DNA from: Microbacterium hydrocarbonoxydans
GTDB taxonomy: Bacteria > Actinomycetota > Actinomycetes > Actinomycetales > Microbacteriaceae
Reading direction: 5' to 3'
Length of the DNA stretch: 64,000 bases
Assembly: GCF_900105205.1 (NCBI RefSeq)
Contig: NZ_FNSQ01000005.1
Coordinates: forward strand, 1,798,001 to 1,862,000
The first letter of the stretch is position 1, and every line of letters begins with the position of its first letter. Of this stretch, positions 1 through 64,000 are shown one piece after another. The translations under genes were made by a program, and so were the position numbers. The notes beneath the pieces are model-generated. The model had not been told where the DNA came from, searched no databases, and saw nothing but the letters and a program-made list of their open reading frames with translations.

Positions 1-257
1 CGCTCGATCTCCTCGTCACCGGGGAACTCGGGCTCGTTCTCGGGAGCGATCGTGTTGATGTAGTCGGTGGTTGGGACCATCGGCACGCCCAGGTGCAGCT
101 CCTTGGAGCGCTTGAGCAGGCTGAGCATGATCTCGCGGCCACGACCGTGACCCTTGGCGTCGACGAGCTCGTCGAGCGACTGCTGCCACTCGCCCGTCTC
201 TTCCGGATCGCTGTCGAGGGGGCCCTGGGAGTACGGATCCTGGTCGTGCACAGTCAC
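1..257 (-). CDS. aceE: Pyruvate dehydrogenase E1 component AceE, N-terminal part (truncated by window edge)
   Basis: Only the first 85 or so codons lie in the window; the gene runs off position 1. The protein begins MTVHDQDPYSQ and continues with a stretch ending VPTTDYINTIAPENEPEFPG, which is the conserved N-terminus of the homodimeric, thiamine-diphosphate-dependent E1 of actinobacteria. E1 decarboxylates pyruvate and passes the acetyl group to a lipoylated E2. I chose the GTG start at 257 because AAAGG lies about 8 bases upstream. The catalytic core cannot be checked here. Identity is recognised from sequence; its role is established family knowledge. Confidence 0.9.
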   Translation of the reverse strand, partial: MTVHDQDPYSQGPLDSDPEETGEWQQSLDELVDAKGHGRGREIMLSLLKRSKELHLGVPMVPTTDYINTIAPENEPEFPGDEEIE

Positions 258-410
258 GGGGGAGCCTTTCGTCAAGCTGGCAGGTCATGCCATTGAAACG
301 GGAAGCGACGCGGGCAGCCTTGTCGGCTGTGCACAACGCGTGCCGCCATCAGCCTATCCCCCTTCCACGACATCAGCGCGCATCCGCTCGTCTGTAGAAT
401 GAGGGCACCA

Positions 411-483
411 GGGCCTTTAGCTCAGCTGGTAGAGCGCCACGTTTACACCGTGGATGTCGTCGGTTCGATCCCGGCAGGGCCCA
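411..483 (+). tRNA. tRNA-Val (anticodon TAC)
   Basis: A 73-nt cloverleaf can be folded by eye. The acceptor stem pairs GGGCCTT with AGGGCCC (one G-U), the anticodon stem is CCACG/CGTGG around loop TTTACAC, giving anticodon TAC, and the T arm has GGTTCGATCCC. The discriminator is A483 and no CCA tail is encoded. A TAGAAT hexamer at 395-400 is a plausible -10 element; I do not see a convincing -35. The 258-410 gap upstream separates it from the divergent aceE. Confidence 0.95.
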
Positions 484-517
484 CCGTCACCCGCCCCTCG
501 CGCAGAGCGCAGCTCGC

Positions 518-817
518 CTACTGCGGCACCGCCGGCCACTGCAGGCGGGCGAGGCCGCCGATCGTGAGAGTCCAGCGCCCGTCGTCGCGCAGACAGGTGA
601 GCAGCGTGTGGCCGCATCCGCGGCAGAGCAGGATCAGGCAGGCGTCGTCGAGCTCCGCGACGGCATCCGCCAGCTCCGCGTCGCGCTCGCAGTGAGCGCA
701 CGAGGCGCGGGCCGTGGTCATGTCGGTGCCGAAGAGCTCGAGCAGGAGTCCACCGGCGGCGTTGCCGTCGACCCTGTCGCGATGTCCGGTGTGATGCGTC
801 GTGTGAGGAGTGTCCAT
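518..817 (-). CDS. DUF6510-type small zinc-ribbon protein
   Basis: A 99-residue protein with the N-terminal block VDGNAAGGLLLELFG, which I associate with the DUF6510 family, followed by two CxxC pairs (Cys40/Cys43 and Cys65/Cys68) that probably bind one zinc. Function is unknown. Its ATG overlaps the TGA of the upstream flavin reductase gene (ATGA), so it is the last gene of a three-gene operon with a molybdopterin oxidoreductase, and translation is probably coupled. A role in that redox system (electron transfer, assembly or regulation) is an inference from position only. Confidence 0.75.
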   Translation of the reverse strand: MDTPHTTHHTGHRDRVDGNAAGGLLLELFGTDMTTARASCAHCERDAELADAVAELDDACLILLCRGCGHTLLTCLRDDGRWTLTIGGLARLQWPAVPQ

Positions 818-1542
818 CAGGCGCCTCCGAAGCGCTCGGTGCGGATGCGGTCGGGCGAGTGCCCCGCCGCGACGAGCAGGTCTGCGACGGCCTCCACGAA
901 CCCGGTCGGACCGCACACGTAGACCGCGGGGTTCTCGGACGGCGGGATCGTGGAGGCGAGGATCGTCGCCGCATCCACCCTTCCTGCAGGACGCGCGTAG
1001 CTCGGGGGAGCGGTGCGCGTGTACGCCCAGTCGAGCGCGAAGGAACCGCCCACGAGACCGTCGAGCTCGTCGGCGTAGAAGGCGTCGTCGGGGGAGTGGA
1101 CCGAGTACAGCATCCTCATCGGTGCTGTGCTCGTGGACCCGGCGTGTACGCGGGCCATCGCCAGCAGCGGCACGATGCCGGATCCACCGGCGATCAGCTG
1201 CACCGGTTCCGGGCGGTCGGGGGTCCAGACGAAGTAGGCGCCGATGGGGCCGCGCACCTCGAGCTCATCGCCCGCGCGGACGTCCTCGACGAGATAGGGG
1301 GAGACCTCGCCGTCGGGGACCTCGTCGACGGCGAGCTCGAGGATGTCGGCGTCGCCGGACGACGCGAGCGAGTACGAGCGCACCGCCTGGTAGCCGTCCT
1401 CCGCGGTCAGGCGCACGTCGACGTGCTGGCCGGCGAGGTTGCCCGGCCACCCGTCCACCCGCAGTTCGAGGATGCGGCCGTGCGAGGTGGCGTCGCGGAC
1501 GCCGACCACGCGCGCGACGAGCCAGGTCGACGCCGTCGTCAC
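817..1542 (-). CDS. FAD-binding ferredoxin-NADP reductase-type oxidoreductase
   Basis: A 241-residue flavoprotein of the ferredoxin-NADP+ reductase superfamily. The FAD-binding motif RSYS is at about residues 54-57, the nucleotide-binding motif GGSGIVPLLAM about 40 residues further on, and the CGPTGF motif near the C-terminus. There is no plant-type [2Fe-2S] domain, so it is a stand-alone reductase. It lies between a sulfite-oxidase-like molybdoenzyme and a DUF6510 gene, with start and stop overlaps at both ends (GTGA and ATGA), so the three are co-translated. The likely job is to supply or accept electrons for the molybdoenzyme; this is inferred from the operon. Confidence 0.85.
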   Translation of the reverse strand: MTTASTWLVARVVGVRDATSHGRILELRVDGWPGNLAGQHVDVRLTAEDGYQAVRSYSLASSGDADILELAVDEVPDGEVSPYLVEDVRAGDELEVRGPIGAYFVWTPDRPEPVQLIAGGSGIVPLLAMARVHAGSTSTAPMRMLYSVHSPDDAFYADELDGLVGGSFALDWAYTRTAPPSYARPAGRVDAATILASTIPPSENPAVYVCGPTGFVEAVADLLVAAGHSPDRIRTERFGGA

Positions 1543-2129
1543 CAGTACCGCTCCTCTTTCCACGGATCGCCGTACATGTTGTAGCCGTTCTGCTCCCAGA
1601 ATCCCGGCTCGTCCTTCTCCAGCAGATCCAGGCCGTGCACCCACTTCGCCGACTTCCAGAAGTAGAGGTGGGGCACCAGCAGCCGCGCAGGTCCGCCGTG
1701 TTCGGGGGCGAGAGGCTGACCGTCGAACTCGACGGCGATCCACGCCTTGCCGCCGGTGAGATCGGCCCGCGGCACGTTGGTCGTGTACCCGCCGTAGGAG
1801 AACACCCGGGTGAAGTCTCCGCCACCGGCATCCTGCAGCAGATGATCGAGGGACACGCCCCGCCAGTGGGTGCCGAGCTTCGACCACCGCGTCACGCAGT
1901 GGATGTCGGTCGTGATCGTGTCGACGGGCAGCGCGAGCAGCTCGTCCCACGACCAGGTGCGGCGGATGCCGTCGAGTCCGACGACCACGAACTCCCAGGT
2001 GTCGGTGTCGATCCTCGGGGTGGGACCTGCTGAGAGGACCGGGAAGTCCTCGGTCAGGTACTGCCCGGGAGGCAGGCGGTCGTCGGACTCGCGTCTGCGT
2101 GCTCCGAAGCCGCGGGAGATCACTGCCAT
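1539..2129 (-). CDS. Sulfite oxidase-like molybdopterin-dependent oxidoreductase
   Basis: A 196-residue protein with the oxidoreductase molybdopterin-binding fold of the SUOX/MsrP family. The motif DIHCVTRWSKLG places the probable molybdenum-ligating cysteine at Cys78, and GGYTTN and HGGPARLLVPHLYFWKSAKW are other family blocks. No signal peptide or Tat motif is seen, so unlike MsrP it should be cytoplasmic. The substrate is unknown. The ATG at 2129 follows AAGGAAAGAAGG. It leads the operon with a flavin reductase (GTGA overlap) and a DUF6510 protein. Confidence 0.88.
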   Translation of the reverse strand: MAVISRGFGARRRESDDRLPPGQYLTEDFPVLSAGPTPRIDTDTWEFVVVGLDGIRRTWSWDELLALPVDTITTDIHCVTRWSKLGTHWRGVSLDHLLQDAGGGDFTRVFSYGGYTTNVPRADLTGGKAWIAVEFDGQPLAPEHGGPARLLVPHLYFWKSAKWVHGLDLLEKDEPGFWEQNGYNMYGDPWKEERYW

Positions 2130-2249
2130 GATCGCCTTCTTTCCTTGGGGGAGAGCACCGATTCTAGGGGGAGGAGAGCGGGTCGCGCAGGTGTCGCGGA
2201 TGCGATCCGGGGACTGTCGTGTCGGCGTCAGAGACGCGAAGATGGTCGC

Positions 2250-2612
2250 ATGACAGCGAACGGGGACATGATCCAGGTCGACAGCCCACCCAGCGGCACC
2301 GGATGCGTCGAATGCGAGGCCACGGGATCGTGGTGGGTGCACCTTCGCCGCTGTGCGGCGTGCGGGCACATCGGATGCTGCGACGACTCGCTCGGCACCC
2401 ACGCCACGCACCACTGGAAGGAGAGCGGCCATGCCGTGATCCAGAGCTTCGAACCCGGCGAGGACTGGTTCTGGGACTACCGCGACGAGACGACGTTCGA
2501 GGGACCGGCGCTCGCCGAGCCGACGAGCCATCCGCTCTCCCAGACGGTCCCCGGTCCTGCGGACCGCCTCCCCGCCGACTGGCTCCAGATCCTGGAGAGC
2601 CGCGCTCGGTGA
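2250..2612 (+). CDS. UBP-type zinc finger domain protein
   Basis: A 120-residue protein made almost entirely of a ZnF-UBP domain: C19xxC22, C35xxC38, Cys43 and the His cluster THATHHWKESGH at residues 50-61. In eukaryotes this fold binds ubiquitin C-termini; bacterial stand-alone copies have no established function. The start at 2250 is chosen because the region upstream is the divergent promoter of the molybdoenzyme operon; a longer reading from 2145 is unlikely. It is followed after 47 nt by an alpha/beta hydrolase on the same strand and may share a transcript with it. Confidence 0.82.
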   Translation: MTANGDMIQVDSPPSGTGCVECEATGSWWVHLRRCAACGHIGCCDDSLGTHATHHWKESGHAVIQSFEPGEDWFWDYRDETTFEGPALAEPTSHPLSQTVPGPADRLPADWLQILESRAR

Positions 2613-2659
2613 CAGGCTTGCGTTCGCTGCCGTCCCGCGCAGGCAGAGAGGAGGGTGCA

Positions 2660-3439
2660 GTGCGTCACCGTGATCGACTCGACACCGCGCGGCGCCTCAC
2701 GGTGCAGGGCCTCCACTTTCGGGTGATCGAGAGCCGACCGGACGACGGCGGCGAGACCCTTGTGCTGATCCACGGGATCGGCATGTCCCACCGCTACCTC
2801 GCTCGCCTGCACGAGGCGCTCGCCCGATCCACCAGGGTCGTCTCTCTCGACCTCCCCGGCTTCGGCGGCCTCCCCAAGCCGTCCGACGACGTCGACATCG
2901 TGCGGATGGCGAGAGCCGTGGTGCGGGTGCTGGCAGGGGTGTGCACGGGACCCGTGGTGATCGTCGGGCACTCGATGGGAGCGCAGTGGGCGATCGAGAC
3001 GGTGCTGCAGGGTGCGGCACCGGTGACCGGGGTGGTGGTGATCGGTCCGGTCGTCGACGACGCGCACCGCTCACTCGGTGCCCAGGCGGTCGGGCTCGCC
3101 CGCGACACCCTCGGGGAGTCGCTGCCGACGAACTGGATCGTGTTCAGCGACTACGTGCGGAGCGGACCTCGGTGGTACCTGCGGCAGGTGCGGCATATGC
3201 TGCGTTACCCGACGGAGGACAGGATCCGCCACCTCGACGTGCCCGTCCTCGTGCTCCGCGGCGCGAAGGACCCCGTCGCGGGTCCGTCGTGGAGTCGGCG
3301 ACTCGCGGCGAGCGCCCGCAGCGCACAGCTGGTGGAGATCTCCGGACGCCATCATGTCGTGCAGCGCTCCGCGCCGGCTGACGTGGCCGCGGTGATCCTG
3401 GAGCAGGCCGCGAGGTGGCGGACGCACCCGCACGGATAG
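2660..3439 (+). CDS. Alpha/beta-fold hydrolase
   Basis: A 259-residue cytosolic hydrolase. The oxyanion-hole motif HGIG is at residues 38-41, the nucleophile elbow GHSMG puts Ser105 as nucleophile, Asp in RGAKDPVAG is the likely acid, and the His of SGRHHVV the base. It has the cap region expected between strands 6 and 7. The substrate cannot be told from sequence. The GTG start at 2660 is preceded by GAGAGGAGG; the reading frame is open further upstream but without a better ribosome site. Confidence 0.85.
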   Translation: MRHRDRLDTARRLTVQGLHFRVIESRPDDGGETLVLIHGIGMSHRYLARLHEALARSTRVVSLDLPGFGGLPKPSDDVDIVRMARAVVRVLAGVCTGPVVIVGHSMGAQWAIETVLQGAAPVTGVVVIGPVVDDAHRSLGAQAVGLARDTLGESLPTNWIVFSDYVRSGPRWYLRQVRHMLRYPTEDRIRHLDVPVLVLRGAKDPVAGPSWSRRLAASARSAQLVEISGRHHVVQRSAPADVAAVILEQAARWRTHPHG

Positions 3440-3607
3440 CGTCGCACTCGCGACCGCGTCAAGACCCTGCGGCTCGGGCAGTGTCTCGACGCATCCTCGG
3501 CGCATGACCAGCGCACACGAGGAGCAGCGGGGCACGGACCCCGTCGCGGAGTACATCGACGAGCGGATGCCGGAGCTGATCGACCGCGATCGACCCTCAG
3601 GTCCACC

Positions 3608-4174
3608 TCAGCGCAGCACGCGCCGGACGGCGCTCACGAGGAGAGCGCCCGCCAACACCCACGGGCCGACCACGATGATGGGATCGAGCCACGCGTGTCG
3701 CAGGTCGAGGCGACCGCGGCCGAACCGCGAGGCGATCGGGCGATGATCCGCCTCGGCCATCACCCCGGTGAGGGTGATCGGATCATCCGGGCGTCGCGTG
3801 AGCAGCGACCGCGCATGCGCGGTCACCGCATCCACTCGGTCGCCGAGCACGAGGAGCAGCCAGCGCGCGTTCTTGGTCTCGCTGAACCGGTCGTACGCGA
3901 TGCGGCGGATGGCGCCCGAGAGGCCGTGCAGCGGCTGCGCCGTGCCGAACACCGGAGGGAGCATCGAGTGCTCGATCGACTTCTCCCGATGCGGGTCCTC
4001 GTCCTGTCTCTCCGGGAACTCCCACCGCGCCCCCGTGTCCGGCAGGTCATCGCGCTGCTGCCAGGTCCGTCGATGCTCGGGGGCGAGGTCCGTGCCCCAT
4101 CCGGGGATCCGGTCGCGGAGCTCCTCCTCGGAGGGTGCGAGCTGCGGTCCTTCCGCCTTGTACGGCATGGTCAT
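3608..4174 (-). CDS. Hypothetical protein with C-terminal membrane anchor
   Basis: A 188-residue protein I do not recognise. The first 150 residues are hydrophilic and charged; a single hydrophobic segment near residues 162-180 (IIVVGPWVLAGALLVSAV) would anchor it at the C-terminus with its bulk in the cytoplasm. Its ATG overlaps the TGA of the zinc alcohol dehydrogenase gene (ATGA), so it is made with that enzyme. The neighbours, a Mn catalase and a glutathione-independent-type dehydrogenase, suggest a stress function, which is inference only. Confidence 0.7.
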   Translation of the reverse strand: MTMPYKAEGPQLAPSEEELRDRIPGWGTDLAPEHRRTWQQRDDLPDTGARWEFPERQDEDPHREKSIEHSMLPPVFGTAQPLHGLSGAIRRIAYDRFSETKNARWLLLVLGDRVDAVTAHARSLLTRRPDDPITLTGVMAEADHRPIASRFGRGRLDLRHAWLDPIIVVGPWVLAGALLVSAVRRVLR

Positions 4175-5319
4175 TCCTCTCCGACGACGATGAGCGGCTT
4201 GATGCAGTCGTCCAACTTGGACGAGAACACGTGATAGGCCTCGGCGATGTGCTCCAGCGGGAAGCGATGGGTGAGCAGTTCGCCCGGACGCACGTGCCCC
4301 TCTCGGATGTGGTCGAGCAGGCGCGGCCACTGTCGCTTGACCGGAGCCTGGTTGGCTCTGACCGTCAGCCCCTTGTTCACGATGTCGCCCAGCCGCACCG
4401 CAGAGGGCAGCGGTCCGTAGGCGCCGATGAGGGAGACGGTGCCGCCCTTGCGCACGGAGTCGATGGCCCAGTTGACGGCGACGGGGGATCCGCCCTGCAG
4501 CTTGAGCTTGGCGCCGGTGAGGTGCTGCACGACGCTGCCGTCGGCCTCGGCACCCACCGCGTCGATCACGACGTCGGCGCCCAGATGGCCCGTCGCCTTC
4601 TTCAGCGCGACGACGATGTCTGCGACCTCGGCGAGGTGGATCGTCTCCGCGAACGCGAAGGTGCGCGCCTTCTCGAGCCGGTAGTCGATGTGGTCGACCA
4701 CGATCACCCGGCCCGCCCCGAGGAACCAGGCAGACCGCGCGGCCGCGAGGCCGACCGGACCGGCCCCGAACACGACCACCGTGTCGCGAGGCGCGATGTC
4801 CGCGAGCTGGGCGCCGAAGTATCCGGTGGAGAACGCGTCCGTGAGCGTCAGAGCATCCTCGGAGCTCAACCACTCGGGGATGACCGATGGACCGACATCC
4901 GCGAACGGCACGCGCACGAACTCGGCCTGGCCGCCGTCGTACCCGCCGGTGCTGTGCGAGTACCCGTAGATGCCACCCACGGCCGTCGCGTTCGGGTTCA
5001 CGTTGTGGCAGTTCGAGAACAGGCCGCGGCTGCAGAAGTAGCACGACCCGCAGTAGATGTTGAAGGGCACCATCACGCGGTCGCCGCGCTTCAGGGTCTG
5101 CACCGACGAGCCCACCTCCTCGACGATGCCCACGATCTCGTGACCGAAGGTATGGCCGATGCGGGTGTCCGGCATCATGCCGTGGAACAGGTGCAGGTCG
5201 GAGCCGCAGACCGCGGCCCTGGTCACCCGGACGATGGCATCGTTCGGATGCTGGATACGAGGCTCCGGCTTCTCCTCGACGCGGATCTTGTACGGTCCGC
5301 GGTACGCCATCGCCTTCAT
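4171..5319 (-). CDS. Zinc-dependent alcohol dehydrogenase (formaldehyde-dehydrogenase-like)
   Basis: A 382-residue medium-chain dehydrogenase. Cys38 (VCGSDLH) and His60-Glu61 (GHE) are catalytic zinc ligands; Cys90, Cys93, Cys96 and Cys104 form the structural zinc site. The Rossmann motif is GAGPVGLAAA and is followed by a VVDHIDYRLEKA segment favouring NAD. The layout resembles glutathione-independent formaldehyde dehydrogenases and threonine-dehydrogenase-like enzymes; the real substrate is unknown. It has no Shine-Dalgarno of its own: its ATG overlaps the stop of a 12-codon ORF that has one, so translation is probably coupled to that leader. Confidence 0.86.
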   Translation of the reverse strand: MKAMAYRGPYKIRVEEKPEPRIQHPNDAIVRVTRAAVCGSDLHLFHGMMPDTRIGHTFGHEIVGIVEEVGSSVQTLKRGDRVMVPFNIYCGSCYFCSRGLFSNCHNVNPNATAVGGIYGYSHSTGGYDGGQAEFVRVPFADVGPSVIPEWLSSEDALTLTDAFSTGYFGAQLADIAPRDTVVVFGAGPVGLAAARSAWFLGAGRVIVVDHIDYRLEKARTFAFAETIHLAEVADIVVALKKATGHLGADVVIDAVGAEADGSVVQHLTGAKLKLQGGSPVAVNWAIDSVRKGGTVSLIGAYGPLPSAVRLGDIVNKGLTVRANQAPVKRQWPRLLDHIREGHVRPGELLTHRFPLEHIAEAYHVFSSKLDDCIKPLIVVGEE

Positions 5320-5354
5320 GCGCGCGCCCCCGTCCGTGGGTGGAACGTGGTCAT
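5316..5354 (-). CDS. Twelve-residue leader peptide upstream of the alcohol dehydrogenase
   Basis: The sequence reads ATG to TGA for the peptide MTTFHPRTGARA. It has the only good ribosome site in this region (GAAGGAGAG ending 7 bases before the ATG), and its TGA overlaps the ATG of the alcohol dehydrogenase. No start codon in the dehydrogenase frame lies near that ribosome site. The likely role is to load ribosomes that then restart on the dehydrogenase, possibly as a sensing leader. Too short for any family assignment. Confidence 0.55.
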   Translation of the reverse strand: MTTFHPRTGARA

Positions 5355-5404
5355 CGTGATGCTCTCCTTCTCGTGGTCGACGGGTGCTGCCGCGTGACGC
5401 TCTG

Positions 5405-5441
5405 CCGGTCGGGGCCACCCCGCAGCGGCGGCCCCGACCGG
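5405..5441 (-). terminator. Hairpin between Mn catalase and alcohol dehydrogenase genes
   Basis: CCGGTCGGGGCC pairs perfectly with GGCCCCGACCGG (12 bp) around a 13-nt loop. It lies in the gap between catalase stop (5453) and the leader peptide (5354), so it may end or attenuate catalase transcription. No T tract follows, so termination is not certain; a processing or stability element is possible. Confidence 0.5.
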
Positions 5442-5452
5442 ACGTCGCGGTC

Positions 5453-6334
5453 TCACTCCTTGTGGGTCATGTCCTGCACGGCGCCGGCCACCTTCTCGAC
5501 GACGTTCGGCAGCTCGGTGGTGCCGTAGAAGCGCGCATCCGGATGGGTGGGCGGCGGCATGGTCGCCGTCGTCGTGGGGCCTTCGTGGTAGCTGAACTCG
5601 CCGTGTCCGTCTGGCGTCGGACCGCTCGCCCAGGTGCCTTCGGCGGCGGCAGCACCATCGCTGAAGTTGAGGTACTGGTACGACACCTCGCGGTGCTCCT
5701 TCGATAGCGGGAAGTTGCTCGGCACGGGCAGCGTCTCCGCCCCCTCGGACTTGAGCTCCTCGACGGCCGCCAGCCACTGGTTCTGGTGCATCGTGTCGCG
5801 GGCGAGCAGGAAGCCGAGCATGTCCCGGACTCCGTGGTCGTCGGTCATGTGATAGAGCCGGGCCACCTGCACTCGGCCCTGCATCTCGGCGTTCGCGTTG
5901 GCCGTGAAGTCGGCCAGCAGATTGCCGCTCGACGTGATGTACGACCCCTGCCAGGGGTTGCCGTTGCTGTCGACGGGTCGGGCGCCGGCGCCGGCGACGA
6001 TGCCCTGCTGGACGTCGGTGCCGCCGATGATCGCGGCGACCGTCGGGTCGTCCTGAACGGCATCCTCGGTGATCCCCAGCGGGGACTTCTCGAGCAGCTG
6101 CGCGATCATGACGGCGAGCATCTCGACGTGACCCATCTCCTCGGCGCCGATGCCGAAGACCAGATCCCGGTACTTGCCGGGGATGTGCATGTTCCAGGCT
6201 TGGAACTGATACTGCATGGCCACGGTGATCTCGCCGTACTGACCGCCGAGCACCTCCTGGAGCTTTCGTGCGTAGACGGCATCCGGTGCATCGGGTGTGG
6301 CCGCGAACTGGAGTTCCTGACGATGGAAGAACAT
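5453..6334 (-). CDS. Manganese (non-heme) catalase
   Basis: A 293-residue dimanganese catalase that splits hydrogen peroxide to water and oxygen. The ligand pattern matches the family: Glu35 (YGEITVAMQY), Glu66 and His69 (GAEEMGHVEM), Glu150 (NANAEMQGR) and His183 (DTMHQNQW). It is soluble and without signal peptide. The 191-nt gap at 6335-6525 is its promoter region, divergent from a small hypothetical gene. Downstream on the same strand are a leader peptide, an alcohol dehydrogenase and a membrane-anchored protein. Length and motifs are complete. Confidence 0.93.
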   Translation of the reverse strand: MFFHRQELQFAATPDAPDAVYARKLQEVLGGQYGEITVAMQYQFQAWNMHIPGKYRDLVFGIGAEEMGHVEMLAVMIAQLLEKSPLGITEDAVQDDPTVAAIIGGTDVQQGIVAGAGARPVDSNGNPWQGSYITSSGNLLADFTANANAEMQGRVQVARLYHMTDDHGVRDMLGFLLARDTMHQNQWLAAVEELKSEGAETLPVPSNFPLSKEHREVSYQYLNFSDGAAAAEGTWASGPTPDGHGEFSYHEGPTTTATMPPPTHPDARFYGTTELPNVVEKVAGAVQDMTHKE

Positions 6335-6525
6335 GTCTGCCTCTCTGATCGGTTCTGGATGGATGCCCAGGCAAACCGTTCGGCGCTCGGTCCGATAAGG
6401 GCTTTCCATCTGCAGGATCGGCGAGGATAATCCGCGCGGGCCGCGCGAGACCGCTCTCTGCCTCGCGCTTCCCTGATGTGTCAAGACCCCAGATCGACCG
6501 GCGGTGGCGGTCGTAGCGTGCGGGC

Positions 6526-6855
6526 ATGAAACACGTGACGTATGGCGAGAAGTCCCTGTTCATGGGCGACGATGCCGCCGACGTGCTCCTCGAGTACGCC
6601 AGGGTCGTCGCCGACACCGGGAAGGCGGACACGGTCACCCTGCGCTCGATCAGTCCGGACGGCAACACGGTGGAGGCGTCGTTGCTGTTGAACGTGAGCA
6701 CGGTACTGATGACCGAGTCCACGCACTCGGACGTAGAGCCGCCGGACAACTCGGCGAGTGTGGAGGACATCCGAGAACGGATCGAGCGGCCGGCGGCGAT
6801 GCCTGCGGAGGAGGCCTGGGACCGCCCGGACTACGATGCCACCGCCACGCTCTGA
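6526..6855 (+). CDS. Hypothetical protein, 109 residues
   Basis: Begins MKHVTYGEKSLFMGDDAADVLLEYARVVADTG. It is acidic and soluble, without recognisable motif. A run NTVEASLLLNVSTVLMTEST resembles the edge-strand and helix pattern of a small alpha/beta fold. It is transcribed alone, divergently from the Mn catalase, and ends about 107 nt before the flagellar sigma gene. I know similar short proteins only as uncharacterised actinobacterial ORFs. Confidence 0.65.
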   Translation: MKHVTYGEKSLFMGDDAADVLLEYARVVADTGKADTVTLRSISPDGNTVEASLLLNVSTVLMTESTHSDVEPPDNSASVEDIRERIERPAAMPAEEAWDRPDYDATATL

Positions 6856-6962
6856 CCCGCACGGGCGTTAGGCCCCGAATTCGTATGGCCGTTTTTTACT
6901 CATAAACGCGAACTTCGTGCTAGCTTCACTCGTAAAACAGTTGATCTAGCTACGGAGTCGCA

Positions 6963-7832
6963 TTGCTGAGTAATACTGCGGTTTCTACTGATTCCGGACA
7001 AGCTGCCACGCCGGCGCCCACGCCTGATCAGCTGGCTCGCGAGAACATGCCGCTGGCCACGTTCCTCGCGGTCGAGAAGGCTCGCTCGGCAACACATCTC
7101 GACCTCGACGATCTGCTCTCGGCCGCCCGCCTGGGTCTCGCCCGTGCGGCGCTGTCTTACGATGCATCCCGCGGCATCCCGTTCGGCGCTTTCGCGAGCA
7201 GTCAGATCAACTGGGCGATGCTCTCGGAGATGCGCAGAGCCGACCCCGCAGGCGAGCGCGGCCGCGACAAGATCGAGCGCGTGCGCGTGGCCGCCGAGAC
7301 ACTGCTCGCGAGGACGGGTCGCCCCGCGACGACAGCCGAGCTCGCGCGGGAGTCGGGGCTCTCGGTCGACGCGGTCGGCGAGATGCTGCAGCTCGACGAG
7401 ATGGTGCGCACGGCGATCAGCTTCGAAGAGCACTTCGACGTGGAAACGGGCCGTCAGGCCGCCGATCTCACCGACAGCGTCATCCTCCCTGAGCATGCCG
7501 TCGAGCAGTCCGAGACGCGAGCGATGGTGAACCGGATCGTCGACGCGCTTCCGGCCGCGATGCAGCAGGTGGTGCGCGGCATCTACCTCGAAGACCGCAT
7601 GGTCAAGGACATCGCCGAAGAGCTCGCGGTCAGTCACGCCTACGTCTCGAAGCTGCGCTCACGGGGACTCGCCCTGATGCGCGAGGCGATGGAGGCCTGG
7701 GAGGACGGCACGACCGGCGACCGATCGACCAAGGCGAAGGCGGAGTTCTTCGAGGCGCTGTTCGGCCCGCTGCCCGTAGAACTCGGCACTCGCGACGGCG
7801 ACCGCACTCGCGGCCTTCTCGCCGCCGTGTGA
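6963..7832 (+). CDS. FliA/WhiG-family sigma factor, first copy
   Basis: A 289-residue sigma factor of the SigD/FliA/WhiG type. Region 2 is LDLDDLLSAARLGLARAALSYDASRG with the -10-reading helix ending INWAMLSEMRR; region 3 spans about residues 110-150; region 4 helix-turn-helix is MVKDIAEELAVSHAYVSKLRSRG. The C-terminus carries an extra tail with AEFFEALFG. The start is TTG at 6963 with TACGGAG upstream; the SD contains ACGGA, the CsrA-type core. The AT-rich 6880-6960 stretch is its promoter region. It opens the flagellar locus and probably reads the GTTAC-N15/16-CGCGATAGT promoters. A paralogue closes the locus at 34892. Confidence 0.88.
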   Translation: MLSNTAVSTDSGQAATPAPTPDQLARENMPLATFLAVEKARSATHLDLDDLLSAARLGLARAALSYDASRGIPFGAFASSQINWAMLSEMRRADPAGERGRDKIERVRVAAETLLARTGRPATTAELARESGLSVDAVGEMLQLDEMVRTAISFEEHFDVETGRQAADLTDSVILPEHAVEQSETRAMVNRIVDALPAAMQQVVRGIYLEDRMVKDIAEELAVSHAYVSKLRSRGLALMREAMEAWEDGTTGDRSTKAKAEFFEALFGPLPVELGTRDGDRTRGLLAAV

Positions 7833-7859
7833 GGCAGCCCAGATTCTTCTGGATCGGTG

Positions 7860-7888
7860 GTTACGCCGCCGACGCTTGTCGCGAATGT
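7860..7888 (+). promoter_or_regulatory. Flagellar sigma promoter of fliC
   Basis: GTTAC (7860-7864), 15-nt spacer, CGCGAATGT (7880-7888). It is the same arrangement as five other flagellar promoters in this window, except that the last four bases of the -10 read ATGT, not TAGT. Expected transcription start is near 7895. Confidence 0.75.
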
Positions 7889-7898
7889 CGGTTGTGCA

Positions 7899-7940
7899 GG
7901 CCCACGGATGGGCCCGCATCCAGCCCCATAACCACGGAGG
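7899..7940 (+). promoter_or_regulatory. Probable CsrA-binding leader of fliC mRNA
   Basis: A 5-bp hairpin GGCCC/GGGCC (7899-7914) presents loop ACGGAT, and the Shine-Dalgarno ACGGAGG (7934-7940) repeats the ANGGA core 8 bases before the ATG. Two CsrA sites, one on the SD, is the layout known for Bacillus hag mRNA. CsrA (30066) and its antagonist FliW (33233) are in the same locus. Confidence 0.7.
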
Positions 7941-7947
7941 AATTCTC

Positions 7948-8772
7948 ATGGGTCTTCAGATCGCAACCAACGTCGGTGCACTCAACGCGTACCGCAACCT
8001 GTCCGTCAACCAGAACGACGTCTCGAAGTCGCTCGAGAAGCTCTCGAGCGGTCTGCGCATCAACCGCGCAGCCGATGACGCCGCCGGTCTGGCCATCTCC
8101 GAGGGTCTGCGTTCGCAGGTCAACGGCCTGAACGTCGCAGCCCGCAACGCGCAGGACGGCATCTCGGTCATCCAGACTGCAGAAGGTGCTCTCACCGAGG
8201 TGCACTCGATCCTGCAGCGCGTTCGCGACCTCGCCGTGCAGGCGGGTTCCGACTCGAACAACGCCGAGTCGCGTGGCGCCATCAAGACCGAGATCAACTC
8301 GCTCGGCGAGGAGCTCACCCGCGTCGCCGCCAGCACGAACTTCAACGGGATCAAGCTGCTCGACAGCGCGAACACCCTGACGTTCCAGGTCGGCGCCGGC
8401 TCCGAGGCCGCCGAGGACCAGATCGCTGTCACGCTGACCAACTTCTCGGGTCTCGGTGCCACGATCGGTGCGCTCACGGTCGACACCGCCGCGAACGCGC
8501 TCACCACGATCGCGGCCGTCGACGCGCAGATCACCAACGTCTCGACGGCTCGCGCCGGCCTCGGTGCTGTGCAGAACCGCTTCGAGTCGACGATCAACTC
8601 GCTCCAGGTCTCGGCCGAGAACCTCGCCGCGGCCAAGAGCCGCATCGCGGACACCGACATGGCAGCCGAGATGGTCAAGTACACCGCCTCGAACATCCTG
8701 CAGCAGGCCGGCACCGCCATGCTCGCGCAGGCGAACCAGTCGGGCCAGGGCGTCCTGCAGCTGCTCCGTTGA
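7948..8772 (+). CDS. fliC: Flagellin
   Basis: A 274-residue flagellin, the filament subunit exported through the flagellar type III system. The N-terminal D0/D1 region (MGLQIATNVGALNAYRNLSVNQ, SSGLRINRAADDAAGLAISE) and the C-terminal D1/D0 region (ENLAAAKSRIADTDMAAEMV, LAQANQSGQGVLQLLR) are both present. Only about 100 residues lie between them, so the surface D2/D3 domains are almost absent. The ATG at 7948 follows ACGGAGG. Expression is predicted to depend on the sigma promoter at 7860 and to be repressed by CsrA at the leader. A hairpin follows at 8795. Confidence 0.96.
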   Translation: MGLQIATNVGALNAYRNLSVNQNDVSKSLEKLSSGLRINRAADDAAGLAISEGLRSQVNGLNVAARNAQDGISVIQTAEGALTEVHSILQRVRDLAVQAGSDSNNAESRGAIKTEINSLGEELTRVAASTNFNGIKLLDSANTLTFQVGAGSEAAEDQIAVTLTNFSGLGATIGALTVDTAANALTTIAAVDAQITNVSTARAGLGAVQNRFESTINSLQVSAENLAAAKSRIADTDMAAEMVKYTASNILQQAGTAMLAQANQSGQGVLQLLR

Positions 8773-8794
8773 GCCGCTGCGCCTGAGGCGCACA

Positions 8795-8830
8795 GGGCGC
8801 CCGGGCGGACTCACCTCCGCTCGGGCGCCT
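8795..8830 (+). terminator. Rho-independent-type terminator after fliC
   Basis: A 14-bp stem GGCGCCCGGGCGGA / TCCGCTCGGGCGCC with one G-U pair and a 6-nt loop, followed by TTCCT. It separates the highly expressed flagellin message from fliD. Confidence 0.75.
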
Positions 8831-8873
8831 TCCTGTAGGACCCCCTTGACCGCATCGCACGGAAGACGACCGG

Positions 8874-10235
8874 ATGAAACTCGACGGACTCGTATCAGGG
8901 CTCAAGACCGAAGAGCTCATCAAGGCGCTGATGGACGTCTCGGCGATCCCCAAGACGCTGATCACGAACAAGATCGCGGACCGCAACTCGGTCATCACCA
9001 ACCTGCAGTCGCTGAACAAGACCCTGCAGGAGCTCGTCGACAAGGCGAAGACCGCAGCGGCGCCGACGTCTCTGGCGTCGTTCACGGCGACCTCGTCGTC
9101 CGAGACTGTCACCGTCACGGCCGGGGCGAAGGCGGGCGCATTCTCGACCGCCATCGTCGTCGACGCCGTCGCGACCTCGCACTCCGTGGTCACCGCCGCT
9201 GCGGGGGCGACCGCCTGGGGCGGCACGTTCACCCTTGTCGGCTCGGACGGCGAGGCGATCGAGGTGACGCCCGTCGGCACCGGTCCACAGGACCTGGCGA
9301 AGGCGATCAACGCGTCGAAGGCCGGCGTGAGCGCCACCGTGGTCCCCGCAGGGACGGATGCCGACGGCAAGCCGCTCTCGCGCATCCAGCTCACCTCGTC
9401 CGCCACCGGAGAGGTCGGCGCCTTCACCGCGTACCGGGGGACCGCTGCCCAGGTCGCCGGCGGCACGGCGGCAGACCTCGTCGGCGAGCCGGGAGCCGCC
9501 GTCCTCACGCAGGGCGCGGACGCCCGCATCCGACTCTTCGCCGGCACCGCGGCCGAGCAGACTCTGAACAGTGCGAGCAACACGATCTCCGTCGGCGAGG
9601 GCATCGAGGTCACCGTGACCAGGGTCAGCGCCGAGCCCGTGACGGTGTCGGTGGCGCGCGATGCGAAGAAGCAGAGCGCGACGGCCGAAGCATTCGTCAA
9701 GGAGATCGCGGCGCTCCTCACCCGCATCGACAACGGCTCGAAGGCGACGGTCGGCGAAGTCGGTGAGACCACGACGCTCGGCGTCTTCACGGGAGACAGC
9801 ACCGTGCGCAACCTCCGCGGTGCGCTCGCGAACGCCGTGCAGCATCCGGTGGACGGCGTCTCGCCCTCGAGCATCGGCATCACCGTGAGCGACAAGGGCG
9901 TGCTGTCGTTCGACGCCGACAAGTTCGCCGCGGCGCTGGCCGAGGACCCGGAGGGAACCCAGGAGCTGTTCTCCTCGGTCTCCGCCCGCGTGCAGACAGT
10001 CACCACGCAGTACTCGGACAAATACGACGGTCTGCTCACCCAGCGCATCACCGGCCAGGAGGACGAGGTCAAGACCCTCAAGACCCAGGTCGAGCGCTGG
10101 GATGTGCGGCTCGAGCAGCGCCGGGCCACCCTCGAGCGCACCTACGCGCAGCTCGAGGTGCAGCTGTCGAAGCTGCAGTCGCAGTCCTCCTGGCTCACCA
10201 GCCAGCTCGCGGGTCTGACGCCCTCTGACTCCTGA
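8874..10235 (+). CDS. fliD: Flagellar filament cap protein FliD
   Basis: A 453-residue cap protein that sits at the filament tip and folds flagellin. The N-terminal FliD domain begins MKLDGLVSGLKTEELIKALMDVSAIP, the C-terminal domain includes ISVGEGIEVTV and the coiled-coil end VKTLKTQVERWDVRLEQRRATLERTYAQLEVQL, typical of the D0 region. The SD is ACGGAAG, spaced 10 bases from the ATG. It lies between flagellin and the FliS chaperone; a separate promoter was not found, so partial read-through from fliC is likely. Confidence 0.93.
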   Translation: MKLDGLVSGLKTEELIKALMDVSAIPKTLITNKIADRNSVITNLQSLNKTLQELVDKAKTAAAPTSLASFTATSSSETVTVTAGAKAGAFSTAIVVDAVATSHSVVTAAAGATAWGGTFTLVGSDGEAIEVTPVGTGPQDLAKAINASKAGVSATVVPAGTDADGKPLSRIQLTSSATGEVGAFTAYRGTAAQVAGGTAADLVGEPGAAVLTQGADARIRLFAGTAAEQTLNSASNTISVGEGIEVTVTRVSAEPVTVSVARDAKKQSATAEAFVKEIAALLTRIDNGSKATVGEVGETTTLGVFTGDSTVRNLRGALANAVQHPVDGVSPSSIGITVSDKGVLSFDADKFAAALAEDPEGTQELFSSVSARVQTVTTQYSDKYDGLLTQRITGQEDEVKTLKTQVERWDVRLEQRRATLERTYAQLEVQLSKLQSQSSWLTSQLAGLTPSDS

Positions 10236-10274
10236 TCACCCTTCCTGACACCGCACCTCATCGGAGCACCCCCC

Positions 10275-10685
10275 ATGGCACTCACCTCCCTCGATCGGGC
10301 CAAGCAGCAGTACCTCGAGCAGCAGGTCGCCTCGGCCACGCCCGAGCGTCTGCTCACCCTGCTGTACGACCGCCTGCTGGTCGACATCGACCGAGCGGCC
10401 TCCGCGCAGGATGCCGAGGACTGGCCGGCCGCCGGCACCCACCTCACGCACGCGCAGTGGATCGTGTCGGAGCTGAACGGCTCGCTCACCGATGTGTGGG
10501 ACGGCGCAGCCGAGCTGCGCGGTGTCTACACCTATCTCACCGGCCGACTCATCACGGCGAACATCTCCCGTGACCGTGCAGCGACCGCCGAGTGCCGCGA
10601 CCTCGTCGCTCCGCTGCGCGAGGCGTGGCACGAGGCCGCTGCGATCACGACTGCCGCGGCGCCGCAGCGCTCGGCGCTGGGTTGA
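10275..10685 (+). CDS. fliS: Flagellin export chaperone FliS
   Basis: A 136-residue four-helix protein that binds the C-terminus of flagellin in the cytoplasm and keeps it unpolymerised until export. The family signature is SATPERLLTLLYDRLLVDIDRA at about residues 17-38 and the helix WIVSELNGSLTD. ATG at 10275 follows fliD by 39 nt. In Bacillus FliS also helps FliW sense free flagellin, which is relevant here because fliW and csrA are present. Confidence 0.92.
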   Translation: MALTSLDRAKQQYLEQQVASATPERLLTLLYDRLLVDIDRAASAQDAEDWPAAGTHLTHAQWIVSELNGSLTDVWDGAAELRGVYTYLTGRLITANISRDRAATAECRDLVAPLREAWHEAAAITTAAAPQRSALG

Positions 10686-10692
10686 GTCGTCC

Positions 10693-10971
10693 GTGAGTGA
10701 CAACCTGACCGCCTGGCTGGCCGTGCTCGACCAGTTCGAACGCGCGCTCGACGCTGCAGACGACACGCTCGACGCCGAGGGGTTCGAGCCGCCGGCAGGT
10801 CCCATCCCGGCCGAACTGCGCGCCCGCGCCGAAGCCGTGCTCGCGAGGCAGCAGCTGATGATCGGCGGGCTCACCGCCTCTCGCGCCCATGTCGCGCGGG
10901 AGATCGCCGCCCTGCGCCGGGTGCCGACGGGTCGAGCCGACGTCCCCGCCTATCTCGACATACAGGGGTGA
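10693..10971 (+). CDS. FliT-like small flagellar protein
   Basis: A 92-residue, helical protein starting VSDNLTAWLAVLDQFERALDAAD. It starts 7 nt after fliS, has the place and size of FliT (the chaperone of FliD and other late substrates), but similarity is too weak for me to name it. The GTG start is the only one compatible with the short gap. It ends just before the flgB promoter at 10980. Confidence 0.65.
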   Translation: MSDNLTAWLAVLDQFERALDAADDTLDAEGFEPPAGPIPAELRARAEAVLARQQLMIGGLTASRAHVAREIAALRRVPTGRADVPAYLDIQG

Positions 10972-10979
10972 CGACCGCG

Positions 10980-11009
10980 GTTACGGCCGGCCCCGAGTGT
11001 CGCGATAGT
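10980..11009 (+). promoter_or_regulatory. Flagellar sigma promoter of the flgB operon
   Basis: GTTAC (10980-10984), 16-nt spacer, CGCGATAGT (11001-11009). The same elements with the same spacing precede fliH, flbD and fliP. The last T of the -10 is 7 bases from the first leader hairpin. Confidence 0.8.
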
Positions 11010-11016
11010 GGGCACA

Positions 11017-11072
11017 GAGCACGGATCGCTCGACGATTGGCCAAGGATCGGCCTCTCCACCAACATCCGGAG
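11017..11072 (+). promoter_or_regulatory. Tandem ANGGA hairpin leader of flgB mRNA (probable CsrA target)
   Basis: Hairpin 1 (11017-11031) is GAGC/GCTC with loop ACGGATC; hairpin 2 (11039-11053) is GGCC/GGCC with loop AAGGATC; the SD GGAG lies at 11069-11072 and the GTG at 11080. Both loops expose ANGGA, the core of CsrA sites. The spacing is shared with the fliH and fliP leaders. Confidence 0.72.
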
Positions 11073-11079
11073 TGCCCCC

Positions 11080-11427
11080 GTGCTCGAATCCGTCACCTCC
11101 TCCGCGCTGATCAGCGCGCTCGACGGGCTGGCGCTGCGCCAGCGCTCGATCGCCGAGAACATCGCCAACGTCAACACCCCCGGCTACCACGCCCAGCGCG
11201 TGCAGTTCGAGGATGAGCTGCGCTCTGCCGTCGAGGCGGGCTCAGGCACCGTCTCGCCGACCGTCGAGAGGTCGCTGGAGCCGACCCGCCTGAACGGCAA
11301 CAATGTCAACCTCGACACCGAGACGCTGTCGAACATCGACACCGTGCTGCGGTTCCAGTTCGCCAGCCAGGCCATCGGCGGCCAGGCGGCATCGATCACC
11401 AAGGCGATCGGGCAGGCGTCCGCATGA
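11080..11427 (+). CDS. flgB: Flagellar proximal rod protein FlgB
   Basis: A 115-residue rod protein. It has the rod/hook N-terminal signature LRQRSIAENIANVNTPGYHA and a C-terminal helix with TVLRFQFASQA. It is exported and forms the proximal rod with FlgC and FliE. The GTG at 11080 is chosen because it lies 7 bases after GGAG and matches the start position in two homologous leaders; an upstream in-frame GTG at 11008 lies inside the promoter and cannot be used. Its stop overlaps flgC (ATGA). Confidence 0.93.
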   Translation: MLESVTSSALISALDGLALRQRSIAENIANVNTPGYHAQRVQFEDELRSAVEAGSGTVSPTVERSLEPTRLNGNNVNLDTETLSNIDTVLRFQFASQAIGGQAASITKAIGQASA

Positions 11428-11816
11428 CCTTCGACGCCATCGGCATCGCCGGCACCGGACTCACCGCCCACCGCAAGTGGCTGGACGCCCTCAGCGACAA
11501 CATCGCCAACGTCAACACCGCGACCCCTGCCGGTCAGGACGCCTTCCGCGAGAAGTTCGTCACCGTTCAGGCAGGCACGGACAGCCCCGGCGTGTACGTC
11601 GCGGGGGTCGTGGAATCCGAGGCCGAGGCGAAGCTCGTGTACGACCCCGAGCACCCCTACGCGAACGAGGACGGCTATGTGCAGTACCCCAACGTCGAGC
11701 TCGGCGACCAGATGAGCATGCTCATCCTCGCGCAGCGCGGATACGAGGCCAATGCCGCGGTCGTCGACCGCGCGAAGACGACCTACGAGGCCGCCCTGCA
11801 GATCGGTCGCGGCTGA
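11424..11816 (+). CDS. flgC: Flagellar proximal rod protein FlgC
   Basis: A 130-residue rod protein. The N-terminal motif is LDALSDNIANVNTATPAGQ and the C-terminal helix SMLILAQRGYEANAAVVDRAK is the usual FlgC end. Polymerises with FlgB and FliE above the MS ring. Both ends overlap neighbours (ATGA with flgB, TGATG with fliE), so the rod genes are translated together. Confidence 0.94.
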   Translation: MTFDAIGIAGTGLTAHRKWLDALSDNIANVNTATPAGQDAFREKFVTVQAGTDSPGVYVAGVVESEAEAKLVYDPEHPYANEDGYVQYPNVELGDQMSMLILAQRGYEANAAVVDRAKTTYEAALQIGRG

Positions 11817-12136
11817 TGAGCGGCGGGATCGAGGCGGTCTCCGCCGCAGGCATCACGCCGCTGTCGGCGCTCAGCTTCGAGACAGGACCGGATGCCGCGG
11901 GCGCCCCGACCTCGGCCGGCACCTTCGCCACCTCGCTCACCGGCGCGGTCGAGAGCCTGCAGCAGCTGCAGTCGACCTCGAACGAGCTCGCGGTGCAGGC
12001 CGTGACGGGAGATCTGCAGGACATCCATCAGGCGATGATCGCCTCGACACGTGCGTCGGTGACTCTCGACCTGGTGGTCGCCGTCCGTGACCGCAGCGTC
12101 TCGGCGTTCAACGAGATCATGAGGATGCAGGCCTGA
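11816..12136 (+). CDS. fliE: Flagellar hook-basal body complex protein FliE
   Basis: A 106-residue protein whose C-terminal half (LQSTSNELAVQAVTGDLQDI and LVVAVRDRSVSAFNEIMRMQ) is the FliE family core, the adaptor that links the FliF ring to the rod. The N-terminal 40 residues are poorly conserved. ATG overlaps the flgC stop; fliF starts 2 nt after its stop. Confidence 0.93.
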   Translation: MSGGIEAVSAAGITPLSALSFETGPDAAGAPTSAGTFATSLTGAVESLQQLQSTSNELAVQAVTGDLQDIHQAMIASTRASVTLDLVVAVRDRSVSAFNEIMRMQA

Positions 12137-12138
12137 CG

Positions 12139-13779
12139 ATGCCGAAGATGCTGACCACGTACTACGGCCGCGCCAAGCAGGTCGTCTCGGGCTTCACGCT
12201 CGCCCAGCGCACGATCGCCATCATCGGCGTCGCGCTGCTGGTGATGGGCGCCATCGCGCTGGGCTCCTGGCTGACCAAGCCGCAGATGAGTCCGCTCTTC
12301 ACCGGCCTGAGCGCGGGCGACGCCTCCGCGGTCGTCGAGCAGCTGAAGTCGGCGGGCGTCTCGTACGAGCTCACCGAGGGCGGCGCGACGATCCTCGTCC
12401 CGGACGACCAGGTCTACCCGCAGCGCCTCGCCGCGGCATCCGCCGGTCTGCCCGGCGACACCAGCGAGGGGTACACGCTCCTCGACAAGATGGGGGTGAC
12501 CGCGAGCGAGTTCCAGCAGTCGGTGACCTACAAGCGTGCGATCGAGGGTGAGCTCGCCGGCACCATCGGAGCGATGGAGGGGATATCCACGGCATCCGTG
12601 CAGCTGGCGATCCCGGAGGAGAGCGTGTTCGTCTCGGAGCAGCAGAGCCCGACGGCATCCGTGTTCGTGAAGACCCGCAACGGGGCGACACTGAGCGACG
12701 AGAAGATCGAGGCCATCGTGCATCTCACGAGCGCCTCGGTGCCGGGCATGACTCCCGAGGACGTCGCCGTCACCGATCAGGACGGCCGGGTGCTCTCCGC
12801 CGTCGGTACGGGTCTCACCGGGAACTCCTCGAAGCAGGCGACCGAGCACGAGGCCAAGGTGGCCGCGTCCGTGAGCGCCATGCTCGACACGATCGTCGGG
12901 CCTGGCAACGCCACCGTCACCGTGTCGGCCGACGTCGCGAACTCCACCTCTGAGCGGATGGAGGAGACGTACTCGGCGCCGGAGGGCGAGCTGAGCGCGT
13001 CGGAGCAGACCAAGACCGAGACCTACACCGGCGGTCAGGGCGGGGGGACCGGCGTGCTGGGCCCGGACAACATCGCGGTGCCGAACAACGGCTCGGGCAA
13101 CGGCGCCTACGAGTTCGAGGAGACCTCGCGCGACAACGCCGTCAACAAGTCGACCGAGAAGACCATCACCCCCGCGGGCGAGGTGACCAGGCAGACCGTC
13201 AGCATCGCGCTGAACCGGGGCACGGTCACCGGTGTGAGCGCCGCGCAGATCGAGTCGCTGGTCGCCTCAGCCGCGGGCATCGACGTCGAACGCGGCGACG
13301 AGATCGCCGTCGAGTTCGTCGAGTTCACCGAGGCCGGCGCGACCGCGGCGCAGACAGCGCTGCAGGCGGCGGAGGCCGAGCGCGACGCGCAGTTCCAACA
13401 GGAACTGCTGCGCTCGGCGATCATCGGCGGTTCGATCCTGCTCGCCGTCATCATCCTGGTCGTCTACCTCGTCGTGCGTCGCCGGATGAAGCGCCGCGTG
13501 ATGTACACCGAGGACGGCCCGATCGAGTACTTCGCCACGGTGACGGAGAGCGAGGAGGAGAAGCTCCGCTCGCTGCGCGGACTCAAGGATGCCGACGCCA
13601 TCATCGCGCCCGCGCCGACGAAGCTGCTGCCCTCGGCGTCGGTCGACCTCGACGATGAGCCGGAGCCGGACAAGGTGCTCGTCGAGCGCCGCCGCCGGGA
13701 GATCGACGACCTGGCGCGCCGTGAACCCGATGCCATCGCCAGCGCGCTGGCCGACCTGATGGACGAGGCGACCGTATGA
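12139..13779 (+). CDS. fliF: Flagellar MS-ring protein FliF
   Basis: A 546-residue inner-membrane ring protein. Transmembrane segment 1 is near residues 24-45 (TIAIIGVALLVMGAIALGSW), followed by the secretin/YscJ-like domain (LFTGLSAGDASAVVEQLKSA, EGELAGTIGAMEGISTASVQLAIPE split over about residues 135-155), and a C-terminal transmembrane segment (IIGGSILLAVIILVVYLVV). The cytoplasmic tail ending RREIDDLARREPDAIASALADL is the FliG-binding region. Its stop overlaps the fliG start by ATGA. Confidence 0.95.
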   Translation: MPKMLTTYYGRAKQVVSGFTLAQRTIAIIGVALLVMGAIALGSWLTKPQMSPLFTGLSAGDASAVVEQLKSAGVSYELTEGGATILVPDDQVYPQRLAAASAGLPGDTSEGYTLLDKMGVTASEFQQSVTYKRAIEGELAGTIGAMEGISTASVQLAIPEESVFVSEQQSPTASVFVKTRNGATLSDEKIEAIVHLTSASVPGMTPEDVAVTDQDGRVLSAVGTGLTGNSSKQATEHEAKVAASVSAMLDTIVGPGNATVTVSADVANSTSERMEETYSAPEGELSASEQTKTETYTGGQGGGTGVLGPDNIAVPNNGSGNGAYEFEETSRDNAVNKSTEKTITPAGEVTRQTVSIALNRGTVTGVSAAQIESLVASAAGIDVERGDEIAVEFVEFTEAGATAAQTALQAAEAERDAQFQQELLRSAIIGGSILLAVIILVVYLVVRRRMKRRVMYTEDGPIEYFATVTESEEEKLRSLRGLKDADAIIAPAPTKLLPSASVDLDDEPEPDKVLVERRRREIDDLARREPDAIASALADLMDEATV

Positions 13780-14855
13780 GCCTGCTGACGGATGTGCTGG
13801 ACGCCCAGGCCGACACTGTCGAGGTCTCCACGGAGACCGTGCCGGCGACGCCGCCGGCGGCGATGAGCGGTCTGCGCAAGGCCGCCATCGTCCTGATGAA
13901 CATGGATCGAGCGGCCAGCGCCGAGGTCCTGCGCCATCTCGGCGAGGAGCGCTCAGAGCTGCTGGCTGCCGAGCTCACCCAGCTCGGCGGTGTGGATGTC
14001 GCCTCGACCGCCCGCGCCCTCGCCGAGTTCCGTCGGATCGCGACCGGGGGCTCCGTGCCCTCTCGAGGCGGCCAGGAGCTCGCCACGGGTCTGCTGGAGA
14101 CGGCGTTCGGCCGCGAGAAGGCCGTGGGCATGGTGGGACGGGTGATGTCGCAGGGCACCGTCTCCTTCGACTTCCTCAACGCCGCCGACCCCGCCCAGCT
14201 CGCCACCATCCTCGAGGGGGAGCTGCCCACGACCGTCGCGGTGGTCCTCGCGAACCTGCGGGCGGATCGCGCGGCCGCAGTCCTCGCCGCGCTCCAGGAT
14301 CCGCTGCGCACCGACGTCGCCCAGGCGATCGCCACGATGGGCACCGCGACCCAGGAGGCGATCTCGATCGTCGCCGATTCGCTGCGCTCCCGCACGGGCG
14401 TCTTCGCGTTGCGAGACAACCATGAATCCATCGGGGGAGTGCAGCCGCTGGTCGAGATCATCAACCGGTCGGACACCGCTCTGGAGAAGTCGCTGCTGGC
14501 GAGCCTGGAGGGGCGCGATCTCGCGCTGGCGGAGGACATCCGCAGCCGGATGGTGACCTTCGCCGACATCGCCCGACTCGAGGACCGAGATGCGCAGCGC
14601 GTGCTGCGCGGCATCGACCTCCGGATGCTCGCGCTGGCGCTGAAGGGCGCGGACGAGCAGATCACCGAGAAGGTCAAGGGCAACATGACCGAGCGCAACC
14701 AGGAGAACCTCGCGGAGGAGACCAAGGTGCTGGGTCCGGTGCGCATGCGTCAGGTCGACGAGGCCCGCGCGGAGATCGTGCGCATCATCCGCGAGCTGGA
14801 GGCCGCCGAGGAGATCACGATCTCCCGCGAGGACGAGGACGAGCTCGTCGAGTGA
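13776..14855 (+). CDS. fliG: Flagellar motor switch protein FliG
   Basis: A 359-residue rotor protein joining the MS ring (FliF tail) to FliM and, through its C-terminal helix, facing the MotA stator. The N-terminal block LRKAAIVLMNMDRAASAEVLRHL, the middle EHPQ-like region, and the charged C-terminal torque helix with TFADIARLEDRDAQRVLRGI are present. The reading frame is complete. The gene is the last of the flgB operon; the next promoter begins 33 nt after its stop. Confidence 0.95.
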   Translation: MSLLTDVLDAQADTVEVSTETVPATPPAAMSGLRKAAIVLMNMDRAASAEVLRHLGEERSELLAAELTQLGGVDVASTARALAEFRRIATGGSVPSRGGQELATGLLETAFGREKAVGMVGRVMSQGTVSFDFLNAADPAQLATILEGELPTTVAVVLANLRADRAAAVLAALQDPLRTDVAQAIATMGTATQEAISIVADSLRSRTGVFALRDNHESIGGVQPLVEIINRSDTALEKSLLASLEGRDLALAEDIRSRMVTFADIARLEDRDAQRVLRGIDLRMLALALKGADEQITEKVKGNMTERNQENLAEETKVLGPVRMRQVDEARAEIVRIIRELEAAEEITISREDEDELVE

Positions 14856-14887
14856 CGAGCGCCGCGGTGCCTGATTCGGCCGCGCTG

Positions 14888-14917
14888 GTTACGGCCGCAC
14901 CCGACCGTCGCGATAGT
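14888..14917 (+). promoter_or_regulatory. Flagellar sigma promoter of the fliH operon
   Basis: GTTAC (14888-14892), 16-nt spacer, CGCGATAGT (14909-14917). It is followed, exactly as at flgB and fliP, by the first leader hairpin 8 bases downstream. Confidence 0.8.
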
Positions 14918-14924
14918 CGGGGAC

Positions 14925-14981
14925 GAGCACGGACAGCTCGCCCATCGGGCCACGGACAGGCCTCGTCTTCTACCTCCGAGG
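14925..14981 (+). promoter_or_regulatory. Tandem ANGGA hairpin leader of fliH mRNA (probable CsrA target)
   Basis: Hairpin 1 (14925-14939) GAGC/GCTC with loop ACGGACA; hairpin 2 (14948-14962) GGCC/GGCC with loop ACGGACA; SD GAGG at 14978-14981; GTG at 14990. The loop sequence changed from ACGGATC to ACGGACA in both hairpins while the stems were kept. Confidence 0.72.
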
Positions 14982-14989
14982 TGTCCGTC

Positions 14990-15652
14990 GTGTTCGAATC
15001 CGCCTTCACCCCCCTCGTGGTGCCGCGCGTGGGCGAGACGCCGATCGACGTGCGCAGCGAAGCGGACAGGGCTCGCACCCGGGGGTACGCCGACGGATTC
15101 GCTGAGGGCAGACGGGTCGCCCTCGACGAGGGCAGGATGCAGCAGGCGGCGCAGGAGCTGCGCGCCCAGGAGCTGCAGGAGTCATTCCTGCACGAGCGCG
15201 GCTCGGCGCTGCGTGCTCTGGCGTCCGCACAGACCGCACTCGAGCAGCGGATCGACGCGCTCAGCGCGCTCAGCGCGGATCGGATCGAGCAGTTCGCCGT
15301 GCAGCTCGCCGAGTCGATCCTGGGGGCCGAGCTCTCGGACCCCGCTCGTTCGGCTGCTCATGCGCTGCGGCGCGCACTCGCGCAGATGCCCGCCGACCGA
15401 TGGACCAAGGTCGCGTTCAGCGTGCGCGACGCGGAGGTCCTCGGGGGCGACCTCGGTGCGATCGAGCAGCTGCACGGGGTGGAGTTCACGGCGTCGGACG
15501 ACGTCGACCGGGGTGGCGCGATCGTCGAGATCGAGGATGGCGCCGTCGACACGCGCATCGACCAGGCGATGGCCCGCGCATCCGCCGCGTTGCGTGGCGA
15601 GGCCGACCTCGGCGATCCCGCCGACGCACAGATCACCGAGGTGCTCGGATGA
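14990..15652 (+). CDS. fliH: Flagellar assembly protein FliH
   Basis: A 220-residue regulator of the export ATPase. It carries the glycine- and alanine-rich helical part (GYADGFAEGRRVALDEGR) and the C-terminal FliH/YscL domain (QFAVQLAESILGAELSDPA, VEFTASDDVDRGGAIVEIED). It binds FliI and FliN in the cytoplasm. The GTG at 14990 is picked by alignment with the flgB and fliP leaders; a GTG at 14981 lies inside the SD. Its stop overlaps fliI (ATGA). Confidence 0.9.
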   Translation: MFESAFTPLVVPRVGETPIDVRSEADRARTRGYADGFAEGRRVALDEGRMQQAAQELRAQELQESFLHERGSALRALASAQTALEQRIDALSALSADRIEQFAVQLAESILGAELSDPARSAAHALRRALAQMPADRWTKVAFSVRDAEVLGGDLGAIEQLHGVEFTASDDVDRGGAIVEIEDGAVDTRIDQAMARASAALRGEADLGDPADAQITEVLG

Positions 15653-16986
15653 CGGCAGCGACAGCGGTGACGACGTCGTGGCGGCGGGCCCTCGATGCCG
15701 CACGCCCCGAGCGCACGGGCACGGTCAAGGCTGTTCGCGGTCTGGGAATCGAAGTGCTCGGCCTCGATGCGGCGGTCGGTGACCGGGTACGCATCGACGC
15801 CGCAAAGGGCCGCACGGTCGACGCGGAGATCGTCGCGGTCGACGGTGCGTCCGCCCGGTGCATGCCGCTCGGTCGGCTCGACGGGATCACCGCCAGAGCG
15901 CGCGTGCGGCACGGCGGAGCACCGCTGCAGGTGCCGATCGGTCCCGCGCTCCTCGGTCGGGTGCTGGACGGGCTCGGCCGGCCTATCGACGGCAAGGGGC
16001 CGCTCGGCGCGAACACGGCCTTCGTCTCGCTGGACCACGATGCGCCGAGCATCATGGACCGCCGCCGCATCGACGAGCAGCTCGGTCTCGGGGTCCGGGT
16101 GCTCGACACGATGACGCCCGTCGGCACGGGCCAGCGTCTCGGCCTCTTCGCCGGCTCCGGCGTCGGCAAGTCCTCGCTCATGTCGATGATCGCCCGCGGG
16201 TCGGCGGCCGACGTCACCGTGATCGCCCTCGTGGGGGAGCGCGGCCGCGAGGTGCGGGAGTTCCTCGAGGACGACCTCGGTCCCGAGGGCCTCGCGCGCT
16301 CCGTGGTGGTCGTCGCCACCTCGGATCAGCCGGCGATGGCACGTCTGCGTTCTGCGTTCGTCGCCACGCGGATCGCCGAGGGGTTCAGAGACGACGGGCG
16401 CGACGTCGTCCTGATGATGGACTCGCTGACCCGCGTGGCCATGGCGCAGCGCGAGATCGGCCTGAGTGCCGGTGAGCCGCCGGCGACCCGAGGGTACCCG
16501 CCGTCGACGTTCTCCGTCCTCGCTCGACTGCTCGAGCGGGCGGGCACCGGGACCACCGGGTCGATCACCGGTCTCTACACGGTGCTGGTCGACGGAGACG
16601 ACCACAACGAGCCGATCGCCGACGCTGCGCGCGGCATCCTCGACGGCCACGTCGTGCTCGACCGCGCGCTGGCGATCCGCGGTCATTTCCCGGCCGTCGA
16701 CGTCCTCGGCTCCGTGTCCCGCGTCGTGTCGAAGATCACCACGCCGGAGCAGCGCGGGCACGCGGTGACGCTGCGCAGCGTCCTGGCGGCCCGTCGCAGT
16801 GCGAACGACCTGATCGACATCGGCGCCTACCGCCACGGGGCCAACCCGCTGGTCGACGCCGCGCTCGCTCATGACGAGAGCATCTCGCGGTTCCTCACTC
16901 AGCGGATGGACGATCTCACGGCATCCGACGACTCCTGGCAGCAGCTCGCCGCCCTCATCACCGACTTCGGAGGACTCACCCCATGA
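15649..16986 (+). CDS. fliI: Flagellum-specific export ATPase FliI
   Basis: A 445-residue F1-beta-like ATPase that unloads chaperones and substrates at the export gate. The Walker A motif is GSGVGKSS at about residues 169-176, the Walker B is VVLMMDSLTR, and the family block ERGREVREFLE follows the P-loop. GEPPATRGYPPSTFSVLARL is the conserved type III ATPase segment. The ATG at 15649 overlaps the fliH stop, and fliJ starts inside its stop (ATGA). Confidence 0.96.
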   Translation: MTAATAVTTSWRRALDAARPERTGTVKAVRGLGIEVLGLDAAVGDRVRIDAAKGRTVDAEIVAVDGASARCMPLGRLDGITARARVRHGGAPLQVPIGPALLGRVLDGLGRPIDGKGPLGANTAFVSLDHDAPSIMDRRRIDEQLGLGVRVLDTMTPVGTGQRLGLFAGSGVGKSSLMSMIARGSAADVTVIALVGERGREVREFLEDDLGPEGLARSVVVVATSDQPAMARLRSAFVATRIAEGFRDDGRDVVLMMDSLTRVAMAQREIGLSAGEPPATRGYPPSTFSVLARLLERAGTGTTGSITGLYTVLVDGDDHNEPIADAARGILDGHVVLDRALAIRGHFPAVDVLGSVSRVVSKITTPEQRGHAVTLRSVLAARRSANDLIDIGAYRHGANPLVDAALAHDESISRFLTQRMDDLTASDDSWQQLAALITDFGGLTP

Positions 16987-17408
16987 CCTTCCCCTTGGCT
17001 GGCCTGCTGCGTGTGCGCGGTGCCCAGGAACGCGTCGCCGCAGAGCAGCTGTCGCGGGCGAGTGCAGAGCGCGTCGACGCCGAGACGGCGACGCAGCACG
17101 CCGTCAGCAGCCTCGCCGACATCAGCGCGCAGGTCGACGACCCGAGCACGCTCATGGCGATGGCGGCCGCGAGGGCTGCCGGCCGCAGCACGCTCAGCGA
17201 TCTGCAGGCGCTCGTGGAGATGAGACGCAGAAGCGAGTCGGAGGCGAAATCGGCCCATGTGGACGCTCGCCGCGAGCTCAAGGGGCTGGAGCGGCTGGAG
17301 TCGACGCACCGCGCGGAGGCGGCGAAGTCGGAGCTGGCGGCGGAGCAGAGCGCCCTCGACGAGATCGCCGTGGTGCGCAGCTCTCGCCGCGAGGGGAGTG
17401 CAGCATGA
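16983..17408 (+). CDS. fliJ: Flagellar FliJ-like export protein
   Basis: A 141-residue, almost entirely helical coiled-coil protein, beginning MTFPLAGLLRVRGAQERVAAEQ. FliJ is the gamma-subunit-like stalk of the FliI hexamer. Sequence identity between FliJ proteins is low, so the call leans on size, coiled coil and position between fliI and fliK. It overlaps both neighbours by ATGA. Confidence 0.82.
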   Translation: MTFPLAGLLRVRGAQERVAAEQLSRASAERVDAETATQHAVSSLADISAQVDDPSTLMAMAAARAAGRSTLSDLQALVEMRRRSESEAKSAHVDARRELKGLERLESTHRAEAAKSELAAEQSALDEIAVVRSSRREGSAA

Positions 17409-17758
17409 GCGGTCTCGATGCGGTGATCACACGCGTCGATGCGATCGAGAGTCAGATCGTGTCCCTTGACCCTGCGGCCCGTGCAGCCGACGCAGCGGCC
17501 GTCGAGGCGACGCCGGAGACGGCGCAGGCGAATGCGACGGCGTTCGCCGAGGTGCTCGACGCGGCGAAGTCGGCGTCCGGCGTCGAGACCACGGACCCTG
17601 CCGCGGCATCCGGCGCCGTCGGAGAGACAGGCACGGGCGGGACGGATGCCGAGCTGCTCTCCGCCTTGCAGACGCTCTTCTCCGCCGGCTCGGCAGGCTC
17701 GAGCCCTGTCGGCGGATCGACATCCTCGATGCAGAAGCTCATCGAGATGATCGGATGA
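17405..17758 (+). CDS. Hypothetical protein between fliJ and fliK
   Basis: A 117-residue protein that begins MSGLDAVITRVDAIESQIVSLDP and has an ATAFAEVLDAAKSA segment, then a low-complexity Ala/Gly/Ser tail ending SSMQKLIEMIG. From general knowledge, flagellar loci of related actinobacteria often have here a protein with a similar N-terminus followed by a lytic transglycosylase or NlpC/P60 domain; no such catalytic domain is present. It may be a shortened scaffold form. Translation is coupled to both neighbours (ATGA at each end). Confidence 0.6.
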   Translation: MSGLDAVITRVDAIESQIVSLDPAARAADAAAVEATPETAQANATAFAEVLDAAKSASGVETTDPAAASGAVGETGTGGTDAELLSALQTLFSAGSAGSSPVGGSTSSMQKLIEMIG

Positions 17759-19122
17759 GCGCGGTGAGCCTGGTGGGTGCGATGCTCGGCGCTGCCGCCG
17801 ACGGAGAGACAGGAAGCCGTCCGGTCGCGGACACCGGATCGTCGTTCGGCGATGCGCTGCTCGTCGCCGGCCGCGAGCTCGATGCATCGGAGGGCCGGGG
17901 TCGACCAGAGGGCGACGCTGATTCCGCTGCGGACGGTGAGCGGCCGGGCGTGACCCCGACGCCCGCGGAATCGCACACGGATGCCGGGGCGATGGGTGCG
18001 GCGCTCCTGCAGCTCGCGGCTCAGGCCACGGGCGCGATGCCGGGTCCGGGTGCGTCCACGCCGGGCGCCGGCGTGGACGACGACGGTGCCATGCCGGTCC
18101 CGTCGTCGGGCGGGACGGCCCTGGCCGGGTCGGTGTCGAACAGCGGTGCTGCCGCGCAGCTGGCGCCCCTCGGAGCCGAGTCCGCGGTATCGATCAGCAC
18201 GCCGAGCACCGCGTCGCCGAGCGCTCAAGCAGCGGAAGCGGGCGCGAGTGCGACGACGGGCGCGGCAGCGGTCACCCGGCCCGGCCGGGCATCGGAGTCG
18301 CCGACGCCGGGCGCACCCTCCGCGTCGACGCCAGCTCCAGCTCCGGGAGTCACGGTGGAGGCGGCGGCAGGGCCGGTCGGCTCCGCCCCGACGCCGGGGC
18401 GAGCGTCGACGGACGGCAGCGCGCAGGCAGCTTTGACGCCTCCGCCCGTCCTCGGTGCGGCCGCTGCCGCGCCGACCGCAGTGGAGGCATCCGACGACGG
18501 CGTGACGTCGCGCGATGCAGGGGAGCCGATTCCGCAGACCACCGGGGCGTCGGCATCGGGGCCTGTCGTGGCGACGGCATCCGCCCCACCCGTGGCTCCT
18601 GCGGCGGGCGCAGGCGCTTCCGCTCCCGTCGCCCGGGCCGTCGCGGCGCAGGTGGCGCCTGTCGTGGTGAGCATCGCGCAGCGGCCGAGCGGCACCCATC
18701 AGCTCACGATGACGGTGAACCCCGACAGCCTCGGGCCGGTCACCGTCCGCGCGCACATCAGCGCGGCCGGCGAGGTGCGGGTCGAGCTGAGCGGTGCGAC
18801 GGATGCGGGCCGCGATGCCCTGCGCACGATCCTCACCGACCTGCGCCGAGACCTGGCCGCGGTGATGCCGCACGCCACGCTCAGCGTCGGGGGCGCGGCC
18901 GATGCCTCCGGCGATCGCGGCGGCCAGTCCGGTGCCGGCTCGGCGGCGGCCGACCAGAGCGGCACTCGTGAGGGGAGTGCTCGCGACGGCGGGGCGCGCG
19001 AGGGCGGCGACCGTGGCCGATCCGCGCTGCGCACCGACGGCGACCTCGATCCCAGCGCTTCCCGCCTCATCCAGACCACACCCCACGCCGGCCTCGGCGC
19101 GGGCCTCGACATCTTCGCCTGA
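17755..19122 (+). CDS. fliK: Flagellar hook-length control protein FliK
   Basis: A 455-residue protein: about 290 residues of Ala/Pro/Thr-rich, disordered sequence that acts as the ruler, then the globular Flg_hook domain with HQLTMTVNPDSLGPVTVRAH and VRVELSGATDAGRDALRTIL, which switches FlhB specificity when the hook is complete. The C-terminal 60 residues are charged and glycine-rich. ATG overlaps the preceding stop. Low-complexity codon use gives many false antisense ORFs over this gene. Confidence 0.9.
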   Translation: MSAVSLVGAMLGAAADGETGSRPVADTGSSFGDALLVAGRELDASEGRGRPEGDADSAADGERPGVTPTPAESHTDAGAMGAALLQLAAQATGAMPGPGASTPGAGVDDDGAMPVPSSGGTALAGSVSNSGAAAQLAPLGAESAVSISTPSTASPSAQAAEAGASATTGAAAVTRPGRASESPTPGAPSASTPAPAPGVTVEAAAGPVGSAPTPGRASTDGSAQAALTPPPVLGAAAAAPTAVEASDDGVTSRDAGEPIPQTTGASASGPVVATASAPPVAPAAGAGASAPVARAVAAQVAPVVVSIAQRPSGTHQLTMTVNPDSLGPVTVRAHISAAGEVRVELSGATDAGRDALRTILTDLRRDLAAVMPHATLSVGGAADASGDRGGQSGAGSAAADQSGTREGSARDGGAREGGDRGRSALRTDGDLDPSASRLIQTTPHAGLGAGLDIFA

Positions 19123-19134
19123 GAGGACGATCAC

Positions 19135-19611
19135 ATGACCGTCGACGCCGTGAGCGCACCCAGCTCGATCTACACCGGAAGCACCAGCGACCCGGCCGCC
19201 CGCAAGCAGGTGCTCGATGGCGAGGTGTTCCTGAAGCTCCTCGTCACGCAGCTGACCCACCAGGATCCCTCGAGCCCGATGGACACCAACGAGATGATCT
19301 CGCAGACGACCCAGCTCGCGATGATGGAGCAGCTGACGACCCTCGCCGACAACGGCGCCGAGGCCTTCGCCCTCAATATGCGCCAGGCGGCGAGCGCCCT
19401 CATCGGCCAGGAGGCGAGCTACAAGGACGCCGACGGCAAGACGGTGTCCGGCGTCGTCACGAAGGTGTCGTTCGACGGGCCGATCCCGCAGGTGACGATC
19501 GGCCAGAAGACCATCGCACTGGATGCCATCACCGGCCTCGCCTCCCCGACCACCCCGCGGTTCCCCAGACCGCAGCCTGACCCCCGTTCCACCCAGGAAG
19601 AGAGAATCCCC
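19135..19611 (+). CDS. flgD: Flagellar hook-capping protein FlgD (reading frame runs into flgE)
   Basis: About 150 residues match FlgD, the scaffold on which hook subunits polymerise: LDGEVFLKLLVTQLTHQDPSSPMDT and the following NEMISQTTQLAMMEQL. No stop codon ends it: the frame continues without break through the flgE start at 19612. If one C is added to the C4 run at 19553-19556, the protein instead ends TTPAVPQTAA at TGA 19578-19580, a normal short FlgD C-terminus before the flgE ribosome site. I therefore think a 1-nt deletion or sequencing error is present; a real FlgD-FlgE fusion is the alternative. Confidence 0.85.
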
Positions 19612-20778
19612 ATGCTTCGCTCGCTCTACTCCGGCATCTCCGGACTCCGCTCGCACCAGACCATGCTCGATGTCACGGGCAACAACATCGCCAACGTCAA
19701 CACGGCCGGCTTCAAGGGCTCGTCCGTGCTGTTCCAGGACTCTCTGTCGCAGCTCATCGGCAATCCTGGCATCCCCGACGACGAGGTCGGCGGCCGCAAC
19801 CCCGCCCAGGTCGGTCTCGGCGTGCAGGTCGCCGGCGTGCGCACCAACTTCGCACAGGGCTCGGCGCAGGCGACCGGCCGCGGTGGGGATCTGATGATCT
19901 CCGGCGACGGCTTCTTCGCGGTCCGCTCCGGCGGCGAGACCCTGTACACCCGTGCCGGAGGGTTCTCGTTCGACCCCACCGGCAAGATGGTCACCGCCGA
20001 CGGCGCGGTCGTCCAGGGCTGGTCGGCGCAGAACGGCGTGGTCAACACCGGGCAGGCGACGGGCAACATCGTGCTGCCGCTCGATGCCGTCTCGCCGGCG
20101 AAGGCGACCACGACGGCGACCGTCACCGGCAACCTGCCGTCGACGGCGGCGACCGGAGACGAGCTGGTCCGCGATGTGACCGTGTACGACGCGCAGGGCA
20201 CCCCCTCGACGCTCAGCCTCACGTTCACGAAGACCGCGACCGGGTGGAACGTCACGGAGCCGGTCAGCGGCGCGACCGGCGCTCTCGCGTTCACCGACGG
20301 CAAGCAGGCCGGCGCTGGGCTCACCCTCACGGCCGGCACGGTCAGCGTCGACCTCGGCTCCGTCACCGGCTACGCCAACATGTCGACCGTGGCTGTGTCG
20401 GAACAGAACGGCTCGGCGGCCGGGTCGCTGAAGTCGTACAGCATCACGGGCGACGGGTCGATCGTCGGCACGTTCAGCAACGGCGCGACCCAGACGCTCG
20501 GCAAGATCGCGATGGCGACCTTCGCCAACCCCGAAGGTCTCGAGAAGGCGGGCGGCACGGCCTACCGCGTGTCGGTGAACTCCGGCGCCGCTCGTATGGG
20601 AGAGCCGGGACAGGCCGGATTCGGCAACCTCGTCTCCGGTGCTCTGGAGATGAGCAACGTCGACCTCTCGCAGGAGTTCACCAATCTGATCGTCGCGCAG
20701 CGCGGCTTCCAGGCGAACGCCCGCATCATCACCACCAGCGACGAGGTGCTGCAGGAGCTGACCCAGCTGAAGCGCTGA
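19612..20778 (+). CDS. flgE: Flagellar hook protein FlgE
   Basis: A 388-residue hook subunit. N-terminal MLRSLYSGISGLRSHQTMLD with NNIANVNTAGFKGS and C-terminal SNVDLSQEFTNLIVAQRGFQ are the diagnostic ends; DLMISGDGFFAV is the FlgE/FlgF/FlgG middle motif. It has its own ATG with GGAAGAGAG 9 bases upstream, so it can be made even though the flgD frame is open through it (see flgD). It is the only FlgE/F/G-type protein in the window. A palindrome follows its stop by 37 nt. Confidence 0.93.
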   Translation: MLRSLYSGISGLRSHQTMLDVTGNNIANVNTAGFKGSSVLFQDSLSQLIGNPGIPDDEVGGRNPAQVGLGVQVAGVRTNFAQGSAQATGRGGDLMISGDGFFAVRSGGETLYTRAGGFSFDPTGKMVTADGAVVQGWSAQNGVVNTGQATGNIVLPLDAVSPAKATTTATVTGNLPSTAATGDELVRDVTVYDAQGTPSTLSLTFTKTATGWNVTEPVSGATGALAFTDGKQAGAGLTLTAGTVSVDLGSVTGYANMSTVAVSEQNGSAAGSLKSYSITGDGSIVGTFSNGATQTLGKIAMATFANPEGLEKAGGTAYRVSVNSGAARMGEPGQAGFGNLVSGALEMSNVDLSQEFTNLIVAQRGFQANARIITTSDEVLQELTQLKR

Positions 20779-20815
20779 CGTCTGATCCCGCTGCTGGCCT
20801 GATCCTGCGAATCGC

Positions 20816-20848
20816 GGCGCCCGTCTCTGGTTACCAGGGACGGGCGCC
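20816..20848 (+). repeat. 33-nt palindrome after flgE overlapping the next promoter
   Basis: GGCGCCCGTCTCTGG pairs with CCAGGGACGGGCGCC (15 bp, one G-U) around TTA. It could end the flgE message as a hairpin, but no T tract follows. Its centre is the GTTAC -35 element of the flbD promoter. Confidence 0.7.
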
Positions 20849-20859
20849 GTCGCGATAGT
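20830..20859 (+). promoter_or_regulatory. Flagellar sigma promoter of the flbD-motAB-fliMNO operon
   Basis: GTTAC (20830-20834), 16-nt spacer, CGCGATAGT (20851-20859). Unlike flgB, fliH and fliP, the leader here (20860-20900) has no ANGGA hairpin; the SD is CGGAG. Confidence 0.8.
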
Positions 20860-20900
20860 CGGGGCAGACTTCCCCCTCTCGTCCGACCCGGAGAACCCCG

Positions 20901-21116
20901 ATGATCATCGTGACCCGCCTCGACCGCACCCGGTTCGCGGTGAACCCCGATCTGATCGAGCGGATCCACGCGTCGCCGGACACCACCCTGCACATGGTCG
21001 ACGGGCATGTCTACGTGATCGAGGAGTCGCTCGACGGTGTCATCGACCTCGTCGTCGCCTACCGGGCCCGTGTCCTCGACGCAGCGCACGCACTCACGAC
21101 GCAGACGGGAGCCTGA
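20901..21116 (+). CDS. flbD: Flagellar FlbD-family protein
   Basis: A 71-residue protein beginning MIIVTRLDRTRFAVNPDLIERIHASPDT, typical of the small FlbD/SwrD family found next to motA or in the hook operon of Gram-positive bacteria. In Bacillus the homologue SwrD raises motor torque. That fits its place directly before motA here (2-nt gap). First gene of the operon; ATG after CGGAGAACCCCG. Confidence 0.88.
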   Translation: MIIVTRLDRTRFAVNPDLIERIHASPDTTLHMVDGHVYVIEESLDGVIDLVVAYRARVLDAAHALTTQTGA

Positions 21117-21118
21117 GC

Positions 21119-21916
21119 GTGGATCCCGCATTCGTCATCGGCGTCGTCCTCGCGTTCGGCGCCCTCGTCGCCATGATCACGATGGAGGGTGCGAGCTTCG
21201 AGGCGCTGCTCATCCCCGCACCGATGATCCTCGTGCTCGGCTCGACGATCGGCGTGGGGATCGCGAGCCACACCCTGCGTGACACGATCCAGGCGGTGAA
21301 GAGTCTCGGGCGCATGGTCAGAGGACCCCAGAGTACTCCGGAGGCGGTGATCCCGTTCCTCGTCGGCTACGCGGAGAAGGCGCGCGGCGAGGGGCTCCTG
21401 GCGCTCGAGCAGGAGCTCGACGACGCACCGGACCCGTTCACCAGGAAGGCCCTGCAGGCTCTCGCCGACGGCACGGATGCCGAGGACCTGCGGACGGTGA
21501 TGGACGACGAGATCGTCGCCACGTCGTCGCGCAACCGCGTGGCCTCCAAGTTCTTCGGATCGCTGGGCGGCTACGCGCCCACGATCGGCATCGTCGGCAC
21601 GGTCGTGTCGCTGACGCACGTGCTGGAGAAGCTGGACGAACCGGATCACCTCGGACCCATGATCGCCGCGGCCTTCGTCGCGACACTCTGGGGGCTGCTC
21701 TCGGCCAACTTCATCTGGAATCCCATCGCCGGCCGGCTCGGCCGCATCGCCGCTGTGGAGACCGAGCGTATGACGCTCGTCTCCGAGGGCATGCTCGCGA
21801 TCCAGGCCGGCAGCGCGCCGCACCTGCTGCAGGAGCGGCTGGAGGCGATGTCCGGCGCGGCGCCCGCGGCGAAGAAGCAGAAGAAGGATGCAGAGCCGGC
21901 AGAGGGCGCACGGTGA
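21119..21916 (+). CDS. motA: Flagellar stator protein MotA
   Basis: A 265-residue membrane protein of the proton-conducting stator. Four hydrophobic segments are visible (starting near residues 2, 26, 144 and 178), with the cytoplasmic loop AEKARGEGLLALEQELDDAP that carries the charged residues facing FliG. The segment GSLGGYAPTIGIVGTVVSLTHVL is the conserved TM3 and PTIGxxGTV motif. GTG start at 21119; its stop overlaps motB by GTGA. Confidence 0.94.
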   Translation: MDPAFVIGVVLAFGALVAMITMEGASFEALLIPAPMILVLGSTIGVGIASHTLRDTIQAVKSLGRMVRGPQSTPEAVIPFLVGYAEKARGEGLLALEQELDDAPDPFTRKALQALADGTDAEDLRTVMDDEIVATSSRNRVASKFFGSLGGYAPTIGIVGTVVSLTHVLEKLDEPDHLGPMIAAAFVATLWGLLSANFIWNPIAGRLGRIAAVETERMTLVSEGMLAIQAGSAPHLLQERLEAMSGAAPAAKKQKKDAEPAEGAR

Positions 21917-22722
21917 GCACCGCCCGTCGAGCGCGAGGTCGTGGTCACGAGGAGGACTCGCACGACGAGCCGGACGAGCGCTGGGCCGTCTCCTACGCCG
22001 ACATGGTCACCGTGCTGATGTGCCTGTTCATCGTGCTGTTCGCCGTCTCGAACGTCGACAAGACGAAATTCGAGATGCTGGCCAACAGCCTCGCCACCGG
22101 ATTCGGGCAGGAGAGCACCGAGGGTGGCGCCGATACGGCGGAGGGAATGATCGTGCCCCCGGAGCTGCAGGACGACGACGGCGTGGTCGACCTGGCCGCT
22201 CGCGCGCAGGCCGAATACGAGTCGCTGGAGGAGCTGCGCGATCGGATGAGCGCCGCTCTCGCCACACAAGGCCTGCAGAACACGGTCGAGTTCGTGATCG
22301 ACGACCGCGGACTGCAGGTCGGCCTCGTGGGTGCCGAGACGTTCTTCGCCGACAACAGCACCGATCTCTCGCGCAAGGCGGATGCGGTGCTCGACGCGAT
22401 CGGCGACGTGCTGGTCACGGTCGACAACCAGGTGAGCGTCGAGGGGCATGCCGATCATCGCCATTCCGCCGCCCCGTTCCCGACGAATTGGGAGCTGTCG
22501 GGCGGTCGCGCCACCCAGGTCGCCCGCTTCCTCGTCGAGCATGAGGGCGTCGGCGGGCCGCGGGTCAAGGCCACGGCCTTCTCCGACACCCGACCGATCG
22601 TGCGCGGCGACAGTCCTCAGGCGCTCGCCAGCAACAGGCGTGTCGACATCGTCGTCGAGTCCACCGAAGAAGAGCAGGTGCGCGCGCTGATCCCCGCACT
22701 CGCCGCCGCAGCGAAGAACTGA
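21913..22722 (+). CDS. motB: Flagellar stator protein MotB
   Basis: A 269-residue stator protein with one N-terminal transmembrane segment. SYADMVTVLMCLFIVLFAVS holds the proton-carrying Asp30. The C-terminal OmpA/MotB peptidoglycan-binding domain has VSVEGHADHRHS, NWELSGGRATQVARFL and DTRPIVRGDSPQALASNRRV. The charged tail is long. The presence of Asp at position 30 and the usual residues around it point to H+ rather than Na+; this is weak evidence. Translation is coupled to motA. Confidence 0.93.
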   Translation: MSTARRARGRGHEEDSHDEPDERWAVSYADMVTVLMCLFIVLFAVSNVDKTKFEMLANSLATGFGQESTEGGADTAEGMIVPPELQDDDGVVDLAARAQAEYESLEELRDRMSAALATQGLQNTVEFVIDDRGLQVGLVGAETFFADNSTDLSRKADAVLDAIGDVLVTVDNQVSVEGHADHRHSAAPFPTNWELSGGRATQVARFLVEHEGVGGPRVKATAFSDTRPIVRGDSPQALASNRRVDIVVESTEEEQVRALIPALAAAAKN

Positions 22723-22755
22723 GTGCCCGTGACCACGATCGTCGAGGAGAACACC

Positions 22756-23649
22756 ATGACCGCAGCCGCCGTGCTCGAGGACTCCGCTGTTCGGTACGCC
22801 GAGTACGACTTCAGTCGCCCGGCGCAGCTCGGGCGGGAGAGCACGAGGCACCTGGAGGCGGCGTTCGAGTCGTTCGCCCGCCTGTGGTCGTCCCAGCTCA
22901 CCGCGAAGGTCAGGGTGCGAGCGCACCTGACCCTCGAGAGCGTCGACCTCGTCTCATACGAGGAGTACTCCGCGACCCTGCCGGGCACCACGGCGATGGT
23001 GGCGGGGTCGTTCGCCGACCGCGAGGAGCCGTGCGTCGTGCAGTTCGGGCTCGACAGCGCGCTGCTCTGGGTCGTGCAGATGATGGGCGGGCGCAGCACG
23101 TCGCTGCCCGCGGCGCGCACGTTCACGCCGATCGAGCTCGCCCTCGTGCGCAACCTCATGGAGGGCACCTTCGAGCACCTGCACGCGAGCCTCGACGCGC
23201 TGCTGCCCGGAGCTCCGCGATTCAGCGCGGTGCACTACAACCCCCAGTACATGCAGGTGATCGCGGCGACGACCGCCGTGATCGTCGCCCGGTACACGAT
23301 GCGGCTGGGGGACTCCGAGACGGTCGCGACCGTCATGCTGCCCGCCTCGACGGTGGTCGATCGACTCGCCGCGACCGGATCGGACGCGGGCGCGGCACAC
23401 ACCGCGGAGCAGACGCTGGAACAGGTGCGGTCGACACCGCTGGAGCTCACGCTGCGGCTCGCGCCGCTCACGATCGGCACCGGGGAGATCCTCGATCTGG
23501 CCCCGGGGGACCTGCTGCGTCTGCCGCATCCGGAGACCAGACCATACGAGCTCGTGGCAGGCCGGACCCAGATCGGCCTCGCCACCCCGGGCAGCAGGGG
23601 CTCGCGCCTCACCTGCAAGATCACGACCACCCCTGAGGAGACCCACTGA
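22756..23649 (+). CDS. fliM: Flagellar motor switch protein FliM
   Basis: About 297 residues. The middle CheC-like domain and the C-terminal SpoA domain (ILDLAPGDLLRLPHPETRPYELVAG) are clear, as is LVRNLMEGTFEHLHASLDAL. I prefer the ATG at 22756 because GAGGAG lies 6 bases upstream; a GTG at 22723 adds 11 residues. With either start the N-terminal EIDxLL helix that binds phospho-CheY is missing, although the switch domains are intact. Forms the C-ring with FliG and FliN. Its stop overlaps fliN (TGATG). Confidence 0.9.
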   Translation: MTAAAVLEDSAVRYAEYDFSRPAQLGRESTRHLEAAFESFARLWSSQLTAKVRVRAHLTLESVDLVSYEEYSATLPGTTAMVAGSFADREEPCVVQFGLDSALLWVVQMMGGRSTSLPAARTFTPIELALVRNLMEGTFEHLHASLDALLPGAPRFSAVHYNPQYMQVIAATTAVIVARYTMRLGDSETVATVMLPASTVVDRLAATGSDAGAAHTAEQTLEQVRSTPLELTLRLAPLTIGTGEILDLAPGDLLRLPHPETRPYELVAGRTQIGLATPGSRGSRLTCKITTTPEETH

Positions 23650-24305
23650 TGAGCACCTTCCACGAGACCGCGATCGCCGCGGCGATCGCCGGCAAGCTGC
23701 CGTTCGGCTACCCCGTCATCCCGGCCCCTTCCACCGACCCCGGCGCCGCGGGGGAGGCGGTGGTGGTCACCTTCACCGGGAGCCCTGGAGCGCGGATCGC
23801 GATCCAGGTCGCCGACCCGTCGCAGCTGGAGGACGGCTCGCCGACGGCGGACCTGGCCGACCGGCTGCATCCGATCTTCGAGGCGGCGGTCGCCGTCCTC
23901 GGCACCGGTGCCCTGAGCGCGGGCGAGCTCGCACCCGCGACAGAGGTGTTCACGGCCGCGGGCACCCAGGTCTTCGACATGGTGGACGCCGACGGCCGTG
24001 TCGTCGCCAGGGCCGCCGTGCGCATCGACGGCGCGCGCAGCAGCGCCGCCCCCGGACCCCAGCGGCTGAGTCGGATCGCGGGCGTCGAGATGGAGCTCGT
24101 GGTCGAGATCGGCCGCACCCGGATGCCGGTGCGCGACGTGCTCTCCCTCGAACCCGGTCGCGTGGTCGAGCTGGACCGCGCCGCCGGCAGCCCCGCCGAC
24201 ATCAAGCTCAACGGTCGCCTGATCGGACACGGCACCGTCGTCGTGGCCGAGGGCGACTTCGCGATCCGCGTCGAGCGGATCCTCGACGGCGCAGAGAACG
24301 TCTGA
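23649..24305 (+). CDS. fliN: Flagellar motor switch protein FliN/FliY
   Basis: A 218-residue protein. The last 75 residues form a SpoA domain (VEMELVVEIGRTRMPVRDVL, LEPGRVVELDRAAGSPADIK, LIGHGTVVVAEGDFAIRVER), the part shared with E. coli FliN. The first 130 residues form an extra domain with an LPFGYPVIP block; it looks like the FliY-type extension but I do not see clear CheC phosphatase residues. It forms the lower C-ring and docks FliH. Confidence 0.9.
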   Translation: MSTFHETAIAAAIAGKLPFGYPVIPAPSTDPGAAGEAVVVTFTGSPGARIAIQVADPSQLEDGSPTADLADRLHPIFEAAVAVLGTGALSAGELAPATEVFTAAGTQVFDMVDADGRVVARAAVRIDGARSSAAPGPQRLSRIAGVEMELVVEIGRTRMPVRDVLSLEPGRVVELDRAAGSPADIKLNGRLIGHGTVVVAEGDFAIRVERILDGAENV

Positions 24306-24307
24306 CG

Positions 24308-24745
24308 ATGGACGACCTCCTCGTCGCCCTCCGCGCGATCGTCGCCCTGGCGGCCGTGCTCGGGCTGCTGTACTTCCTCAGCCGGCGGCTGCAGAAGTCG
24401 CAGGCGAAGGGATCCAGTCCACTGGCGGGTCTCCTGCCGAAGCGGTGGACGCGACTGGGCGAGCTCGTCCCCTCGCGCCCTGCACCGGGGCCCAGAGCGC
24501 CCAGAACGCGGCCGGAGAAGATCACGGTGGTCGCCCGCTCGGGCATCGGCGGCAAGGCCCAGCTGGTCGTGGCCGAGTTCGGAGGCATCCGCTATGTGCT
24601 CGGCGTGACCGAGAGCGGTATCAGTGTCGTCGACACGCAGGAAGCGCCTGTCGTGGAGGAGGAGCTGCCGGCGGACGAGTCTCCGGCGGTGAGCCCGCAG
24701 CCTCCGGACGACATCGTCGATCGCGCGCTGCGCTCGGTCGCCTGA
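24308..24745 (+). CDS. fliO: Flagellar biosynthesis protein FliO
   Basis: A 145-residue protein with one N-terminal transmembrane helix (residues about 8-27, LRAIVALAAVLGLLYFLSRR), a basic linker, and the small FliO domain KITVVARSGIGGKAQLVVAEF and GIRYVLGVTESGISVV. FliO aids assembly of the FliP ring. It ends the flbD operon; the fliP promoter starts 29 nt after its stop. Confidence 0.88.
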   Translation: MDDLLVALRAIVALAAVLGLLYFLSRRLQKSQAKGSSPLAGLLPKRWTRLGELVPSRPAPGPRAPRTRPEKITVVARSGIGGKAQLVVAEFGGIRYVLGVTESGISVVDTQEAPVVEEELPADESPAVSPQPPDDIVDRALRSVA

Positions 24746-24774
24746 CCGCGCCCGACGCGATCAGACCGCCGGCG

Positions 24775-24804
24775 GTTACGCGAGGGCCGTCCCGTCGCGA
24801 TAGT
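24775..24804 (+). promoter_or_regulatory. Flagellar sigma promoter of the fliP operon
   Basis: GTTAC (24775-24779), 16-nt spacer, CGCGATAGT (24796-24804). The first leader hairpin begins 8 bases after the -10, as at flgB and fliH. Confidence 0.8.
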
Positions 24805-24811
24805 CGTCTGC

Positions 24812-24868
24812 GAGCACGGATCGCTCACCCCCCTGGCTACGGATCGGCCACGTCACCCATCCTCGGAG
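24812..24868 (+). promoter_or_regulatory. Tandem ANGGA hairpin leader of fliP mRNA (probable CsrA target)
   Basis: Hairpin 1 (24812-24826) GAGC/GCTC, loop ACGGATC; hairpin 2 (24835-24849) GGCT/GGCC with a G-U pair, loop ACGGATC, extendable to TGGCT/GGCCA; SD GGAG at 24865-24868, GTG at 24876. Loop-to-loop distance is 23 nt and loop-to-start 37 nt. Confidence 0.72.
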
Positions 24869-24875
24869 TGCCGCC

Positions 24876-25727
24876 GTGCCCGTATCCGCCGCCGCTGCGT
24901 CGCCCCTGCGCGTGACGCACCCGCGTCGGCGTGCCTGGCTCCTCCTCGCCGCCGCTCTGGGAGCCGCAGCCGTGCTGGTGGTGGTCGACGCCCACGGCGC
25001 GCACGCCGCAGCGGCCCATACCGCGCTGCCGGCGATCCTCCCCGCCGAGATCGGTGACGGCGAGGGCGTGACGATCAACGGCATCAACGGCGCCCCGTCC
25101 GACAGCATCATGACGCTGCTGGGCATCACGATCCTCAGCGTCGCCCCGGCTCTGCTGCTGATGATGTCGAGCTTCACCAAGATCTTCGTCGTGCTCGCGC
25201 TGACCCGCAACGCGCTCTCGCTGCCCTCGATCCCGCCGAATCAGGTGCTCGCGGGTCTCAGCCTGTTCCTCACCCTGTTCATCATGTGGCCGGTCCTGAC
25301 GGACATCAACGCCGTCGCGGTCGCCCCGTTCACCGACGGTCAGATCGACTTCGGTCGAGCCTTCGAGCTCGCTCAGGAGCCGCTGCGCGAGTGGATGCTC
25401 TCCTACACCCGCGAAGAGGACATCGCCCTCATGCATCGAGCGGCCCAGATGGAGAACCCGGCGGATGCCGCCGACATCCCGCTGCAGACGCTGGTGCCCG
25501 CCTTCATGATCAGCGAGCTCCGCGCGGCCTTCCTGATCGGATTCATCATCTTCGTCCCCTTCCTCGTGATCGACCTGGTGGTCGCCAGCGCGCTGATGTC
25601 GATGGGAATGATGATGCTCCCGCCGGTGATGATCTCGCTGCCGTTCAAGATCCTCCTGTTCCTGCTCATCGACGGGTGGGGCATGGTCATCACCGCGCTG
25701 GTCCAGTCCTACAACGGCGGCGGCTGA
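24876..25727 (+). CDS. fliP: Flagellar export gate protein FliP
   Basis: A 283-residue membrane protein and main subunit of the export gate. It has a long N-terminus with a signal-like hydrophobic stretch (AWLLLAAALGAAAVLVVVDA), then the FliP core: ILSVAPALLLMMSSFTKIFV, NQVLAGLSLFLTLFIMWPVL, LQTLVPAFMISELRAAFLIG and the final LPFKILLFLLIDGWGMVITAL. FliP is one of the few flagellar proteins made with a cleaved signal peptide in many bacteria. The GTG is chosen by its match to the flgB and fliH starts. Its stop overlaps fliQ (TGATG). Confidence 0.94.
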   Translation: MPVSAAAASPLRVTHPRRRAWLLLAAALGAAAVLVVVDAHGAHAAAAHTALPAILPAEIGDGEGVTINGINGAPSDSIMTLLGITILSVAPALLLMMSSFTKIFVVLALTRNALSLPSIPPNQVLAGLSLFLTLFIMWPVLTDINAVAVAPFTDGQIDFGRAFELAQEPLREWMLSYTREEDIALMHRAAQMENPADAADIPLQTLVPAFMISELRAAFLIGFIIFVPFLVIDLVVASALMSMGMMMLPPVMISLPFKILLFLLIDGWGMVITALVQSYNGGG

Positions 25728-26002
25728 TGAATCCCGAAGCAGTCATCGACATCGGCCAGGCGGCCCTGATCCTGGGCGCGAAGCTCTGTGCGCCGCTGCT
25801 GATCACGGCCCTCGTGGTCGGGTTCGCCATCTCGCTCCTGCAGTCGATCACCCAGGTGCAGGAGATGACGATCTCGTTCGTCCCGAAGCTGGTGGCCGTG
25901 GGCATCGCGCTCCTCGTCAGCGGGCACTGGATGATCGCCGAGATGATCGCGTTCTCGAACGAGATGTTCGCCCGCATCCCGTCGCTGCTGAACGGCGGCT
26001 GA
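25727..26002 (+). CDS. fliQ: Flagellar export gate protein FliQ
   Basis: A 91-residue protein with two transmembrane hairpins: LCAPLLITALVVGFAISLLQ and FVPKLVAVGIALLVSGHWMI, with the family motif SITQVQEMTISFVPK between them. It packs around the FliP-FliR core of the gate. TGATG overlaps join it to fliP and to fliR. Confidence 0.95.
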   Translation: MNPEAVIDIGQAALILGAKLCAPLLITALVVGFAISLLQSITQVQEMTISFVPKLVAVGIALLVSGHWMIAEMIAFSNEMFARIPSLLNGG

Positions 26003-26763
26003 TGCACATCCCGATCGACTTCACGTGGCTCGAGGCCACCGCACTCGCCTGCGTGCGGATCACGGCGTTCCTCGTGATCGCCCCGCCGTTCAGCCATGGC
26101 ACGATCCCGATGCGGATCAGGGCGATGCTCGGGGCGGGTCTCGCTCTGGCCGTGTCCCCAGTGGTGACGGACGGCTATGAGCGTCTGGACACCGGCGCGT
26201 TCATGCTCGCCCTCGCGGGGCAGGCGCTGACCGGGGCGCTGCTCGGCTTCCTCGTGATGGTGCTGTTCAGCGCGATCCAGGGCGCCGGGCATCTCGTGGA
26301 CACGTTCGGCGGATTCCAGATGGCCCAGGCGTTCGATCCGGGCATGGCGATCAACGGAGCGCAGTTCACCCGCCTCTTCCAGATGACCGCGATCCTGCTG
26401 CTGTTCGCGTCCGACGGCTACCAGCTGGTGCTGGGTGGGCTCTTCCGCTCGTTCGACGCCGTTCCCGTGACCGGGATGATCGACCTCGGCAAGCCCGCTG
26501 AGGCCCTGGTGGGCGCTGCCGGCCAGATGATGCTCAGCGCCGTCCAGATCGCGGGGCCGCTGCTGATCGTCCTCTTCCTCGCCGACGTGGGACTCGGACT
26601 CGTCAGCCGCGTCGCTCCGGCACTGAATGCCTTCGCGATGGGCTTCCCGATCAAGATCGGTCTGACGCTGCTGCTGGTCGGATTCGTCTACGCCGCACTG
26701 CCGAGCGTGGTCGCCGTCATCGCCGAGGACGCTGCCAGGCTGCTCCTGGGGGTGACCCGATGA
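26002..26763 (+). CDS. fliR: Flagellar export gate protein FliR
   Basis: A 253-residue membrane protein with six or so hydrophobic segments. FSHGTIPMRIRAMLGAGLAL and the block GHLVDTFGGFQMAQAFDPGM are conserved FliR segments. It completes the FliP5-FliQ4-FliR1 gate. Start and stop overlap fliQ and flhB. Confidence 0.94.
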   Translation: MHIPIDFTWLEATALACVRITAFLVIAPPFSHGTIPMRIRAMLGAGLALAVSPVVTDGYERLDTGAFMLALAGQALTGALLGFLVMVLFSAIQGAGHLVDTFGGFQMAQAFDPGMAINGAQFTRLFQMTAILLLFASDGYQLVLGGLFRSFDAVPVTGMIDLGKPAEALVGAAGQMMLSAVQIAGPLLIVLFLADVGLGLVSRVAPALNAFAMGFPIKIGLTLLLVGFVYAALPSVVAVIAEDAARLLLGVTR

Positions 26764-27863
26764 GCGAGACCGACACCGGAGAACGCACCGAGAAGGCGAC
26801 CGAGCGTCGCCTGAAGGAAGCGCGGAAGAAGGGCCAGATCGGCCGCAGCCAGGACTTCACCGCCTGGGTGTGCATCGCCGCCGCCGCGGTGATGATGGTC
26901 CCGACGATCTCCTCTGGCACCCAGGTGCTCACCGAACTGTTCCTCGCGGTGACCCCGGTGGCGAAGAATCCCACGGACGCGGCCGCGCTCGACGTCCTCG
27001 GCTCGGCCGTCGGCTCGCTCGGCGGCATCATGCTGCCGATGCTGCTCGTGGTCCTGCTCGCCACCACCGCCACGGCGGTCGCGCAGGGCGGCATCCACCT
27101 CCGGGGCGTCACGACCCGCACCGAGCAGTTCAACATCGTCGCCGGGCTCAAGCGCGTGTTCGGTCAACAGGCGCTGTGGGAGGGTGCGAAGGCGCTCCTG
27201 AAGACCGCCGCGATCGGCCTGGCTCTGTGGATCGTCGTCTCGGGTCTCGTGCCCGTGCTGATGGCCAGCGGCAGCCACAACATCACCTGGCTGCTCGAGC
27301 AGGCGGCCGGGGGAGCGGTGGCCCTTCTGCAGGTGGCGGTGGCGGTCGGCATCCTGCTCGCGGCGATCGACGTCGCGGTGGTCATGCGCCGGAATCGCAA
27401 GCACACCCACATGACCAAGAACGAGGCCAAGGATGAGCACAAGAAGAGCGAGGGCGACCCGCTGGTGAGATCCCAGCGTCGCTCGCGCCAGCTCGCCATG
27501 AGCCGCAACCGCATGATCGCCGCGGTCGGAGACAGCGATGTCGTGCTGGTGAACCCCACCCATGTCGCCGTCGCCCTGCGCTACGAGCCGGGCAAGTCGG
27601 CGCCCCGCGTGGTGGCGAAAGGTGCGGGCATCGTGGCGCAGAAGATCCGCGAGAAGGCCGAGGAGGCCGGCGTGCCGATGGTCAGGGACATCCCGCTCGC
27701 GCGGGCGCTGCACTCCGCATGCGACATCGGGCGGGAGATCCCGGAGGAGCTGTACACCGCGGTCGCTCAGGTGCTCGCGTTCATCGAGCATCTGAAGCGC
27801 CGCGGCTCGGCACGCGGGACTCACACGATGCCGTTCGAGAGCACCAAAGACCGCGGGCTGTGA
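26760..27863 (+). CDS. flhB: Flagellar export switch protein FlhB
   Basis: A 367-residue protein with a basic cytoplasmic N-terminus (GERTEKATERRLKEARKKGQ), four transmembrane segments, and the cytoplasmic C-domain with the autocleavage motif Asn265-Pro-Thr-His in VVLVNPTHVAVALRYE. Cleavage there lets FliK switch export from rod/hook to filament proteins. Complete; ATG overlaps the fliR stop. Confidence 0.96.
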   Translation: MSETDTGERTEKATERRLKEARKKGQIGRSQDFTAWVCIAAAAVMMVPTISSGTQVLTELFLAVTPVAKNPTDAAALDVLGSAVGSLGGIMLPMLLVVLLATTATAVAQGGIHLRGVTTRTEQFNIVAGLKRVFGQQALWEGAKALLKTAAIGLALWIVVSGLVPVLMASGSHNITWLLEQAAGGAVALLQVAVAVGILLAAIDVAVVMRRNRKHTHMTKNEAKDEHKKSEGDPLVRSQRRSRQLAMSRNRMIAAVGDSDVVLVNPTHVAVALRYEPGKSAPRVVAKGAGIVAQKIREKAEEAGVPMVRDIPLARALHSACDIGREIPEELYTAVAQVLAFIEHLKRRGSARGTHTMPFESTKDRGL

Positions 27864-27912
27864 GCCCGGCGGGTCCGGATCAGACGAGTAGAGAGAAACG
27901 AAGGCGAGACGC

Positions 27913-29979
27913 ATGATCGGTCAGCTGCTGTCCAAGGGAGCCGTGCCCGTCGGGGTCGTGGGCATCATCCTCCTGCTCATCGTGCCCATCCCGACCCCGC
28001 TGCTGGACGTCCTCATCGTCCTCAACATCTCGTTCGCGCTGCTGATCCTCCTCACCGCGATGTTCATCAAGAAGCCGCTCGACTTCTCGGTCTTCCCGAG
28101 CCTGCTCCTGGTCGCGACCCTCTTCCGTCTCGGCCTCAACGTCGCCTCGACCCGTCTCGTGCTCAGCGAGGCTCACGCCGGCCAGGTGATCCAGGCGTTC
28201 GGACAGATCACGATCAGCGGCTCGCTCGTCATCGGCGCCGTGATCTTCCTCATCCTCACCGTCATCCAGTTCGTCGTCGTGACCAAGGGCGCGGAGCGCG
28301 TAGCCGAGGTGGGCGCCCGGTTCACCCTCGACGCGATGCCGGGCAAGCAGATGGCGATCGACGCCGACCTCAACGCCGGGCTCATCACCGACACGGAGGC
28401 GCGTCGCCGCCGTGCCGAGGTGGCGGCAGAGGCCGACTTCTACGGCGCGATGGACGGTGCGTCGAAGTTCGTCAAGGGCGATGCGATCGCCGGCATCGTC
28501 ATCGTGGTGATCAACTTCGTCGGCGGCATCATCATCGGCATGATCCAGCACGGCATGGAGGTCGGTGAGGCGCTGGAGACGTACAGCATCCTGACCATCG
28601 GGGACGGCCTGGTCACCCAGATCCCCGCGCTGCTCATGGCGGTCTCCACCGGCATGATCGTCACGCGCGAGAACGCCGAGACCGAGATGGGGCAGGCGGC
28701 GGGACGCCAGCTCATGCAGTCCCGCAACGCCCTGGTGATCACCGGACTTGCGGCGATCGCCATGGGCTTCATCCCCGGGATGCCCCTCGTCGTCTTCCTC
28801 GCGATCGGCGCCGTGCTGCTGTTCGCCGCGTCTCGCGTGAAGGCCAACGAGGACCGGGATGCCGCACTCGAAGCGGATGCTCTGCAGCAGGAGGCCGTCG
28901 AGGCCGGCGCTGAGGGCCCCGAGGAGCTGATGGATCGGATGCGCGTGCACGCGCTGGAGATCTCGCTGTCGCCCGACATCGTCGACCTGGCATCCGGGGG
29001 ATCGGGCGACCTGCTCACCAGGGTGAAGTCGCTTCGGCGCAAGCTCGCGCTCGACATCGGGATCCTGATGCCGCCGGTGCGCACCCGCGACAACATCGAC
29101 CTGCCGGCCCAGACCTACGCGATCCTCATCGCCGGCGTCGAGGCAGGTCGCGGCTCGGTGCCGCGCGGTCACGTCCTCGCCATCGGCACCGGGCTCGAGC
29201 AGCTGCCCGGCACCGCCGTGGTGGATCCCGTGTTCGGGCTGGAGGGCAAGTGGGTGCCGACCGAGATGTCGCACGCCGCGGACATGGCGGGCGCGACGGT
29301 GATCGACCGGGCGAGCGTCATCATCACCCACCTCTCCGACATCGTGCAGGGCCAGGCAGACCGGCTGCTGTCGCTGGAGGATGTACGCCAGCTCACCGAG
29401 CATCTGAAGCAGTCGAGCCCGGCGACCGTCGAGGAGCTGACCCCGGCGGTGCTCTCCCTCGCCGCGATCCAGCGGGTCCTCGCCGGCCTCCTGGCCGAGC
29501 GGGTGCCGATCAACGACCTGGCCCGCATCTACGAGGCGCTCGCGCTGCGCGGCAAGACCTCGACGGAGACGGCCGGGCTGATCGATGCCGCCCGCGCGGC
29601 GCTGGGACCTGCGATCGCTTCGCGCTTCGCCGAAGACGGTCGCATCCGAGTGATCATGTTCGACCCGATCCTCGAGCAGCAGATGCTCGAGGGGATGCGC
29701 GTCGTCGAGGGGCTCCCGCAGATCGTGCTCACCCCCGAAGCGACGATGCAGCTGCTGGAGGGCGTGCGACGTACGGTCGCGGAGCTCGAACAGGCGGGCC
29801 CGGAGCCGGTGCTCGTGTGCGCACCGTCGCTGCGGCAGGCCGTGCGTCGGATGGTGTCGTCGCAGGTCAGCGGGCTGCCCGTACTGTCGTATGACGAGGC
29901 GGCGGCCGGGGGACTCGCGACGGACGTGGTCGGTGTGGTGCGGATGTCGCAGTCCGCGCTGCCGAGCGCGACGGTCTGA
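27913..29979 (+). CDS. flhA: Flagellar export gate protein FlhA
   Basis: A 688-residue protein: eight transmembrane segments in the first 320 residues, then the large cytoplasmic domain that forms the nonameric docking ring. The family signature RVAEVGARFTLDAMPGKQMA with IDADLNAGLI next to it is at about residues 130-160; the proton-channel Asp residues lie in this loop. The C-domain runs through VRTRDNIDLPAQTYAILIAG to the end. ATG follows GAAGGCGAG. Last gene of the fliP operon before csrA. Confidence 0.95.
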   Translation: MIGQLLSKGAVPVGVVGIILLLIVPIPTPLLDVLIVLNISFALLILLTAMFIKKPLDFSVFPSLLLVATLFRLGLNVASTRLVLSEAHAGQVIQAFGQITISGSLVIGAVIFLILTVIQFVVVTKGAERVAEVGARFTLDAMPGKQMAIDADLNAGLITDTEARRRRAEVAAEADFYGAMDGASKFVKGDAIAGIVIVVINFVGGIIIGMIQHGMEVGEALETYSILTIGDGLVTQIPALLMAVSTGMIVTRENAETEMGQAAGRQLMQSRNALVITGLAAIAMGFIPGMPLVVFLAIGAVLLFAASRVKANEDRDAALEADALQQEAVEAGAEGPEELMDRMRVHALEISLSPDIVDLASGGSGDLLTRVKSLRRKLALDIGILMPPVRTRDNIDLPAQTYAILIAGVEAGRGSVPRGHVLAIGTGLEQLPGTAVVDPVFGLEGKWVPTEMSHAADMAGATVIDRASVIITHLSDIVQGQADRLLSLEDVRQLTEHLKQSSPATVEELTPAVLSLAAIQRVLAGLLAERVPINDLARIYEALALRGKTSTETAGLIDAARAALGPAIASRFAEDGRIRVIMFDPILEQQMLEGMRVVEGLPQIVLTPEATMQLLEGVRRTVAELEQAGPEPVLVCAPSLRQAVRRMVSSQVSGLPVLSYDEAAAGGLATDVVGVVRMSQSALPSATV

Positions 29980-30065
29980 CCCCGTGATCTGCTGATTTAC
30001 GAGTCGAGTGCGATAGCTTTATGTGCAGAAGGCGCGACAGCGCTCGAGCCATGGAAGGCAGACGC

Positions 30066-30314
30066 ATGCTGGTACTGACGAGACGCGCGAACGAGAGCAT
30101 CGTGATCGGCGACGACATCACGGTCACCATCCTGGCGGTGACTCCCAGCGGCGTGCGCGTGGGCATCGACGCCCCTCGGGACAAGCGCATCCATCGCGCG
30201 GAGATCGTCCTCGCCGTCACGGACGCGAACCAGGAAGCGGTGCAGACGTCGTCCGACGAATCCGCGGAGGCCCTTCTGCTGAGCGCTCTCGGACGCACGA
30301 CACCCACGAACTGA
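30066..30314 (+). CDS. csrA: Carbon storage/translational regulator CsrA
   Basis: An 82-residue CsrA with the full core [40 protein letters not shown]; the Arg of IHRAEI is the RNA-binding residue. It binds GGA in hairpin loops near ribosome sites and blocks translation; FliW sequesters it. The C-terminal 25 residues are a family-typical tail that FliW contacts in other bacteria. Its own SD lies in a small GCC-ATGGAA-GGC hairpin, so self-repression is possible. The -10-like GCGATAG at 30010-30016 lacks a properly spaced GTTAC. Confidence 0.93.
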
Positions 30315-30323
30315 CATCTGTCA

Positions 30324-30341
30324 ATGGGGAGTTCTCCCCAT
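30324..30341 (+). terminator. Short palindrome after csrA
   Basis: ATGGGGAG and CTCCCCAT are separated by TT. As RNA this is a 6-7 bp hairpin just after the csrA stop and before the flgN promoter; it may help end the csrA message or be an operator. No T tract follows. Confidence 0.4.
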
Positions 30342-30350
30342 GCGGTCCGA

Positions 30351-30379
30351 GTTACTCGTGCGCGCGATGTCGCGATAGT
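30351..30379 (+). promoter_or_regulatory. Flagellar sigma promoter of the flgN-flgK operon
   Basis: GTTAC (30351-30355), 15-nt spacer, CGCGATAGT (30371-30379). The 57-nt leader that follows has no ANGGA hairpin. Confidence 0.78.
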
Positions 30380-30436
30380 CCTCACTGTGACGGGCGAACC
30401 CGACACGTAACCGCGACTTTGACGAGGTGACCTATC

Positions 30437-30919
30437 GTGGCCGCTCACGACCTGAGCATGCAGCTGATGCGAGAGCGCGATCTGCTCGAAGTGCTGCTCT
30501 TCAAGCTGGACGAGCAGCAGATGCTCCTCGCGACCGGACGCAATCGCTGGATCCACCATGCGGCGAACGAGGTCGAGCGCGTGCTCGCCGCGATGCCGAC
30601 GGTGGCGCTCTCGCGTGACACGCTGGTCGTCTCCGTCGCGGACGAGTGGGGCGTCCCCGAGGCGACGACCCTGCGCGAGCTCATCGATGCCGCACCGACG
30701 GACGCGTGGCGCGAGGTCTTCTCCGGCCATCTAGAGGCGATGGTCGTCCTCGCCGACGAGATCGGCGAGATGAAGAAGGTCAACGAGCAGCGCCTGCGCA
30801 CGGCCATCCGCGTCACTCAGGAGACCATCGCCGGGCTCGGCGTGCCCACCGGCGAATACGACCCGCAGGGCGACGTGGTGCGCGAGGCCGACGCCCGTCT
30901 GCTCGACACGAGGGTGTGA
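30437..30919 (+). CDS. flgN: FlgN-family chaperone
   Basis: A 160-residue helical protein with the FlgN pattern LMRERDLLEVLLFKLDEQQM followed by the RWIHHAANEVERVLAAM region and a long helix LEAMVVLADEIGEMKKVNEQ. FlgN binds FlgK and FlgL in the cytoplasm until export. GTG start at 30437, and flgK begins 5 nt after the stop. The family is diverse, so identity rests on pattern plus position. Confidence 0.85.
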   Translation: MAAHDLSMQLMRERDLLEVLLFKLDEQQMLLATGRNRWIHHAANEVERVLAAMPTVALSRDTLVVSVADEWGVPEATTLRELIDAAPTDAWREVFSGHLEAMVVLADEIGEMKKVNEQRLRTAIRVTQETIAGLGVPTGEYDPQGDVVREADARLLDTRV

Positions 30920-30924
30920 CGGCC

Positions 30925-32331
30925 ATGTCGTCCTTCGCAGGCCTCCGTCTCGCCGAATCCGCGCTCTCCGCAGCGCGCGCGGGCATGACCGTCACCGGCC
31001 AGAACATCGCGAACCAGACAACCCCCGGCTACACGCGCCAGCGGGTCGATCAGGCATCCGTCTCGGCGCCCGGTCAGACGGGACTCTGGCCGTCTGGCCT
31101 GGCCGTCGGCGGCGGAGTGAATGTGACCGGCATCGCCCGTCTCGGCGATGACATCCTCGACGCGCGAGTGCGCGATGCGCTGTCCACGTCGGGCTTCTGG
31201 GCCGCTCGCGCGACCGCGGCCGGGCGAGCCGAGGACGTGCTCGCGGAGCCGACGAAGGACGGACTCGCCGCGAACCTGAACCTGTTCTGGTCGGGATGGT
31301 CCGATCTCGCGAACACGCCGAACCCCGCGGCAGCGCAGGTCGTCCTCACGAAGGCGACGGTGCTCATCGGGCAGATCGCGGCCGGGTATCAGACGATCGC
31401 AGGCCAGTGGAGCGACCTCCGTGGACAGGTCGACAGCCAGATCGATGAGGTGAACGCCGTCGCAGGCCAGGTGGCGGCGTTGAACGGCCAGATCCGGGAT
31501 GCGCTGCAGTCGGGGCGCAACGCGAACGAGCTGATCGACCAGCGCAACGTGCTCGCGCAGCAGCTGTCGACGGCCGTCGGCGCGAAGGGGAACGTCGAGG
31601 CTGACGGCACTCTCACGCTGCGCGTCGACGGCAACGCCCTCGTGTCGGGCGACACGAGCAGGGCGCTCGTCGCGAGCGGTCCGCGCGACATCGCCGACGC
31701 CGGCCGCATCACCGTGGCGTGGGCCGATCGACCCGGCCTCGCCGTGACCATCACCGGCGGACTCGTCGGCGGCACGATCAGCACGCTGGCTCCGGCGGCC
31801 GAGGGCGGCACCCTGGCCGACGTCGCCGCCGCCTACAACCAGACGGCCACGGCGCTCGCGACCGCGGTGAACGACATCCACCGCACCGGCGTCAATGCCT
31901 CGGGCACCCCGGGTGGGGACTTCTTCGCGCTGGACGCTGCGGGCCCCGCCGCACTCGGGTTGAGCGTGGTCCCCACGGGCCTCGGCGATCTCGCACTCGC
32001 AGCTCCGGGAGCCGGCGCCAAGGACACCACGATCGCCGACCGCATCAGCGGCCTGGGGACGTCCGCGACGGGGCCGAGCAAGACGTGGTCGAGCTTCGTC
32101 ACCGGGTTCGCGGTGGCCGTCGCCGGTGACCTGCAGCGCGCCGACATCGCCGACATGGGGGCGGTCGCCGCTGTGACCGCCCAGCAGTCGAACTCGTCCG
32201 TCGACGGCGACGAGGAGACGATCAACCTCCTGACCTACCAGACCGCGTACCAGGCCGCAGCCCGCGTGCTGACGGCAGTGGACGAGGCGCTGGACCTGCT
32301 GATCAACCGCACAGGCCTCGTCGGCCGCTGA
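30925..32331 (+). CDS. flgK: Flagellar hook-filament junction protein FlgK
   Basis: A 468-residue junction protein. The N-terminus is LRLAESALSAARAGMTVTGQ then NIANQTTPGYTRQRV; the middle carries a NANELIDQRNVLAQQLS block; the C-terminus has the helical DEETINLLTYQTAYQAAARV and LTAVDEALDLLINRTG. Exported after the hook-filament switch. ATG at 30925. Confidence 0.95.
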   Translation: MSSFAGLRLAESALSAARAGMTVTGQNIANQTTPGYTRQRVDQASVSAPGQTGLWPSGLAVGGGVNVTGIARLGDDILDARVRDALSTSGFWAARATAAGRAEDVLAEPTKDGLAANLNLFWSGWSDLANTPNPAAAQVVLTKATVLIGQIAAGYQTIAGQWSDLRGQVDSQIDEVNAVAGQVAALNGQIRDALQSGRNANELIDQRNVLAQQLSTAVGAKGNVEADGTLTLRVDGNALVSGDTSRALVASGPRDIADAGRITVAWADRPGLAVTITGGLVGGTISTLAPAAEGGTLADVAAAYNQTATALATAVNDIHRTGVNASGTPGGDFFALDAAGPAALGLSVVPTGLGDLALAAPGAGAKDTTIADRISGLGTSATGPSKTWSSFVTGFAVAVAGDLQRADIADMGAVAAVTAQQSNSSVDGDEETINLLTYQTAYQAAARVLTAVDEALDLLINRTGLVGR

Positions 32332-32348
32332 CTCTGGGGAGAGCATTC

Positions 32349-33236
32349 ATGATCGGTCGCATCACGAGCAGCACCATGACGCAGCAGTCGCTGCGGACGC
32401 TGCAGACCAACCTCGCCGACCGCGAGCGCCTGCAGAATCAGGCGGCGTCGCAGCGTGCGTTCCGCTCGCCGAGCGAGGACCCGGCCGCTGCGGCGACGAC
32501 GCTCGGGGTGCACGGCGACCAGGCCCGCGTCGCGCAGTTCGCCCGCAACATCAGTGACGGGATGGCGTGGGTGACCACCGTCGACACCGCTCTCGGGGCG
32601 AGCACCGATCTGCTGAACCGCGCTCGCGACCTCACCGCGCAGGGCGCCAACTCCGGCGCGCTCAGCCCCACGGCCAGGGAGGCCATCGCGCAGGAGCTCG
32701 AGACCATCAGCGCCGAGCTCCTCGCGAAGGCCAACACGACGGTGCTCGGCCGAAGCGTGTTCGCGGGCACGAGCGATGCAGGGGGAGCGTTCGATCCGGT
32801 GACGTTCGCGTTCAACGGCAGCCAGGGGGACGGCGTGCGTCGACGGATCAGCGACACGGAGACCGTCCGCGTGGACTTCGACGGCGCGCAGGCGTTCGGG
32901 CAGGGGGCGAACAGTGCGTTCGCCCTCCTCACCGACATCGCGGCCGACCTCCGCAGCGGTGCCGAGGTGGGTGGCCGACTGGCTGACATCGACGACCGGC
33001 TGACGGAGGTCGTGGCAGCGCGTGGCGCCACCGGCGCACGTCAGGTGCAGCTCGAGCGCGCCTCGGCGCAGAATCGCTCGACCTCAGTCGACCTCGAAGC
33101 GCGCCGCGCCGAGGTCGAGAACGTCGACAGCCTCGAAGTGCTCGTGCGGCTGCAGTCGGCGGAGCTCGTGTTCCAATCCGCGCTGCAGGTGACGGCGAAG
33201 TCGCTGCAGACCAACCTCCTGGAGTTCCTGCGATGA
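32349..33236 (+). CDS. flgL: Flagellar hook-filament junction protein FlgL
   Basis: A 295-residue flagellin-related protein: N-terminus MIGRITSSTMTQQSLRTLQT and FRSPSEDPAAAATTLGV, C-terminus AELVFQSALQVTAKSLQTNL. It is the second junction protein between hook and filament. The SD GGGGAGAG is 7 bases upstream. Its stop overlaps the fliW start (ATGA), so FliW is made in step with it. Confidence 0.94.
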   Translation: MIGRITSSTMTQQSLRTLQTNLADRERLQNQAASQRAFRSPSEDPAAAATTLGVHGDQARVAQFARNISDGMAWVTTVDTALGASTDLLNRARDLTAQGANSGALSPTAREAIAQELETISAELLAKANTTVLGRSVFAGTSDAGGAFDPVTFAFNGSQGDGVRRRISDTETVRVDFDGAQAFGQGANSAFALLTDIAADLRSGAEVGGRLADIDDRLTEVVAARGATGARQVQLERASAQNRSTSVDLEARRAEVENVDSLEVLVRLQSAELVFQSALQVTAKSLQTNLLEFLR

Positions 33237-33625
33237 CCGCCGCCGCTGAGACGATGAGCCGTTCCGTCCAGTTCGTCTCCCCGATGCCGGGGCTCGCGCC
33301 GTACACCGCCTTCACGATCGAGCAGCTCGACGGGGCGGCCGGACTGTTCGCCCTCCGAGCCGTGGATGCCGACGTGCGGCTGTTCCTGTGGGATCCGCTG
33401 TCCGCCGACTACCCCTACTCGCCCGACATCCCCGCCGACGTCCTCGCCGATATCGGTGCGCCCGATCAGGGCGCTGCCGGCGTCTTCGTCGTCGCGAACC
33501 CGTCGGCTGAGGGCGTGCACGTCAACCTCCGTGCCCCGATCGTCATCCACGACGAGAGCGGGCGCGCCGTACAGGTCATCCTCGATGACCAGGCCCATCC
33601 GATCCGCGCGCTGCTCGGCAGCTGA
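33233..33625 (+). CDS. fliW: Flagellar assembly factor FliW
   Basis: A 130-residue beta-barrel protein with the FliW pattern: VQFVSPMPGLAPYTAFTIEQ, FLWDPLSADYPYSPDIP and VNLRAPIVIHDESGRAVQVI. FliW binds CsrA without competing directly for RNA and frees it when flagellin titrates FliW. Its partner csrA is 2.9 kb upstream in the same locus. In Bacillus fliW and csrA are adjacent; here they are separated by flgN, flgK and flgL. Confidence 0.93.
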   Translation: MTAAAETMSRSVQFVSPMPGLAPYTAFTIEQLDGAAGLFALRAVDADVRLFLWDPLSADYPYSPDIPADVLADIGAPDQGAAGVFVVANPSAEGVHVNLRAPIVIHDESGRAVQVILDDQAHPIRALLGS

Positions 33626-33663
33626 CGACCGCCTGCACCCACCAGACGCACAGGAGAGATGAA

Positions 33664-34200
33664 GTGGTCGATCTGCGATCCCGGACCCATGGACCCGGCG
33701 CGATGCGCGCGGTCAATCTCGTCGTGCTGGCGTACGACGACCGCGTCGTCGCGCGGACGGCGGATGAGGATGCCGTGCACTACCTCGACGCGCGGGTGCA
33801 CCCCGGTGATCGGCGCGCGCCGGGCCAGATCAGCCTCGCTCTCGTCTCGAAGAAGGACGGCAGGTCGGCCTCTGGGCACGAGAACTCGGCGCGATACTCG
33901 GCGGAGCAGTTCGCGTCCATCGAGCGCGCCGCCGGCGAGAACAGGACCCCGCTCCGCGATGCAGCGGGAAGCGTCGTCGGTACCGTGTTCGGTGTCAGCG
34001 CCGACCTGCTGATCCACGACGGAGCGGTCGTGCTGAACACGAAGACGCTCGGCGGCACGGAGCTGTCGGTGGGCGCCGATGCGGAGGGCCGGGACATCCG
34101 CGCGCAGATGGTCGCATCGACGAGATCGGCACGGCGTGCGCGCGACGCGGCCCAGGCGCAGACGCCGCCGCTCGCAGCGGAAGAGCTGGCACTCCGCTAG
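33664..34200 (+). CDS. Hypothetical protein downstream of fliW
   Basis: A 178-residue protein I do not recognise. It contains an MRAVNLVVLAYDDRVVARTA stretch, a middle region GENRTPLRDAAGSVVGTVFG and an Ala/Arg-rich C-terminal helix. GTG at 33664 has AGGAGAG upstream; an ATG at 33703 would give 165 residues. It is only 38 nt after fliW on the same strand, so it probably belongs to the flgN operon. No signal peptide or membrane segment. Confidence 0.65.
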   Translation: MVDLRSRTHGPGAMRAVNLVVLAYDDRVVARTADEDAVHYLDARVHPGDRRAPGQISLALVSKKDGRSASGHENSARYSAEQFASIERAAGENRTPLRDAAGSVVGTVFGVSADLLIHDGAVVLNTKTLGGTELSVGADAEGRDIRAQMVASTRSARRARDAAQAQTPPLAAEELALR

Positions 34201-34408
34201 CACCGGTCGGATGTCGGGGAAGCAGAGAATTCCGATATTCACCGCATATACCAAGGAAGAGCATCTATTCTCTGAAGAGCACAGGCTGGGGTACTGGCAG
34301 ATCCCGGCGTCGTCGCAGGAGTTTGGGACCTGCGCACGCCACGGATGCGGCTGGTAGGGGTACAGCGCACATCGCTCGGCGACGAGCATTCCATGGGACG
34401 GAAACAGA

Positions 34409-34723
34409 ATGAGCACATCAAGGACGCTCGAGACCGCACGCGTCAGCAAGAGAGAGTTCGTGCAGAGGTTCGCGCGACGGGGCGGGATCTCGGTGCAGGC
34501 CGCTCAGACGGCGTACAACGCGATGATCGACGAGCTTCTCGACCTCGTCGGGCGGGGCAACACGGTGACTCTCACCAACTTCGGCAAGTTCTATCCGCAG
34601 ACTCACAAGGGCCACCGCGTGCAGTTCGCGAAGCAGGACGGCGACGCCGAGGTGAACGATTACACGGTGCTGAAGTTCTCGGCGACCCGTGAAGTGAACA
34701 GACGCGTGAAGGTGAACGATTAG
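34409..34723 (+). CDS. HU-family DNA-binding protein
   Basis: A 104-residue HU/IHF-fold protein. An unusual 12-residue N-terminal extension precedes the HU core VSKREFVQRFARRGGISVQA, followed by VTLTNFGKFYPQTHKGHRVQF. The DNA-intercalating arm is shorter than in standard HU and the end is basic (NRRVKVND). The ATG follows GGGACGGAAACAGA. The upstream gap 34201-34408 is AT-richer than its surroundings. It lies between flagellar genes and the second sigma gene, so a role in locus architecture or control is possible but inferred. Confidence 0.8.
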   Translation: MSTSRTLETARVSKREFVQRFARRGGISVQAAQTAYNAMIDELLDLVGRGNTVTLTNFGKFYPQTHKGHRVQFAKQDGDAEVNDYTVLKFSATREVNRRVKVND

Positions 34724-34749
34724 TCATCGTTATCTGAACGTAAACGAGA

Positions 34750-34784
34750 ATCCCCGGAGGTTGACGCCTTCGGGGATCTTTCTG
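34750..34784 (+). terminator. Terminator after the HU gene
   Basis: An 11-bp stem ATCCCCGGAGG / CCTTCGGGGAT (one G-U), 6-nt loop, followed by CTTTCT. It is a convincing intrinsic terminator that isolates the HU gene from the second sigma gene. Confidence 0.82.
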
Positions 34785-34891
34785 TGCCGCGCACCTCTAG
34801 CATGTAGTTGAATGTAGATCCGGTCGCTGGGGAGTGGCCACGCTGTGAGTCGCTGGGGAGGGCTTGCTCTTACAGTGAAAGAGGCCGTCCG

Positions 34892-35695
34892 ATGCCGATG
34901 CGCGCACGGAACCAGCTCGTGGTCGACCACCTGCACATCGTCGGAGCGGCGACCGCCTACGTCGCCTCCCGTCTCACGCAGGTCTCCCGTGACGACCTCG
35001 CCTCAGCCGGCGCGTATGCGCTGGTGCGAGCCGCCGAGAAGTTCGACGCCACCCTCGGGGTGCCGTTCGGGGCGTTCGCGAGAGGACGCATCAACTGGGC
35101 GCTCATGGACGAGCTGCGTTCGATGGACTGGGCGCCCCGCGAGGTGCGCGCCCGCGCGAAGGCCACCACGAAGGTGCGCGAGACGCTCTCCGCGACGCTC
35201 GGGCGCACGCCGACGGTGGCGGAGATCGCGTCGGTGATGGGGGTCGAGCCCGTCGAGGTGCGCGAGGGTCTCGCGGATGCCGAGCGCATGCTTCTGAGTC
35301 TCGACGCTCCCGACGCGCCGGATGTGGTGTGGACCGGATACCTGCCGGAAGACCTCGCGATCGCCTCCGAGCGCGACGAGTTCCTGCGTCGAGCGGTCGA
35401 TGCGCTCCCCGAGCGCAAGCGGTGGATCGTGCGGGCGGTGTACTTCGAGGACCGCACCGTCAGAGAGATCGCCGAGGAGCTCGGAGTCTCACACGCCGCG
35501 GTCTCGCAGCAGCGCGCTGAGGCGGTGCGGATGCTGCGCGATGCGCTCCAGCGTCACTACGAGGACGAGCCGCATGCGGTCCCAGAACCCGTGTCGCGAT
35601 CATCCGCATCCGTGCTCGACGCGTACTTCGAGCGTCTCACCGCCGGTGGGCAGCGCTTCACCAGGGCGATCCTGTCGCACGCCGTCGGCGTCTGA
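34892..35695 (+). CDS. FliA/WhiG-family sigma factor, second copy
   Basis: A 267-residue sigma factor clearly paralogous to the one at 6963. Region 2 reads DDLASAGAYALVRAAEKFDA then GVPFGAFARGRINWALMDEL; region 3 TLGRTPTVAEIASVMGVEPV; region 4 TVREIAEELGVSHAAVSQQR. A C-terminal tail with LDAYFERLT resembles the AEFFEALFG tail of the first copy. ATG at 34892 follows AAAGAGG; an in-frame TTG at 34808 is less likely. The upstream gap 34785-34891 contains repeats of the short word TCGCTGGGGAG. Which sigma reads which promoters cannot be told. Confidence 0.88.
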   Translation: MPMRARNQLVVDHLHIVGAATAYVASRLTQVSRDDLASAGAYALVRAAEKFDATLGVPFGAFARGRINWALMDELRSMDWAPREVRARAKATTKVRETLSATLGRTPTVAEIASVMGVEPVEVREGLADAERMLLSLDAPDAPDVVWTGYLPEDLAIASERDEFLRRAVDALPERKRWIVRAVYFEDRTVREIAEELGVSHAAVSQQRAEAVRMLRDALQRHYEDEPHAVPEPVSRSSASVLDAYFERLTAGGQRFTRAILSHAVGV

Positions 35696-35704
35696 CGCGC
35701 GGGT

Positions 35705-36793
35705 TCAGAGCCCGAAGCCGTAGCTCGCCTGGCCGACCAGGATGAGGCTGACCGTCGTCGGGTAGACCTCCGGCTCCTCGTCCTCGTCGTCGAGCAGATC
35801 GAGCTTGTGGATCGGGACGAAGATGCTGCCGTCCGGCTCGAAGATGAGATCCTTCGGCACGAATGACGCGAACAGTGAGCGGGTCGCATTGCGCAGCTCG
35901 AATGTGCGACCGACGTCCCCACGCTCGAAGAGGTTCATCTCGACCTCTTCCGACCAGACCTTGCCGTCGGGGAAGCGCGCTTCGATGCGGTAGGTGCTCG
36001 GTTCCACGGACTTGATGTTCAGATCCTGGACGATCTCGGCGAACCGCGCATCCGCCTGCTCGAGCTCGAAGGCGATCGCGCGCAGATGGTCGTAGTTCAG
36101 CCGTGCTCGTCGGGAGAAGAGCGCGACGTTCTCGATCTCGTCCGGATCGGCGTTCGGGGCCTGATCGACCAGGTACTGGCGCACCTCATCCGGCCCCGGG
36201 TACTCGAAGCGCATGTGGTAGTGGAATCGTCCAGGACGGTTGACGATGTAGGTGCTCACATCGCTGATGTCGTTCACGGTGAGGCAGTAGATGCGCTTGA
36301 CGGACGAGAGACCGTCGAAGAGCGAGAGGAACTGGTTCTGGCGATTGCTGCCGTCGGCGATGCCGCGACGACCGGCGGGGAAGATCTTCTCGAACTCGTC
36401 GAAGATGATCAGGCACTCGTCGAGCGTGTCCAGGAACTCCACGATGCCGTCGTTGTCCTCCGACACGATTACGACCGGCAGGCACTGCTCGCGCGCCTCC
36501 TCGGCCACCATCCGGAGGAACAGCGTCTTGCCGATGCCCTTGTCGCCCGAGAGCATGACTCCGAGGCTGCGATCGGAGAGAGCGTACGAGCGGAAGATCT
36601 TGTCGACCTTCCTCTCGCGACCGCCGTAGATCCGCTCGGTGCCGACGGTGAGGTCCTCGACCTTGATCAGGCTGAAGCCCTCTTTCGAGGTGAAGTGCAC
36701 CCGGTACGTCCCGAGCGGGAACTCCTGATGCGTACGCACAGCGTCGTCGTACACCCGCACGTGCCCACCGGTCTCGATGTAGGTGCTCGTCAC
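35705..36793 (-). CDS. Orphan AAA+ ATPase
   Basis: A 362-residue AAA+ protein with a single ATPase module. Walker A is GDKGIGKT (residues 83-90), Walker B CLIIFDEF (127-134), a sensor Asn sits in LTVNDISD, and the arginine finger region is NRPGRFHYHMRF. A beta-rich N-terminal part (1-75) and C-terminal domain (about 240-362) have no clear relative; the end carries a DDEDEE run. GTG start after GGAGGAGG. It resembles single-module ATPases of actinophages and mobile elements more than a housekeeping protein. It converges on the second sigma gene with 9 nt between stops. Target unknown. Confidence 0.75.
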   Translation of the reverse strand: MTSTYIETGGHVRVYDDAVRTHQEFPLGTYRVHFTSKEGFSLIKVEDLTVGTERIYGGRERKVDKIFRSYALSDRSLGVMLSGDKGIGKTLFLRMVAEEAREQCLPVVIVSEDNDGIVEFLDTLDECLIIFDEFEKIFPAGRRGIADGSNRQNQFLSLFDGLSSVKRIYCLTVNDISDVSTYIVNRPGRFHYHMRFEYPGPDEVRQYLVDQAPNADPDEIENVALFSRRARLNYDHLRAIAFELEQADARFAEIVQDLNIKSVEPSTYRIEARFPDGKVWSEEVEMNLFERGDVGRTFELRNATRSLFASFVPKDLIFEPDGSIFVPIHKLDLLDDEDEEPEVYPTTVSLILVGQASYGFGL

Positions 36794-36887
36794 CGTTCCT
36801 CCTCCTGCATCCCCAACCTATATATCGGTCAGGAATCGGGGAGCGTAAGGCGATTCGTCCATCGTCTTGATCGAACGTGTCCGCCGG

Positions 36888-37721
36888 TCACTCCGTGCGC
36901 AGATACGCATCGACCAGAAGCGGCCCCCTGATGTCGCGCAGGGTGTCGATGAGCCGGTCGACCGTGCGCACCGAGACCGACGAGACCGTCAGGTCGTGCG
37001 GCCCCAGCGGCTCGAGTCGACCGGTGCGCAGCCGGATGACCTCCCACCCCGCGGCCCGCAGCGCGCGGTCCTTGCGGAGGTCCGCGTCCTGCCGTTTCCC
37101 CACGTGTTCCAGGCCGTGACGACCGACCGTGTCGTACTCGATCGCGATTCTGAGCTCGGGCAGCACGATGTCGGGCCACACCTCGGTGTGTCGGAAGAAG
37201 GGGCGCGCGACCTTGACCGCGTTCGCGTCGAGGCAGAGGGTCATGCGCCCGGCGAGCGCGGCGCGCAGGCGGCCCTCGGCGGCGGATGCCGGCGCCGGCG
37301 CGCAGACGCTGACGAACGCCTCGCCGGTGGCCAGATCCGGCGTCTTGGTGCACAGCGTCGTCGGTGACTTCGGGCGTCGCGGGATGGCGCGGGCCTCGCC
37401 GAGTACGACCGGCTGTGGGCGGGCGAGCGATGAGCACTCGGGACACCACGCGGACTGACGGCGGACGCGCCCAGGGCGTTCGCGCTGTTCGGTGGGGGTC
37501 GCCGCGAAGCGGTGGCCGACCCTGCACTCCCAGCACAGCAGCACGTCGGCGGCGAGTGGCACCTGCGACAGCGTGATGCCGTGATTGAGCTCGGGATGGT
37601 ACTGGCGGACCAGCTCTGGATAGGCCGCCCAGGCCGAGCGGTAGGTGCCAACCTCGTACGGCACGTCGCGGCCACGCGAGAACTGGCGTCTCGCCCACCA
37701 GGCCTGCACGGATTCGGTCAC
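36888..37721 (-). CDS. Zinc-ribbon protein with Vsr/DUF559-like nuclease domain
   Basis: A 277-residue protein with two parts. The N-terminal part holds CWEC (63-66) and CPEC (93-96), a treble-clef or zinc ribbon of the kind often found in front of nucleases. The C-terminal part has VWPDIVLPELRIAIEYDTVG followed by DADLRKDRALRAAGWEVIRL, which is the layout of DUF559/Vsr restriction-fold endonucleases. The true ExK catalytic pair is not textbook (the EYD motif). No methyltransferase is adjacent. The GTG at 37721 follows GGAGG at a long distance of 13 nt. Confidence 0.75.
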   Translation of the reverse strand: MTESVQAWWARRQFSRGRDVPYEVGTYRSAWAAYPELVRQYHPELNHGITLSQVPLAADVLLCWECRVGHRFAATPTEQRERPGRVRRQSAWCPECSSLARPQPVVLGEARAIPRRPKSPTTLCTKTPDLATGEAFVSVCAPAPASAAEGRLRAALAGRMTLCLDANAVKVARPFFRHTEVWPDIVLPELRIAIEYDTVGRHGLEHVGKRQDADLRKDRALRAAGWEVIRLRTGRLEPLGPHDLTVSSVSVRTVDRLIDTLRDIRGPLLVDAYLRTE

Positions 37722-37838
37722 ATCGGCACGGTAACCTCCGCCGCCGACATCGCCCGGGCCCGGCGGACGTGACAGACTCACGGAGACGGATGGAACCGAG
37801 ATATCGGGCGGGTCCGGGGAGACAGCAGGGGAGCAGTC

Positions 37839-38729
37839 ATGGCGCAGCGGATCGTGATCAGCGGAGCATCCGGTTTGATAGGCACCGCGCTGGCCTCGTC
37901 GCTGCGTGCGGATGGGGCGGAGGTCACGACCCTCGTTCGGCGCCCGCCGCGCGAGAGCTCCGAGGTGCAGTGGGAGCCGGGGGAGCGAGAGCTCGATCCG
38001 GATGTCCTCGCCGGAGCGGATGCCGTCGTGGCCCTCGGCGGCGCGAGCGTGGGGCGCCTGCCCTGGACCCGCCGTTACCGGCGTGAGCTGGTCGAGTCCC
38101 GGCTGACGACGACGAGGACGATCGCCACGGCCGTGCGGGCACTGCGCGACGATGCCCCGGCTCTGGTGTCGGCGTCCGCGGTCGGATACTACGGATCGGC
38201 GCCGGGGGAGACTCTCACCGAGGATTCGCTGGCCGGCGACACGTTCCTCGCGCAGCTCTGCGTCCGGTGGGAGCAGGAGGCGCTGCGCGCCGGGGAGCAC
38301 AGCAGAGTCGCGCTCCTGCGTACCGCGCCGATCATCCATCGGAAGGGCGTCCTGAAGCCGCTCGTGCAGCTCACCCGGTTCGGTGTCGCGGGGCCGATCG
38401 GGCCGGGAACGCAGATCTGGCCGTGGATCTCGCTCGACGACGAGGTGCGAGGCATCCGACACGTGATCGACGCGCAACTCGAAGGCCCGGTCAACTTCAC
38501 GGGTCCCACCCGCGCGTCGGCCGATGACATCGGTCGGGCGCTGGCGCAGGGCATGCGGCGCCCGTTCTGGCTCCCGGTCCCCGCTTTCGCGCTCCGGCTC
38601 GCGCTCAGCTCTGCGGCGGCGGATTCCCTGCTGCTGTCGGACGCGGATGTGCGTCCGACGGTGCTGGAGGGCTCCGGGTTCGTCTTCACGCACCCGACCG
38701 CGCAGTCTGCGGTCGACGCGGCGCTCTGA
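37839..38729 (+). CDS. TIGR01777/SulA-like NAD-dependent epimerase family protein
   Basis: A 296-residue SDR-extended protein of the YfcH/TIGR01777 group. N-terminal Rossmann motif ISGASGLIGTALASSL, the family block VSASAVGYYGSAPGETLTED, GTQIWPWISLDDEVRGIRHV and a C-terminal DUF1731-like end (LLLSDADVRPTVLEGSGFVF) are present. The substrate is unknown across the family; homologues are linked to cell division inhibition or chloroplast-type epimerases. ATG at 37839. Confidence 0.87.
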   Translation: MAQRIVISGASGLIGTALASSLRADGAEVTTLVRRPPRESSEVQWEPGERELDPDVLAGADAVVALGGASVGRLPWTRRYRRELVESRLTTTRTIATAVRALRDDAPALVSASAVGYYGSAPGETLTEDSLAGDTFLAQLCVRWEQEALRAGEHSRVALLRTAPIIHRKGVLKPLVQLTRFGVAGPIGPGTQIWPWISLDDEVRGIRHVIDAQLEGPVNFTGPTRASADDIGRALAQGMRRPFWLPVPAFALRLALSSAAADSLLLSDADVRPTVLEGSGFVFTHPTAQSAVDAAL

Positions 38730-38768
38730 TCGCCGGACCGACCGCAGCTCACGACGACAGCAGCAGGG

Positions 38769-39533
38769 TCAGTGTCCGTGCGGGTCGCGACGGTTGAGGG
38801 TGGAGACGACCTGGTCGTACTCGCCCCTGGCCTCGGCGTACCGCAGGAACTTGACGTTCTCGACCTGGATCTCGGTGGCCTCCGGCTGCGTCTCGATCAG
38901 CTGCATCACCTCGGTCACGAAGTCATCGAGCGGCATCGCGAAGTCGCTGGTCTCCTGCCCCGGCATCAGGGCGGTGCGCACCGACGGGGGCTCCAGCTCG
39001 AGCACCTGCACTGTCGTGTCCGCCAGCTGCAGCCGCAGCGATTCGCTGAGCATGTGGATGGCCGCCTTCGTAGCGTTGTAGGTCGGTGTCACCCGCAGCG
39101 GCGTGAAGGCGAGGCCGGAGGAGACCGTCATGATCGTCGCATCGGGGCGGGTCTGCAGGTGCTCGATGAATGCGGCGATCAGGCGGATCGGTCCCAGCAG
39201 GTTGGTGGTGACCGTCGCCTCGGCGGTATCGAGGAACCCGGCCGGTGCGGTCCAGTCCTCGACGCGCATGATGCCGGCCATCGTGACCAGGACGTCGAGA
39301 TCGGGGTGCTTCGCCAGCACGGTCGCGGCGGCGGAGCGGATGCTGTCGGCATCCGTCGTGTCGATCCGCACGGTGTCCAGCGCGGGGTTCTCGGCGGCGA
39401 TCGTGGTCAGCAGCTCCTGCCTGCGGCCGCCCACGATGACGGTGTTGCCGCGTGCGGCCAGCTGCTGGGCGAGAGCGAGGCCGATGCCGCTCGTCGCCCC
39501 GGGGATGAAGATGGTGTTTCCGCTGATGTTCAT
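38769..39533 (-). CDS. Short-chain dehydrogenase/reductase (DltE-like)
   Basis: A 254-residue classical SDR. Cofactor motif PGATSGIGLALA near the N-terminus, GGRR after strand 2 (hints at NADPH), NNLLG-type segment, catalytic Ser in TVSSG and YNATK as the catalytic Tyr and Lys. Divergent from an HTH regulator at 39634 with a 100-nt shared promoter region, so that regulator probably controls it. The substrate is not known. Confidence 0.87.
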   Translation of the reverse strand: MNISGNTIFIPGATSGIGLALAQQLAARGNTVIVGGRRQELLTTIAAENPALDTVRIDTTDADSIRSAAATVLAKHPDLDVLVTMAGIMRVEDWTAPAGFLDTAEATVTTNLLGPIRLIAAFIEHLQTRPDATIMTVSSGLAFTPLRVTPTYNATKAAIHMLSESLRLQLADTTVQVLELEPPSVRTALMPGQETSDFAMPLDDFVTEVMQLIETQPEATEIQVENVKFLRYAEARGEYDQVVSTLNRRDPHGH

Positions 39534-39633
39534 GTCTCCACTGTCAGGCCCCGTGACACCGTTCACCAGGGAGCGCCTGTCCAGGGACCCGCGATCCCTG
39601 GATGCGGGCGAGCGGCCGCGGCATACTGCTGAG

Positions 39634-40470
39634 GTGGACAGAGAAGCACTCGCAGACTTCCTCGTGCGGCGCAGGGCGCAGCTGAAGCCGTCCGACGTCG
39701 GCCTCAGTACCGGAGCCCGGCGTCGGACGGCCGGCCTGCGTCGCGAGGAGGTCGCCCAGCTCGCCGCGATGTCGACCGACTACTACGCGAGGCTCGAGCA
39801 GCAGCGCGGACCGCAGCCGAGCGTGCAGATGCTCGCCTCCCTCGCCAGGGCGCTGCGGCTGACGCCGGATGAACGGGACTACCTGCACCGCGTCAGCGGG
39901 CACAGCGCTCCCGACCGCACCGTCTTCACCGACTATGTGCATCCCGGCATGCTCCGAGTGCTCGACCGTCTGGAGGACACTCCGGCCTTCGTCGTCTCGG
40001 TGCTCGACGAGGTGCTGGTCCAGAACGAGCCGGCCAGAGCCCTCCTGGGCGACGCGAGCGGCTTCGAGGGTCTCGAGCGCAGCGGCATCTATCGGTGGTT
40101 CACGGCACCCGACGAGGAGCGGGGCCGATACCCGCGGCCGGATCACGAGCACCGCAGCCGAGTGCTCGTCGCCTCGTTGCGGGCCGCCTACGGTGCTCTG
40201 GGGGAGCAGTCCAGGGCGGGGGACATCGTGCGAGAGCTCATCACGCGCAGCCCCGAGTTCGCCGCGCTGTGGGAGGTGCACGAGGTGCAGCGGCGCTTCG
40301 AGGATCACAAGGTGCTCATCCATCCCGAGATCGGCGCGATCGAGGTCGACTGCCAGGCGCTGTTCACCGAGGACGAGTCCCAGGCGCTGGTGGTGCTGAC
40401 AGCGGCACCGGGCAGCGATGCCGCGAGCAAGCTCGAACTGCTCAGAGTGCTCGGAACGCAGCGGGTCTGA
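39634..40470 (+). CDS. XRE-family regulator with MmyB-like ligand-binding domain
   Basis: A 278-residue regulator. The helix-turn-helix (residues about 10-75) reads TAGLRREEVAQLAAMSTDYY and ARLEQQRGPQPSVQMLASLA; the rest is a PAS-like MmyB ligand domain with VVSVLDEVLVQNEPARALLG and FRRFEDHK-type block RRFEDHKVLIHPEIGAIEV. Such regulators are often divergent from an SDR they control, as here. The start is GTG at 39634. Its 3' end overlaps the convergent methyltransferase gene by 29 nt. Confidence 0.88.
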   Translation: MDREALADFLVRRRAQLKPSDVGLSTGARRRTAGLRREEVAQLAAMSTDYYARLEQQRGPQPSVQMLASLARALRLTPDERDYLHRVSGHSAPDRTVFTDYVHPGMLRVLDRLEDTPAFVVSVLDEVLVQNEPARALLGDASGFEGLERSGIYRWFTAPDEERGRYPRPDHEHRSRVLVASLRAAYGALGEQSRAGDIVRELITRSPEFAALWEVHEVQRRFEDHKVLIHPEIGAIEVDCQALFTEDESQALVVLTAAPGSDAASKLELLRVLGTQRV

Positions 40471-41377
40471 CCGGCACCCAGCAGGAGACCCTGCGGCTGT
40501 ACTCGACGAACTCCGATCCGAACCGCTCTTCCAGGTCCGCCTCCTCGAGCGGCCGGACGACCGAGTTCCAGAGCACGGAGCCGAAGAGCGAGTAGGCGAC
40601 CACCAGCCACGAGCCGAGGATGAGGCCGACGCTGATCCCTTGCGCGATGCCGGCGACGGCCATCGGATTGCGGACGTACCGGTAGGGGCCGCTGATCACC
40701 AGTCGTCGAGCCATCTGGGACGGAAGAGGCGTCCCGTCGCCGTCGACCGACATCGACACCGCCGACCAGATTCCGAGCGCGGTCGCCGTGGTGAGCAGCG
40801 CACCGCCGGCGAGATGCACGACGAGCGGAACCTCGATGCGCAGTGACCAGCGGGCTTCGACGAACGAGACCACGAGCGGGATGACGAGCAGGAAGGTGCC
40901 CCAGAAGAACAGCGTCTGCAGTCCCGTGCGGGCGAGCAGCGCCCGGGTGCCGACTCTCGCCGCCGGACGGAACGCCAGCGGGCCGGTGACGAGCCATTCG
41001 ACGGGTGCTCGTCCGCACAGCAGGACGATCCCCGCCGCAATACTCGCTCCGGCGGCGACCACCATGGCCAGAGCGCCCCACCCGGCGAGGCCCGTCATCG
41101 TGGCGTAGACGGCCATGCCGACGGCCACGATCGTGGTCCACGGGACGGCGACCCAGATCGCCCACCGCGCGCCCGCCGCGATCAGGGCGGAGGCGGCGAC
41201 GAAGAACGGGAGATCGAACGCCGCCACGAGGCCGGCCGGCAGGTCTCCGAGGGTGACGCGGCGCACGTCGTCGGACAGCGGGACGAGGATCCACCACATC
41301 GCTCCTGCCACGGCCTGCACGGCGAAGTACAGCCGAGCCGTCGCCGGTGTGATCGGGATCCCTGCGATGACCGGCAT
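40442..41377 (-). CDS. Isoprenylcysteine/phospholipid methyltransferase-like membrane protein
   Basis: A 311-residue polytopic membrane protein with about eight hydrophobic segments. The C-terminal part carries the ICMT/PEMT motif ISGPYRYVRNPMAVAGIAQG and the final RFGSEFVEYSRRVSCWVP, which bind S-adenosylmethionine in this family. The N-terminal half is an extra membrane domain. It methylates a membrane-bound acceptor that cannot be predicted. Convergent overlap with the HTH gene. Confidence 0.8.
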   Translation of the reverse strand: MPVIAGIPITPATARLYFAVQAVAGAMWWILVPLSDDVRRVTLGDLPAGLVAAFDLPFFVAASALIAAGARWAIWVAVPWTTIVAVGMAVYATMTGLAGWGALAMVVAAGASIAAGIVLLCGRAPVEWLVTGPLAFRPAARVGTRALLARTGLQTLFFWGTFLLVIPLVVSFVEARWSLRIEVPLVVHLAGGALLTTATALGIWSAVSMSVDGDGTPLPSQMARRLVISGPYRYVRNPMAVAGIAQGISVGLILGSWLVVAYSLFGSVLWNSVVRPLEEADLEERFGSEFVEYSRRVSCWVPVRPAAFRAL

Positions 41378-41426
41378 GCCGCCAGTCTAGAAGCGCGACG
41401 TGCCGGCGATCGGCGTCGGCGCAGCC

Positions 41427-42266
41427 TCAGGACTCCTCGTGCGATGCGGGATCCGCATCGAACAGCCGACCGTCCGGGCGCCCGAGCGCGGTGATGGACT
41501 CCACCTCCGCCTGGTCGAGCACCACGGCCCCCGCCGCGAGGTTCGAGACCTGATGCTCGCGCGACGAGGCCTTCGGGATGGCGACCGTCTCGCGCGCCAC
41601 ATGCCAGGCCAGGACGACCTGCGCGGGGGAAATGTCGTGTGCGGCGGCGACCTCTCGGATCACCGGCTCGTCGAGGAGCTCCTGCGCACGACCCAGCGGA
41701 CTCCACGCCTCGGTGAGGATGCCGTGCTCGCGGTGAAAGGCCAGCTGCTCGCTCTGCGGGAAGTACGGGTGCACCTCGATCTGGTTCACGACCGGCCGCA
41801 CGCCCGTCTCGCGCTCGATGCGCTCGAGATGCTCAGGGAGGAAGTTCGAGACGCCGATCTGTCGCACGACCCCGCGCTGCTGCGCGTCGACCAGTGCCTG
41901 CCAGGCCTGCACGTACTCGTCCTGGTGGGGATTGGGCCAGTGGATCAGGTGCAGGTCGGTCACGTCCAGGCCGAGCCGGGAGCGACTCTCCTCGATGCTC
42001 GTCCAGGCCTTGGCCGACGGGTGATGCCGGCCGGGGAGCTTGGTCGTGACGATGATCTCGGAGCGGTCGACGCCGGCGGCTCGGAGACCACGACCGACCG
42101 AGCCCTCGTTCTCGTAGTTGAACGCGGTGTCGAGGAGGCGGTATCCGGCATCGATGGCGGTCGCGACGGACTCCGCTCCCGTATCGCCGTTGAGGGCGTA
42201 CGTGCCGAGTCCGAGGGCCGGGAGGGTGAAGCCGTTGTGCGCGGTGAAATGGGGAAGAGCCGTCAT
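41427..42266 (-). CDS. Aldo/keto reductase
   Basis: A 279-residue NADPH-dependent reductase of the 2,5-diketogluconate reductase type. The tetrad is visible: Asp and Tyr in DTAFNYENEGSVGRGL, Lys in TTKLPGRHH, His in LIHWPNPHQ. The cofactor end AIPKASSREHQVSNL is also present. Physiological substrate unknown. Start ATG at 42266, divergent from ychJ-like gene with a 22-nt gap. Confidence 0.9.
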   Translation of the reverse strand: MTALPHFTAHNGFTLPALGLGTYALNGDTGAESVATAIDAGYRLLDTAFNYENEGSVGRGLRAAGVDRSEIIVTTKLPGRHHPSAKAWTSIEESRSRLGLDVTDLHLIHWPNPHQDEYVQAWQALVDAQQRGVVRQIGVSNFLPEHLERIERETGVRPVVNQIEVHPYFPQSEQLAFHREHGILTEAWSPLGRAQELLDEPVIREVAAAHDISPAQVVLAWHVARETVAIPKASSREHQVSNLAAGAVVLDQAEVESITALGRPDGRLFDADPASHEES

Positions 42267-42288
42267 GGCGTCAGCGTACGCTGGGGCC

Positions 42289-42711
42289 ATGACAGCAGCG
42301 GAGAGGATGGCGCCGCGTGACGGCATCCCCGATAATGCGGCCAGATGTCCCTGCGGCTCTGGGGAGACCTTCGGGGCGTGCTGCGCTCCGCTGCTCGACG
42401 GAGCGGCCGCCCCCACCGCCGAACGCCTGATGCGATCCCGGTTCACCGCCTTCGCCGTCGGAGACGGGTCATATCTTCTGTCGAGCTGGCATCCCTCGAC
42501 GCGCCCCGACGACATCGATCTCGACGACGGCCTGCGATGGCGGCGGCTCGACATCCTCGACCGCGAAGCCGGTGGGCCCTTCGATCGCGAGGGAGTCGTC
42601 GAGTTCGAGGCGTTCTGGCGCCAGGGGGACGAGCGCGGCTCGCTCCACGAACGCAGCAGGTTCGTGCGCGAGGACCGTCGGTGGTTCTATCTCGACGGTC
42701 TGGTCGGGTGA
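42289..42711 (+). CDS. YchJ-family protein
   Basis: A 140-residue protein with an N-terminal SEC-C zinc motif CPCGSGETFGACC followed by the YchJ central domain (LMRSRFTAFAVGDGSYLLSS, FEAFWRQGDERGSLHERSRF). It has an NTF2-like fold of unknown function. It starts 22 nt from the divergent aldo/keto reductase. Confidence 0.88.
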   Translation: MTAAERMAPRDGIPDNAARCPCGSGETFGACCAPLLDGAAAPTAERLMRSRFTAFAVGDGSYLLSSWHPSTRPDDIDLDDGLRWRRLDILDREAGGPFDREGVVEFEAFWRQGDERGSLHERSRFVREDRRWFYLDGLVG

Positions 42712-42744
42712 TGGATCGCTCGAGCAGCGACTAGATTTGAAAGC

Positions 42745-43476
42745 GTGAACGCCAGCCCGGAACACCAGCGCATCCTTCTCGACGTCGCCGACCTGGACCG
42801 GCGCATCGCGCAGGCGGAACGCGCGCGCACCAAGCCTCCACAGGCCGCTCGCATCTCCGAGCTCGTCGCGATCCGGCAGGAGCAGCTCCGCGAGCTGACC
42901 ACGCTGACCGGCCGTCGCGATGATGTGCGCACCGAGCTGACCCGGCTCGAGGCGGACGTGAAGCTGGTCGAGCAGCGTCGCGCGCGCGACGCCGACCGTC
43001 TCGCCGCCGCGACGAACTCCAAAGAGGCACAGGCGCTCGAGCACGAGATCGCCAGCCTCGCGAAGCGACAGAGCGATCTCGAGGACATCGAGCTCGACGT
43101 CATGGGGCGGGTCGAGGACGCCGACGCCGCCGTGGCGGCGCAGCAGGCTCTGCTCGACACCACCACCTCCGAGGGCAGCGCGCTCACCGCACAGGCCAAG
43201 GCCGAGGTCGCGGCCGCGACCGAGCTCGGAGCGCAGCTGACCCGCGATCGCGAGGCCGTGACCTCCGGAGTGCCCGCGCCGCTGCTGGCCGAGTACACGC
43301 GCCGGGCCGCCAACAGCGCGGGTGCCGCACTGCTGACCCGTGGCACGTGCGAGGGCTGCCGCATGATGCTGCCCAGCACCGATCTCAACGACATCCGCAA
43401 CGCCGCCGACGACCTCGTGGTGTCCTGCCCCGAGTGCGGCTGCATCCTGGTGCGTACCGAGGAATCCGGGCTGTGA
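42745..43476 (+). CDS. Coiled-coil zinc-ribbon protein (CT398 type)
   Basis: A 243-residue protein: a long helical hairpin over residues 10-180 rich in Glu, Arg and Ala, then a C4 zinc ribbon CEGCRMMLPSTDL and CPECGCILVR. Members of this family (Chlamydia CT398, H. pylori HP0958/FlgZ) bind sigma-54 or flagellar mRNAs in other phyla; in actinobacteria the role is unknown. GTG start at 42745; the polymerase-like gene follows after 25 nt. Confidence 0.85.
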   Translation: MNASPEHQRILLDVADLDRRIAQAERARTKPPQAARISELVAIRQEQLRELTTLTGRRDDVRTELTRLEADVKLVEQRRARDADRLAAATNSKEAQALEHEIASLAKRQSDLEDIELDVMGRVEDADAAVAAQQALLDTTTSEGSALTAQAKAEVAAATELGAQLTRDREAVTSGVPAPLLAEYTRRAANSAGAALLTRGTCEGCRMMLPSTDLNDIRNAADDLVVSCPECGCILVRTEESGL

Positions 43477-43501
43477 CCCCCGCGCCGCGCGCGCGACGGC
43501 G

Positions 43502-45199
43502 GTGAGCTCGCGCCCGCCGAACGAACGCCGTGTCGTCCTCGTGGCGACCGCGCCCGGCGCGTACACCGCGGTCGAGCTCGACGGGGATGATGTCGAGGCA
43601 GCGCGAACCGTCCTCTCCGCATCTGAGCTGTCGACCTGGGTGGCCGCGCAGGAGGCCGAGAATCCGCCGCGCTGGGTGATCCGCAGTGCGCGGGAGCTCT
43701 ACCCCCTGCTGCTTGCTGACGGCGTGCTGATCGGACGATCGCACGACCTGCTGCTGTGCCATGCGATCCTCCGCGACACCGACATGGTCGCGCGTCCGCT
43801 CGCCCCGTCCGACACCTGGCTGCGCCGGGATCCGGTCGACGAGGCGCCTGCCCTGTTCGACGTCACTCCGCACGATGACGTCGACGACCCTGTCGGTGCG
43901 GCTCTGGATCAGTACCGGGAGCAGCGCCGCGTGCTGCGGGACTGCAAAGACGGCCGCCTGACTCTGCTCACCTCGGCGGAGTCCGCCGGAGGACTGATCG
44001 CCGAGGAGATGCGCGTCGCAGGTCTGCCCTGGAATGAGGCCGTGCACGATGCGATCCTCACCGACGTGCTCGGGACTCGTCCTGCGGCGGGCGGACTCCC
44101 GAGCCGGATGGTGGCGCAGGGCGAGCAGGTCCGGTCGATCCTGGGTGATCCGACGCTCAACCTCGAGAGCCAGCCGAAGCTGCTCAGGGCGCTGCACCGG
44201 GTGGGGGTGCAGGTCGAATCCACAAGCCGGTGGGAGCTTGCGCAGCACAGCCACGCCGTGGTCGAGCCGCTGCTCGCCTACAAGAAGCTGTCGAGGCTGC
44301 TGAGTGCGAACGGATGGGCGTGGCTCGCCGAGTGGGTGCACGACGGGCGGTTCCGTCCGATCTACATCACCGGCGGTGTGGTGACGGGGCGCTGGGCGTC
44401 GGCGGGCGGCGGGGCCCTGCAGCTGCCGCGCAACCTGCGCGCCGCGGTGCGGGCCGACGAGGGCTGGACGCTGGTCGTCGCCGACGTCGCGCAGCTCGAA
44501 CCGCGGATGCTGGCGGGGATGGCGGGCGATCGGGCGATGGCCCGAGCGGCGCAGGGCAAGGATCTGTACGCGGGCGTTGTCGAGTCCGGCGCCGTGGCGA
44601 CGCGTGAGGAGGCCAAATACGCCGTCCTGGGGGCGATGTACGGGGCGACGACCGGCGACAGCGGTCGACTCGTCCCACGCCTGCGCAAGGTGTATCCCCG
44701 AGCGATGGCGCTCGTGGACAAGGCGGCGCGGTTCGGGGAGGACGGGGGAGTCGTGTCCACCTGGCTCGGGCGTTCGTCCCCTCGGCCGTCCACCCAGTGG
44801 GAGGCCATGCAGGCGCAGGCGACCGATGCCGACGCCGATCCCGCCGACGTCGCCCTCGCCAGACGCCGTGCGCGTGACTGGGGCCGGTTCACCCGGAACT
44901 TCGTGGTGCAGGGCACCGCAGCCGAATGGTCGCTGATCTGGCTCGCGGAGATCAGGCACCGCCTGCAGCGGCTTCCGGACGCCGAGACGCCGGCGCCCGC
45001 ATCCGGGGTGTTCCGCTCTCGCGCGCATCTGGCCTTCTTCCTGCACGACGAGGTGATCCTGCACGTCCCCGCCGAGCAGGCGGAGGCTGCGGCCGACGCG
45101 GTGCGCGAGGCCGCGGCGGTGGCCACTCGTCGCCTCTTCGGCGGGTTTCCCATCGATGTCCCGCTCGATCTGCGGATCGCGGAGTCGGCTGAGAAGTGA
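43502..45199 (+). CDS. DNA polymerase I-like protein with 3'-5' exonuclease-like domain
   Basis: A 565-residue family A polymerase without 5' nuclease domain, the second polA-like gene of actinobacteria. Motif A is VVADVAQLEPRMLAG (about 324-338), motif B TREEAKYAVLGAMYGATTG (366-384) with Arg and Lys kept but Leu where polymerase I has Phe762, and motif C FFLHDEVILHVP (512-523). Residues 1-190 correspond to a shortened exonuclease domain whose DEDD residues I do not see. GTG start 25 nt after the zinc-ribbon gene. Confidence 0.85.
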   Translation: MSSRPPNERRVVLVATAPGAYTAVELDGDDVEAARTVLSASELSTWVAAQEAENPPRWVIRSARELYPLLLADGVLIGRSHDLLLCHAILRDTDMVARPLAPSDTWLRRDPVDEAPALFDVTPHDDVDDPVGAALDQYREQRRVLRDCKDGRLTLLTSAESAGGLIAEEMRVAGLPWNEAVHDAILTDVLGTRPAAGGLPSRMVAQGEQVRSILGDPTLNLESQPKLLRALHRVGVQVESTSRWELAQHSHAVVEPLLAYKKLSRLLSANGWAWLAEWVHDGRFRPIYITGGVVTGRWASAGGGALQLPRNLRAAVRADEGWTLVVADVAQLEPRMLAGMAGDRAMARAAQGKDLYAGVVESGAVATREEAKYAVLGAMYGATTGDSGRLVPRLRKVYPRAMALVDKAARFGEDGGVVSTWLGRSSPRPSTQWEAMQAQATDADADPADVALARRRARDWGRFTRNFVVQGTAAEWSLIWLAEIRHRLQRLPDAETPAPASGVFRSRAHLAFFLHDEVILHVPAEQAEAAADAVREAAAVATRRLFGGFPIDVPLDLRIAESAEK

Positions 45200-45223
45200 G
45201 ACGCGCTGGTCGTAGACTGGAGG

Positions 45224-45588
45224 CGCGAATGGGTCGACTGGACGGTCGCGTGGCGGGCAACCGCACCGAGGAACGTCCGGGCTCCTCAGGGCAGGACGGT
45301 GGGTAACGCCCACCCGGAGCAATCCGCGAGAAAGTGCCACAGAGAGCAGACCGCCCCGCAAGGGGTAAGGGTGAAAGGGTGGTGTAAGAGACCACCGGGG
45401 GCCATGGTGACATGGCCCGCCAGGTAAACCTCGTCCGGAGCAAGGTCAGACAGAGGATGTTGACGCGGCTCGCCGAGTCCTCGGGTAGACCGCTAGAGTG
45501 CCACGGCAACGTGTCGCCGAGAGAGATGGCCGTCGAAGGGGCGAAGAACCCCGGAACAGAACCCGGCGTACAGGTCGGCCCATTCGCC
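45224..45588 (+). ncRNA. rnpB: RNase P RNA (type A)
   Basis: The RNA component that trims tRNA 5' leaders. Conserved parts: GAGGAACGTCCGGGCTCC (P4 5' strand region), GGGTAACGCCC, GAGAAAGTGCCACAGAGAGC (CR-I to CR-III), AGGGTGAAAGGGTGG, GGTAAACCTCGTCC, and the 3' block CAGAACCCGGCGTACAGGTC (P4 3' strand, CR-V). Ends pair as P1: GCGAATGGG (45225-) with CCCATTCGC (-45587). TAGACT at 45213-45218 is the likely -10. Boundaries are accurate to a few bases. Confidence 0.95.
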
Positions 45589-45597
45589 TCGACGTGC

Positions 45598-45628
45598 AGA
45601 AGGCCCCGCTGATCCAGCGGGGCCTTCT
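45598..45628. terminator. Bidirectional terminator between rnpB and ppgK
   Basis: A perfect 14-bp inverted repeat AGAAGGCCCCGCTG / CAGCGGGGCCTTCT with a 3-nt loop, flanked by TCTCG on one side. It lies between converging rnpB and ppgK and serves both. Confidence 0.85.
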
Positions 45629-45649
45629 CGTGTCCGGAGGGGTGGAGGG

Positions 45650-46396
45650 TCAGTCGCCGGCGAGCGACGCGGCGCCGATGATGCCCGAGTTGTTGCGGTG
45701 GATCGCCGGGACGATCGGCGTCTTCAGGTCGAGCAGGGGGAGGAAGTCCCCGGCGTTCTTCGACACGCCGCCGCCGACCACGAACAGGTCGGGGCTGAAC
45801 AGGAACTCGATGTGCGAGTAGAACTTCTGCAGGCGCTCTGCCCACTCGGCCCAGCTGAGACCCTCGCGTTCGCGCGCCGAGGTCGCAGCGTAGGTCTCGA
45901 CCGACTCGTACTCGCCGAAGTTCAGGTGACCGAGCTCCGTGTTCGGCAGCAGGACGCCGTCGTACAGGAACGCGGACCCGATACCCGTGCCGAGCGTGGT
46001 GAGCAGCGTGAAGCCGCGCACATCCCGCGCTGCGCCGTGGCGGGCCTCGGCGACGCCGGCGGCATCCGCATCGTTCACGAAGACGATGTTGCGGCCGAGC
46101 CCGTCGCGGAAGAACCGCTCGGCGTCGAAGTCCAGCCACTCCTTCGAGACATTGGCCGCCGAGAGGGTCTTGCCGCGCTTGACGATCGCCGGGAAGGCGA
46201 CGCCGAGCGGCAGAGTCGAGTCGTGGACGTCGAGGGTCTTGAGGACCGTCTGCACGGCCTGCAGGACATCCTGCGGGGATGCGCCCTCAGGAGTGGGTAC
46301 GCGCACCCTGTCCGAGGCCATGATGCCGTGCTCGAGGTCGACGATGCCTGCCTTGATTCCCGTGCCGCCGATGTCGACGCCGATCGCTTTTGCCAT
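45650..46396 (-). CDS. ppgK: Polyphosphate glucokinase
   Basis: A 248-residue ROK-like kinase that phosphorylates glucose with polyphosphate (or ATP). The N-terminal phosphate motif is VDIGGTGIKAGIVDLEHG, the second phosphate motif TTLGTGIGSAFLYDG, and the family ends LGHLNFGEYESVE and FSPDLFVVGGGVSKNAG are present. Characteristic of actinobacteria. The ATG at 46396 is 70 nt from the divergent small SPOR-like gene. Confidence 0.92.
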   Translation of the reverse strand: MAKAIGVDIGGTGIKAGIVDLEHGIMASDRVRVPTPEGASPQDVLQAVQTVLKTLDVHDSTLPLGVAFPAIVKRGKTLSAANVSKEWLDFDAERFFRDGLGRNIVFVNDADAAGVAEARHGAARDVRGFTLLTTLGTGIGSAFLYDGVLLPNTELGHLNFGEYESVETYAATSAREREGLSWAEWAERLQKFYSHIEFLFSPDLFVVGGGVSKNAGDFLPLLDLKTPIVPAIHRNNSGIIGAASLAGD

Positions 46397-46466
46397 GGTC
46401 GCTAGCTTAGCGACCGCGCCCCGCGCCAGTAGGATCGATGACACCACGTGATGAAGGGGATCTGCC

Positions 46467-46682
46467 ATGTCGAACGGCGATGAGAAGTACTGGTACAACC
46501 TGGAGACCGGACAGGTGGAGTTCGGCATGCTGTCGCCGTCGGTCGACCGAGTGGGCCCCTTCGACACCGAGGCGGAGGCCGCGCACGCGCCGCAGAAGCT
46601 GCAGGAGCGCTCGCGCGCCTGGGCCGAAGAGGAAGCGGCCGAGAACGGCTGGGACGCCGGAACGCGCAAGGGCGCAGAGTGA
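46467..46682 (+). CDS. Small conserved SPOR-domain-like protein
   Basis: A 71-residue acidic protein: KYWYNLETGQVEFGMLSPSV, DRVGPFDTEAEAAHAPQKLQ and a charged tail. Homologues are widespread in actinobacteria and usually labelled SPOR-domain proteins; no function is known. Its stop overlaps the glnA2 start (GTGA), so the two are co-expressed. Confidence 0.85.
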   Translation: MSNGDEKYWYNLETGQVEFGMLSPSVDRVGPFDTEAEAAHAPQKLQERSRAWAEEEAAENGWDAGTRKGAE

Positions 46683-48022
46683 CGATGGACAAGCAGAGGG
46701 ATTTCGTCCTCCGGACGATCGAAGAGCGCGGCGTCAAGTTCGTCCGCCTGTGGTTCACCGATGTCATCGGCACTCTCAAGTCCGTCGCGATCGCGCCGGC
46801 CGAGGTCGAGGGGGCTTTCGCCGAGGGCATCGGCTTCGACGGCTCCGCCATCGAGGGCCTCACCCGCAGCTATGAGTCCGATCTGCTCGCGCAGCCGGAC
46901 CCCACCACGTTCCAGACGCTCCCGTGGCGCGGCGAGATCGACCCCACGGCTCGCATGTTCTGCGACATCACGACGCCGGACGGTCGTCCGGCCGTCTCCG
47001 ACCCGCGTCACGTGCTCAAGCGCACCCTCGCGAAGGCCGCGGATGCCGGATTCACCTTCTACACGCATCCCGAGATCGAGTTCTACCTGCTGAAGTCCTC
47101 GTCGTTCGGTCCGGAGGGACCCGTTCCCGTCGACTCCGCCGGGTACTTCGACAACGTCCCAGGAGGCACCGCCCACGACTTCCGCCGTCGTTCGGTGCGG
47201 ATGCTCGAGGACCTCGGCATCTCCGTCGAGTTCAGTCACCACGAGGGCGGTCCGGGGCAGAACGAGATCGACCTGCGGTATGCGGATGCGCTGACGATGG
47301 CGGATAACGTGATGACCTTCCGCACGGTCATCAAGGAGGTCGCGATCGAGCAGGGCGTCTATGCGACATTCATGCCCAAGCCGTTGAGCGGGCACCCGGG
47401 GAGCGGGATGCACACGCACATGTCGCTCTTCGAAGGCGAGCGCAACGCGTTCTACGAAGAGGGCGCGAAGTACCAGCTGTCCAAGACCGGGCGCCACTTC
47501 ATCGCCGGTCTGCTGAAGCACGCGAACGAGATGGCGGCGGTGACGAACCAGTTCGTCAACTCGTACAAGCGGCTCTGGGGCGGCGACGAGGCGCCGAGCT
47601 TCGTCACCTGGGGCCACAACAACCGCTCGGCGCTCGTGCGTGTTCCGATGTACAAGCCCAACAAGGGCGGTTCGTCGCGCGTGGAGTACCGCGCGCTCGA
47701 CTCCGCGGCCAACCCGTACCTCGCGTACGCGCTCATGCTGGCCGCCGGCCTCAAGGGCATCGAGGAGGAGTACGAGCTGCCGCCCGAGGCCGAGGACAAC
47801 GTGTGGTCGCTCAGTGACGCGGAGCGCCGTGCGCTCGGCTACTCGGCACTGCCGGCGAGCCTCGACCATGCGCTCGAGTACATGGAGAGCTCCGAGCTCG
47901 TGGCCGAGACGCTGGGCGAGTCGGTCTTCAACTACGTGCTGCTGAACAAGCGCAAGGAGTGGGAGGCGTACCGCGGTCAGGTCACGCCGCTGGAGCTGAA
48001 GAACAACCTCGAGCTTCTCTGA
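46679..48022 (+). CDS. Glutamine synthetase GlnA2 type
   Basis: A 447-residue type I glutamine synthetase. FVRLWFTDVIGTLKSVAIAP, GFDGSAIEGLTRSYESDLLA (substrate loop) and the metal-binding FYTHPEIEFYLL, SHHEGGPGQNEIDL and SGMHTHMSLF are present. The sequence and the order glnA2-glnE-(genes)-glnA match M. tuberculosis GlnA2. Whether it makes glutamine or gamma-glutamylates another amine is not settled for this subgroup. Start GTG at 46679, or ATG at 46685. Confidence 0.85.
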   Translation: MTMDKQRDFVLRTIEERGVKFVRLWFTDVIGTLKSVAIAPAEVEGAFAEGIGFDGSAIEGLTRSYESDLLAQPDPTTFQTLPWRGEIDPTARMFCDITTPDGRPAVSDPRHVLKRTLAKAADAGFTFYTHPEIEFYLLKSSSFGPEGPVPVDSAGYFDNVPGGTAHDFRRRSVRMLEDLGISVEFSHHEGGPGQNEIDLRYADALTMADNVMTFRTVIKEVAIEQGVYATFMPKPLSGHPGSGMHTHMSLFEGERNAFYEEGAKYQLSKTGRHFIAGLLKHANEMAAVTNQFVNSYKRLWGGDEAPSFVTWGHNNRSALVRVPMYKPNKGGSSRVEYRALDSAANPYLAYALMLAAGLKGIEEEYELPPEAEDNVWSLSDAERRALGYSALPASLDHALEYMESSELVAETLGESVFNYVLLNKRKEWEAYRGQVTPLELKNNLELL

Positions 48023-48031
48023 GCGTCGCGC

Positions 48032-51007
48032 ATGGCCCGTTCGGACGATTCCGTCTCACTCTCCGCGCTGGCCAGGCTGGGTTTCGCCGAGCTCAGTGAG
48101 GCGGCAGAGAACCTCACGGAACTCGCGACGCTGATCGGCGTCGAGCGCTCGCTCCTGCTGGGCGAGGCCGACGCCGCCGATCCGGACGCGGCCGTCGAGG
48201 GGATGCTGCGCGTGGCGCGACGCGACCCTGCGCCTCTTGCCACGCTGTTCGGCGATGCGCGAGCGCGCAGACGAGCCTGGCGGGTGTTCGGCGCGTCCCA
48301 CGGCTTCGCGGACTTCTTCCTGCGGCATCCGGATCAGATCTCCGTGCTCGGTGACGCGTCGGCGGACCTCCCGTCCGCCGACGAACTGCGTCGTCGCATG
48401 CTCGACGCCGTCGGGGCCGTCGACGGCTTCGCGGAGTCGGGCGATGACGCCGCGGTCGTGACCCTGCGCGTGGCGTATCGCCGCAACCTCGCCGAGATCG
48501 CAGCGATCGACCTGACCGCGCACAACCCGGTGCGCATCGTGGGCGATGTCGCCGCGGCCCTCGCCGACATCGCCGGCGCCGCGCTCGAGGCGGCGCTCGC
48601 GATCGCCCGCCGACGCCTCACCGACACCGTGAGCCGCGACCAGGTCGCCGCCACGCAGCTCGCCGTGATCGGGATGGGCAAGGCGGGAGCCCGAGAGCTG
48701 AACTACGTCAGCGACGTCGACGTCATCTTCGTCGGCGGCACGATCGACGAAGAGGTCGTCTCGGAGGCGCGGGCGATCGACATCGCCACGCGTCTCGCCA
48801 GGGAGACGATGCGCGCGCTGAGCGGGATCGAGGTCGAGCCGCCGCTGTGGGAGGTCGATGCGGCGCTCCGACCGGAGGGCAAGCAGGGAGCGCTGGTGCG
48901 GTCCCTCGGCTCCCATCTCGCGTACTACGACCGGTGGGCGAAGAGCTGGGAGTTCCAGGCACTGCTCAAGGCGCGTCCGCTCGCCGGTGATCCGGAGCTC
49001 GGGGCGGCCTACATCGCAGCGCTCCAGCCGAAGGTCTTCTCGAGCGCCGCGAGGGAGAACTTCGTCGACAGCGTGCAGCGGATGCGCGAACGCGTCATGG
49101 AGCACATCGACCCCGAGGATGCGCCGTACCAGATCAAGCTCGGATCCGGTGGGCTGCGCGACATCGAGTTCACCGTCCAGCTCCTGCAGCTCGTGCACGG
49201 CCTGACGGATGCACGGCTGCGCACGCGCGGCACTCTGGAGAGCCTGGATGCGCTGGTCGAGGGCGGTTACATCGGGCGGGCCGAGGCGGCATCCTTCGCC
49301 GACGACTACTGCGTCCTGCGGCTGATGGAGCACCGCCTGCAGCTCACGGATCTCAGCCGCACCCACCTGATGCCCCGCACACCCGCAGGGCTCCGCGTGC
49401 TGGCCCGCAGCACGGGGCTCGGCGACTCGGGGGAGGCAATCTGGGCTCGCTGGGAGAGCGTGCGGCGCGAGGTGCGCGACATCCACACGCGGCTGTTCTA
49501 CCGCCCGCTGCTCAGCGCGGTGGCCTCGCTCCCCGAGGAGGAGCGGACGCTGTCGACCGAGCAGGCGCACGACAGGCTGATGGCGATCGGGTTCCGCGAC
49601 CCCGCCGGCGCCCTCCGTCACATCGGGGCGCTCACGACGGGACTCAGCCGCAAGGCGACCATCCAGCGGCACCTCATGCCCGTGATGGTCCGCTGGTTCG
49701 CCGACGGCAGCGACCCCGACTACGCGCTGATCGCCTTCCGACGCATCAGCGAGAGGCTCGGCGACACGCCCTGGTTCCTGCGGATGCTGCGCGACTCCTC
49801 CGGTGCAGCGGAGAGTCTGACCCGACTGCTGTCGTCATCGCGGTACGTGGGGGAGCTGATGGAGTGGATCCCGGAGTCCGTCGCCTGGCTCGACAGCAGC
49901 GAGCTGCTGCGCCCCCGCAGCGGTGCAGCGCTCGACGAGGAGGCGAGGGCGATCCAGACCCGCCACCGCAGTGTGGGCGGTGCACTGCAGGCGGTGCGCG
50001 CGCTGCGGCGTCGTGAGCTGCTGCGCACCGCGATGGGCGGCGTGCTCGACGTGCTCTCGATCGAGCAGATCGCCACGTCCCTCACCGAGATCACGGATGC
50101 GACGATCCAGTCGGCTCTGCGCGCCGTGCGGCGCGAGATCGTCCCCGCCGAGGACGACGCCCTCGACTTCGCAGTGATCGGCATGGGGCGCTTCGGTGGC
50201 GCGGAGCTCGGCTTCGGGTCCGACGCCGACATCCTCTACGTGTACGACGCCAACGGAGTCGACCCGCAGCGCGCGCAGTCTCTCGCCAGCAAGATCGTCG
50301 CAGGGCTCCGGGAGCACCTCACCGATCACCGGGTGCCGCTCGACCTCGACGCCGATCTGCGTCCCGAGGGCCGCAACGGCCCTGTGGTCCGCTCGATCGA
50401 CGCCTACGCCGAGTACTACCGCCGCTGGTCCCTCTCCTGGGAGGCGCAGGCGCTGCTGCGGGCCCGAGGAGTGGCCGGCAGCACGACTCTCATCGAGAAG
50501 TTCACCCGGCTCGCCGACAGCATCCGCTACCCGGCCGAGATCGACCTCCAAGGCACGCGCGAGATCAAGCGGATCAAGGCGAGGGTCGAGGGCGAACGCC
50601 TTCCGCAGGGTGTCGATCCGCGGCGGCATCTGAAGCTCGGGCCAGGGACACTGAGCGACGTCGAGTGGCTGGTGCAGCTGCTGCAGCTCCAGCACGCCCA
50701 CGAGGTGCCGGAGCTGCGGACGACGTCGACGCTCACGGCACTCGACGCCGCGGTCACGGCGGGCTTCGTGCCGTCGGAGTCGGCCGACCTGCTGCGCGAG
50801 GCCTGGCTGCTGTCGAGCAGACTGCGATCCGCGATCACCCTGTTCACCGGCAAGACCAGTGACGTCCTGCCGACCGACCCCCGCGACCTGGACGCGATCG
50901 GGCGACTGCTCGGCTATCCGGACCGCTCGGCGAGCGTCCTCGACGACGACTATCTCGGAGTGACCCGACGGGCACGCCGAGCATTCGAACAGCTCTTCTA
51001 CGGCTAG
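48032..51007 (+). CDS. glnE: Glutamine synthetase adenylyltransferase/deadenylase GlnE
   Basis: A 991-residue two-headed enzyme. Each half has a nucleotidyltransferase: AVIGMGKAGARELNYVSDVD with DVIF in the N-terminal half, and AVIGMGRFGGAELGFGSDAD with ILYV in the C-terminal half; helical linkers (LGSGGLRDIEFTVQLLQLVH, LGPGTLSDVEWLVQLLQLQH) follow each. It adds and removes AMP on a tyrosine of GlnA. Target candidate is Tyr402 of GlnA at 54756. Starts 10 nt after glnA2. Confidence 0.95.
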   Translation: MARSDDSVSLSALARLGFAELSEAAENLTELATLIGVERSLLLGEADAADPDAAVEGMLRVARRDPAPLATLFGDARARRRAWRVFGASHGFADFFLRHPDQISVLGDASADLPSADELRRRMLDAVGAVDGFAESGDDAAVVTLRVAYRRNLAEIAAIDLTAHNPVRIVGDVAAALADIAGAALEAALAIARRRLTDTVSRDQVAATQLAVIGMGKAGARELNYVSDVDVIFVGGTIDEEVVSEARAIDIATRLARETMRALSGIEVEPPLWEVDAALRPEGKQGALVRSLGSHLAYYDRWAKSWEFQALLKARPLAGDPELGAAYIAALQPKVFSSAARENFVDSVQRMRERVMEHIDPEDAPYQIKLGSGGLRDIEFTVQLLQLVHGLTDARLRTRGTLESLDALVEGGYIGRAEAASFADDYCVLRLMEHRLQLTDLSRTHLMPRTPAGLRVLARSTGLGDSGEAIWARWESVRREVRDIHTRLFYRPLLSAVASLPEEERTLSTEQAHDRLMAIGFRDPAGALRHIGALTTGLSRKATIQRHLMPVMVRWFADGSDPDYALIAFRRISERLGDTPWFLRMLRDSSGAAESLTRLLSSSRYVGELMEWIPESVAWLDSSELLRPRSGAALDEEARAIQTRHRSVGGALQAVRALRRRELLRTAMGGVLDVLSIEQIATSLTEITDATIQSALRAVRREIVPAEDDALDFAVIGMGRFGGAELGFGSDADILYVYDANGVDPQRAQSLASKIVAGLREHLTDHRVPLDLDADLRPEGRNGPVVRSIDAYAEYYRRWSLSWEAQALLRARGVAGSTTLIEKFTRLADSIRYPAEIDLQGTREIKRIKARVEGERLPQGVDPRRHLKLGPGTLSDVEWLVQLLQLQHAHEVPELRTTSTLTALDAAVTAGFVPSESADLLREAWLLSSRLRSAITLFTGKTSDVLPTDPRDLDAIGRLLGYPDRSASVLDDDYLGVTRRARRAFEQLFYG

Positions 51008-51066
51008 ACCCCCGGGCGCTGGCGCGCCGTTTTGCGTTTTCTGCGGTCGTCGCCCAGGCTGAGCGC

Positions 51067-51984
51067 ATGACGATCTCGAAGCTCGGTGTGATCTGGAACC
51101 CCTCCAAACTCGATGGGGCGGCGCTGCGTGATGCCGTGGCCGAGGTCTTCCCTGCGACGGAGTCCGAGTGGTGGGAGACCAGCATCGAGGACCCGGGGCG
51201 TGGAATGGCCGCGCTCGCTGTCGAGGAGGGATGCGACGTCGTGATCGCCGTCGGTGGCGACGGCACCGTGCGCGCAGTGGCCGAGTCTCTGGCCGGCACC
51301 GATTCCGCGCTCGGGATCGTGCCGCAGGGCACCGGCAACCTGCTCGCGCGGAACCTCGAGATCCCCCTGAACGACATCCCCGCCGCGCTGGTTCGGGTGC
51401 GCGACGGCAAGCCGCAGCGGATCGACATGGGCTGGGTCGACCACGACGGCACCGAGCATGCGTTCGTAGTGATGGTCGGCTTCGGCATCGACGCGCAGAT
51501 GCTGGTGGAGACCGACGAAGACCTGAAGAACCGGGCGGGATGGATCGCATACGTCGAGGCGATGGGACGTGCTCTCGCCGGCACCGAGATGACCGACATC
51601 ACCCTCACGCTCGACGACCAGGAGCCGCAGGGTCTTCGCGGTCACACCATGCTGATCGGCAACTGCGGCATGCTCCAGGGCGGCATCCGTCTCCTGCCGG
51701 ATGCGGTGCTCGACGACGGACTGCTCGACATGCTGCTCGTGAGTGCGGAGGGCCCCCTCCAGTGGCTCGACACCGTCCGTGCCTTCGTCTGGGAGAACGG
51801 CATCCGCCGAATGATGGGCAATGTCGACACCGCCGTGAGCACCGAATCGACGACGCACGTCTCCGCTGAACGTGTGCGCGTCGAGCTGGCGTCGCCGCAG
51901 ATGTTCGAGATCGACGGTGAAGAGGTCGGACACGTCTCCGACTTCACCGTGCGGGTTCAGCCCGGAGCGCTCACCGTTCGCTGA
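51067..51984 (+). CDS. Diacylglycerol/lipid kinase family protein
   Basis: A 305-residue DAGK_cat protein. Nucleotide motif VVIAVGGDGTVRAVAESLAG (GGDGT), IVPQGTGNLLARNLEIPL, and the C-terminal ceramide/DAG kinase domain FEIDGEEVGHVSDFTVRV are present. It phosphorylates a membrane lipid; BmrU/YegS-like, the exact lipid is unknown. The last 14 nt overlap the convergent AI-2E transporter gene. Confidence 0.9.
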   Translation: MTISKLGVIWNPSKLDGAALRDAVAEVFPATESEWWETSIEDPGRGMAALAVEEGCDVVIAVGGDGTVRAVAESLAGTDSALGIVPQGTGNLLARNLEIPLNDIPAALVRVRDGKPQRIDMGWVDHDGTEHAFVVMVGFGIDAQMLVETDEDLKNRAGWIAYVEAMGRALAGTEMTDITLTLDDQEPQGLRGHTMLIGNCGMLQGGIRLLPDAVLDDGLLDMLLVSAEGPLQWLDTVRAFVWENGIRRMMGNVDTAVSTESTTHVSAERVRVELASPQMFEIDGEEVGHVSDFTVRVQPGALTVR

Positions 51985-53125
51985 GGGTTCCCGGCGGCAC
52001 GACCTTGCTGTCCTGCGTGGGGAAGACGACCTTCTGCACGATGATGATGATGCTGGCGGCGACGGGGATCGCGACGAGCGCGCCGAGGATGCCGCCCAGT
52101 GCACCGCCGGCCACCGCGGCGATGACCACGAGAGCACCGGGAACGGCGACGGCCTTGTTCATGATCCGCGGCGACAGCACGTATGCCTCGATCTGCATGT
52201 AGACGAGGTAGTAGCCGAACGTGATCAGCGCGGTAACCGGGCTCACGATCAGGCAGATGAGCGAGTTGATGATCGATGCGCTCAGCGTGCCGACCAGCGG
52301 GATCATCGACCCGATGAAGGCGATCAGTGCGAGCAGAGCGGGCACGGGCGCGCCGATGATGCTCAGCACGATCAGGCTCAGGATGCCGTTGACCAGCGCG
52401 AGACTCGCCTGACCCATGACGTAGCGGCCGACGGCTCCGGAGACGTCTTCGAGCAGTCCGCTGAACGTGTCCCGCTGGTAGTAGGGGACGAACCTCGTCG
52501 CGACCCGCTTCATGCTGCGCAGCGAGGCCATGAAGTACAGGGTCAGGATGAGCACGATCGTCACCCCGGTGAATCCGCCCGCGATGCCGGCGCCCACCGC
52601 CAGGAACCCGCCGCTGATGTTGAGGATGTTGCCCGGGTCCTGGACGAAGGTCAGCACGCCCTGCGCCGCATCGTCGAAGGAGTCGCCGAACTGCGCGCTC
52701 ACGTCCTTGAACCAGGCGCTGGCCATGAAGTCCTTGACCATCTGCGGACCGTCCTCGATCAGGTTCCCGATCTGCTCGACGAGGATCGGGACGATCGCCA
52801 GGATGATCCCCGCGAAGGCGAGGATCACGACCAGGACCACGATGGCGACCGCCGCAGGGCGGGGGAGTCGTCGTTCGATGAACGAGACGATCGGGTCGAG
52901 GCCGAGGGCTAGGAAGAGCGCGACCCCGATGTAGACCAGGACGGTCGCCAGCTGATTGACGATGCCGCCCAGCATCAGGGCGACGAGCACGCCGAGCGCG
53001 CCGAGCAGGCCGAAGGTGAAGGGGTTGATGCGTGCGATCGCGGCCGCCGCCGTCTTCGGCTGTGCCGGCGGCGTCTCGGAGGTGTGCACCCTCTTCGACT
53101 GCGGCTTCTCGAGTTTGCGGCGCAT
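51971..53125 (-). CDS. AI-2E family transporter
   Basis: A 384-residue membrane protein with about eight transmembrane segments and the family regions LYFMASLRSMKRVATRFVP, ALIAFIGSMIPLVGTLSASI and AVPGALVVIAAVAGGALGGI. Members include E. coli TqsA (autoinducer-2 export) and Na+/H+ antiporters; the substrate cannot be predicted. The N-terminal 30 residues are basic and Pro-rich. Start at 53125, with the divergent GNAT gene 128 nt away. Confidence 0.88.
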   Translation of the reverse strand: MRRKLEKPQSKRVHTSETPPAQPKTAAAAIARINPFTFGLLGALGVLVALMLGGIVNQLATVLVYIGVALFLALGLDPIVSFIERRLPRPAAVAIVVLVVILAFAGIILAIVPILVEQIGNLIEDGPQMVKDFMASAWFKDVSAQFGDSFDDAAQGVLTFVQDPGNILNISGGFLAVGAGIAGGFTGVTIVLILTLYFMASLRSMKRVATRFVPYYQRDTFSGLLEDVSGAVGRYVMGQASLALVNGILSLIVLSIIGAPVPALLALIAFIGSMIPLVGTLSASIINSLICLIVSPVTALITFGYYLVYMQIEAYVLSPRIMNKAVAVPGALVVIAAVAGGALGGILGALVAIPVAASIIIIVQKVVFPTQDSKVVPPGTLSER

Positions 53126-53253
53126 GGTGGACTCCCACTGGATCAGGTCGGACCCCTCAGTTGACCAGTCGTGCAGGGCGAAAGCAAGCGCGACACGGCT
53201 GCCCCCTCGCCGATCGCTGCGCCGATGTCGCCGGCTCGTGCGATCCTTCGTCG

Positions 53254-53751
53254 ATGGACACTCTCACGCTCCGTCGCTGGGCACGTGACGACCTCGACCT
53301 GCTCCGTGCGGCGAACACCCCCGAGATGACGACGCATCTGAACGGAGGCGAGGACGAGGCTCAGCTCGAGGAGCGCAACGCCCGGTACCTGCGGCTCTGG
53401 GAGGCAGGGGAGGCCCGGATGTTCGTGATCGAAGACGAGGGTGAGCGTGTCGGCTCGATCGGGTTCTGGCACACGGAGTGGCGGGCTGAGCCCGCTCTCG
53501 AAGCGGGATGGTTCGTCCTGCCAGGATCCCAGGGAAAGGGAGTCGCATCGCGAGCTCTCGGGCTGCTCGTGGACGATGCGCGAGCGCATCGCGACGGTCG
53601 CCGGTTCCTGACAGCGTTCCCGTCAGTCACGAATCCGGGATCGAACGGCGTGTGTCGCCGTCGTGGCTTCGAGCTGGTCGGCACCGTCACCGGGGTGTTC
53701 CGCGGCGCCGATCTGACGATGAACGAATGGATCCTCGATCTCACGCGGTGA
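53254..53751 (+). CDS. GNAT-family N-acetyltransferase
   Basis: A 165-residue RimJ/RimL-like acetyltransferase. The start LTLRRWARDDLDLLRAANTP, the strand-4 region FVIEDEGERVGSIGFWHTEW, the acetyl-CoA loop PGSQGKGVASRALGLLVDDA and the terminal NPGSNGVCRRRGFELVGTV are all typical. The acceptor is unknown. ATG at 53254. Confidence 0.9.
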   Translation: MDTLTLRRWARDDLDLLRAANTPEMTTHLNGGEDEAQLEERNARYLRLWEAGEARMFVIEDEGERVGSIGFWHTEWRAEPALEAGWFVLPGSQGKGVASRALGLLVDDARAHRDGRRFLTAFPSVTNPGSNGVCRRRGFELVGTVTGVFRGADLTMNEWILDLTR

Positions 53752-53815
53752 GCGTCTGTCGCGGTGTCCCGAGCGGCAGACGCTGTTCGATCATTCGCCG
53801 CCATACGATGTGCAC

Positions 53816-54310
53816 ATGACCATCTCGAACCGCGCCGTGCTGGCGCTGGCAGCGAGCCTTCTCGCCGCGGGTGCCCTGCTGACCGCGTGCGCGCCGGAAC
53901 TCACGCCGGCTGACCCGACGCCCACCTCGCCCAGCCCGTCGCCGACTTCGACGACGACCTCCAGCCCGGAGCCTGCGCCGTCTGCGACGGCGCCCTCGGG
54001 TGCGCAGCCGTACGCGCCGTTCACGGCTGCGGAACTCACCCAGATCTGCATCGATGCCACCCGCAGCACCTTCGCGGATGACATCGAGTTCGAGAGTGTC
54101 GATGTGCGCATCGAGGAGCGGACCGTCGAGCCTCGCTGGCTCGTGCTCGTGCCCGCTCGTACTGGCGGCATCGACGCGGAAGCACAATGCACCGTCGGGG
54201 GCACCCCGTCGGAACCGGTGATCGAGATGTCATCGGGATCGATCGAGCGGCTGTCTGAGGAGCAGATCCAGAACCTCATCGACGGCGAGAACGAGGGCGG
54301 CACGGAGTAG
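53816..54310 (+). CDS. Putative lipoprotein
   Basis: A 164-residue protein with a lipoprotein signal: a short positive start, hydrophobic VLALAASLLAAGALLTAC and lipobox LTAC, lipidated Cys at about residue 25. A Pro/Ser/Thr linker (residues 30-65) precedes a small folded domain starting YAPFTAAELTQICIDATRS. Function unknown. The GTG at 53810 (two codons earlier) is also possible; I prefer ATG 53816 as it is closer to the hydrophobic core. Confidence 0.78.
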   Translation: MTISNRAVLALAASLLAAGALLTACAPELTPADPTPTSPSPSPTSTTTSSPEPAPSATAPSGAQPYAPFTAAELTQICIDATRSTFADDIEFESVDVRIEERTVEPRWLVLVPARTGGIDAEAQCTVGGTPSEPVIEMSSGSIERLSEEQIQNLIDGENEGGTE

Positions 54311-54323
54311 CCCATTCCTCGAA

Positions 54324-54339
54324 TAGAACAGATGTTCGA
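54324..54339 (+). promoter_or_regulatory. LexA (SOS) box
   Basis: TAGAACAGATGTTCGA matches the Gram-positive/actinobacterial LexA consensus TCGAAC-N4-GTTCGA at 11 of the 12 fixed bases. A -10-like TACCCT lies at 54347-54352, so the box overlaps the -35 region, the usual place for repression. It is the only such box I see in the window. Confidence 0.72.
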
Positions 54340-54379
54340 TTCTTGGTACCCTGGACGCAGGCCGGGGAAAGGGTGCCGG

Positions 54380-54694
54380 ATGGGGTCGAGCAAGCGGTTG
54401 GCTCCGTACTACGACAGGCAGGCGCAGCACGGAGCGGTTCTCGCTGCGGCGAGGTCCGGGCCTCTGCAGTCGCTGACGGATCGCGAGCTGGCGTTGCGCG
54501 ACACGCCCGTGACGGTCTATCCGCACGCGGCCCAGAGACGGGTGCGCGTGTGGGTGCGCTTCGGCCCTGAGCCGATCCGCGTGGACGCCAAGGTGGTGCG
54601 CTCCACGCCCCTTGCGGCAGGGATCGAGTTCAGAGTGGGCGAGCAGACCTTCCGGTGCTGGGTCTGGTCCAACGCCGTCTCCGCTGCGGAGTGA
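54380..54694 (+). CDS. Small hypothetical protein under a LexA box
   Basis: A 104-residue protein beginning MGSSKRLAPYYDRQAQHGAVLAA. It has a helical N-terminus and a beta-rich C-terminal half (VRVWVRFGPEPIRVDAKVVR, GIEFRVGEQTFRCWVWSNAV). ATG at 54380 follows GGGAAAGGG; the longer frame from 54332 starts inside the LexA box. Not recognised. Its promoter position suggests DNA-damage induction (inference from the box). Confidence 0.7.
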   Translation: MGSSKRLAPYYDRQAQHGAVLAAARSGPLQSLTDRELALRDTPVTVYPHAAQRRVRVWVRFGPEPIRVDAKVVRSTPLAAGIEFRVGEQTFRCWVWSNAVSAAE

Positions 54695-54701
54695 TCGAAT
54701 G

Positions 54702-54741
54702 ACGAAGAGCCCGCCACGGTTGACCGTGACGGGCTCTTCGT
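54702..54741. terminator. Bidirectional terminator between small SOS gene and glnA
   Basis: ACGAAGAGCCCG pairs perfectly with CGGGCTCTTCGT, and inside it CACGG pairs with CCGTG around TTGA. Converging genes end on both sides (54694 and 54756). The A-rich/T-rich ends support termination in both directions. Confidence 0.85.
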
Positions 54742-54755
54742 ATCGACCGGGTGCG

Positions 54756-56180
54756 TCAGACGCCGAAGTACAGCTCGTACTCGAACGGGTGCGGGCGCTG
54801 CGCCATCGGCAGGATCTCGTTCTCGTACTTGTACGAGATCCAGGTCTCGATGAGCTCCTCGGTGAACACGCCGCCCTCGAGGAGGAACTGGTGGTCGGCC
54901 TTCAGTGCCTCGAGCGAGTCCAGCAGGGAGTTCGGGACCTGCGGGATGTTCTTGGCCTCCTCGGGCGGGAGCTCGTAGAGGTCCTTGTCGACGGGCTCGT
55001 GCGGCTCGATGCGGTTCTTGATGCCGTCGAGGCCGGCCATGAGCTGCGCGGCGAACGCGAGGTACGGGTTGCCCGAGGCATCCGGCGCGCGGAACTCGAT
55101 GCGCTTGGCCTTCGGGTTCGAGCCCGTGATCGGGATGCGGATGGCGGCCGAGCGGTTTCCGGCCGAGTAGACCAGGTTGACCGGTGCCTCGAAGCCCTTG
55201 ACCAGACGGTGGTAGCTGTTCAGGGTCGGGTTCGTGAAGGCGAGGACCGCGGGAGCGTGCGCGAGCAGGCCGCCGATGTACCAGCGGGCGATGTCGCTGA
55301 GCTGGCCGTAGCCGGCCTCATCGTAGAACAGCGGCTTGCCGTCGTTCCAGAGCGACTGGTGCGTGTGCATGCCAGAGCCGTTGTCGCCGTAGAGCGGCTT
55401 CGGCATGAAGGTGGCGACCTTGCCCCACTCTTCGGCGGTGTTCTTGACGATGTACTTGAACTTCAGGATGTCGTCCGCCGAGTGCACCATGGTGTCGAAG
55501 CGGTAGTTGATCTCCTGCTGGCCGGCCGTGCCGACCTCGTGGTGCGAGCGCTCGAGGATGAACCCGGCGTCGATCAGCTTCAGGGTGATGTCGTCGCGCA
55601 GGTCAGCGGTCTTGTCGACCGGGCTGACGGGGAAGTAGCCGCCCTTGTACGGGGTCTTGTTGGCGAGGTTCCCGCCCTCTTCCTCACGACCGGTGTTCCA
55701 CGCGGCCTCTTCGGAGTCGACCTTGTAGAAGCTCTCACCAGAGGTGACGGAGTAGCGGACGTCGTCGAAGATGTAGAACTCGGCCTCGGGGGCGAAGACG
55801 GCGGTGTCGGCGATGCCGGTCGAGGCGAGGTACTTCTCGGCCTTCTTGGCGACCTGACGCGGGTCCTTCGAGTAGATCTCGCCGGTGCGCGGGTTGTAGA
55901 TGTCGAACACCATGACGAGGGTGCTCGCCTCGCGGAAGGGGTCGACGTAGGCCGTGGTCACGTCCGGGATGAGCTGCATGTCGGATTCGTGGATGCTCGC
56001 GAAGCCGCGGATCGAGGAGCCGTCGAACAGCTGGCCGTTGACGAAGAAGTCCTCGTCGACCGTGGAGGCGGGGATGTTGAAGTGCTGCTGGACACCAGGG
56101 AGATCAGTGAATCGGATGTCAAGGAACTTGACGTCGTTCTCCTTGATGTAGCTCAGCACCTCGGACGAATCTTTGAACAT
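54756..56180 (-). CDS. glnA: Glutamine synthetase, type I
   Basis: A 474-residue class I-beta glutamine synthetase. Conserved blocks: [60 protein letters not shown] and [20 protein letters not shown]. Tyr402 in [19 protein letters not shown] is the adenylylation site used by GlnE. It is the main ammonia-assimilating enzyme. ATG at 56180 has CCAGGAG upstream. A four-part GlnR box lies 62-99 nt upstream. Confidence 0.95.
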
Positions 56181-56241
56181 GTACGACTCCTGGATTGCGG
56201 ATCGATGGCTTCACGGCCATTGTGCACAGTACGTGCGGGGC

Positions 56242-56279
56242 GTTACCCCACGGTATCCGCTTTGTTTCGGGCATGTTAC
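56242..56279 (-). promoter_or_regulatory. GlnR-binding box of glnA
   Basis: Read on the minus strand, the order is GTAAC, GAAAC, GATAC, GTAAC with exactly 6 nt between each. This fits the actinobacterial GlnR pattern (gTnAC-n6-GaAAC, twice). The site is upstream of the likely -10 TACTGT, as expected for nitrogen-limited activation. Confidence 0.82.
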
Positions 56280-56298
56280 GCGCCGGTAGGCTGGACGG

Positions 56299-56727
56299 GT
56301 GACGGATGCTGTGAACACGTACCCCGGAGAGCGCCTCGGAATGCCGGAGGCGGGACCGGGCAGCATCGCTCGCCCCGGACGCCGGATCGGCGCTCTGCTC
56401 ATCGACTACGTCGCCGCGACCATCATCGCCACGGGTTTCCTCGGGTACGACCAGTTCGCCCTGCCGTCGGAGGCAGGACTGACGATGTTCGCGCCGATGG
56501 CGGTCTTCGCCCTGCTGCAGATCCTCTTCATCCCGACCGCCGGCGGCAGCCCTGGACACCGCGTCCTCGGGATGCGCGTGATCCGCCTCGACGGCGGATG
56601 GGTCGGACTGTGGCGACCGATCGTGCGCACTCTGCTCATCATCGTGGTGATCCCCGCAGTGATCTGGGATGCCGACCAACGAGGACTCCACGACAAGGCC
56701 GTCGGCCTTGCGCTGATCCGCGCCTGA
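56299..56727 (+). CDS. RDD-family membrane protein
   Basis: A 142-residue protein with the RDD pattern: ARPGRRIGALLIDYVAATII (Arg-Asp-containing TM1), ALLQILFIPTAGGSPGHRVL and GLWRPIVRTLLIIVVIPAVI. Three transmembrane helices. Function unknown in general; RDD proteins are membrane-stress or transport related. GTG start right after a TAGGCT -10-like element, so the message may be leaderless. Divergent from glnA. Confidence 0.85.
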   Translation: MTDAVNTYPGERLGMPEAGPGSIARPGRRIGALLIDYVAATIIATGFLGYDQFALPSEAGLTMFAPMAVFALLQILFIPTAGGSPGHRVLGMRVIRLDGGWVGLWRPIVRTLLIIVVIPAVIWDADQRGLHDKAVGLALIRA

Positions 56728-56732
56728 CCGAT

Positions 56733-57212
56733 TCAGTCCTTGCCGCGGTTGCGGCGTCTGGCCTCTCGGGGAGCGCGGCCGCCGACGAACGATCGCGCAG
56801 GATCGATGACGTACCCCTGGCGCAGCGCCTCGCGGCCGATCAGCATCCGGAAGCCCATCTCGTCGCGGTTGCTCAGCGTGACCTCTGCGAGCACCTCGCG
56901 GTCATGCAGGCGGATGAGCATCTCGACCACGAGGCGCTCCTGGGCGTGGCCGGAGGAGCTGCGCACCGCGCGGCGATCGTGGACGGGGGATTCGACGACC
57001 ACGGTGTCGGACTGGCTGTCCTGCCAGGGCTTCACCTTGAACCGCACCCACGACACGCCGTCGCGCTCGAACTCGTGGATCTCGAACGCGTGCAGTGAGG
57101 ACGTGCGCGCGCCGGTGTCGATCTTGGCTTTGATCCAGTCGACGCCGAGATCGGGCAGGCTCACCCATTCTCGCCACCCGATAAGAGTGTTTGAATGGGT
57201 TGACTTACTCAC
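56733..57212 (-). CDS. Retropepsin-like RimB/ATP-dependent zinc protease family protein
   Basis: A 159-residue protein of the PF05618 group. The motif KIDTGARTSSLHAFEI is the aspartic-protease-like DTGA; FRMLIGREALRQGYVIDPA is the C-terminal family block. In Pseudomonas the member RimB works with RimK (ribosomal protein S6 glutamate ligase). Here it is divergent from a rimK gene with only 26 nt between starts, which supports the same pairing. GTG start. Confidence 0.85.
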   Translation of the reverse strand: MSKSTHSNTLIGWREWVSLPDLGVDWIKAKIDTGARTSSLHAFEIHEFERDGVSWVRFKVKPWQDSQSDTVVVESPVHDRRAVRSSSGHAQERLVVEMLIRLHDREVLAEVTLSNRDEMGFRMLIGREALRQGYVIDPARSFVGGRAPREARRRNRGKD

Positions 57213-57238
57213 CCGACCATCCTGGCAGGAAATCCCCC

Positions 57239-58426
57239 GTGAAGATCGCAGTGCTCTCCCGTGCGCCGCAGGCGTACTCCACCCAACGACTGCGTGCTGC
57301 CGCGCTCCAGCGCGGTCACACCGTCAAGGTGCTGAACACCCTGCGCTTCGCGATCGACCTCACCGCCGACGAACCCGATCTCCACTACCGGGGCCGTCAG
57401 CTCAGCGACTACGACGCGATCCTGCCCCGCATCGGCAACTCGATCACCTACTTCGGCACGGCTGTGGTGCGCCAGTTCGAGCAGATGGACGTATACACGC
57501 CCAACACGGCGAACGGGATCTCCAGCGCTCGAGACAAGCTGCGGGCGAACCAGATCCTCTCCCGGCACAACATCGCGATGCCGCCGACCGCCTTCGTCCG
57601 CAATCGCGCCGACGTGCGGCCGGCGATCGAACGCGTGGGTGGCGCGCCGGTCGTCATCAAGCTCCTCGAGGGCACCCAGGGCATCGGCGTGATCCTCGCG
57701 CCCCAGGTGAAGGTCGCCGAGGCCATCATCGAGACCCTGCACTCGACGAAGCAGAACGTGCTGATCCAGAAGTTCATCTCCGAGAGCAGGGGACGCGACA
57801 TCCGCGCCCTGGTCGTGGGCGACCGCGTGGTCGCCGCGATGCGGCGGTCTGCGGCCGGCGACGAGTTCCGCTCCAACGTGCACCGCGGCGGTTCGGTCGA
57901 GGCCGTCGAGCTCGACCCGGTCTACGAGCGCGCTGCGGTCCGTTCCGCGCAGGTCATGGGCCTCCGCGTCGCCGGTGTCGACATGCTCGAGGGGGATGAG
58001 GGCCCGTTGGTCATGGAGGTCAACTCCTCGCCGGGGCTGCAGGGCATCGAGATGGCGACCAAGCTCGACGTCGCCGGCGCCATCATCGACTACATCGCCG
58101 GCCAGGTCGCCTTCCCCGAGATCGACGTCCGCCAGCGTCTGACGGTGTCGACCGGATACGGCGTGGCCGAGCTGATGGTGCACGGCGCGGTCGACCTGGT
58201 CGGCAAGACGCTCGGCGAAGCCGGACTCTGGGAGCGGGACATCACCGTGCTGACGCTGCATCGCGGCGTCTCCGTGATCCCGAACCCGCGCAAGCACGTC
58301 GTGCTCGAGGCCGAGGACCGACTGTTCTGCTTCGGCAAGCTCGACGAGATGCGCTCGATGGTGCCGGAGCGCCGTCGCCGCCGCGCGAAGGTCCGCCGAC
58401 TCCCTCGCCAGCCGCTGTCCGAGTGA
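57239..58426 (+). CDS. RimK-like ATP-grasp glutamate ligase with TrkA-C domain
   Basis: A 395-residue ATP-grasp ligase. PYRIMIDINE-like preATP-grasp part VKIAVLSRAPQAYSTQRLRA, ATP-binding VVIKLLEGTQGIGVILAPQV, and metal site MEVNSSPGLQGIE match RimK. Residues about 305-375 (GYGVAELMVHGAVDLVGKTL, ITVLTLHRGVSVIPNPRKHV) form an RCK/TrkA-C ligand domain not present in E. coli RimK. It adds glutamate to a protein C-terminus, perhaps S6. GTG at 57239 follows AGGAA. Confidence 0.87.
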   Translation: MKIAVLSRAPQAYSTQRLRAAALQRGHTVKVLNTLRFAIDLTADEPDLHYRGRQLSDYDAILPRIGNSITYFGTAVVRQFEQMDVYTPNTANGISSARDKLRANQILSRHNIAMPPTAFVRNRADVRPAIERVGGAPVVIKLLEGTQGIGVILAPQVKVAEAIIETLHSTKQNVLIQKFISESRGRDIRALVVGDRVVAAMRRSAAGDEFRSNVHRGGSVEAVELDPVYERAAVRSAQVMGLRVAGVDMLEGDEGPLVMEVNSSPGLQGIEMATKLDVAGAIIDYIAGQVAFPEIDVRQRLTVSTGYGVAELMVHGAVDLVGKTLGEAGLWERDITVLTLHRGVSVIPNPRKHVVLEAEDRLFCFGKLDEMRSMVPERRRRRAKVRRLPRQPLSE

Positions 58427-58431
58427 ACGAC

Positions 58432-58470
58432 GAAGCGCGGCCGCCCTCCGAAGAGGTGCGGCCGCGCTTC
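58432..58470. terminator. Bidirectional terminator after the RimK-like gene
   Basis: GAAGCGCGGCCGC pairs perfectly with GCGGCCGCGCTTC (13 bp) with a 13-nt loop. It lies between converging genes. Confidence 0.8.
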
Positions 58471-58489
58471 TGCGTCTGCAGACGTCAGA

Positions 58490-59206
58490 TCACCGGGGGC
58501 GCTGCGCCCTGACCTTCGTCGGGTCGATGCCCTTCGGGATCGGCAGCGAGGAGATGGACTGCGACACCGACTCGATGCGACGGATGACGGCACCCATGGT
58601 GGCCTTGTCGATCACCTTCGGCAGCTTCTTGATCGTCTTCGCGAGGTCGGCGATCGCCACGTCGTCGTCGCCGTGGCCCACGTAGAGGACGGTGACCGGC
58701 ACACCATGGGCGACCCGGGCCGCCTTGCTGCGCTCATCGTTCACGAGACGGGTCAGACGGCCACGCGATCCTTCGCCCACGACGACGACGCCACCGCGTC
58801 CGACGGTGCGGTACACGGCATCCTGCGTCTTGGGGTTGATGCCCACCGGGGTCTCGGACCCCTGCCAGTTGCGGCCGAGGCTCGTGGAGAGGACATGGCC
58901 GGTGGCGCCGGGCATCCCGTCGATCTTCTGGTACATCGCCGAGGTCGACAGTCGCGTCATCAGGAACATCGCCCCGAGCACGCCGAGCATCAGTCCCGAG
59001 ATGCCCCACAGGATGAGCGTCCAGACCTGGAACGGCTGGATGAGGTAGCCGACGATGAGTCCGACGAGCACGCCGACCACGAGAAGTGCGATCTGAGCCC
59101 ACGGAAGCCATGGGTAGATCTCCCTCGTGAAGGTGAAGAGGGACTTGATCTGGGAGAAGAATCCCGGACGCTTCTCGGGCGCGGACGAACGGTTTGCCAT
59201 GTGCAT
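58490..59206 (-). CDS. DUF4191 membrane protein
   Basis: A 238-residue actinobacterial protein with two transmembrane helices (LPWAQIALLVVGVLVGLIVG and VWTLILWGISGLMLGVLGAM) and a cytoplasmic C-terminal domain (QDAVYRTVGRGGVVVVGEGS). Commonly near lipA/glnA in this phylum; function unknown. Start: ATG 59206 or ATG 59200; a TATTCT -10 immediately upstream suggests a leaderless message. Confidence 0.85.
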   Translation of the reverse strand: MHMANRSSAPEKRPGFFSQIKSLFTFTREIYPWLPWAQIALLVVGVLVGLIVGYLIQPFQVWTLILWGISGLMLGVLGAMFLMTRLSTSAMYQKIDGMPGATGHVLSTSLGRNWQGSETPVGINPKTQDAVYRTVGRGGVVVVGEGSRGRLTRLVNDERSKAARVAHGVPVTVLYVGHGDDDVAIADLAKTIKKLPKVIDKATMGAVIRRIESVSQSISSLPIPKGIDPTKVRAQRPR

Positions 59207-59363
59207 AAGAATACCGACTCACGGCGCCGGACATGTCGTCGTTCGCGTCAGGCGGATTCACGCGACGACGCACTGCCTCTGCACGATGCGCCGCCCCGTG
59301 TCGATCTGTCCACATCGCCCTGATCCGCCACCGTGACCGGCGTCGGTGCGGTGTCATGGCCGG

Positions 59364-60860
59364 ATGGCGACGAGCGATTCACGTGCAGAGGGTGCAGCGT
59401 CGGTACTCGGTGCGCACCGGGTCATCAGGCGGCTCGGGGCCGACGAGGGACCGTATGCCGGGGCCCTCGTGACCAGTGGGGCTTCCGTTGCGATCCTGGT
59501 GGCCGCTGAGACGATCAGCGGCTGGTCGGGATGGGAGCACGCCGGAGATGACCACGTTGCCGGCCCCGTCGACGTCGTGCGTCGTGCGGACGGGCACGAC
59601 GTTCTCCTGCCGTGGTGCACGGAGCAGATCTCGGTGTTCCTCGGTCGACGGGCCGCAGCCGGGGTGGGGCTGGGCGACGGCGAGGTCACGACGCTCGTCG
59701 CGAGCGTCCTTCGAGGGCTCGCGGAGCTCAACCGTACCGAGCATCGGGAGGCCGGCAGGTGGTGGCTGACCGATGACGGCCGACCGATGTTCGTGATCGG
59801 GGCGGGAGCGGATGCGGTGGCAGGAGCGGTGGAGATCCTCGACCTGGTCAGGGAGGACTCCCGGGATCGTGCGCTGATCCGCGTGCTGACGCCGATCGGT
59901 GAAGGCCTGCACCGCGGCGGCGAGCGGCCGGTCATCCCTCTGCACCAACTGGAGAGATGGGAGGGGGAGCTGCTCGAGTTCGCGGCACCGCGACCGCTGC
60001 AGCGAGACGACTTCACGCCCGAGCGTGCTCGGAAGGGTGACCTGGTGCGGAGGGCGGTCGCGGAGACGGCAGCCCACCCGACGGGCGGACGCCGTGAGCC
60101 GAATCGGCGCGGGCGGGCCCGGATGCGGACCCGGGTGCGGGCGAGGAGCTCGGCGAAGGGTGTCGTCGACGCGACCCTGCGGGTCATCGGCGAGCGGGGC
60201 CGATCGCTGAGGGACCGATTGCGCCCCACACAGGACCGATCGCGGTCGCGGCAGGGGCGCACGCCGGTCAGACCGCGGCCCAGGTCGGCGTCGCACGGCC
60301 GGGACCGGCCCGCCGACTCCGTGAAGGCACCTCGCCTGAGGCGCTACATCATCGCCGTGGCGGCGGCGGCGGTCGTACTCGGTGCAGGGATGCTCTGGCC
60401 CGGAGGCGGCTCGGACGAGCCAGCGGGGGCGAAGGAGGCGAGGACCCCTGTGCCCGAGGCACGGCACGGGGCGGGTGATCGAGCCGGCGACAGCTCGGAC
60501 ACAAGGCCTACGCCCACCCCTTCGGCGACGACGATCGACGACGCAGCCGAGCCGATCGCTGCGGCGCAGGCGCTGCTGGTGGAGATCGACGGGTGTGCGG
60601 AGGCCGGCGATCCGGTCTGCGCGGATGCCGTGGCCGAGGGCTCGACCGGGATCGTCGAGCTTCTGGCGGCACAGGACTCCGGGGAATCGCGCACACTCGC
60701 TCCGGTCGACGAGTACGGCGATGTCGCCGTCATCCGTCTCACGACGGAGACGACCGAGGATCCGGTGGCGTCGGAGCGGCAGCACATGGTCGTGCTTGTG
60801 CGGATGGCAGAGAAATGGCTGATCCGCGACGCCTACGACGTCGCGGATCAGCCAGAGTGA
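59364..60860 (+). CDS. Hypothetical single-pass membrane protein
   Basis: A 498-residue protein I do not recognise. The N-terminal 210 residues are globular (VLGAHRVIRRLGADEGPYAG, SISVFLGRR-like helices); residues 230-320 are a strongly basic, disordered linker rich in Arg; a single transmembrane helix (IIAVAAAAVVLGAGMLW) is near residue 335; a small extracellular domain with Thr/Pro linker ends the protein. I prefer ATG 59364 over GTG 59346. The stop is 9 nt from the convergent sucB stop. Confidence 0.72.
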   Translation: MATSDSRAEGAASVLGAHRVIRRLGADEGPYAGALVTSGASVAILVAAETISGWSGWEHAGDDHVAGPVDVVRRADGHDVLLPWCTEQISVFLGRRAAAGVGLGDGEVTTLVASVLRGLAELNRTEHREAGRWWLTDDGRPMFVIGAGADAVAGAVEILDLVREDSRDRALIRVLTPIGEGLHRGGERPVIPLHQLERWEGELLEFAAPRPLQRDDFTPERARKGDLVRRAVAETAAHPTGGRREPNRRGRARMRTRVRARSSAKGVVDATLRVIGERGRSLRDRLRPTQDRSRSRQGRTPVRPRPRSASHGRDRPADSVKAPRLRRYIIAVAAAAVVLGAGMLWPGGGSDEPAGAKEARTPVPEARHGAGDRAGDSSDTRPTPTPSATTIDDAAEPIAAAQALLVEIDGCAEAGDPVCADAVAEGSTGIVELLAAQDSGESRTLAPVDEYGDVAVIRLTTETTEDPVASERQHMVVLVRMAEKWLIRDAYDVADQPE

Positions 60861-60868
60861 TGCGGTGG

Positions 60869-62662
60869 TCAGGCTCCGAGCTGGGCGGCGAACTGCGCCG
60901 ACTCGAGTCGTGCCTTCACGGCGCCCAGGAACCGGGCGGCGTCTGCACCGTCGATGATGCGGTGGTCGTACGACAGTGCGAGGTAGACGTACGAACGGAC
61001 TGCGATCGCGTCCGCGCCACCCACCTTGACCAGACCGGGGCGCTTGACCACGGTGCCGGTGCCGAGGATCGCCGACTGCGGCAGGAACACGACGGGCGTG
61101 TCGAACAGCGCGCCACGCGATCCCGTGTTGGTCAGCGTGAATGTGCCGCCGGCCAGCTCGTCGGGCTTCAGCTTGTTGTCGCGGGTGCGTGCGGCGAGAT
61201 CGGCGATCTCGTGCGCGATCTCCGCGATGTTCTTCGACGCCGCGTCACGCAGCACCGGCGTGAGCAGGCCGCGCTCGGTGTCGACCGCGATCGAGACGTT
61301 CTCGGATGCCGGGTAGACGATCTGCTCGCCGTCGACCGTGGCGTTCACGATCGGGAAGGCGCGCAGCGCCTCGGCGGCAGCCAGTGCGAAGAACGGCAGG
61401 AACGAGAGCTTGTCGCCGGTCTTCTCGAGGAACGACGCCTTCACGCTGTCGCGGTACTCGGCCAGAGCGGTGACATCGACTTCGACGACGGTGGTGAGCT
61501 GAGCGGTCTGCTGCATGGACTCGACCGCGCGCTTGGCGAGCACCTTGCGCAGTCGCGACATGGGCTGGGTCGTGCCGCGCAGCGGCGAGACCTCGAGCGG
61601 GGCAGGAGCCGGAGCTGCTGCGGCGGCGGGTGCCGATGCCGCGGACTCGGCGGCCTTGAGGACGTCCTCCTTGCGGATGCGCCCTCCGACGCCGGTGCCC
61701 GTGACGCTGGCCAGGTCGACGCCCTGCTGCGAGGCCAGACGACGCACGAGCGGGGTGACGTAGAGGTTGTCGCTCTCGGTCGGCAGGTTGAGCTTCGGAG
61801 CCGGGGCGGACGCCTCGGATGCCGGAGCGGATGCCGCGGCGGGAGCAGGCTCGGACGGCGCGGCCGCAGGCGCGGGTGCCACCGGGGCGGCCGCATCCTG
61901 AGCGGCGGGAGCCTGAGCGACGGGGGCCTCGGCCGCAGGGGCTGCGGGTGCCTCAGCCGGCGATGCAGGGGTCTCGGTGGGAGCGGCCTCTGCGGCCGGA
62001 GCCTGCGCAGCAGGTGCTGCGGCGGGCGCGGCACCCGAACCGACACGGGCGAGCACGGCGCCGACGGCGACCGTCTCGTCTTCACCGGCGACGATCTCCT
62101 GCAGCACACCGGCCACAGGCGAGGGGATCTCGGTGTCGACCTTGTCGGTGGAGATCTCCAGCAGAGCCTCATCGACCTCGACGGAGTCGCCGACCTGCTT
62201 CAGCCACCGGGTGACGGTGCCCTCGGTCACGCTCTCGCCGAGTTCGGGGAGGACGATGTCGGTGGCGTCGCCGGACGCGGCGGGCGCGGGCTCCGCGGGG
62301 GCCTCAGCGGGTGCAGCGGGAGCTTCGGCCGGCGCTGCGGCTGCCTCGGCCTGAGCAGGCTCGGGAGCCTGCTCCTCGGCCGGAGCGGCGGCTGCAGGGG
62401 CATCCTGCGCGGGAGCTGCAGAGCTGCCGTCGCCGATACGCGCGAGCAGCGCGCCGACCTCGACGGTCTCATCCTCGGCGACGAGGATCTCCTCGATCAC
62501 ACCGGTGACGGGGGAGGGGATCTCGGTGTCGACCTTGTCGGTCGAGATCTCGAGCAGGCCCTCATCCGCCTGCACGGTGTCTCCCACCTGCTTGAGCCAG
62601 CGGGTGACCGTACCCTCTGTGACGCTCTCGCCGAGAGCGGGGAGGACGACGGATGTGCTCAT
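60869..62662 (-). CDS. sucB: 2-oxoacid dehydrogenase E2, dihydrolipoamide succinyltransferase type
   Basis: A 597-residue E2. Two lipoyl domains have the lipoylated lysines at Lys43 and Lys174 ([14 protein letters not shown] in both), each followed by an Ala/Pro linker; the E3/E1-binding domain is [20 protein letters not shown]; the catalytic domain ends [17 protein letters not shown] with the active His. Tandem identical lipoyl domains are normal for actinobacterial SucB/DlaT proteins, and one E2 may serve both pyruvate and 2-oxoglutarate. The lpdA gene is just upstream. Confidence 0.88.
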
Positions 62663-62729
62663 GACTGAGTCTCCTTCAGGAAGTTGTTTGACGCTTGTCT
62701 AGCTTAGTGACCTGCGCACCGGTTGGTGC

Positions 62730-64000
62730 TCACAGGGCGTGGAGTGGCTTTCCCGCGAGAGCGAGGAATGCTTCGCCCAGCGCCTCGCTCTGGGTCGGGT
62801 GCGCGTGGATCAGCGGCGCGATGTCCTCGGGGTGGGCCTCCCACGCGACGGCCAACTGGCCCTCGGTGATCAGCTCGCCCACGCGGTCGCCCAGCAGGTG
62901 CACGCCGACGACGGGGCCGTCCTTGAGGCGCACGACCTTGACCAGACCGGCGGTGCCGATGATCTCGCTCTTGCCGTTGCCCGCGAGGTTGTACTCGTAC
63001 GACACCACGCCGTCGGCGCCATGCTCGGCGACGGCGGCCTCCTCGGTGACGCCGACCGAGGCGACCTCGGGGCTGGAGTAGGTGACCTTCGGGATTTGCA
63101 CGTCGGGGATGTTCGCGGGGGAGAGCCCCGCGATCCGCTCGGCGACGGCGATGCCCTGCTGGAACCCGCGGTGCGCGAGCTGGAGCCCTGGCGTGATGTC
63201 TCCGACCGCCCACACACCGGGGACGCCGGTGCGCAGGTCCTGGTCGACCGTGACGAACCCGCGGTCCAGGGTCACCCCGGCATCCTCGAAGCCGAGGTCC
63301 GCGGTGACGGGGCCCCGGCCCACGGCGACCAGCAGGTAGTCGGCGGTGAACTCCTTGCCGTCCTCGAGCGTGACGGTCACGGAGCTGTCATCCTGGGTCG
63401 CCGTCTGGAAGCGCACGCCGAGGGAGTACTGGATGCCGCGGCGGCGGAAGGCGCGTTCGAGGCCCTTGCTCATCGCGATGTCCTCGTTGGGCACGAGGTG
63501 AGGCAGCGCCTCGATGATCGTGACCTCGGTGCCGAAGGAGCGCCAGACGCTGGCGAACTCGACGCCGATGACGCCGCCGCCGAGGATCAGGACGCGCTCG
63601 GGGATGACATCGAGCTCCAGCGCCTGCTCGCTTGTGAGGACACGGCCGCCGATCTCGAGGCCTGGAAGCGTGCGGCTGTACGAGCCGGTGGCGAGGACGA
63701 CGTCGGCGCCGACGTACACGTCATCGCCCACGCTGACCGAGCGGTCGGCGTTGAGGCGGCCGGTGCCGGCGACGGTCGTGATGCCGCGCGCCTTCACGAG
63801 TCCTTCGAGTCCCTTGTACTTCTTCGCGACGATCCCCTCGCGGTACGCGCGGACTCCGGCGGGGTCGATGCCGTCGAGCGTGGCGGAGATGCCGACGTGC
63901 GCGGCATCGCGGACGTGCTCGGCCACCTCGGCCGCATGCAGCAGGGCCTTGGTGGGGATGCAGCCGCGGTGGAGGCAGGTGCCGCCGACCTTGTCCTTCT
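62730..64000 (-). CDS. lpdA: Dihydrolipoyl dehydrogenase (truncated by window edge)
   Basis: About 423 residues, running off the right end. The redox-active disulfide segment GGTCLHRGCIPTKALL is visible near the window edge, then the NAD motif VLILGGGVIGVEFASVWRSF and the C-terminal interface with HAHPTQSEALGEAFLAL, holding the catalytic His-Pro pair. It is the E3 component shared by 2-oxoacid dehydrogenase complexes, reoxidising lipoamide with NAD+. Same strand as sucB, 67 nt apart. Confidence 0.92.
   Translation of the reverse strand, partial: KDKVGGTCLHRGCIPTKALLHAAEVAEHVRDAAHVGISATLDGIDPAGVRAYREGIVAKKYKGLEGLVKARGITTVAGTGRLNADRSVSVGDDVYVGADVVLATGSYSRTLPGLEIGGRVLTSEQALELDVIPERVLILGGGVIGVEFASVWRSFGTEVTIIEALPHLVPNEDIAMSKGLERAFRRRGIQYSLGVRFQTATQDDSSVTVTLEDGKEFTADYLLVAVGRGPVTADLGFEDAGVTLDRGFVTVDQDLRTGVPGVWAVGDITPGLQLAHRGFQQGIAVAERIAGLSPANIPDVQIPKVTYSSPEVASVGVTEEAAVAEHGADGVVSYEYNLAGNGKSEIIGTAGLVKVVRLKDGPVVGVHLLGDRVGELITEGQLAVAWEAHPEDIAPLIHAHPTQSEALGEAFLALAGKPLHAL

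Follow-up and report, generated by a model that had tools for sequence, protein, structure and literature searches.

Paired A(N)GGA hairpins at the head of flagellar operons in Microbacterium hydrocarbonoxydans: a conserved flgB leader element and predicted CsrA target

How can the genes of a flagellum be expressed in order when early and late operons share one type of promoter? In the genome of Microbacterium hydrocarbonoxydans, from which the 64,000-nucleotide stretch analysed here (the window) is taken, the basal-body, export, motor and flagellin operons all use a single promoter type, and FlgM was not found in this genome. FlgM has been reported missing in flagellated Actinomycetes. For flagellar genes that have to be timed without FlgM, and with one promoter type common to flagellin and the basal-body operons, the analysis presented here offers a candidate answer. 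The basal-body operon is headed by a widely conserved, predicted cis-regulatory RNA without a match in Rfam 15, and the leaders compared suggest that the CsrA-FliW circuit is likely to extend past flagellin in this phylum, for which we found little work of this kind.

Twin hairpins in three flagellar leaders

Direct reading of the window and a covariance scan of the genome confirm the core of a preliminary description of this locus, namely that the flgB, fliH and fliP operons begin with the same promoter and the same leader of two A(N)GGA hairpins. All features lie on the + strand. The promoter, GTTAC-N16-CGCGATAGT, is sigma-28-like and is separated from hairpin 1 by 7 nt in each leader. At flgB, the promoter (10980..11009) is followed by hairpin 1, GAGC-ACGGATC-GCTC (11017..11031), hairpin 2, GGCC-AAGGATC-GGCC (11039..11053), and a GTG start at 11080 (11080..11427). 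The product matches Pfam Flg_bb_rod (E 2.6e-5), a general rod-protein family, and the name FlgB comes from the earlier sequence-only reading and from the place of the gene before flgC and fliF, as the first of a rod/MS-ring operon running to fliF and fliG. At fliH, the promoter (14888..14917) precedes GAGC-ACGGACA-GCTC (14925..14939), GGCC-ACGGACA-GGCC (14948..14962) and a GTG start at 14990 (14990..15652; the best FliH models reach E 1.5e-10, below their curated cut-offs). At fliP, it (24775..24804) precedes GAGC-ACGGATC-GCTC (24812..24826), GGCT-ACGGATC-GGCC with a U-G inner pair (24835..24849) and a GTG start at 24876 (24876..25727; TIGR01103, E 1.9e-77, above cut-off).

The six loops, in the order flgB, fliH and fliP, are thus ACGGATC, AAGGATC, ACGGACA, ACGGACA, ACGGATC and ACGGATC, all of the form A(N)GGA and all 7 nt long, with a loop-to-loop spacing of 22 nt (flgB) or 23 nt (fliH and fliP), as first described; the 37-38 nt given there for the segment before the GTG is a valid distance, but it runs from the start of loop 2. 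A covariance model of the hairpins only, built from these same three leaders, matched them and nothing else at E < 1e-8 when run over the whole 3.59 Mb; the next hit had E = 0.27. The recurrence of the hairpin pair in three leaders is not due to chance. Two further flagellar operons with the shared promoter type, flbD-motA (promoter at 20830..20859, +) and flgN-flgK (30351..30379, +), lack the hairpin pair in this genome, although flbD counts as a candidate target in other genera. A scan with Rfam release 15 gave no match at the gathering threshold in the flgB, fliH or fliP leaders, and at E up to 1 nothing matched over positions 10900-11200, around the flgB leader.

Folding energies are weak support for the element, the flgB and fliP leaders being predicted to fold no better than shuffles (z of 0.17, with hairpin 2 moved in the best fold, and 0.92, respectively; fliH, -1.79). 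When the coding start is included in the fold, the flgB and fliH hairpins are absent from the best predicted structure. Such folds, together with the complementarity of the loops to flgB codons 3-5 (GAATCCGT), might indicate that the main function of the loops is to pair with these codons and mask the start, and codon usage agrees: Glu-3 is GAA in 27/27 cases and Ser-4 is TCC in 58/77, where the other flagellar genes give baselines of 0.16 and 0.29 (34/36 and 58/79 in the named set). Nonetheless, the element is kept where a G or A at loop position 2 prevents pairing, and where codon 4 is not serine. Since it persists without the Ser-4 codon, we reject this pairing as the main function and regard it as highly improbable. 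A kissing interaction between loops through the GATC found in both was discarded separately, many variant pairs not being complementary when the loop lists were judged by eye.

Conservation of the element at flgB and its copies elsewhere

Two hairpins with GGA in the loop are present in 78 of 79 distinct flgB leaders of relatives picked by protein similarity alone, compared with a mean of 1.3 in 20 shuffles and with 3, 1 and 2 of 79 in three control segments of the same loci. The persistence of loop A(N)GGA and of pairing in related genomes, on which the preliminary description had made its proposal depend, is thus widespread at flgB. The five-mer A(N)GGA occupies loop 1 in 77/78 and loop 2 in 76/78 of these leaders, with C, G or T as N in either loop and A only once, in loop 2. 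Across the leaders compared, departures from the five-mer include AGGATC in L062 and AGGAA in two others (L104 and L133). In a mixed set, which excluded leaders with less than 110 nt upstream, a FlgB score below 40 bits or identical last 60 nt, the element was detected in 105 of 115 leaders (shuffled mean 2.05), a few of the 105 pairs being evidently mis-registered, among them three with GGA2 12-16 nt from the start. Among the other 63 loop trinucleotides in this set only CGG and GAT exceed 7, and both overlap GGA in these loops. Spacing from GGA to GGA is 21-24 nt in 86 of the 105 leaders, with a full range of 18-31 nt. Strict detection missed 10 of 51 leaders taken from around fliP, all 10 of them outside the family.

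Across the class, A(N)GGA is mostly kept while the stems diverge. Within the genus, stems occur as GGCC/GGCC, GGCC/GGCT and AGCC/GGCT with pairing kept, and other families present stems such as GCGCC/GGCGC, or GCCG/CGGC with a six-nt loop; loop size is likewise 6 nt in L052 and several other families, as against 7 nt in the three leaders of the window. Double changes fill 18 cells, versus 9.4 in shuffles. Overall pairing is no higher than in column shuffles (86.2% versus 85.7%, with 113/500 reaching the observed value), and a slide by +3, 41.7% paired, out-scores the true register on covariation (0.097 vs 0.083). Alignment A3 omits duplicates, has the coordinates of three leaders (L025, L027 and L046) corrected by hand, and registers L042, L052 and L062 poorly. 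Inverted repeats beside a promoter, at a fixed distance from it, could also be read as the DNA operator of a flagellar transcription factor, because their arms pair as DNA half-sites too, and in Actinosynnema PhoP binds near flgB, but the portion of PMC9019756 describing it places the box at -141 to -134. In the element, on the other hand, it is the asymmetric loop that is conserved, whereas the half-sites are not the same in the two hairpins of a leader, nor from one family to the next, loop size shifts between 7 and 6 nt, and a G-U form stands as an intermediate between GGCC/GGCC and AGCC/GGCT. We consider a DNA operator very unlikely, and favour RNA hairpins.

The distribution of the element follows that of flagella and csrA. 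Among 299 genomes of the family, a strong match is found in 81 of the 92 that carry both csrA and fliP and in one of the 206 that carry neither (G203, E 8.4e-4). Since csrA accompanies fliP in 92/93 genomes of the family, 65/69 of the order and 22/24 of the class, so that csrA and flagella nearly always co-occur, this pattern does not tell CsrA apart from some other regulator of flagella. Flagellated genomes without a csrA match proved unusable as controls: in one, G264, fliP is divergent and lies on a contig of 3.8 kb (L055), and six others with fliP (G329, G419, G451, G473, G506 and G522) are broken into 80 to 1060 contigs, several being incomplete as well; the element is still present in G419 and G473.

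Judging from these leaders, flgB is the ancestral, class-wide location of the element. The copies at fliH and fliP, which precede flagellar genes with their own promoter, occur in only a part of the genus, some members of which hold three copies. The three-operon regulon initially proposed would thus be class-wide for flgB, with fliH and fliP included in part of the genus only. In a different family, a further copy precedes an NlpC/P60-family gene that is not linked to the locus, and together with those at fliH and fliP it may represent a natural case of operons entering a post-transcriptional regulon.

Regulators, flagellin and the predicted action of CsrA

The presence of csrA and fliW in the locus, also pointed out earlier, holds up, and both genes belong to the right families. 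CsrA (30066..30314, +; 82 aa) matches its profile at E 6.3e-23, above cut-off, and aligns to RsmE 2jpp (E 1.5e-13), with the conserved N-terminal strand and HR..EI segment present. We take 2jpp to be an RNA-bound entry in which the residues of that strand and segment contact RNA. FliW (33233..33625, +; 130 aa) matches PF02623 at E 4.3e-18, above cut-off, with the NCBIfam FliW models below their cut-offs, and its sequence gave no match in the PDB. Both genes share the locus with flagellin, fliC (ATG at 7948, +; Pfam), and with a sigma-70-family factor (6963..7832, +) that is likely, from its position, to be the flagellar FliA/WhiG-type sigma.

The fliC leader does not figure in the preliminary description. 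Its promoter (7860..7888, +) is a near form with CGCGAATGT, followed by the hairpin GGCCC-ACGGAT-GGGCC with a six-nt loop (7899..7914, +), a predicted first CsrA site, and by ACGGAGGAA (7934..7942, +), which contains the Shine-Dalgarno and a predicted second site, ACGGA. Among 15 fliC leaders, a count that leaves out four loci (L038, L041, L054 and L070) whose leader is unclear or incomplete, 14 have A(N)GGA overlapping the Shine-Dalgarno and 13 combine it with the hairpin. This leader is therefore predicted to be a CsrA target of the classical two-site type.

The element at flgB is built differently. Over flgB leaders with a called start codon, the distance from the CGA of the -10 to GGA1 has a standard deviation of 1.64, versus 12.97 for that from GGA2 to the start, and GGA2 lies 30-92 nt (median 40) 5' of the start codon. 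The hairpins are fixed relative to the promoter and not to the start codon, and hence the blocking of the ribosome site, as in Bacillus hag, is not the obvious model; the pair lies just 3' of the presumed transcription start, as placed from the promoter alone, and not on the ribosome site, and we therefore favour action at the 5' end. One CsrA dimer would bridge the hairpin pair in the flgB leader, and here also in those of fliH and fliP, and would keep the 5' end of the mRNA safe from degradation, much as CsrA does for flhDC in E. coli. The amount of free CsrA would be set by FliW, itself sequestered by cytoplasmic flagellin, and free CsrA would raise expression of basal-body and export genes while repressing flagellin through its classical leader. 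That CsrA binds these hairpins seems very probable, and post-transcriptional control through them is probable, if somewhat less secure. As regards the direction of the effect on flgB-class leaders, we see an even chance that it is activation by stabilisation.

The same hairpins might instead mediate repression of the flgB operon, with ribosome loading blocked or decay accelerated, in which case basal body, export and flagellin would fall together whenever CsrA is free. This reading is credible, although we lean against it. Repression is the commonest outcome of CsrA binding in the sections of PMC7652899 that deal with it, the Bacillus hag transcript is also lowered by CsrA according to part of PMC6529632, and some flgB leaders have GGA (52/90) or A(N)GGA (15/90) within the last 20 nt before the start. 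The median distance of 40 nt, the tie to the promoter and the lack of a conserved A(N)GGA on the Shine-Dalgarno across these leaders nonetheless argue against it, as does the clear Shine-Dalgarno-overlapping design that the same genomes show at fliC. A location right after the presumed transcription start would equally suit plain stabilising hairpins without CsrA, but this leaves A(N)GGA in both loops with a free N, and the two-site spacing, unexplained, and we deem it quite unlikely. It is hardly less doubtful that abundant flgB-operon leaders serve to titrate CsrA off flagellin mRNA. The Campylobacter flaA leader is described as titrating CsrA in part of PMC4894983, Rfam matched no CsrB-type sRNA within the window and three copies are seen in some members of the genus, yet FliW, by its family, would already be the antagonist, and action in cis is suggested by the constant distance to the promoter and by the copies on further flagellar mRNAs.

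If stabilisation of flgB-class mRNAs is adopted, it can tentatively be carried further, to a possibility that we rate well short of even: that the early/late order of flagellar genes in Actinomycetes is set by RNA, with free CsrA stabilising flgB-class mRNAs through the double hairpin anchored at their 5' end and repressing flagellin through the site on the Shine-Dalgarno, and FliW flipping both. Export of flagellin would release FliW, and flgB-class mRNAs and flagellin would switch at once. Were this true, the double hairpin would be a class-wide, portable tag marking an operon as early.

Comparison with known CsrA systems

The preliminary description regarded the CsrA effect in Bacillus as limited to flagellin and extended here; the conservation of the leaders supports the extension; contacts beyond flagellin are known elsewhere, with many flagellar mRNAs in Campylobacter (portions of PMC4894983) and with flhDC in E. 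coli (portions of PMC7652899). The motility island of Kineococcus radiotolerans resembles this locus in having csrA beside flagellar genes and a flagellin leader predicted as CsrA target, although the sections of PMC2587704 concerned propose no element at flgB. Like the Bacillus subtilis hag system, as partly covered in PMC6529632 and PMC7652899, the locus combines csrA and fliW with a flagellin leader bearing a hairpin and Shine-Dalgarno pair; unlike it, the flgB, fliH and fliP leaders have, on direct reading, no A(N)GGA overlapping the Shine-Dalgarno. CsrA/RsmE prefer six-nt loops (44/55 SELEX RNAs), and loops with additional nucleotides can be bound more weakly, in the relevant extract of PMC7652899; the loop at fliC has 6 nt, versus 7 nt at flgB, fliH and fliP.

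In E. coli, CsrA protects the 5' end of the flhDC leader from RNase E, as told in part of PMC7652899, and there too two sites (predicted in our case, and close to a 5' end presumed from the promoter) lie near the mRNA 5' end, 5' of flagellar genes. As opposed to that master regulator, the element described here is short, known from sequence alone and placed on structural operons. A close likeness is offered by the Campylobacter jejuni flaA leader, which in parts of PMC4894983 has two A(N)GGA hairpins 21 nt apart, with 18 nt quoted as the optimal spacing, and where flgB mRNA is enriched only 1.6-fold in the table. The spacing in the window (22-23 nt) and in most of the other leaders (21-24 nt) is near both values, and the two predicted sites are thus at a distance that one CsrA dimer could bridge. 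In both systems two A(N)GGA hairpins stand side by side in the short 5' UTR of a flagellar mRNA, with compensatory changes, and FliW is the antagonist (by its family in our case); but whereas flaA encodes flagellin and carries its second site on the ribosome site, the element here heads a basal-body operon and avoids the Shine-Dalgarno.

Promoter, double hairpin and genes of the flagellar locus

The preliminary description placed one promoter-to-start block in front of three flagellar operons, and the sequence bears this out at all three, with two A(N)GGA-loop hairpins in the 5' leaders of flgB (11017-11053), fliH (14925-14962) and fliP (24812-24849). The promoter GTTAC-N14-18-CGATAGT occurs five times genome-wide, always inside the flagellar locus, 5' of flgB, fliH, flbD-motA, fliP and flgN, and flagellin is preceded by a near form (CGCGAATGT). 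Among the operons behind these six promoters, a count that covers this promoter type alone, the double hairpin is restricted to flgB, fliH and fliP. A covariance model of the three hairpin elements, with the promoter excluded (R1), returned only these at E < 1e-8 across the genome, the next match standing at E 0.27.

NCBIfam and Pfam models name FliF, FliG, FliH, FliP, CsrA, FliW, FlgN, FlbD, FliD, FliS, flagellin, MotA, FlgK, FlhA (FHIPEP) and a sigma-70-family factor in the locus; the flgB product matches Flg_bb_rod, a general rod family, and owes its name to gene order. Among the matches listed, seven FlgB relatives from named genomes exceed 90% identity (91-95%; six Microbacterium, one Microbacteriaceae), which puts this genome within Microbacterium or very close to it. 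CsrA aligns to RsmE (2jpp) at E 1.5e-13 and preserves the MLxLTR strand and the HR..EI segment, which we take to be its RNA-contact parts. Just 5' of the csrA ATG lies a GCC-ATGGAA-GGC hairpin (30048-30059), its stem 3 bp long and its A(N)GGA loop six nt, through which autoregulation of csrA is possible. An RNase P RNA of bacterial class A occupies 45230-45586.

Conservation and spread of the element

Paired GGA hairpins were counted independently of any model with a generic detector, which required two hairpins 15-35 nt apart and at most 150 nt upstream, each with a stem of 4 bp or more and a loop of 5-8 nt containing GGA. It accepted 105 of 115 distinct flgB leaders, many of which had come in through model matches, against a mean of 2.05 in dinucleotide shuffles, and 41 of 51 leaders drawn from windows around fliP, some few of which had also been positioned to include a model match, with all 10 misses outside the family. 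Loci L130, L131, L136, L137 and L140 are near misses by eye, with bulged or 3-bp stems. The cleanest set comprises 80 named-genome loci found by FlgB protein patterns alone; being the best 80 of at least 558 confirmed stretches, it leans to close relatives. It spans Microbacterium, Leifsonia, Arthrobacter, Curtobacterium, Cryobacterium, Sinomonas, Cellulomonas, Nesterenkonia and Intrasporangium, and 78 of its 79 distinct flgB leaders pass (shuffled mean 1.3), in keeping with the loop ANGGA and the pairing pointed out in the preliminary description; among the 78 the loop five-mer is A(N)GGA in 77 at loop 1 and in 76 at loop 2. Control segments of the same loci pass in 3, 1 and 2 of 79 cases, loci too short for such a segment being scored as none. 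The lone miss (L254:1351-1500) lies on a contig labelled as an Acidobacteria MAG; its FlgB is actinobacterial-like (60%), yet the flgB locus is without the double hairpin. Upstream of other genes the detector accepted nothing at flgC (0/97), fliF (0/96), motA (0/59), fliH (0/20), flgE (0/16) or fliI (0/6), one of 27 regions at fliD, three of 30 at fliP and 13 of 58 at flbD.

Over 299 family genomes, R1 gave a strong match (E < 1e-3) in 82. csrA is present in 92 of the 299, and fliP in those 92 and in G264, where csrA was not found and where a divergent fliP (44% identity in its best segment) sits on a 3.8-kb contig (L055). Strong matches fall in 81 of the 92 genomes with csrA and fliP and in one of the 206 with neither (G203, E 8.4e-4). 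Eleven csrA- and fliP-bearing genomes are left: six have a flgB leader in view (G016, G040, G052, G066, G072 and G236; loci L042, L052, L054, L062, L067 and L068), with a diverged element in every case, the contig of G177 ends before flgB, and four fell outside the leader sample. Model R2, built from 53 elements, matched strongly (E < 1e-4) in 42 of the 198 genomes sampled from the order, each of which has csrA or fliP; in the class set (197 genomes) csrA occurs in 25, fliP in 24 and both in 22. Leaders of flgB in several other families have two GGA hairpins with altered stems, namely GCGCC/GGCGC (f16), GCCG/CGGC with a six-nt A(N)GGA loop (f45) and CGCC/GGCG (f35) in hairpin 2, and GAGCG/CGCTC with a six-nt loop (f8) and GGCGC/GCGCC around AGGAA (L133) in hairpin 1. 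One clear hairpin is seen in L150 (f44), L154 and L155 (f15) are ambiguous, no GGA hairpins were found in the flgB leader of L127 (f2), and L142 is probably a misassigned gene.

Within the genus, 22 of 107 genomes have matches to the element with E no higher than 1e-4. Three copies are present in six of them, at flgB, +3.9 kb and +13.0 to 14.7 kb, a spacing that fits fliH and fliP; G696 and G747 have the flgB copy and one at the fliP distance, and the other 14 a single copy. By tblastn, fliH or fliP lies downstream of the fetched extra copies (five extra copies stood outside this check). The six fliP copies that were read and that of the window share GGCT/GGCC as the stem of hairpin 2, pointing to a single origin. 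Two genomes of family f10 have an extra copy, with a sigma-28-like promoter, 5' of an unlinked NlpC/P60-family gene (L097:1501-1600 and L100:1450-1550, minus strand); for Actinosynnema, a section of PMC9019756 places an nlpC gene in the flgB operon. In family f1, genomes of g36 and g70 hold a second copy within the flagellar cluster. Given the copies at fliH, fliP, the NlpC/P60 gene and within clusters, the element travels to flagellar genes that acquire their own promoter; flgB is the ancient site, and fliH and fliP are later recruits.

RNA structure and candidate reader

Across the 53 aligned elements, the structure shows two-sided changes in 18 cells, where shuffles average 9.4 and 5 of 500 get to 18, and its covariation score is 0.083 against 0.061 (2 of 500 reach this score). 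Two results count against it: the percentage paired is no better than in shuffles (86.2 versus 85.7) because the stems scarcely vary, and sliding the structure by +3 raises the covariation score to 0.097, with 41.7% paired. Hairpin 2 takes the forms GGCC/GGCC, wobble GGCC/GGCT and AGCC/GGCT (L180, L184) within the genus. Including the coding start rearranges the predicted folds of the flgB and fliH leaders. Folding energies are unimpressive (z of 0.17 for flgB, -1.79 for fliH and 0.92 for fliP), and hence the case for a putative RNA element depends on comparison among genomes rather than on predicted energies.

Our analysis supports CsrA, named in the preliminary description, as the inferred reader. 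The invariant part of both loops in the protein-only leader set is A(N)GGA, its second position free, which is the motif reported for CsrA/RsmE in the available parts of two sources, as an ANGGAN loop for RsmE (PMC7652899) and as A(N)GGA in 324 of 328 CsrA targets (PMC4894983). In 86 of 105 leaders the two GGA lie 21-24 nt apart. Because csrA and flagella are almost inseparable in the samples, another flagellum-linked A(N)GGA reader keeps some probability, though less than CsrA. The flagellin leader of the window (7899-7942) shows the classical CsrA arrangement, a hairpin whose six-nt loop is ACGGAT together with an ACGGA that overlaps the Shine-Dalgarno, and in 13 of 15 fliC leaders from the same genomes a hairpin and an A(N)GGA at the Shine-Dalgarno occur together. 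In several other genera the flbD-motA leaders have a GGA hairpin, frequently accompanied by A(N)GGA close to the start codon (L043:13616-13660, L044:13647-13690, L143-L149 and others), and are likely a further CsrA target; neither feature was found in the window's flbD leader. In 2008, work on Kineococcus (a portion of PMC2587704) put forward a connection between csrA and flagellin in actinobacteria; for a CsrA element in actinobacterial flgB leaders, a literature search with most subscription journals outside its reach found no report among the best-ranked papers listed, and an earlier one is possible.

Position of the element and a possible mechanism

In its available sections, a 2023 survey of actinobacterial flagella (PMC10746217) describes the non-FlgFG classes, Actinomycetia included, as without FlgM, and mentions CsrA and FliW in a methods list only. 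The FlgM model PF04316, which a divergent short FlgM could escape, has no match at E up to 0.1 in the whole genome of the window and does match in the positive controls E. coli, B. subtilis and T. maritima. The missing order of flagellar expression could come from an RNA-level switch.

The first GGA stands 20 nt from the -10 box, measured at its CGA, in 51 of 87 leaders (sd of this distance 1.64), whereas the second GGA lies 30-92 nt from the start codon (sd 12.97); the element is therefore tied to the promoter side. Sigma-28 promoters start transcription about 7 nt past the -10 box, and if this holds here hairpin 1 would lie at or near the first transcript nucleotides. An A(N)GGA falls within the last 20 nt before the start in just 15 of 90 leaders. 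Codons 3-4 of flgB (11080-11097 and relatives) show a nucleotide-level bias, Glu-3 being GAA in 27/27 and 34/36 in two sets (baseline 0.16) and Ser-4 TCC in 58/77 and 58/79 (baseline 0.29); a general bias of early codons could be one explanation.

This arrangement speaks for a mechanism at the 5' end of the mRNA that differs from the one at flagellin. CsrA binding there in flgB-class leaders would bring protection and activation, which we favour because of the presumed match with flhDC, where, as stated in a section of PMC7652899, CsrA occupying two 5'-proximal sites blocks RNase E. With two putative CsrA sites at the presumed 5' end, the flgB element would be laid out like flhDC and unlike hag or flaA.
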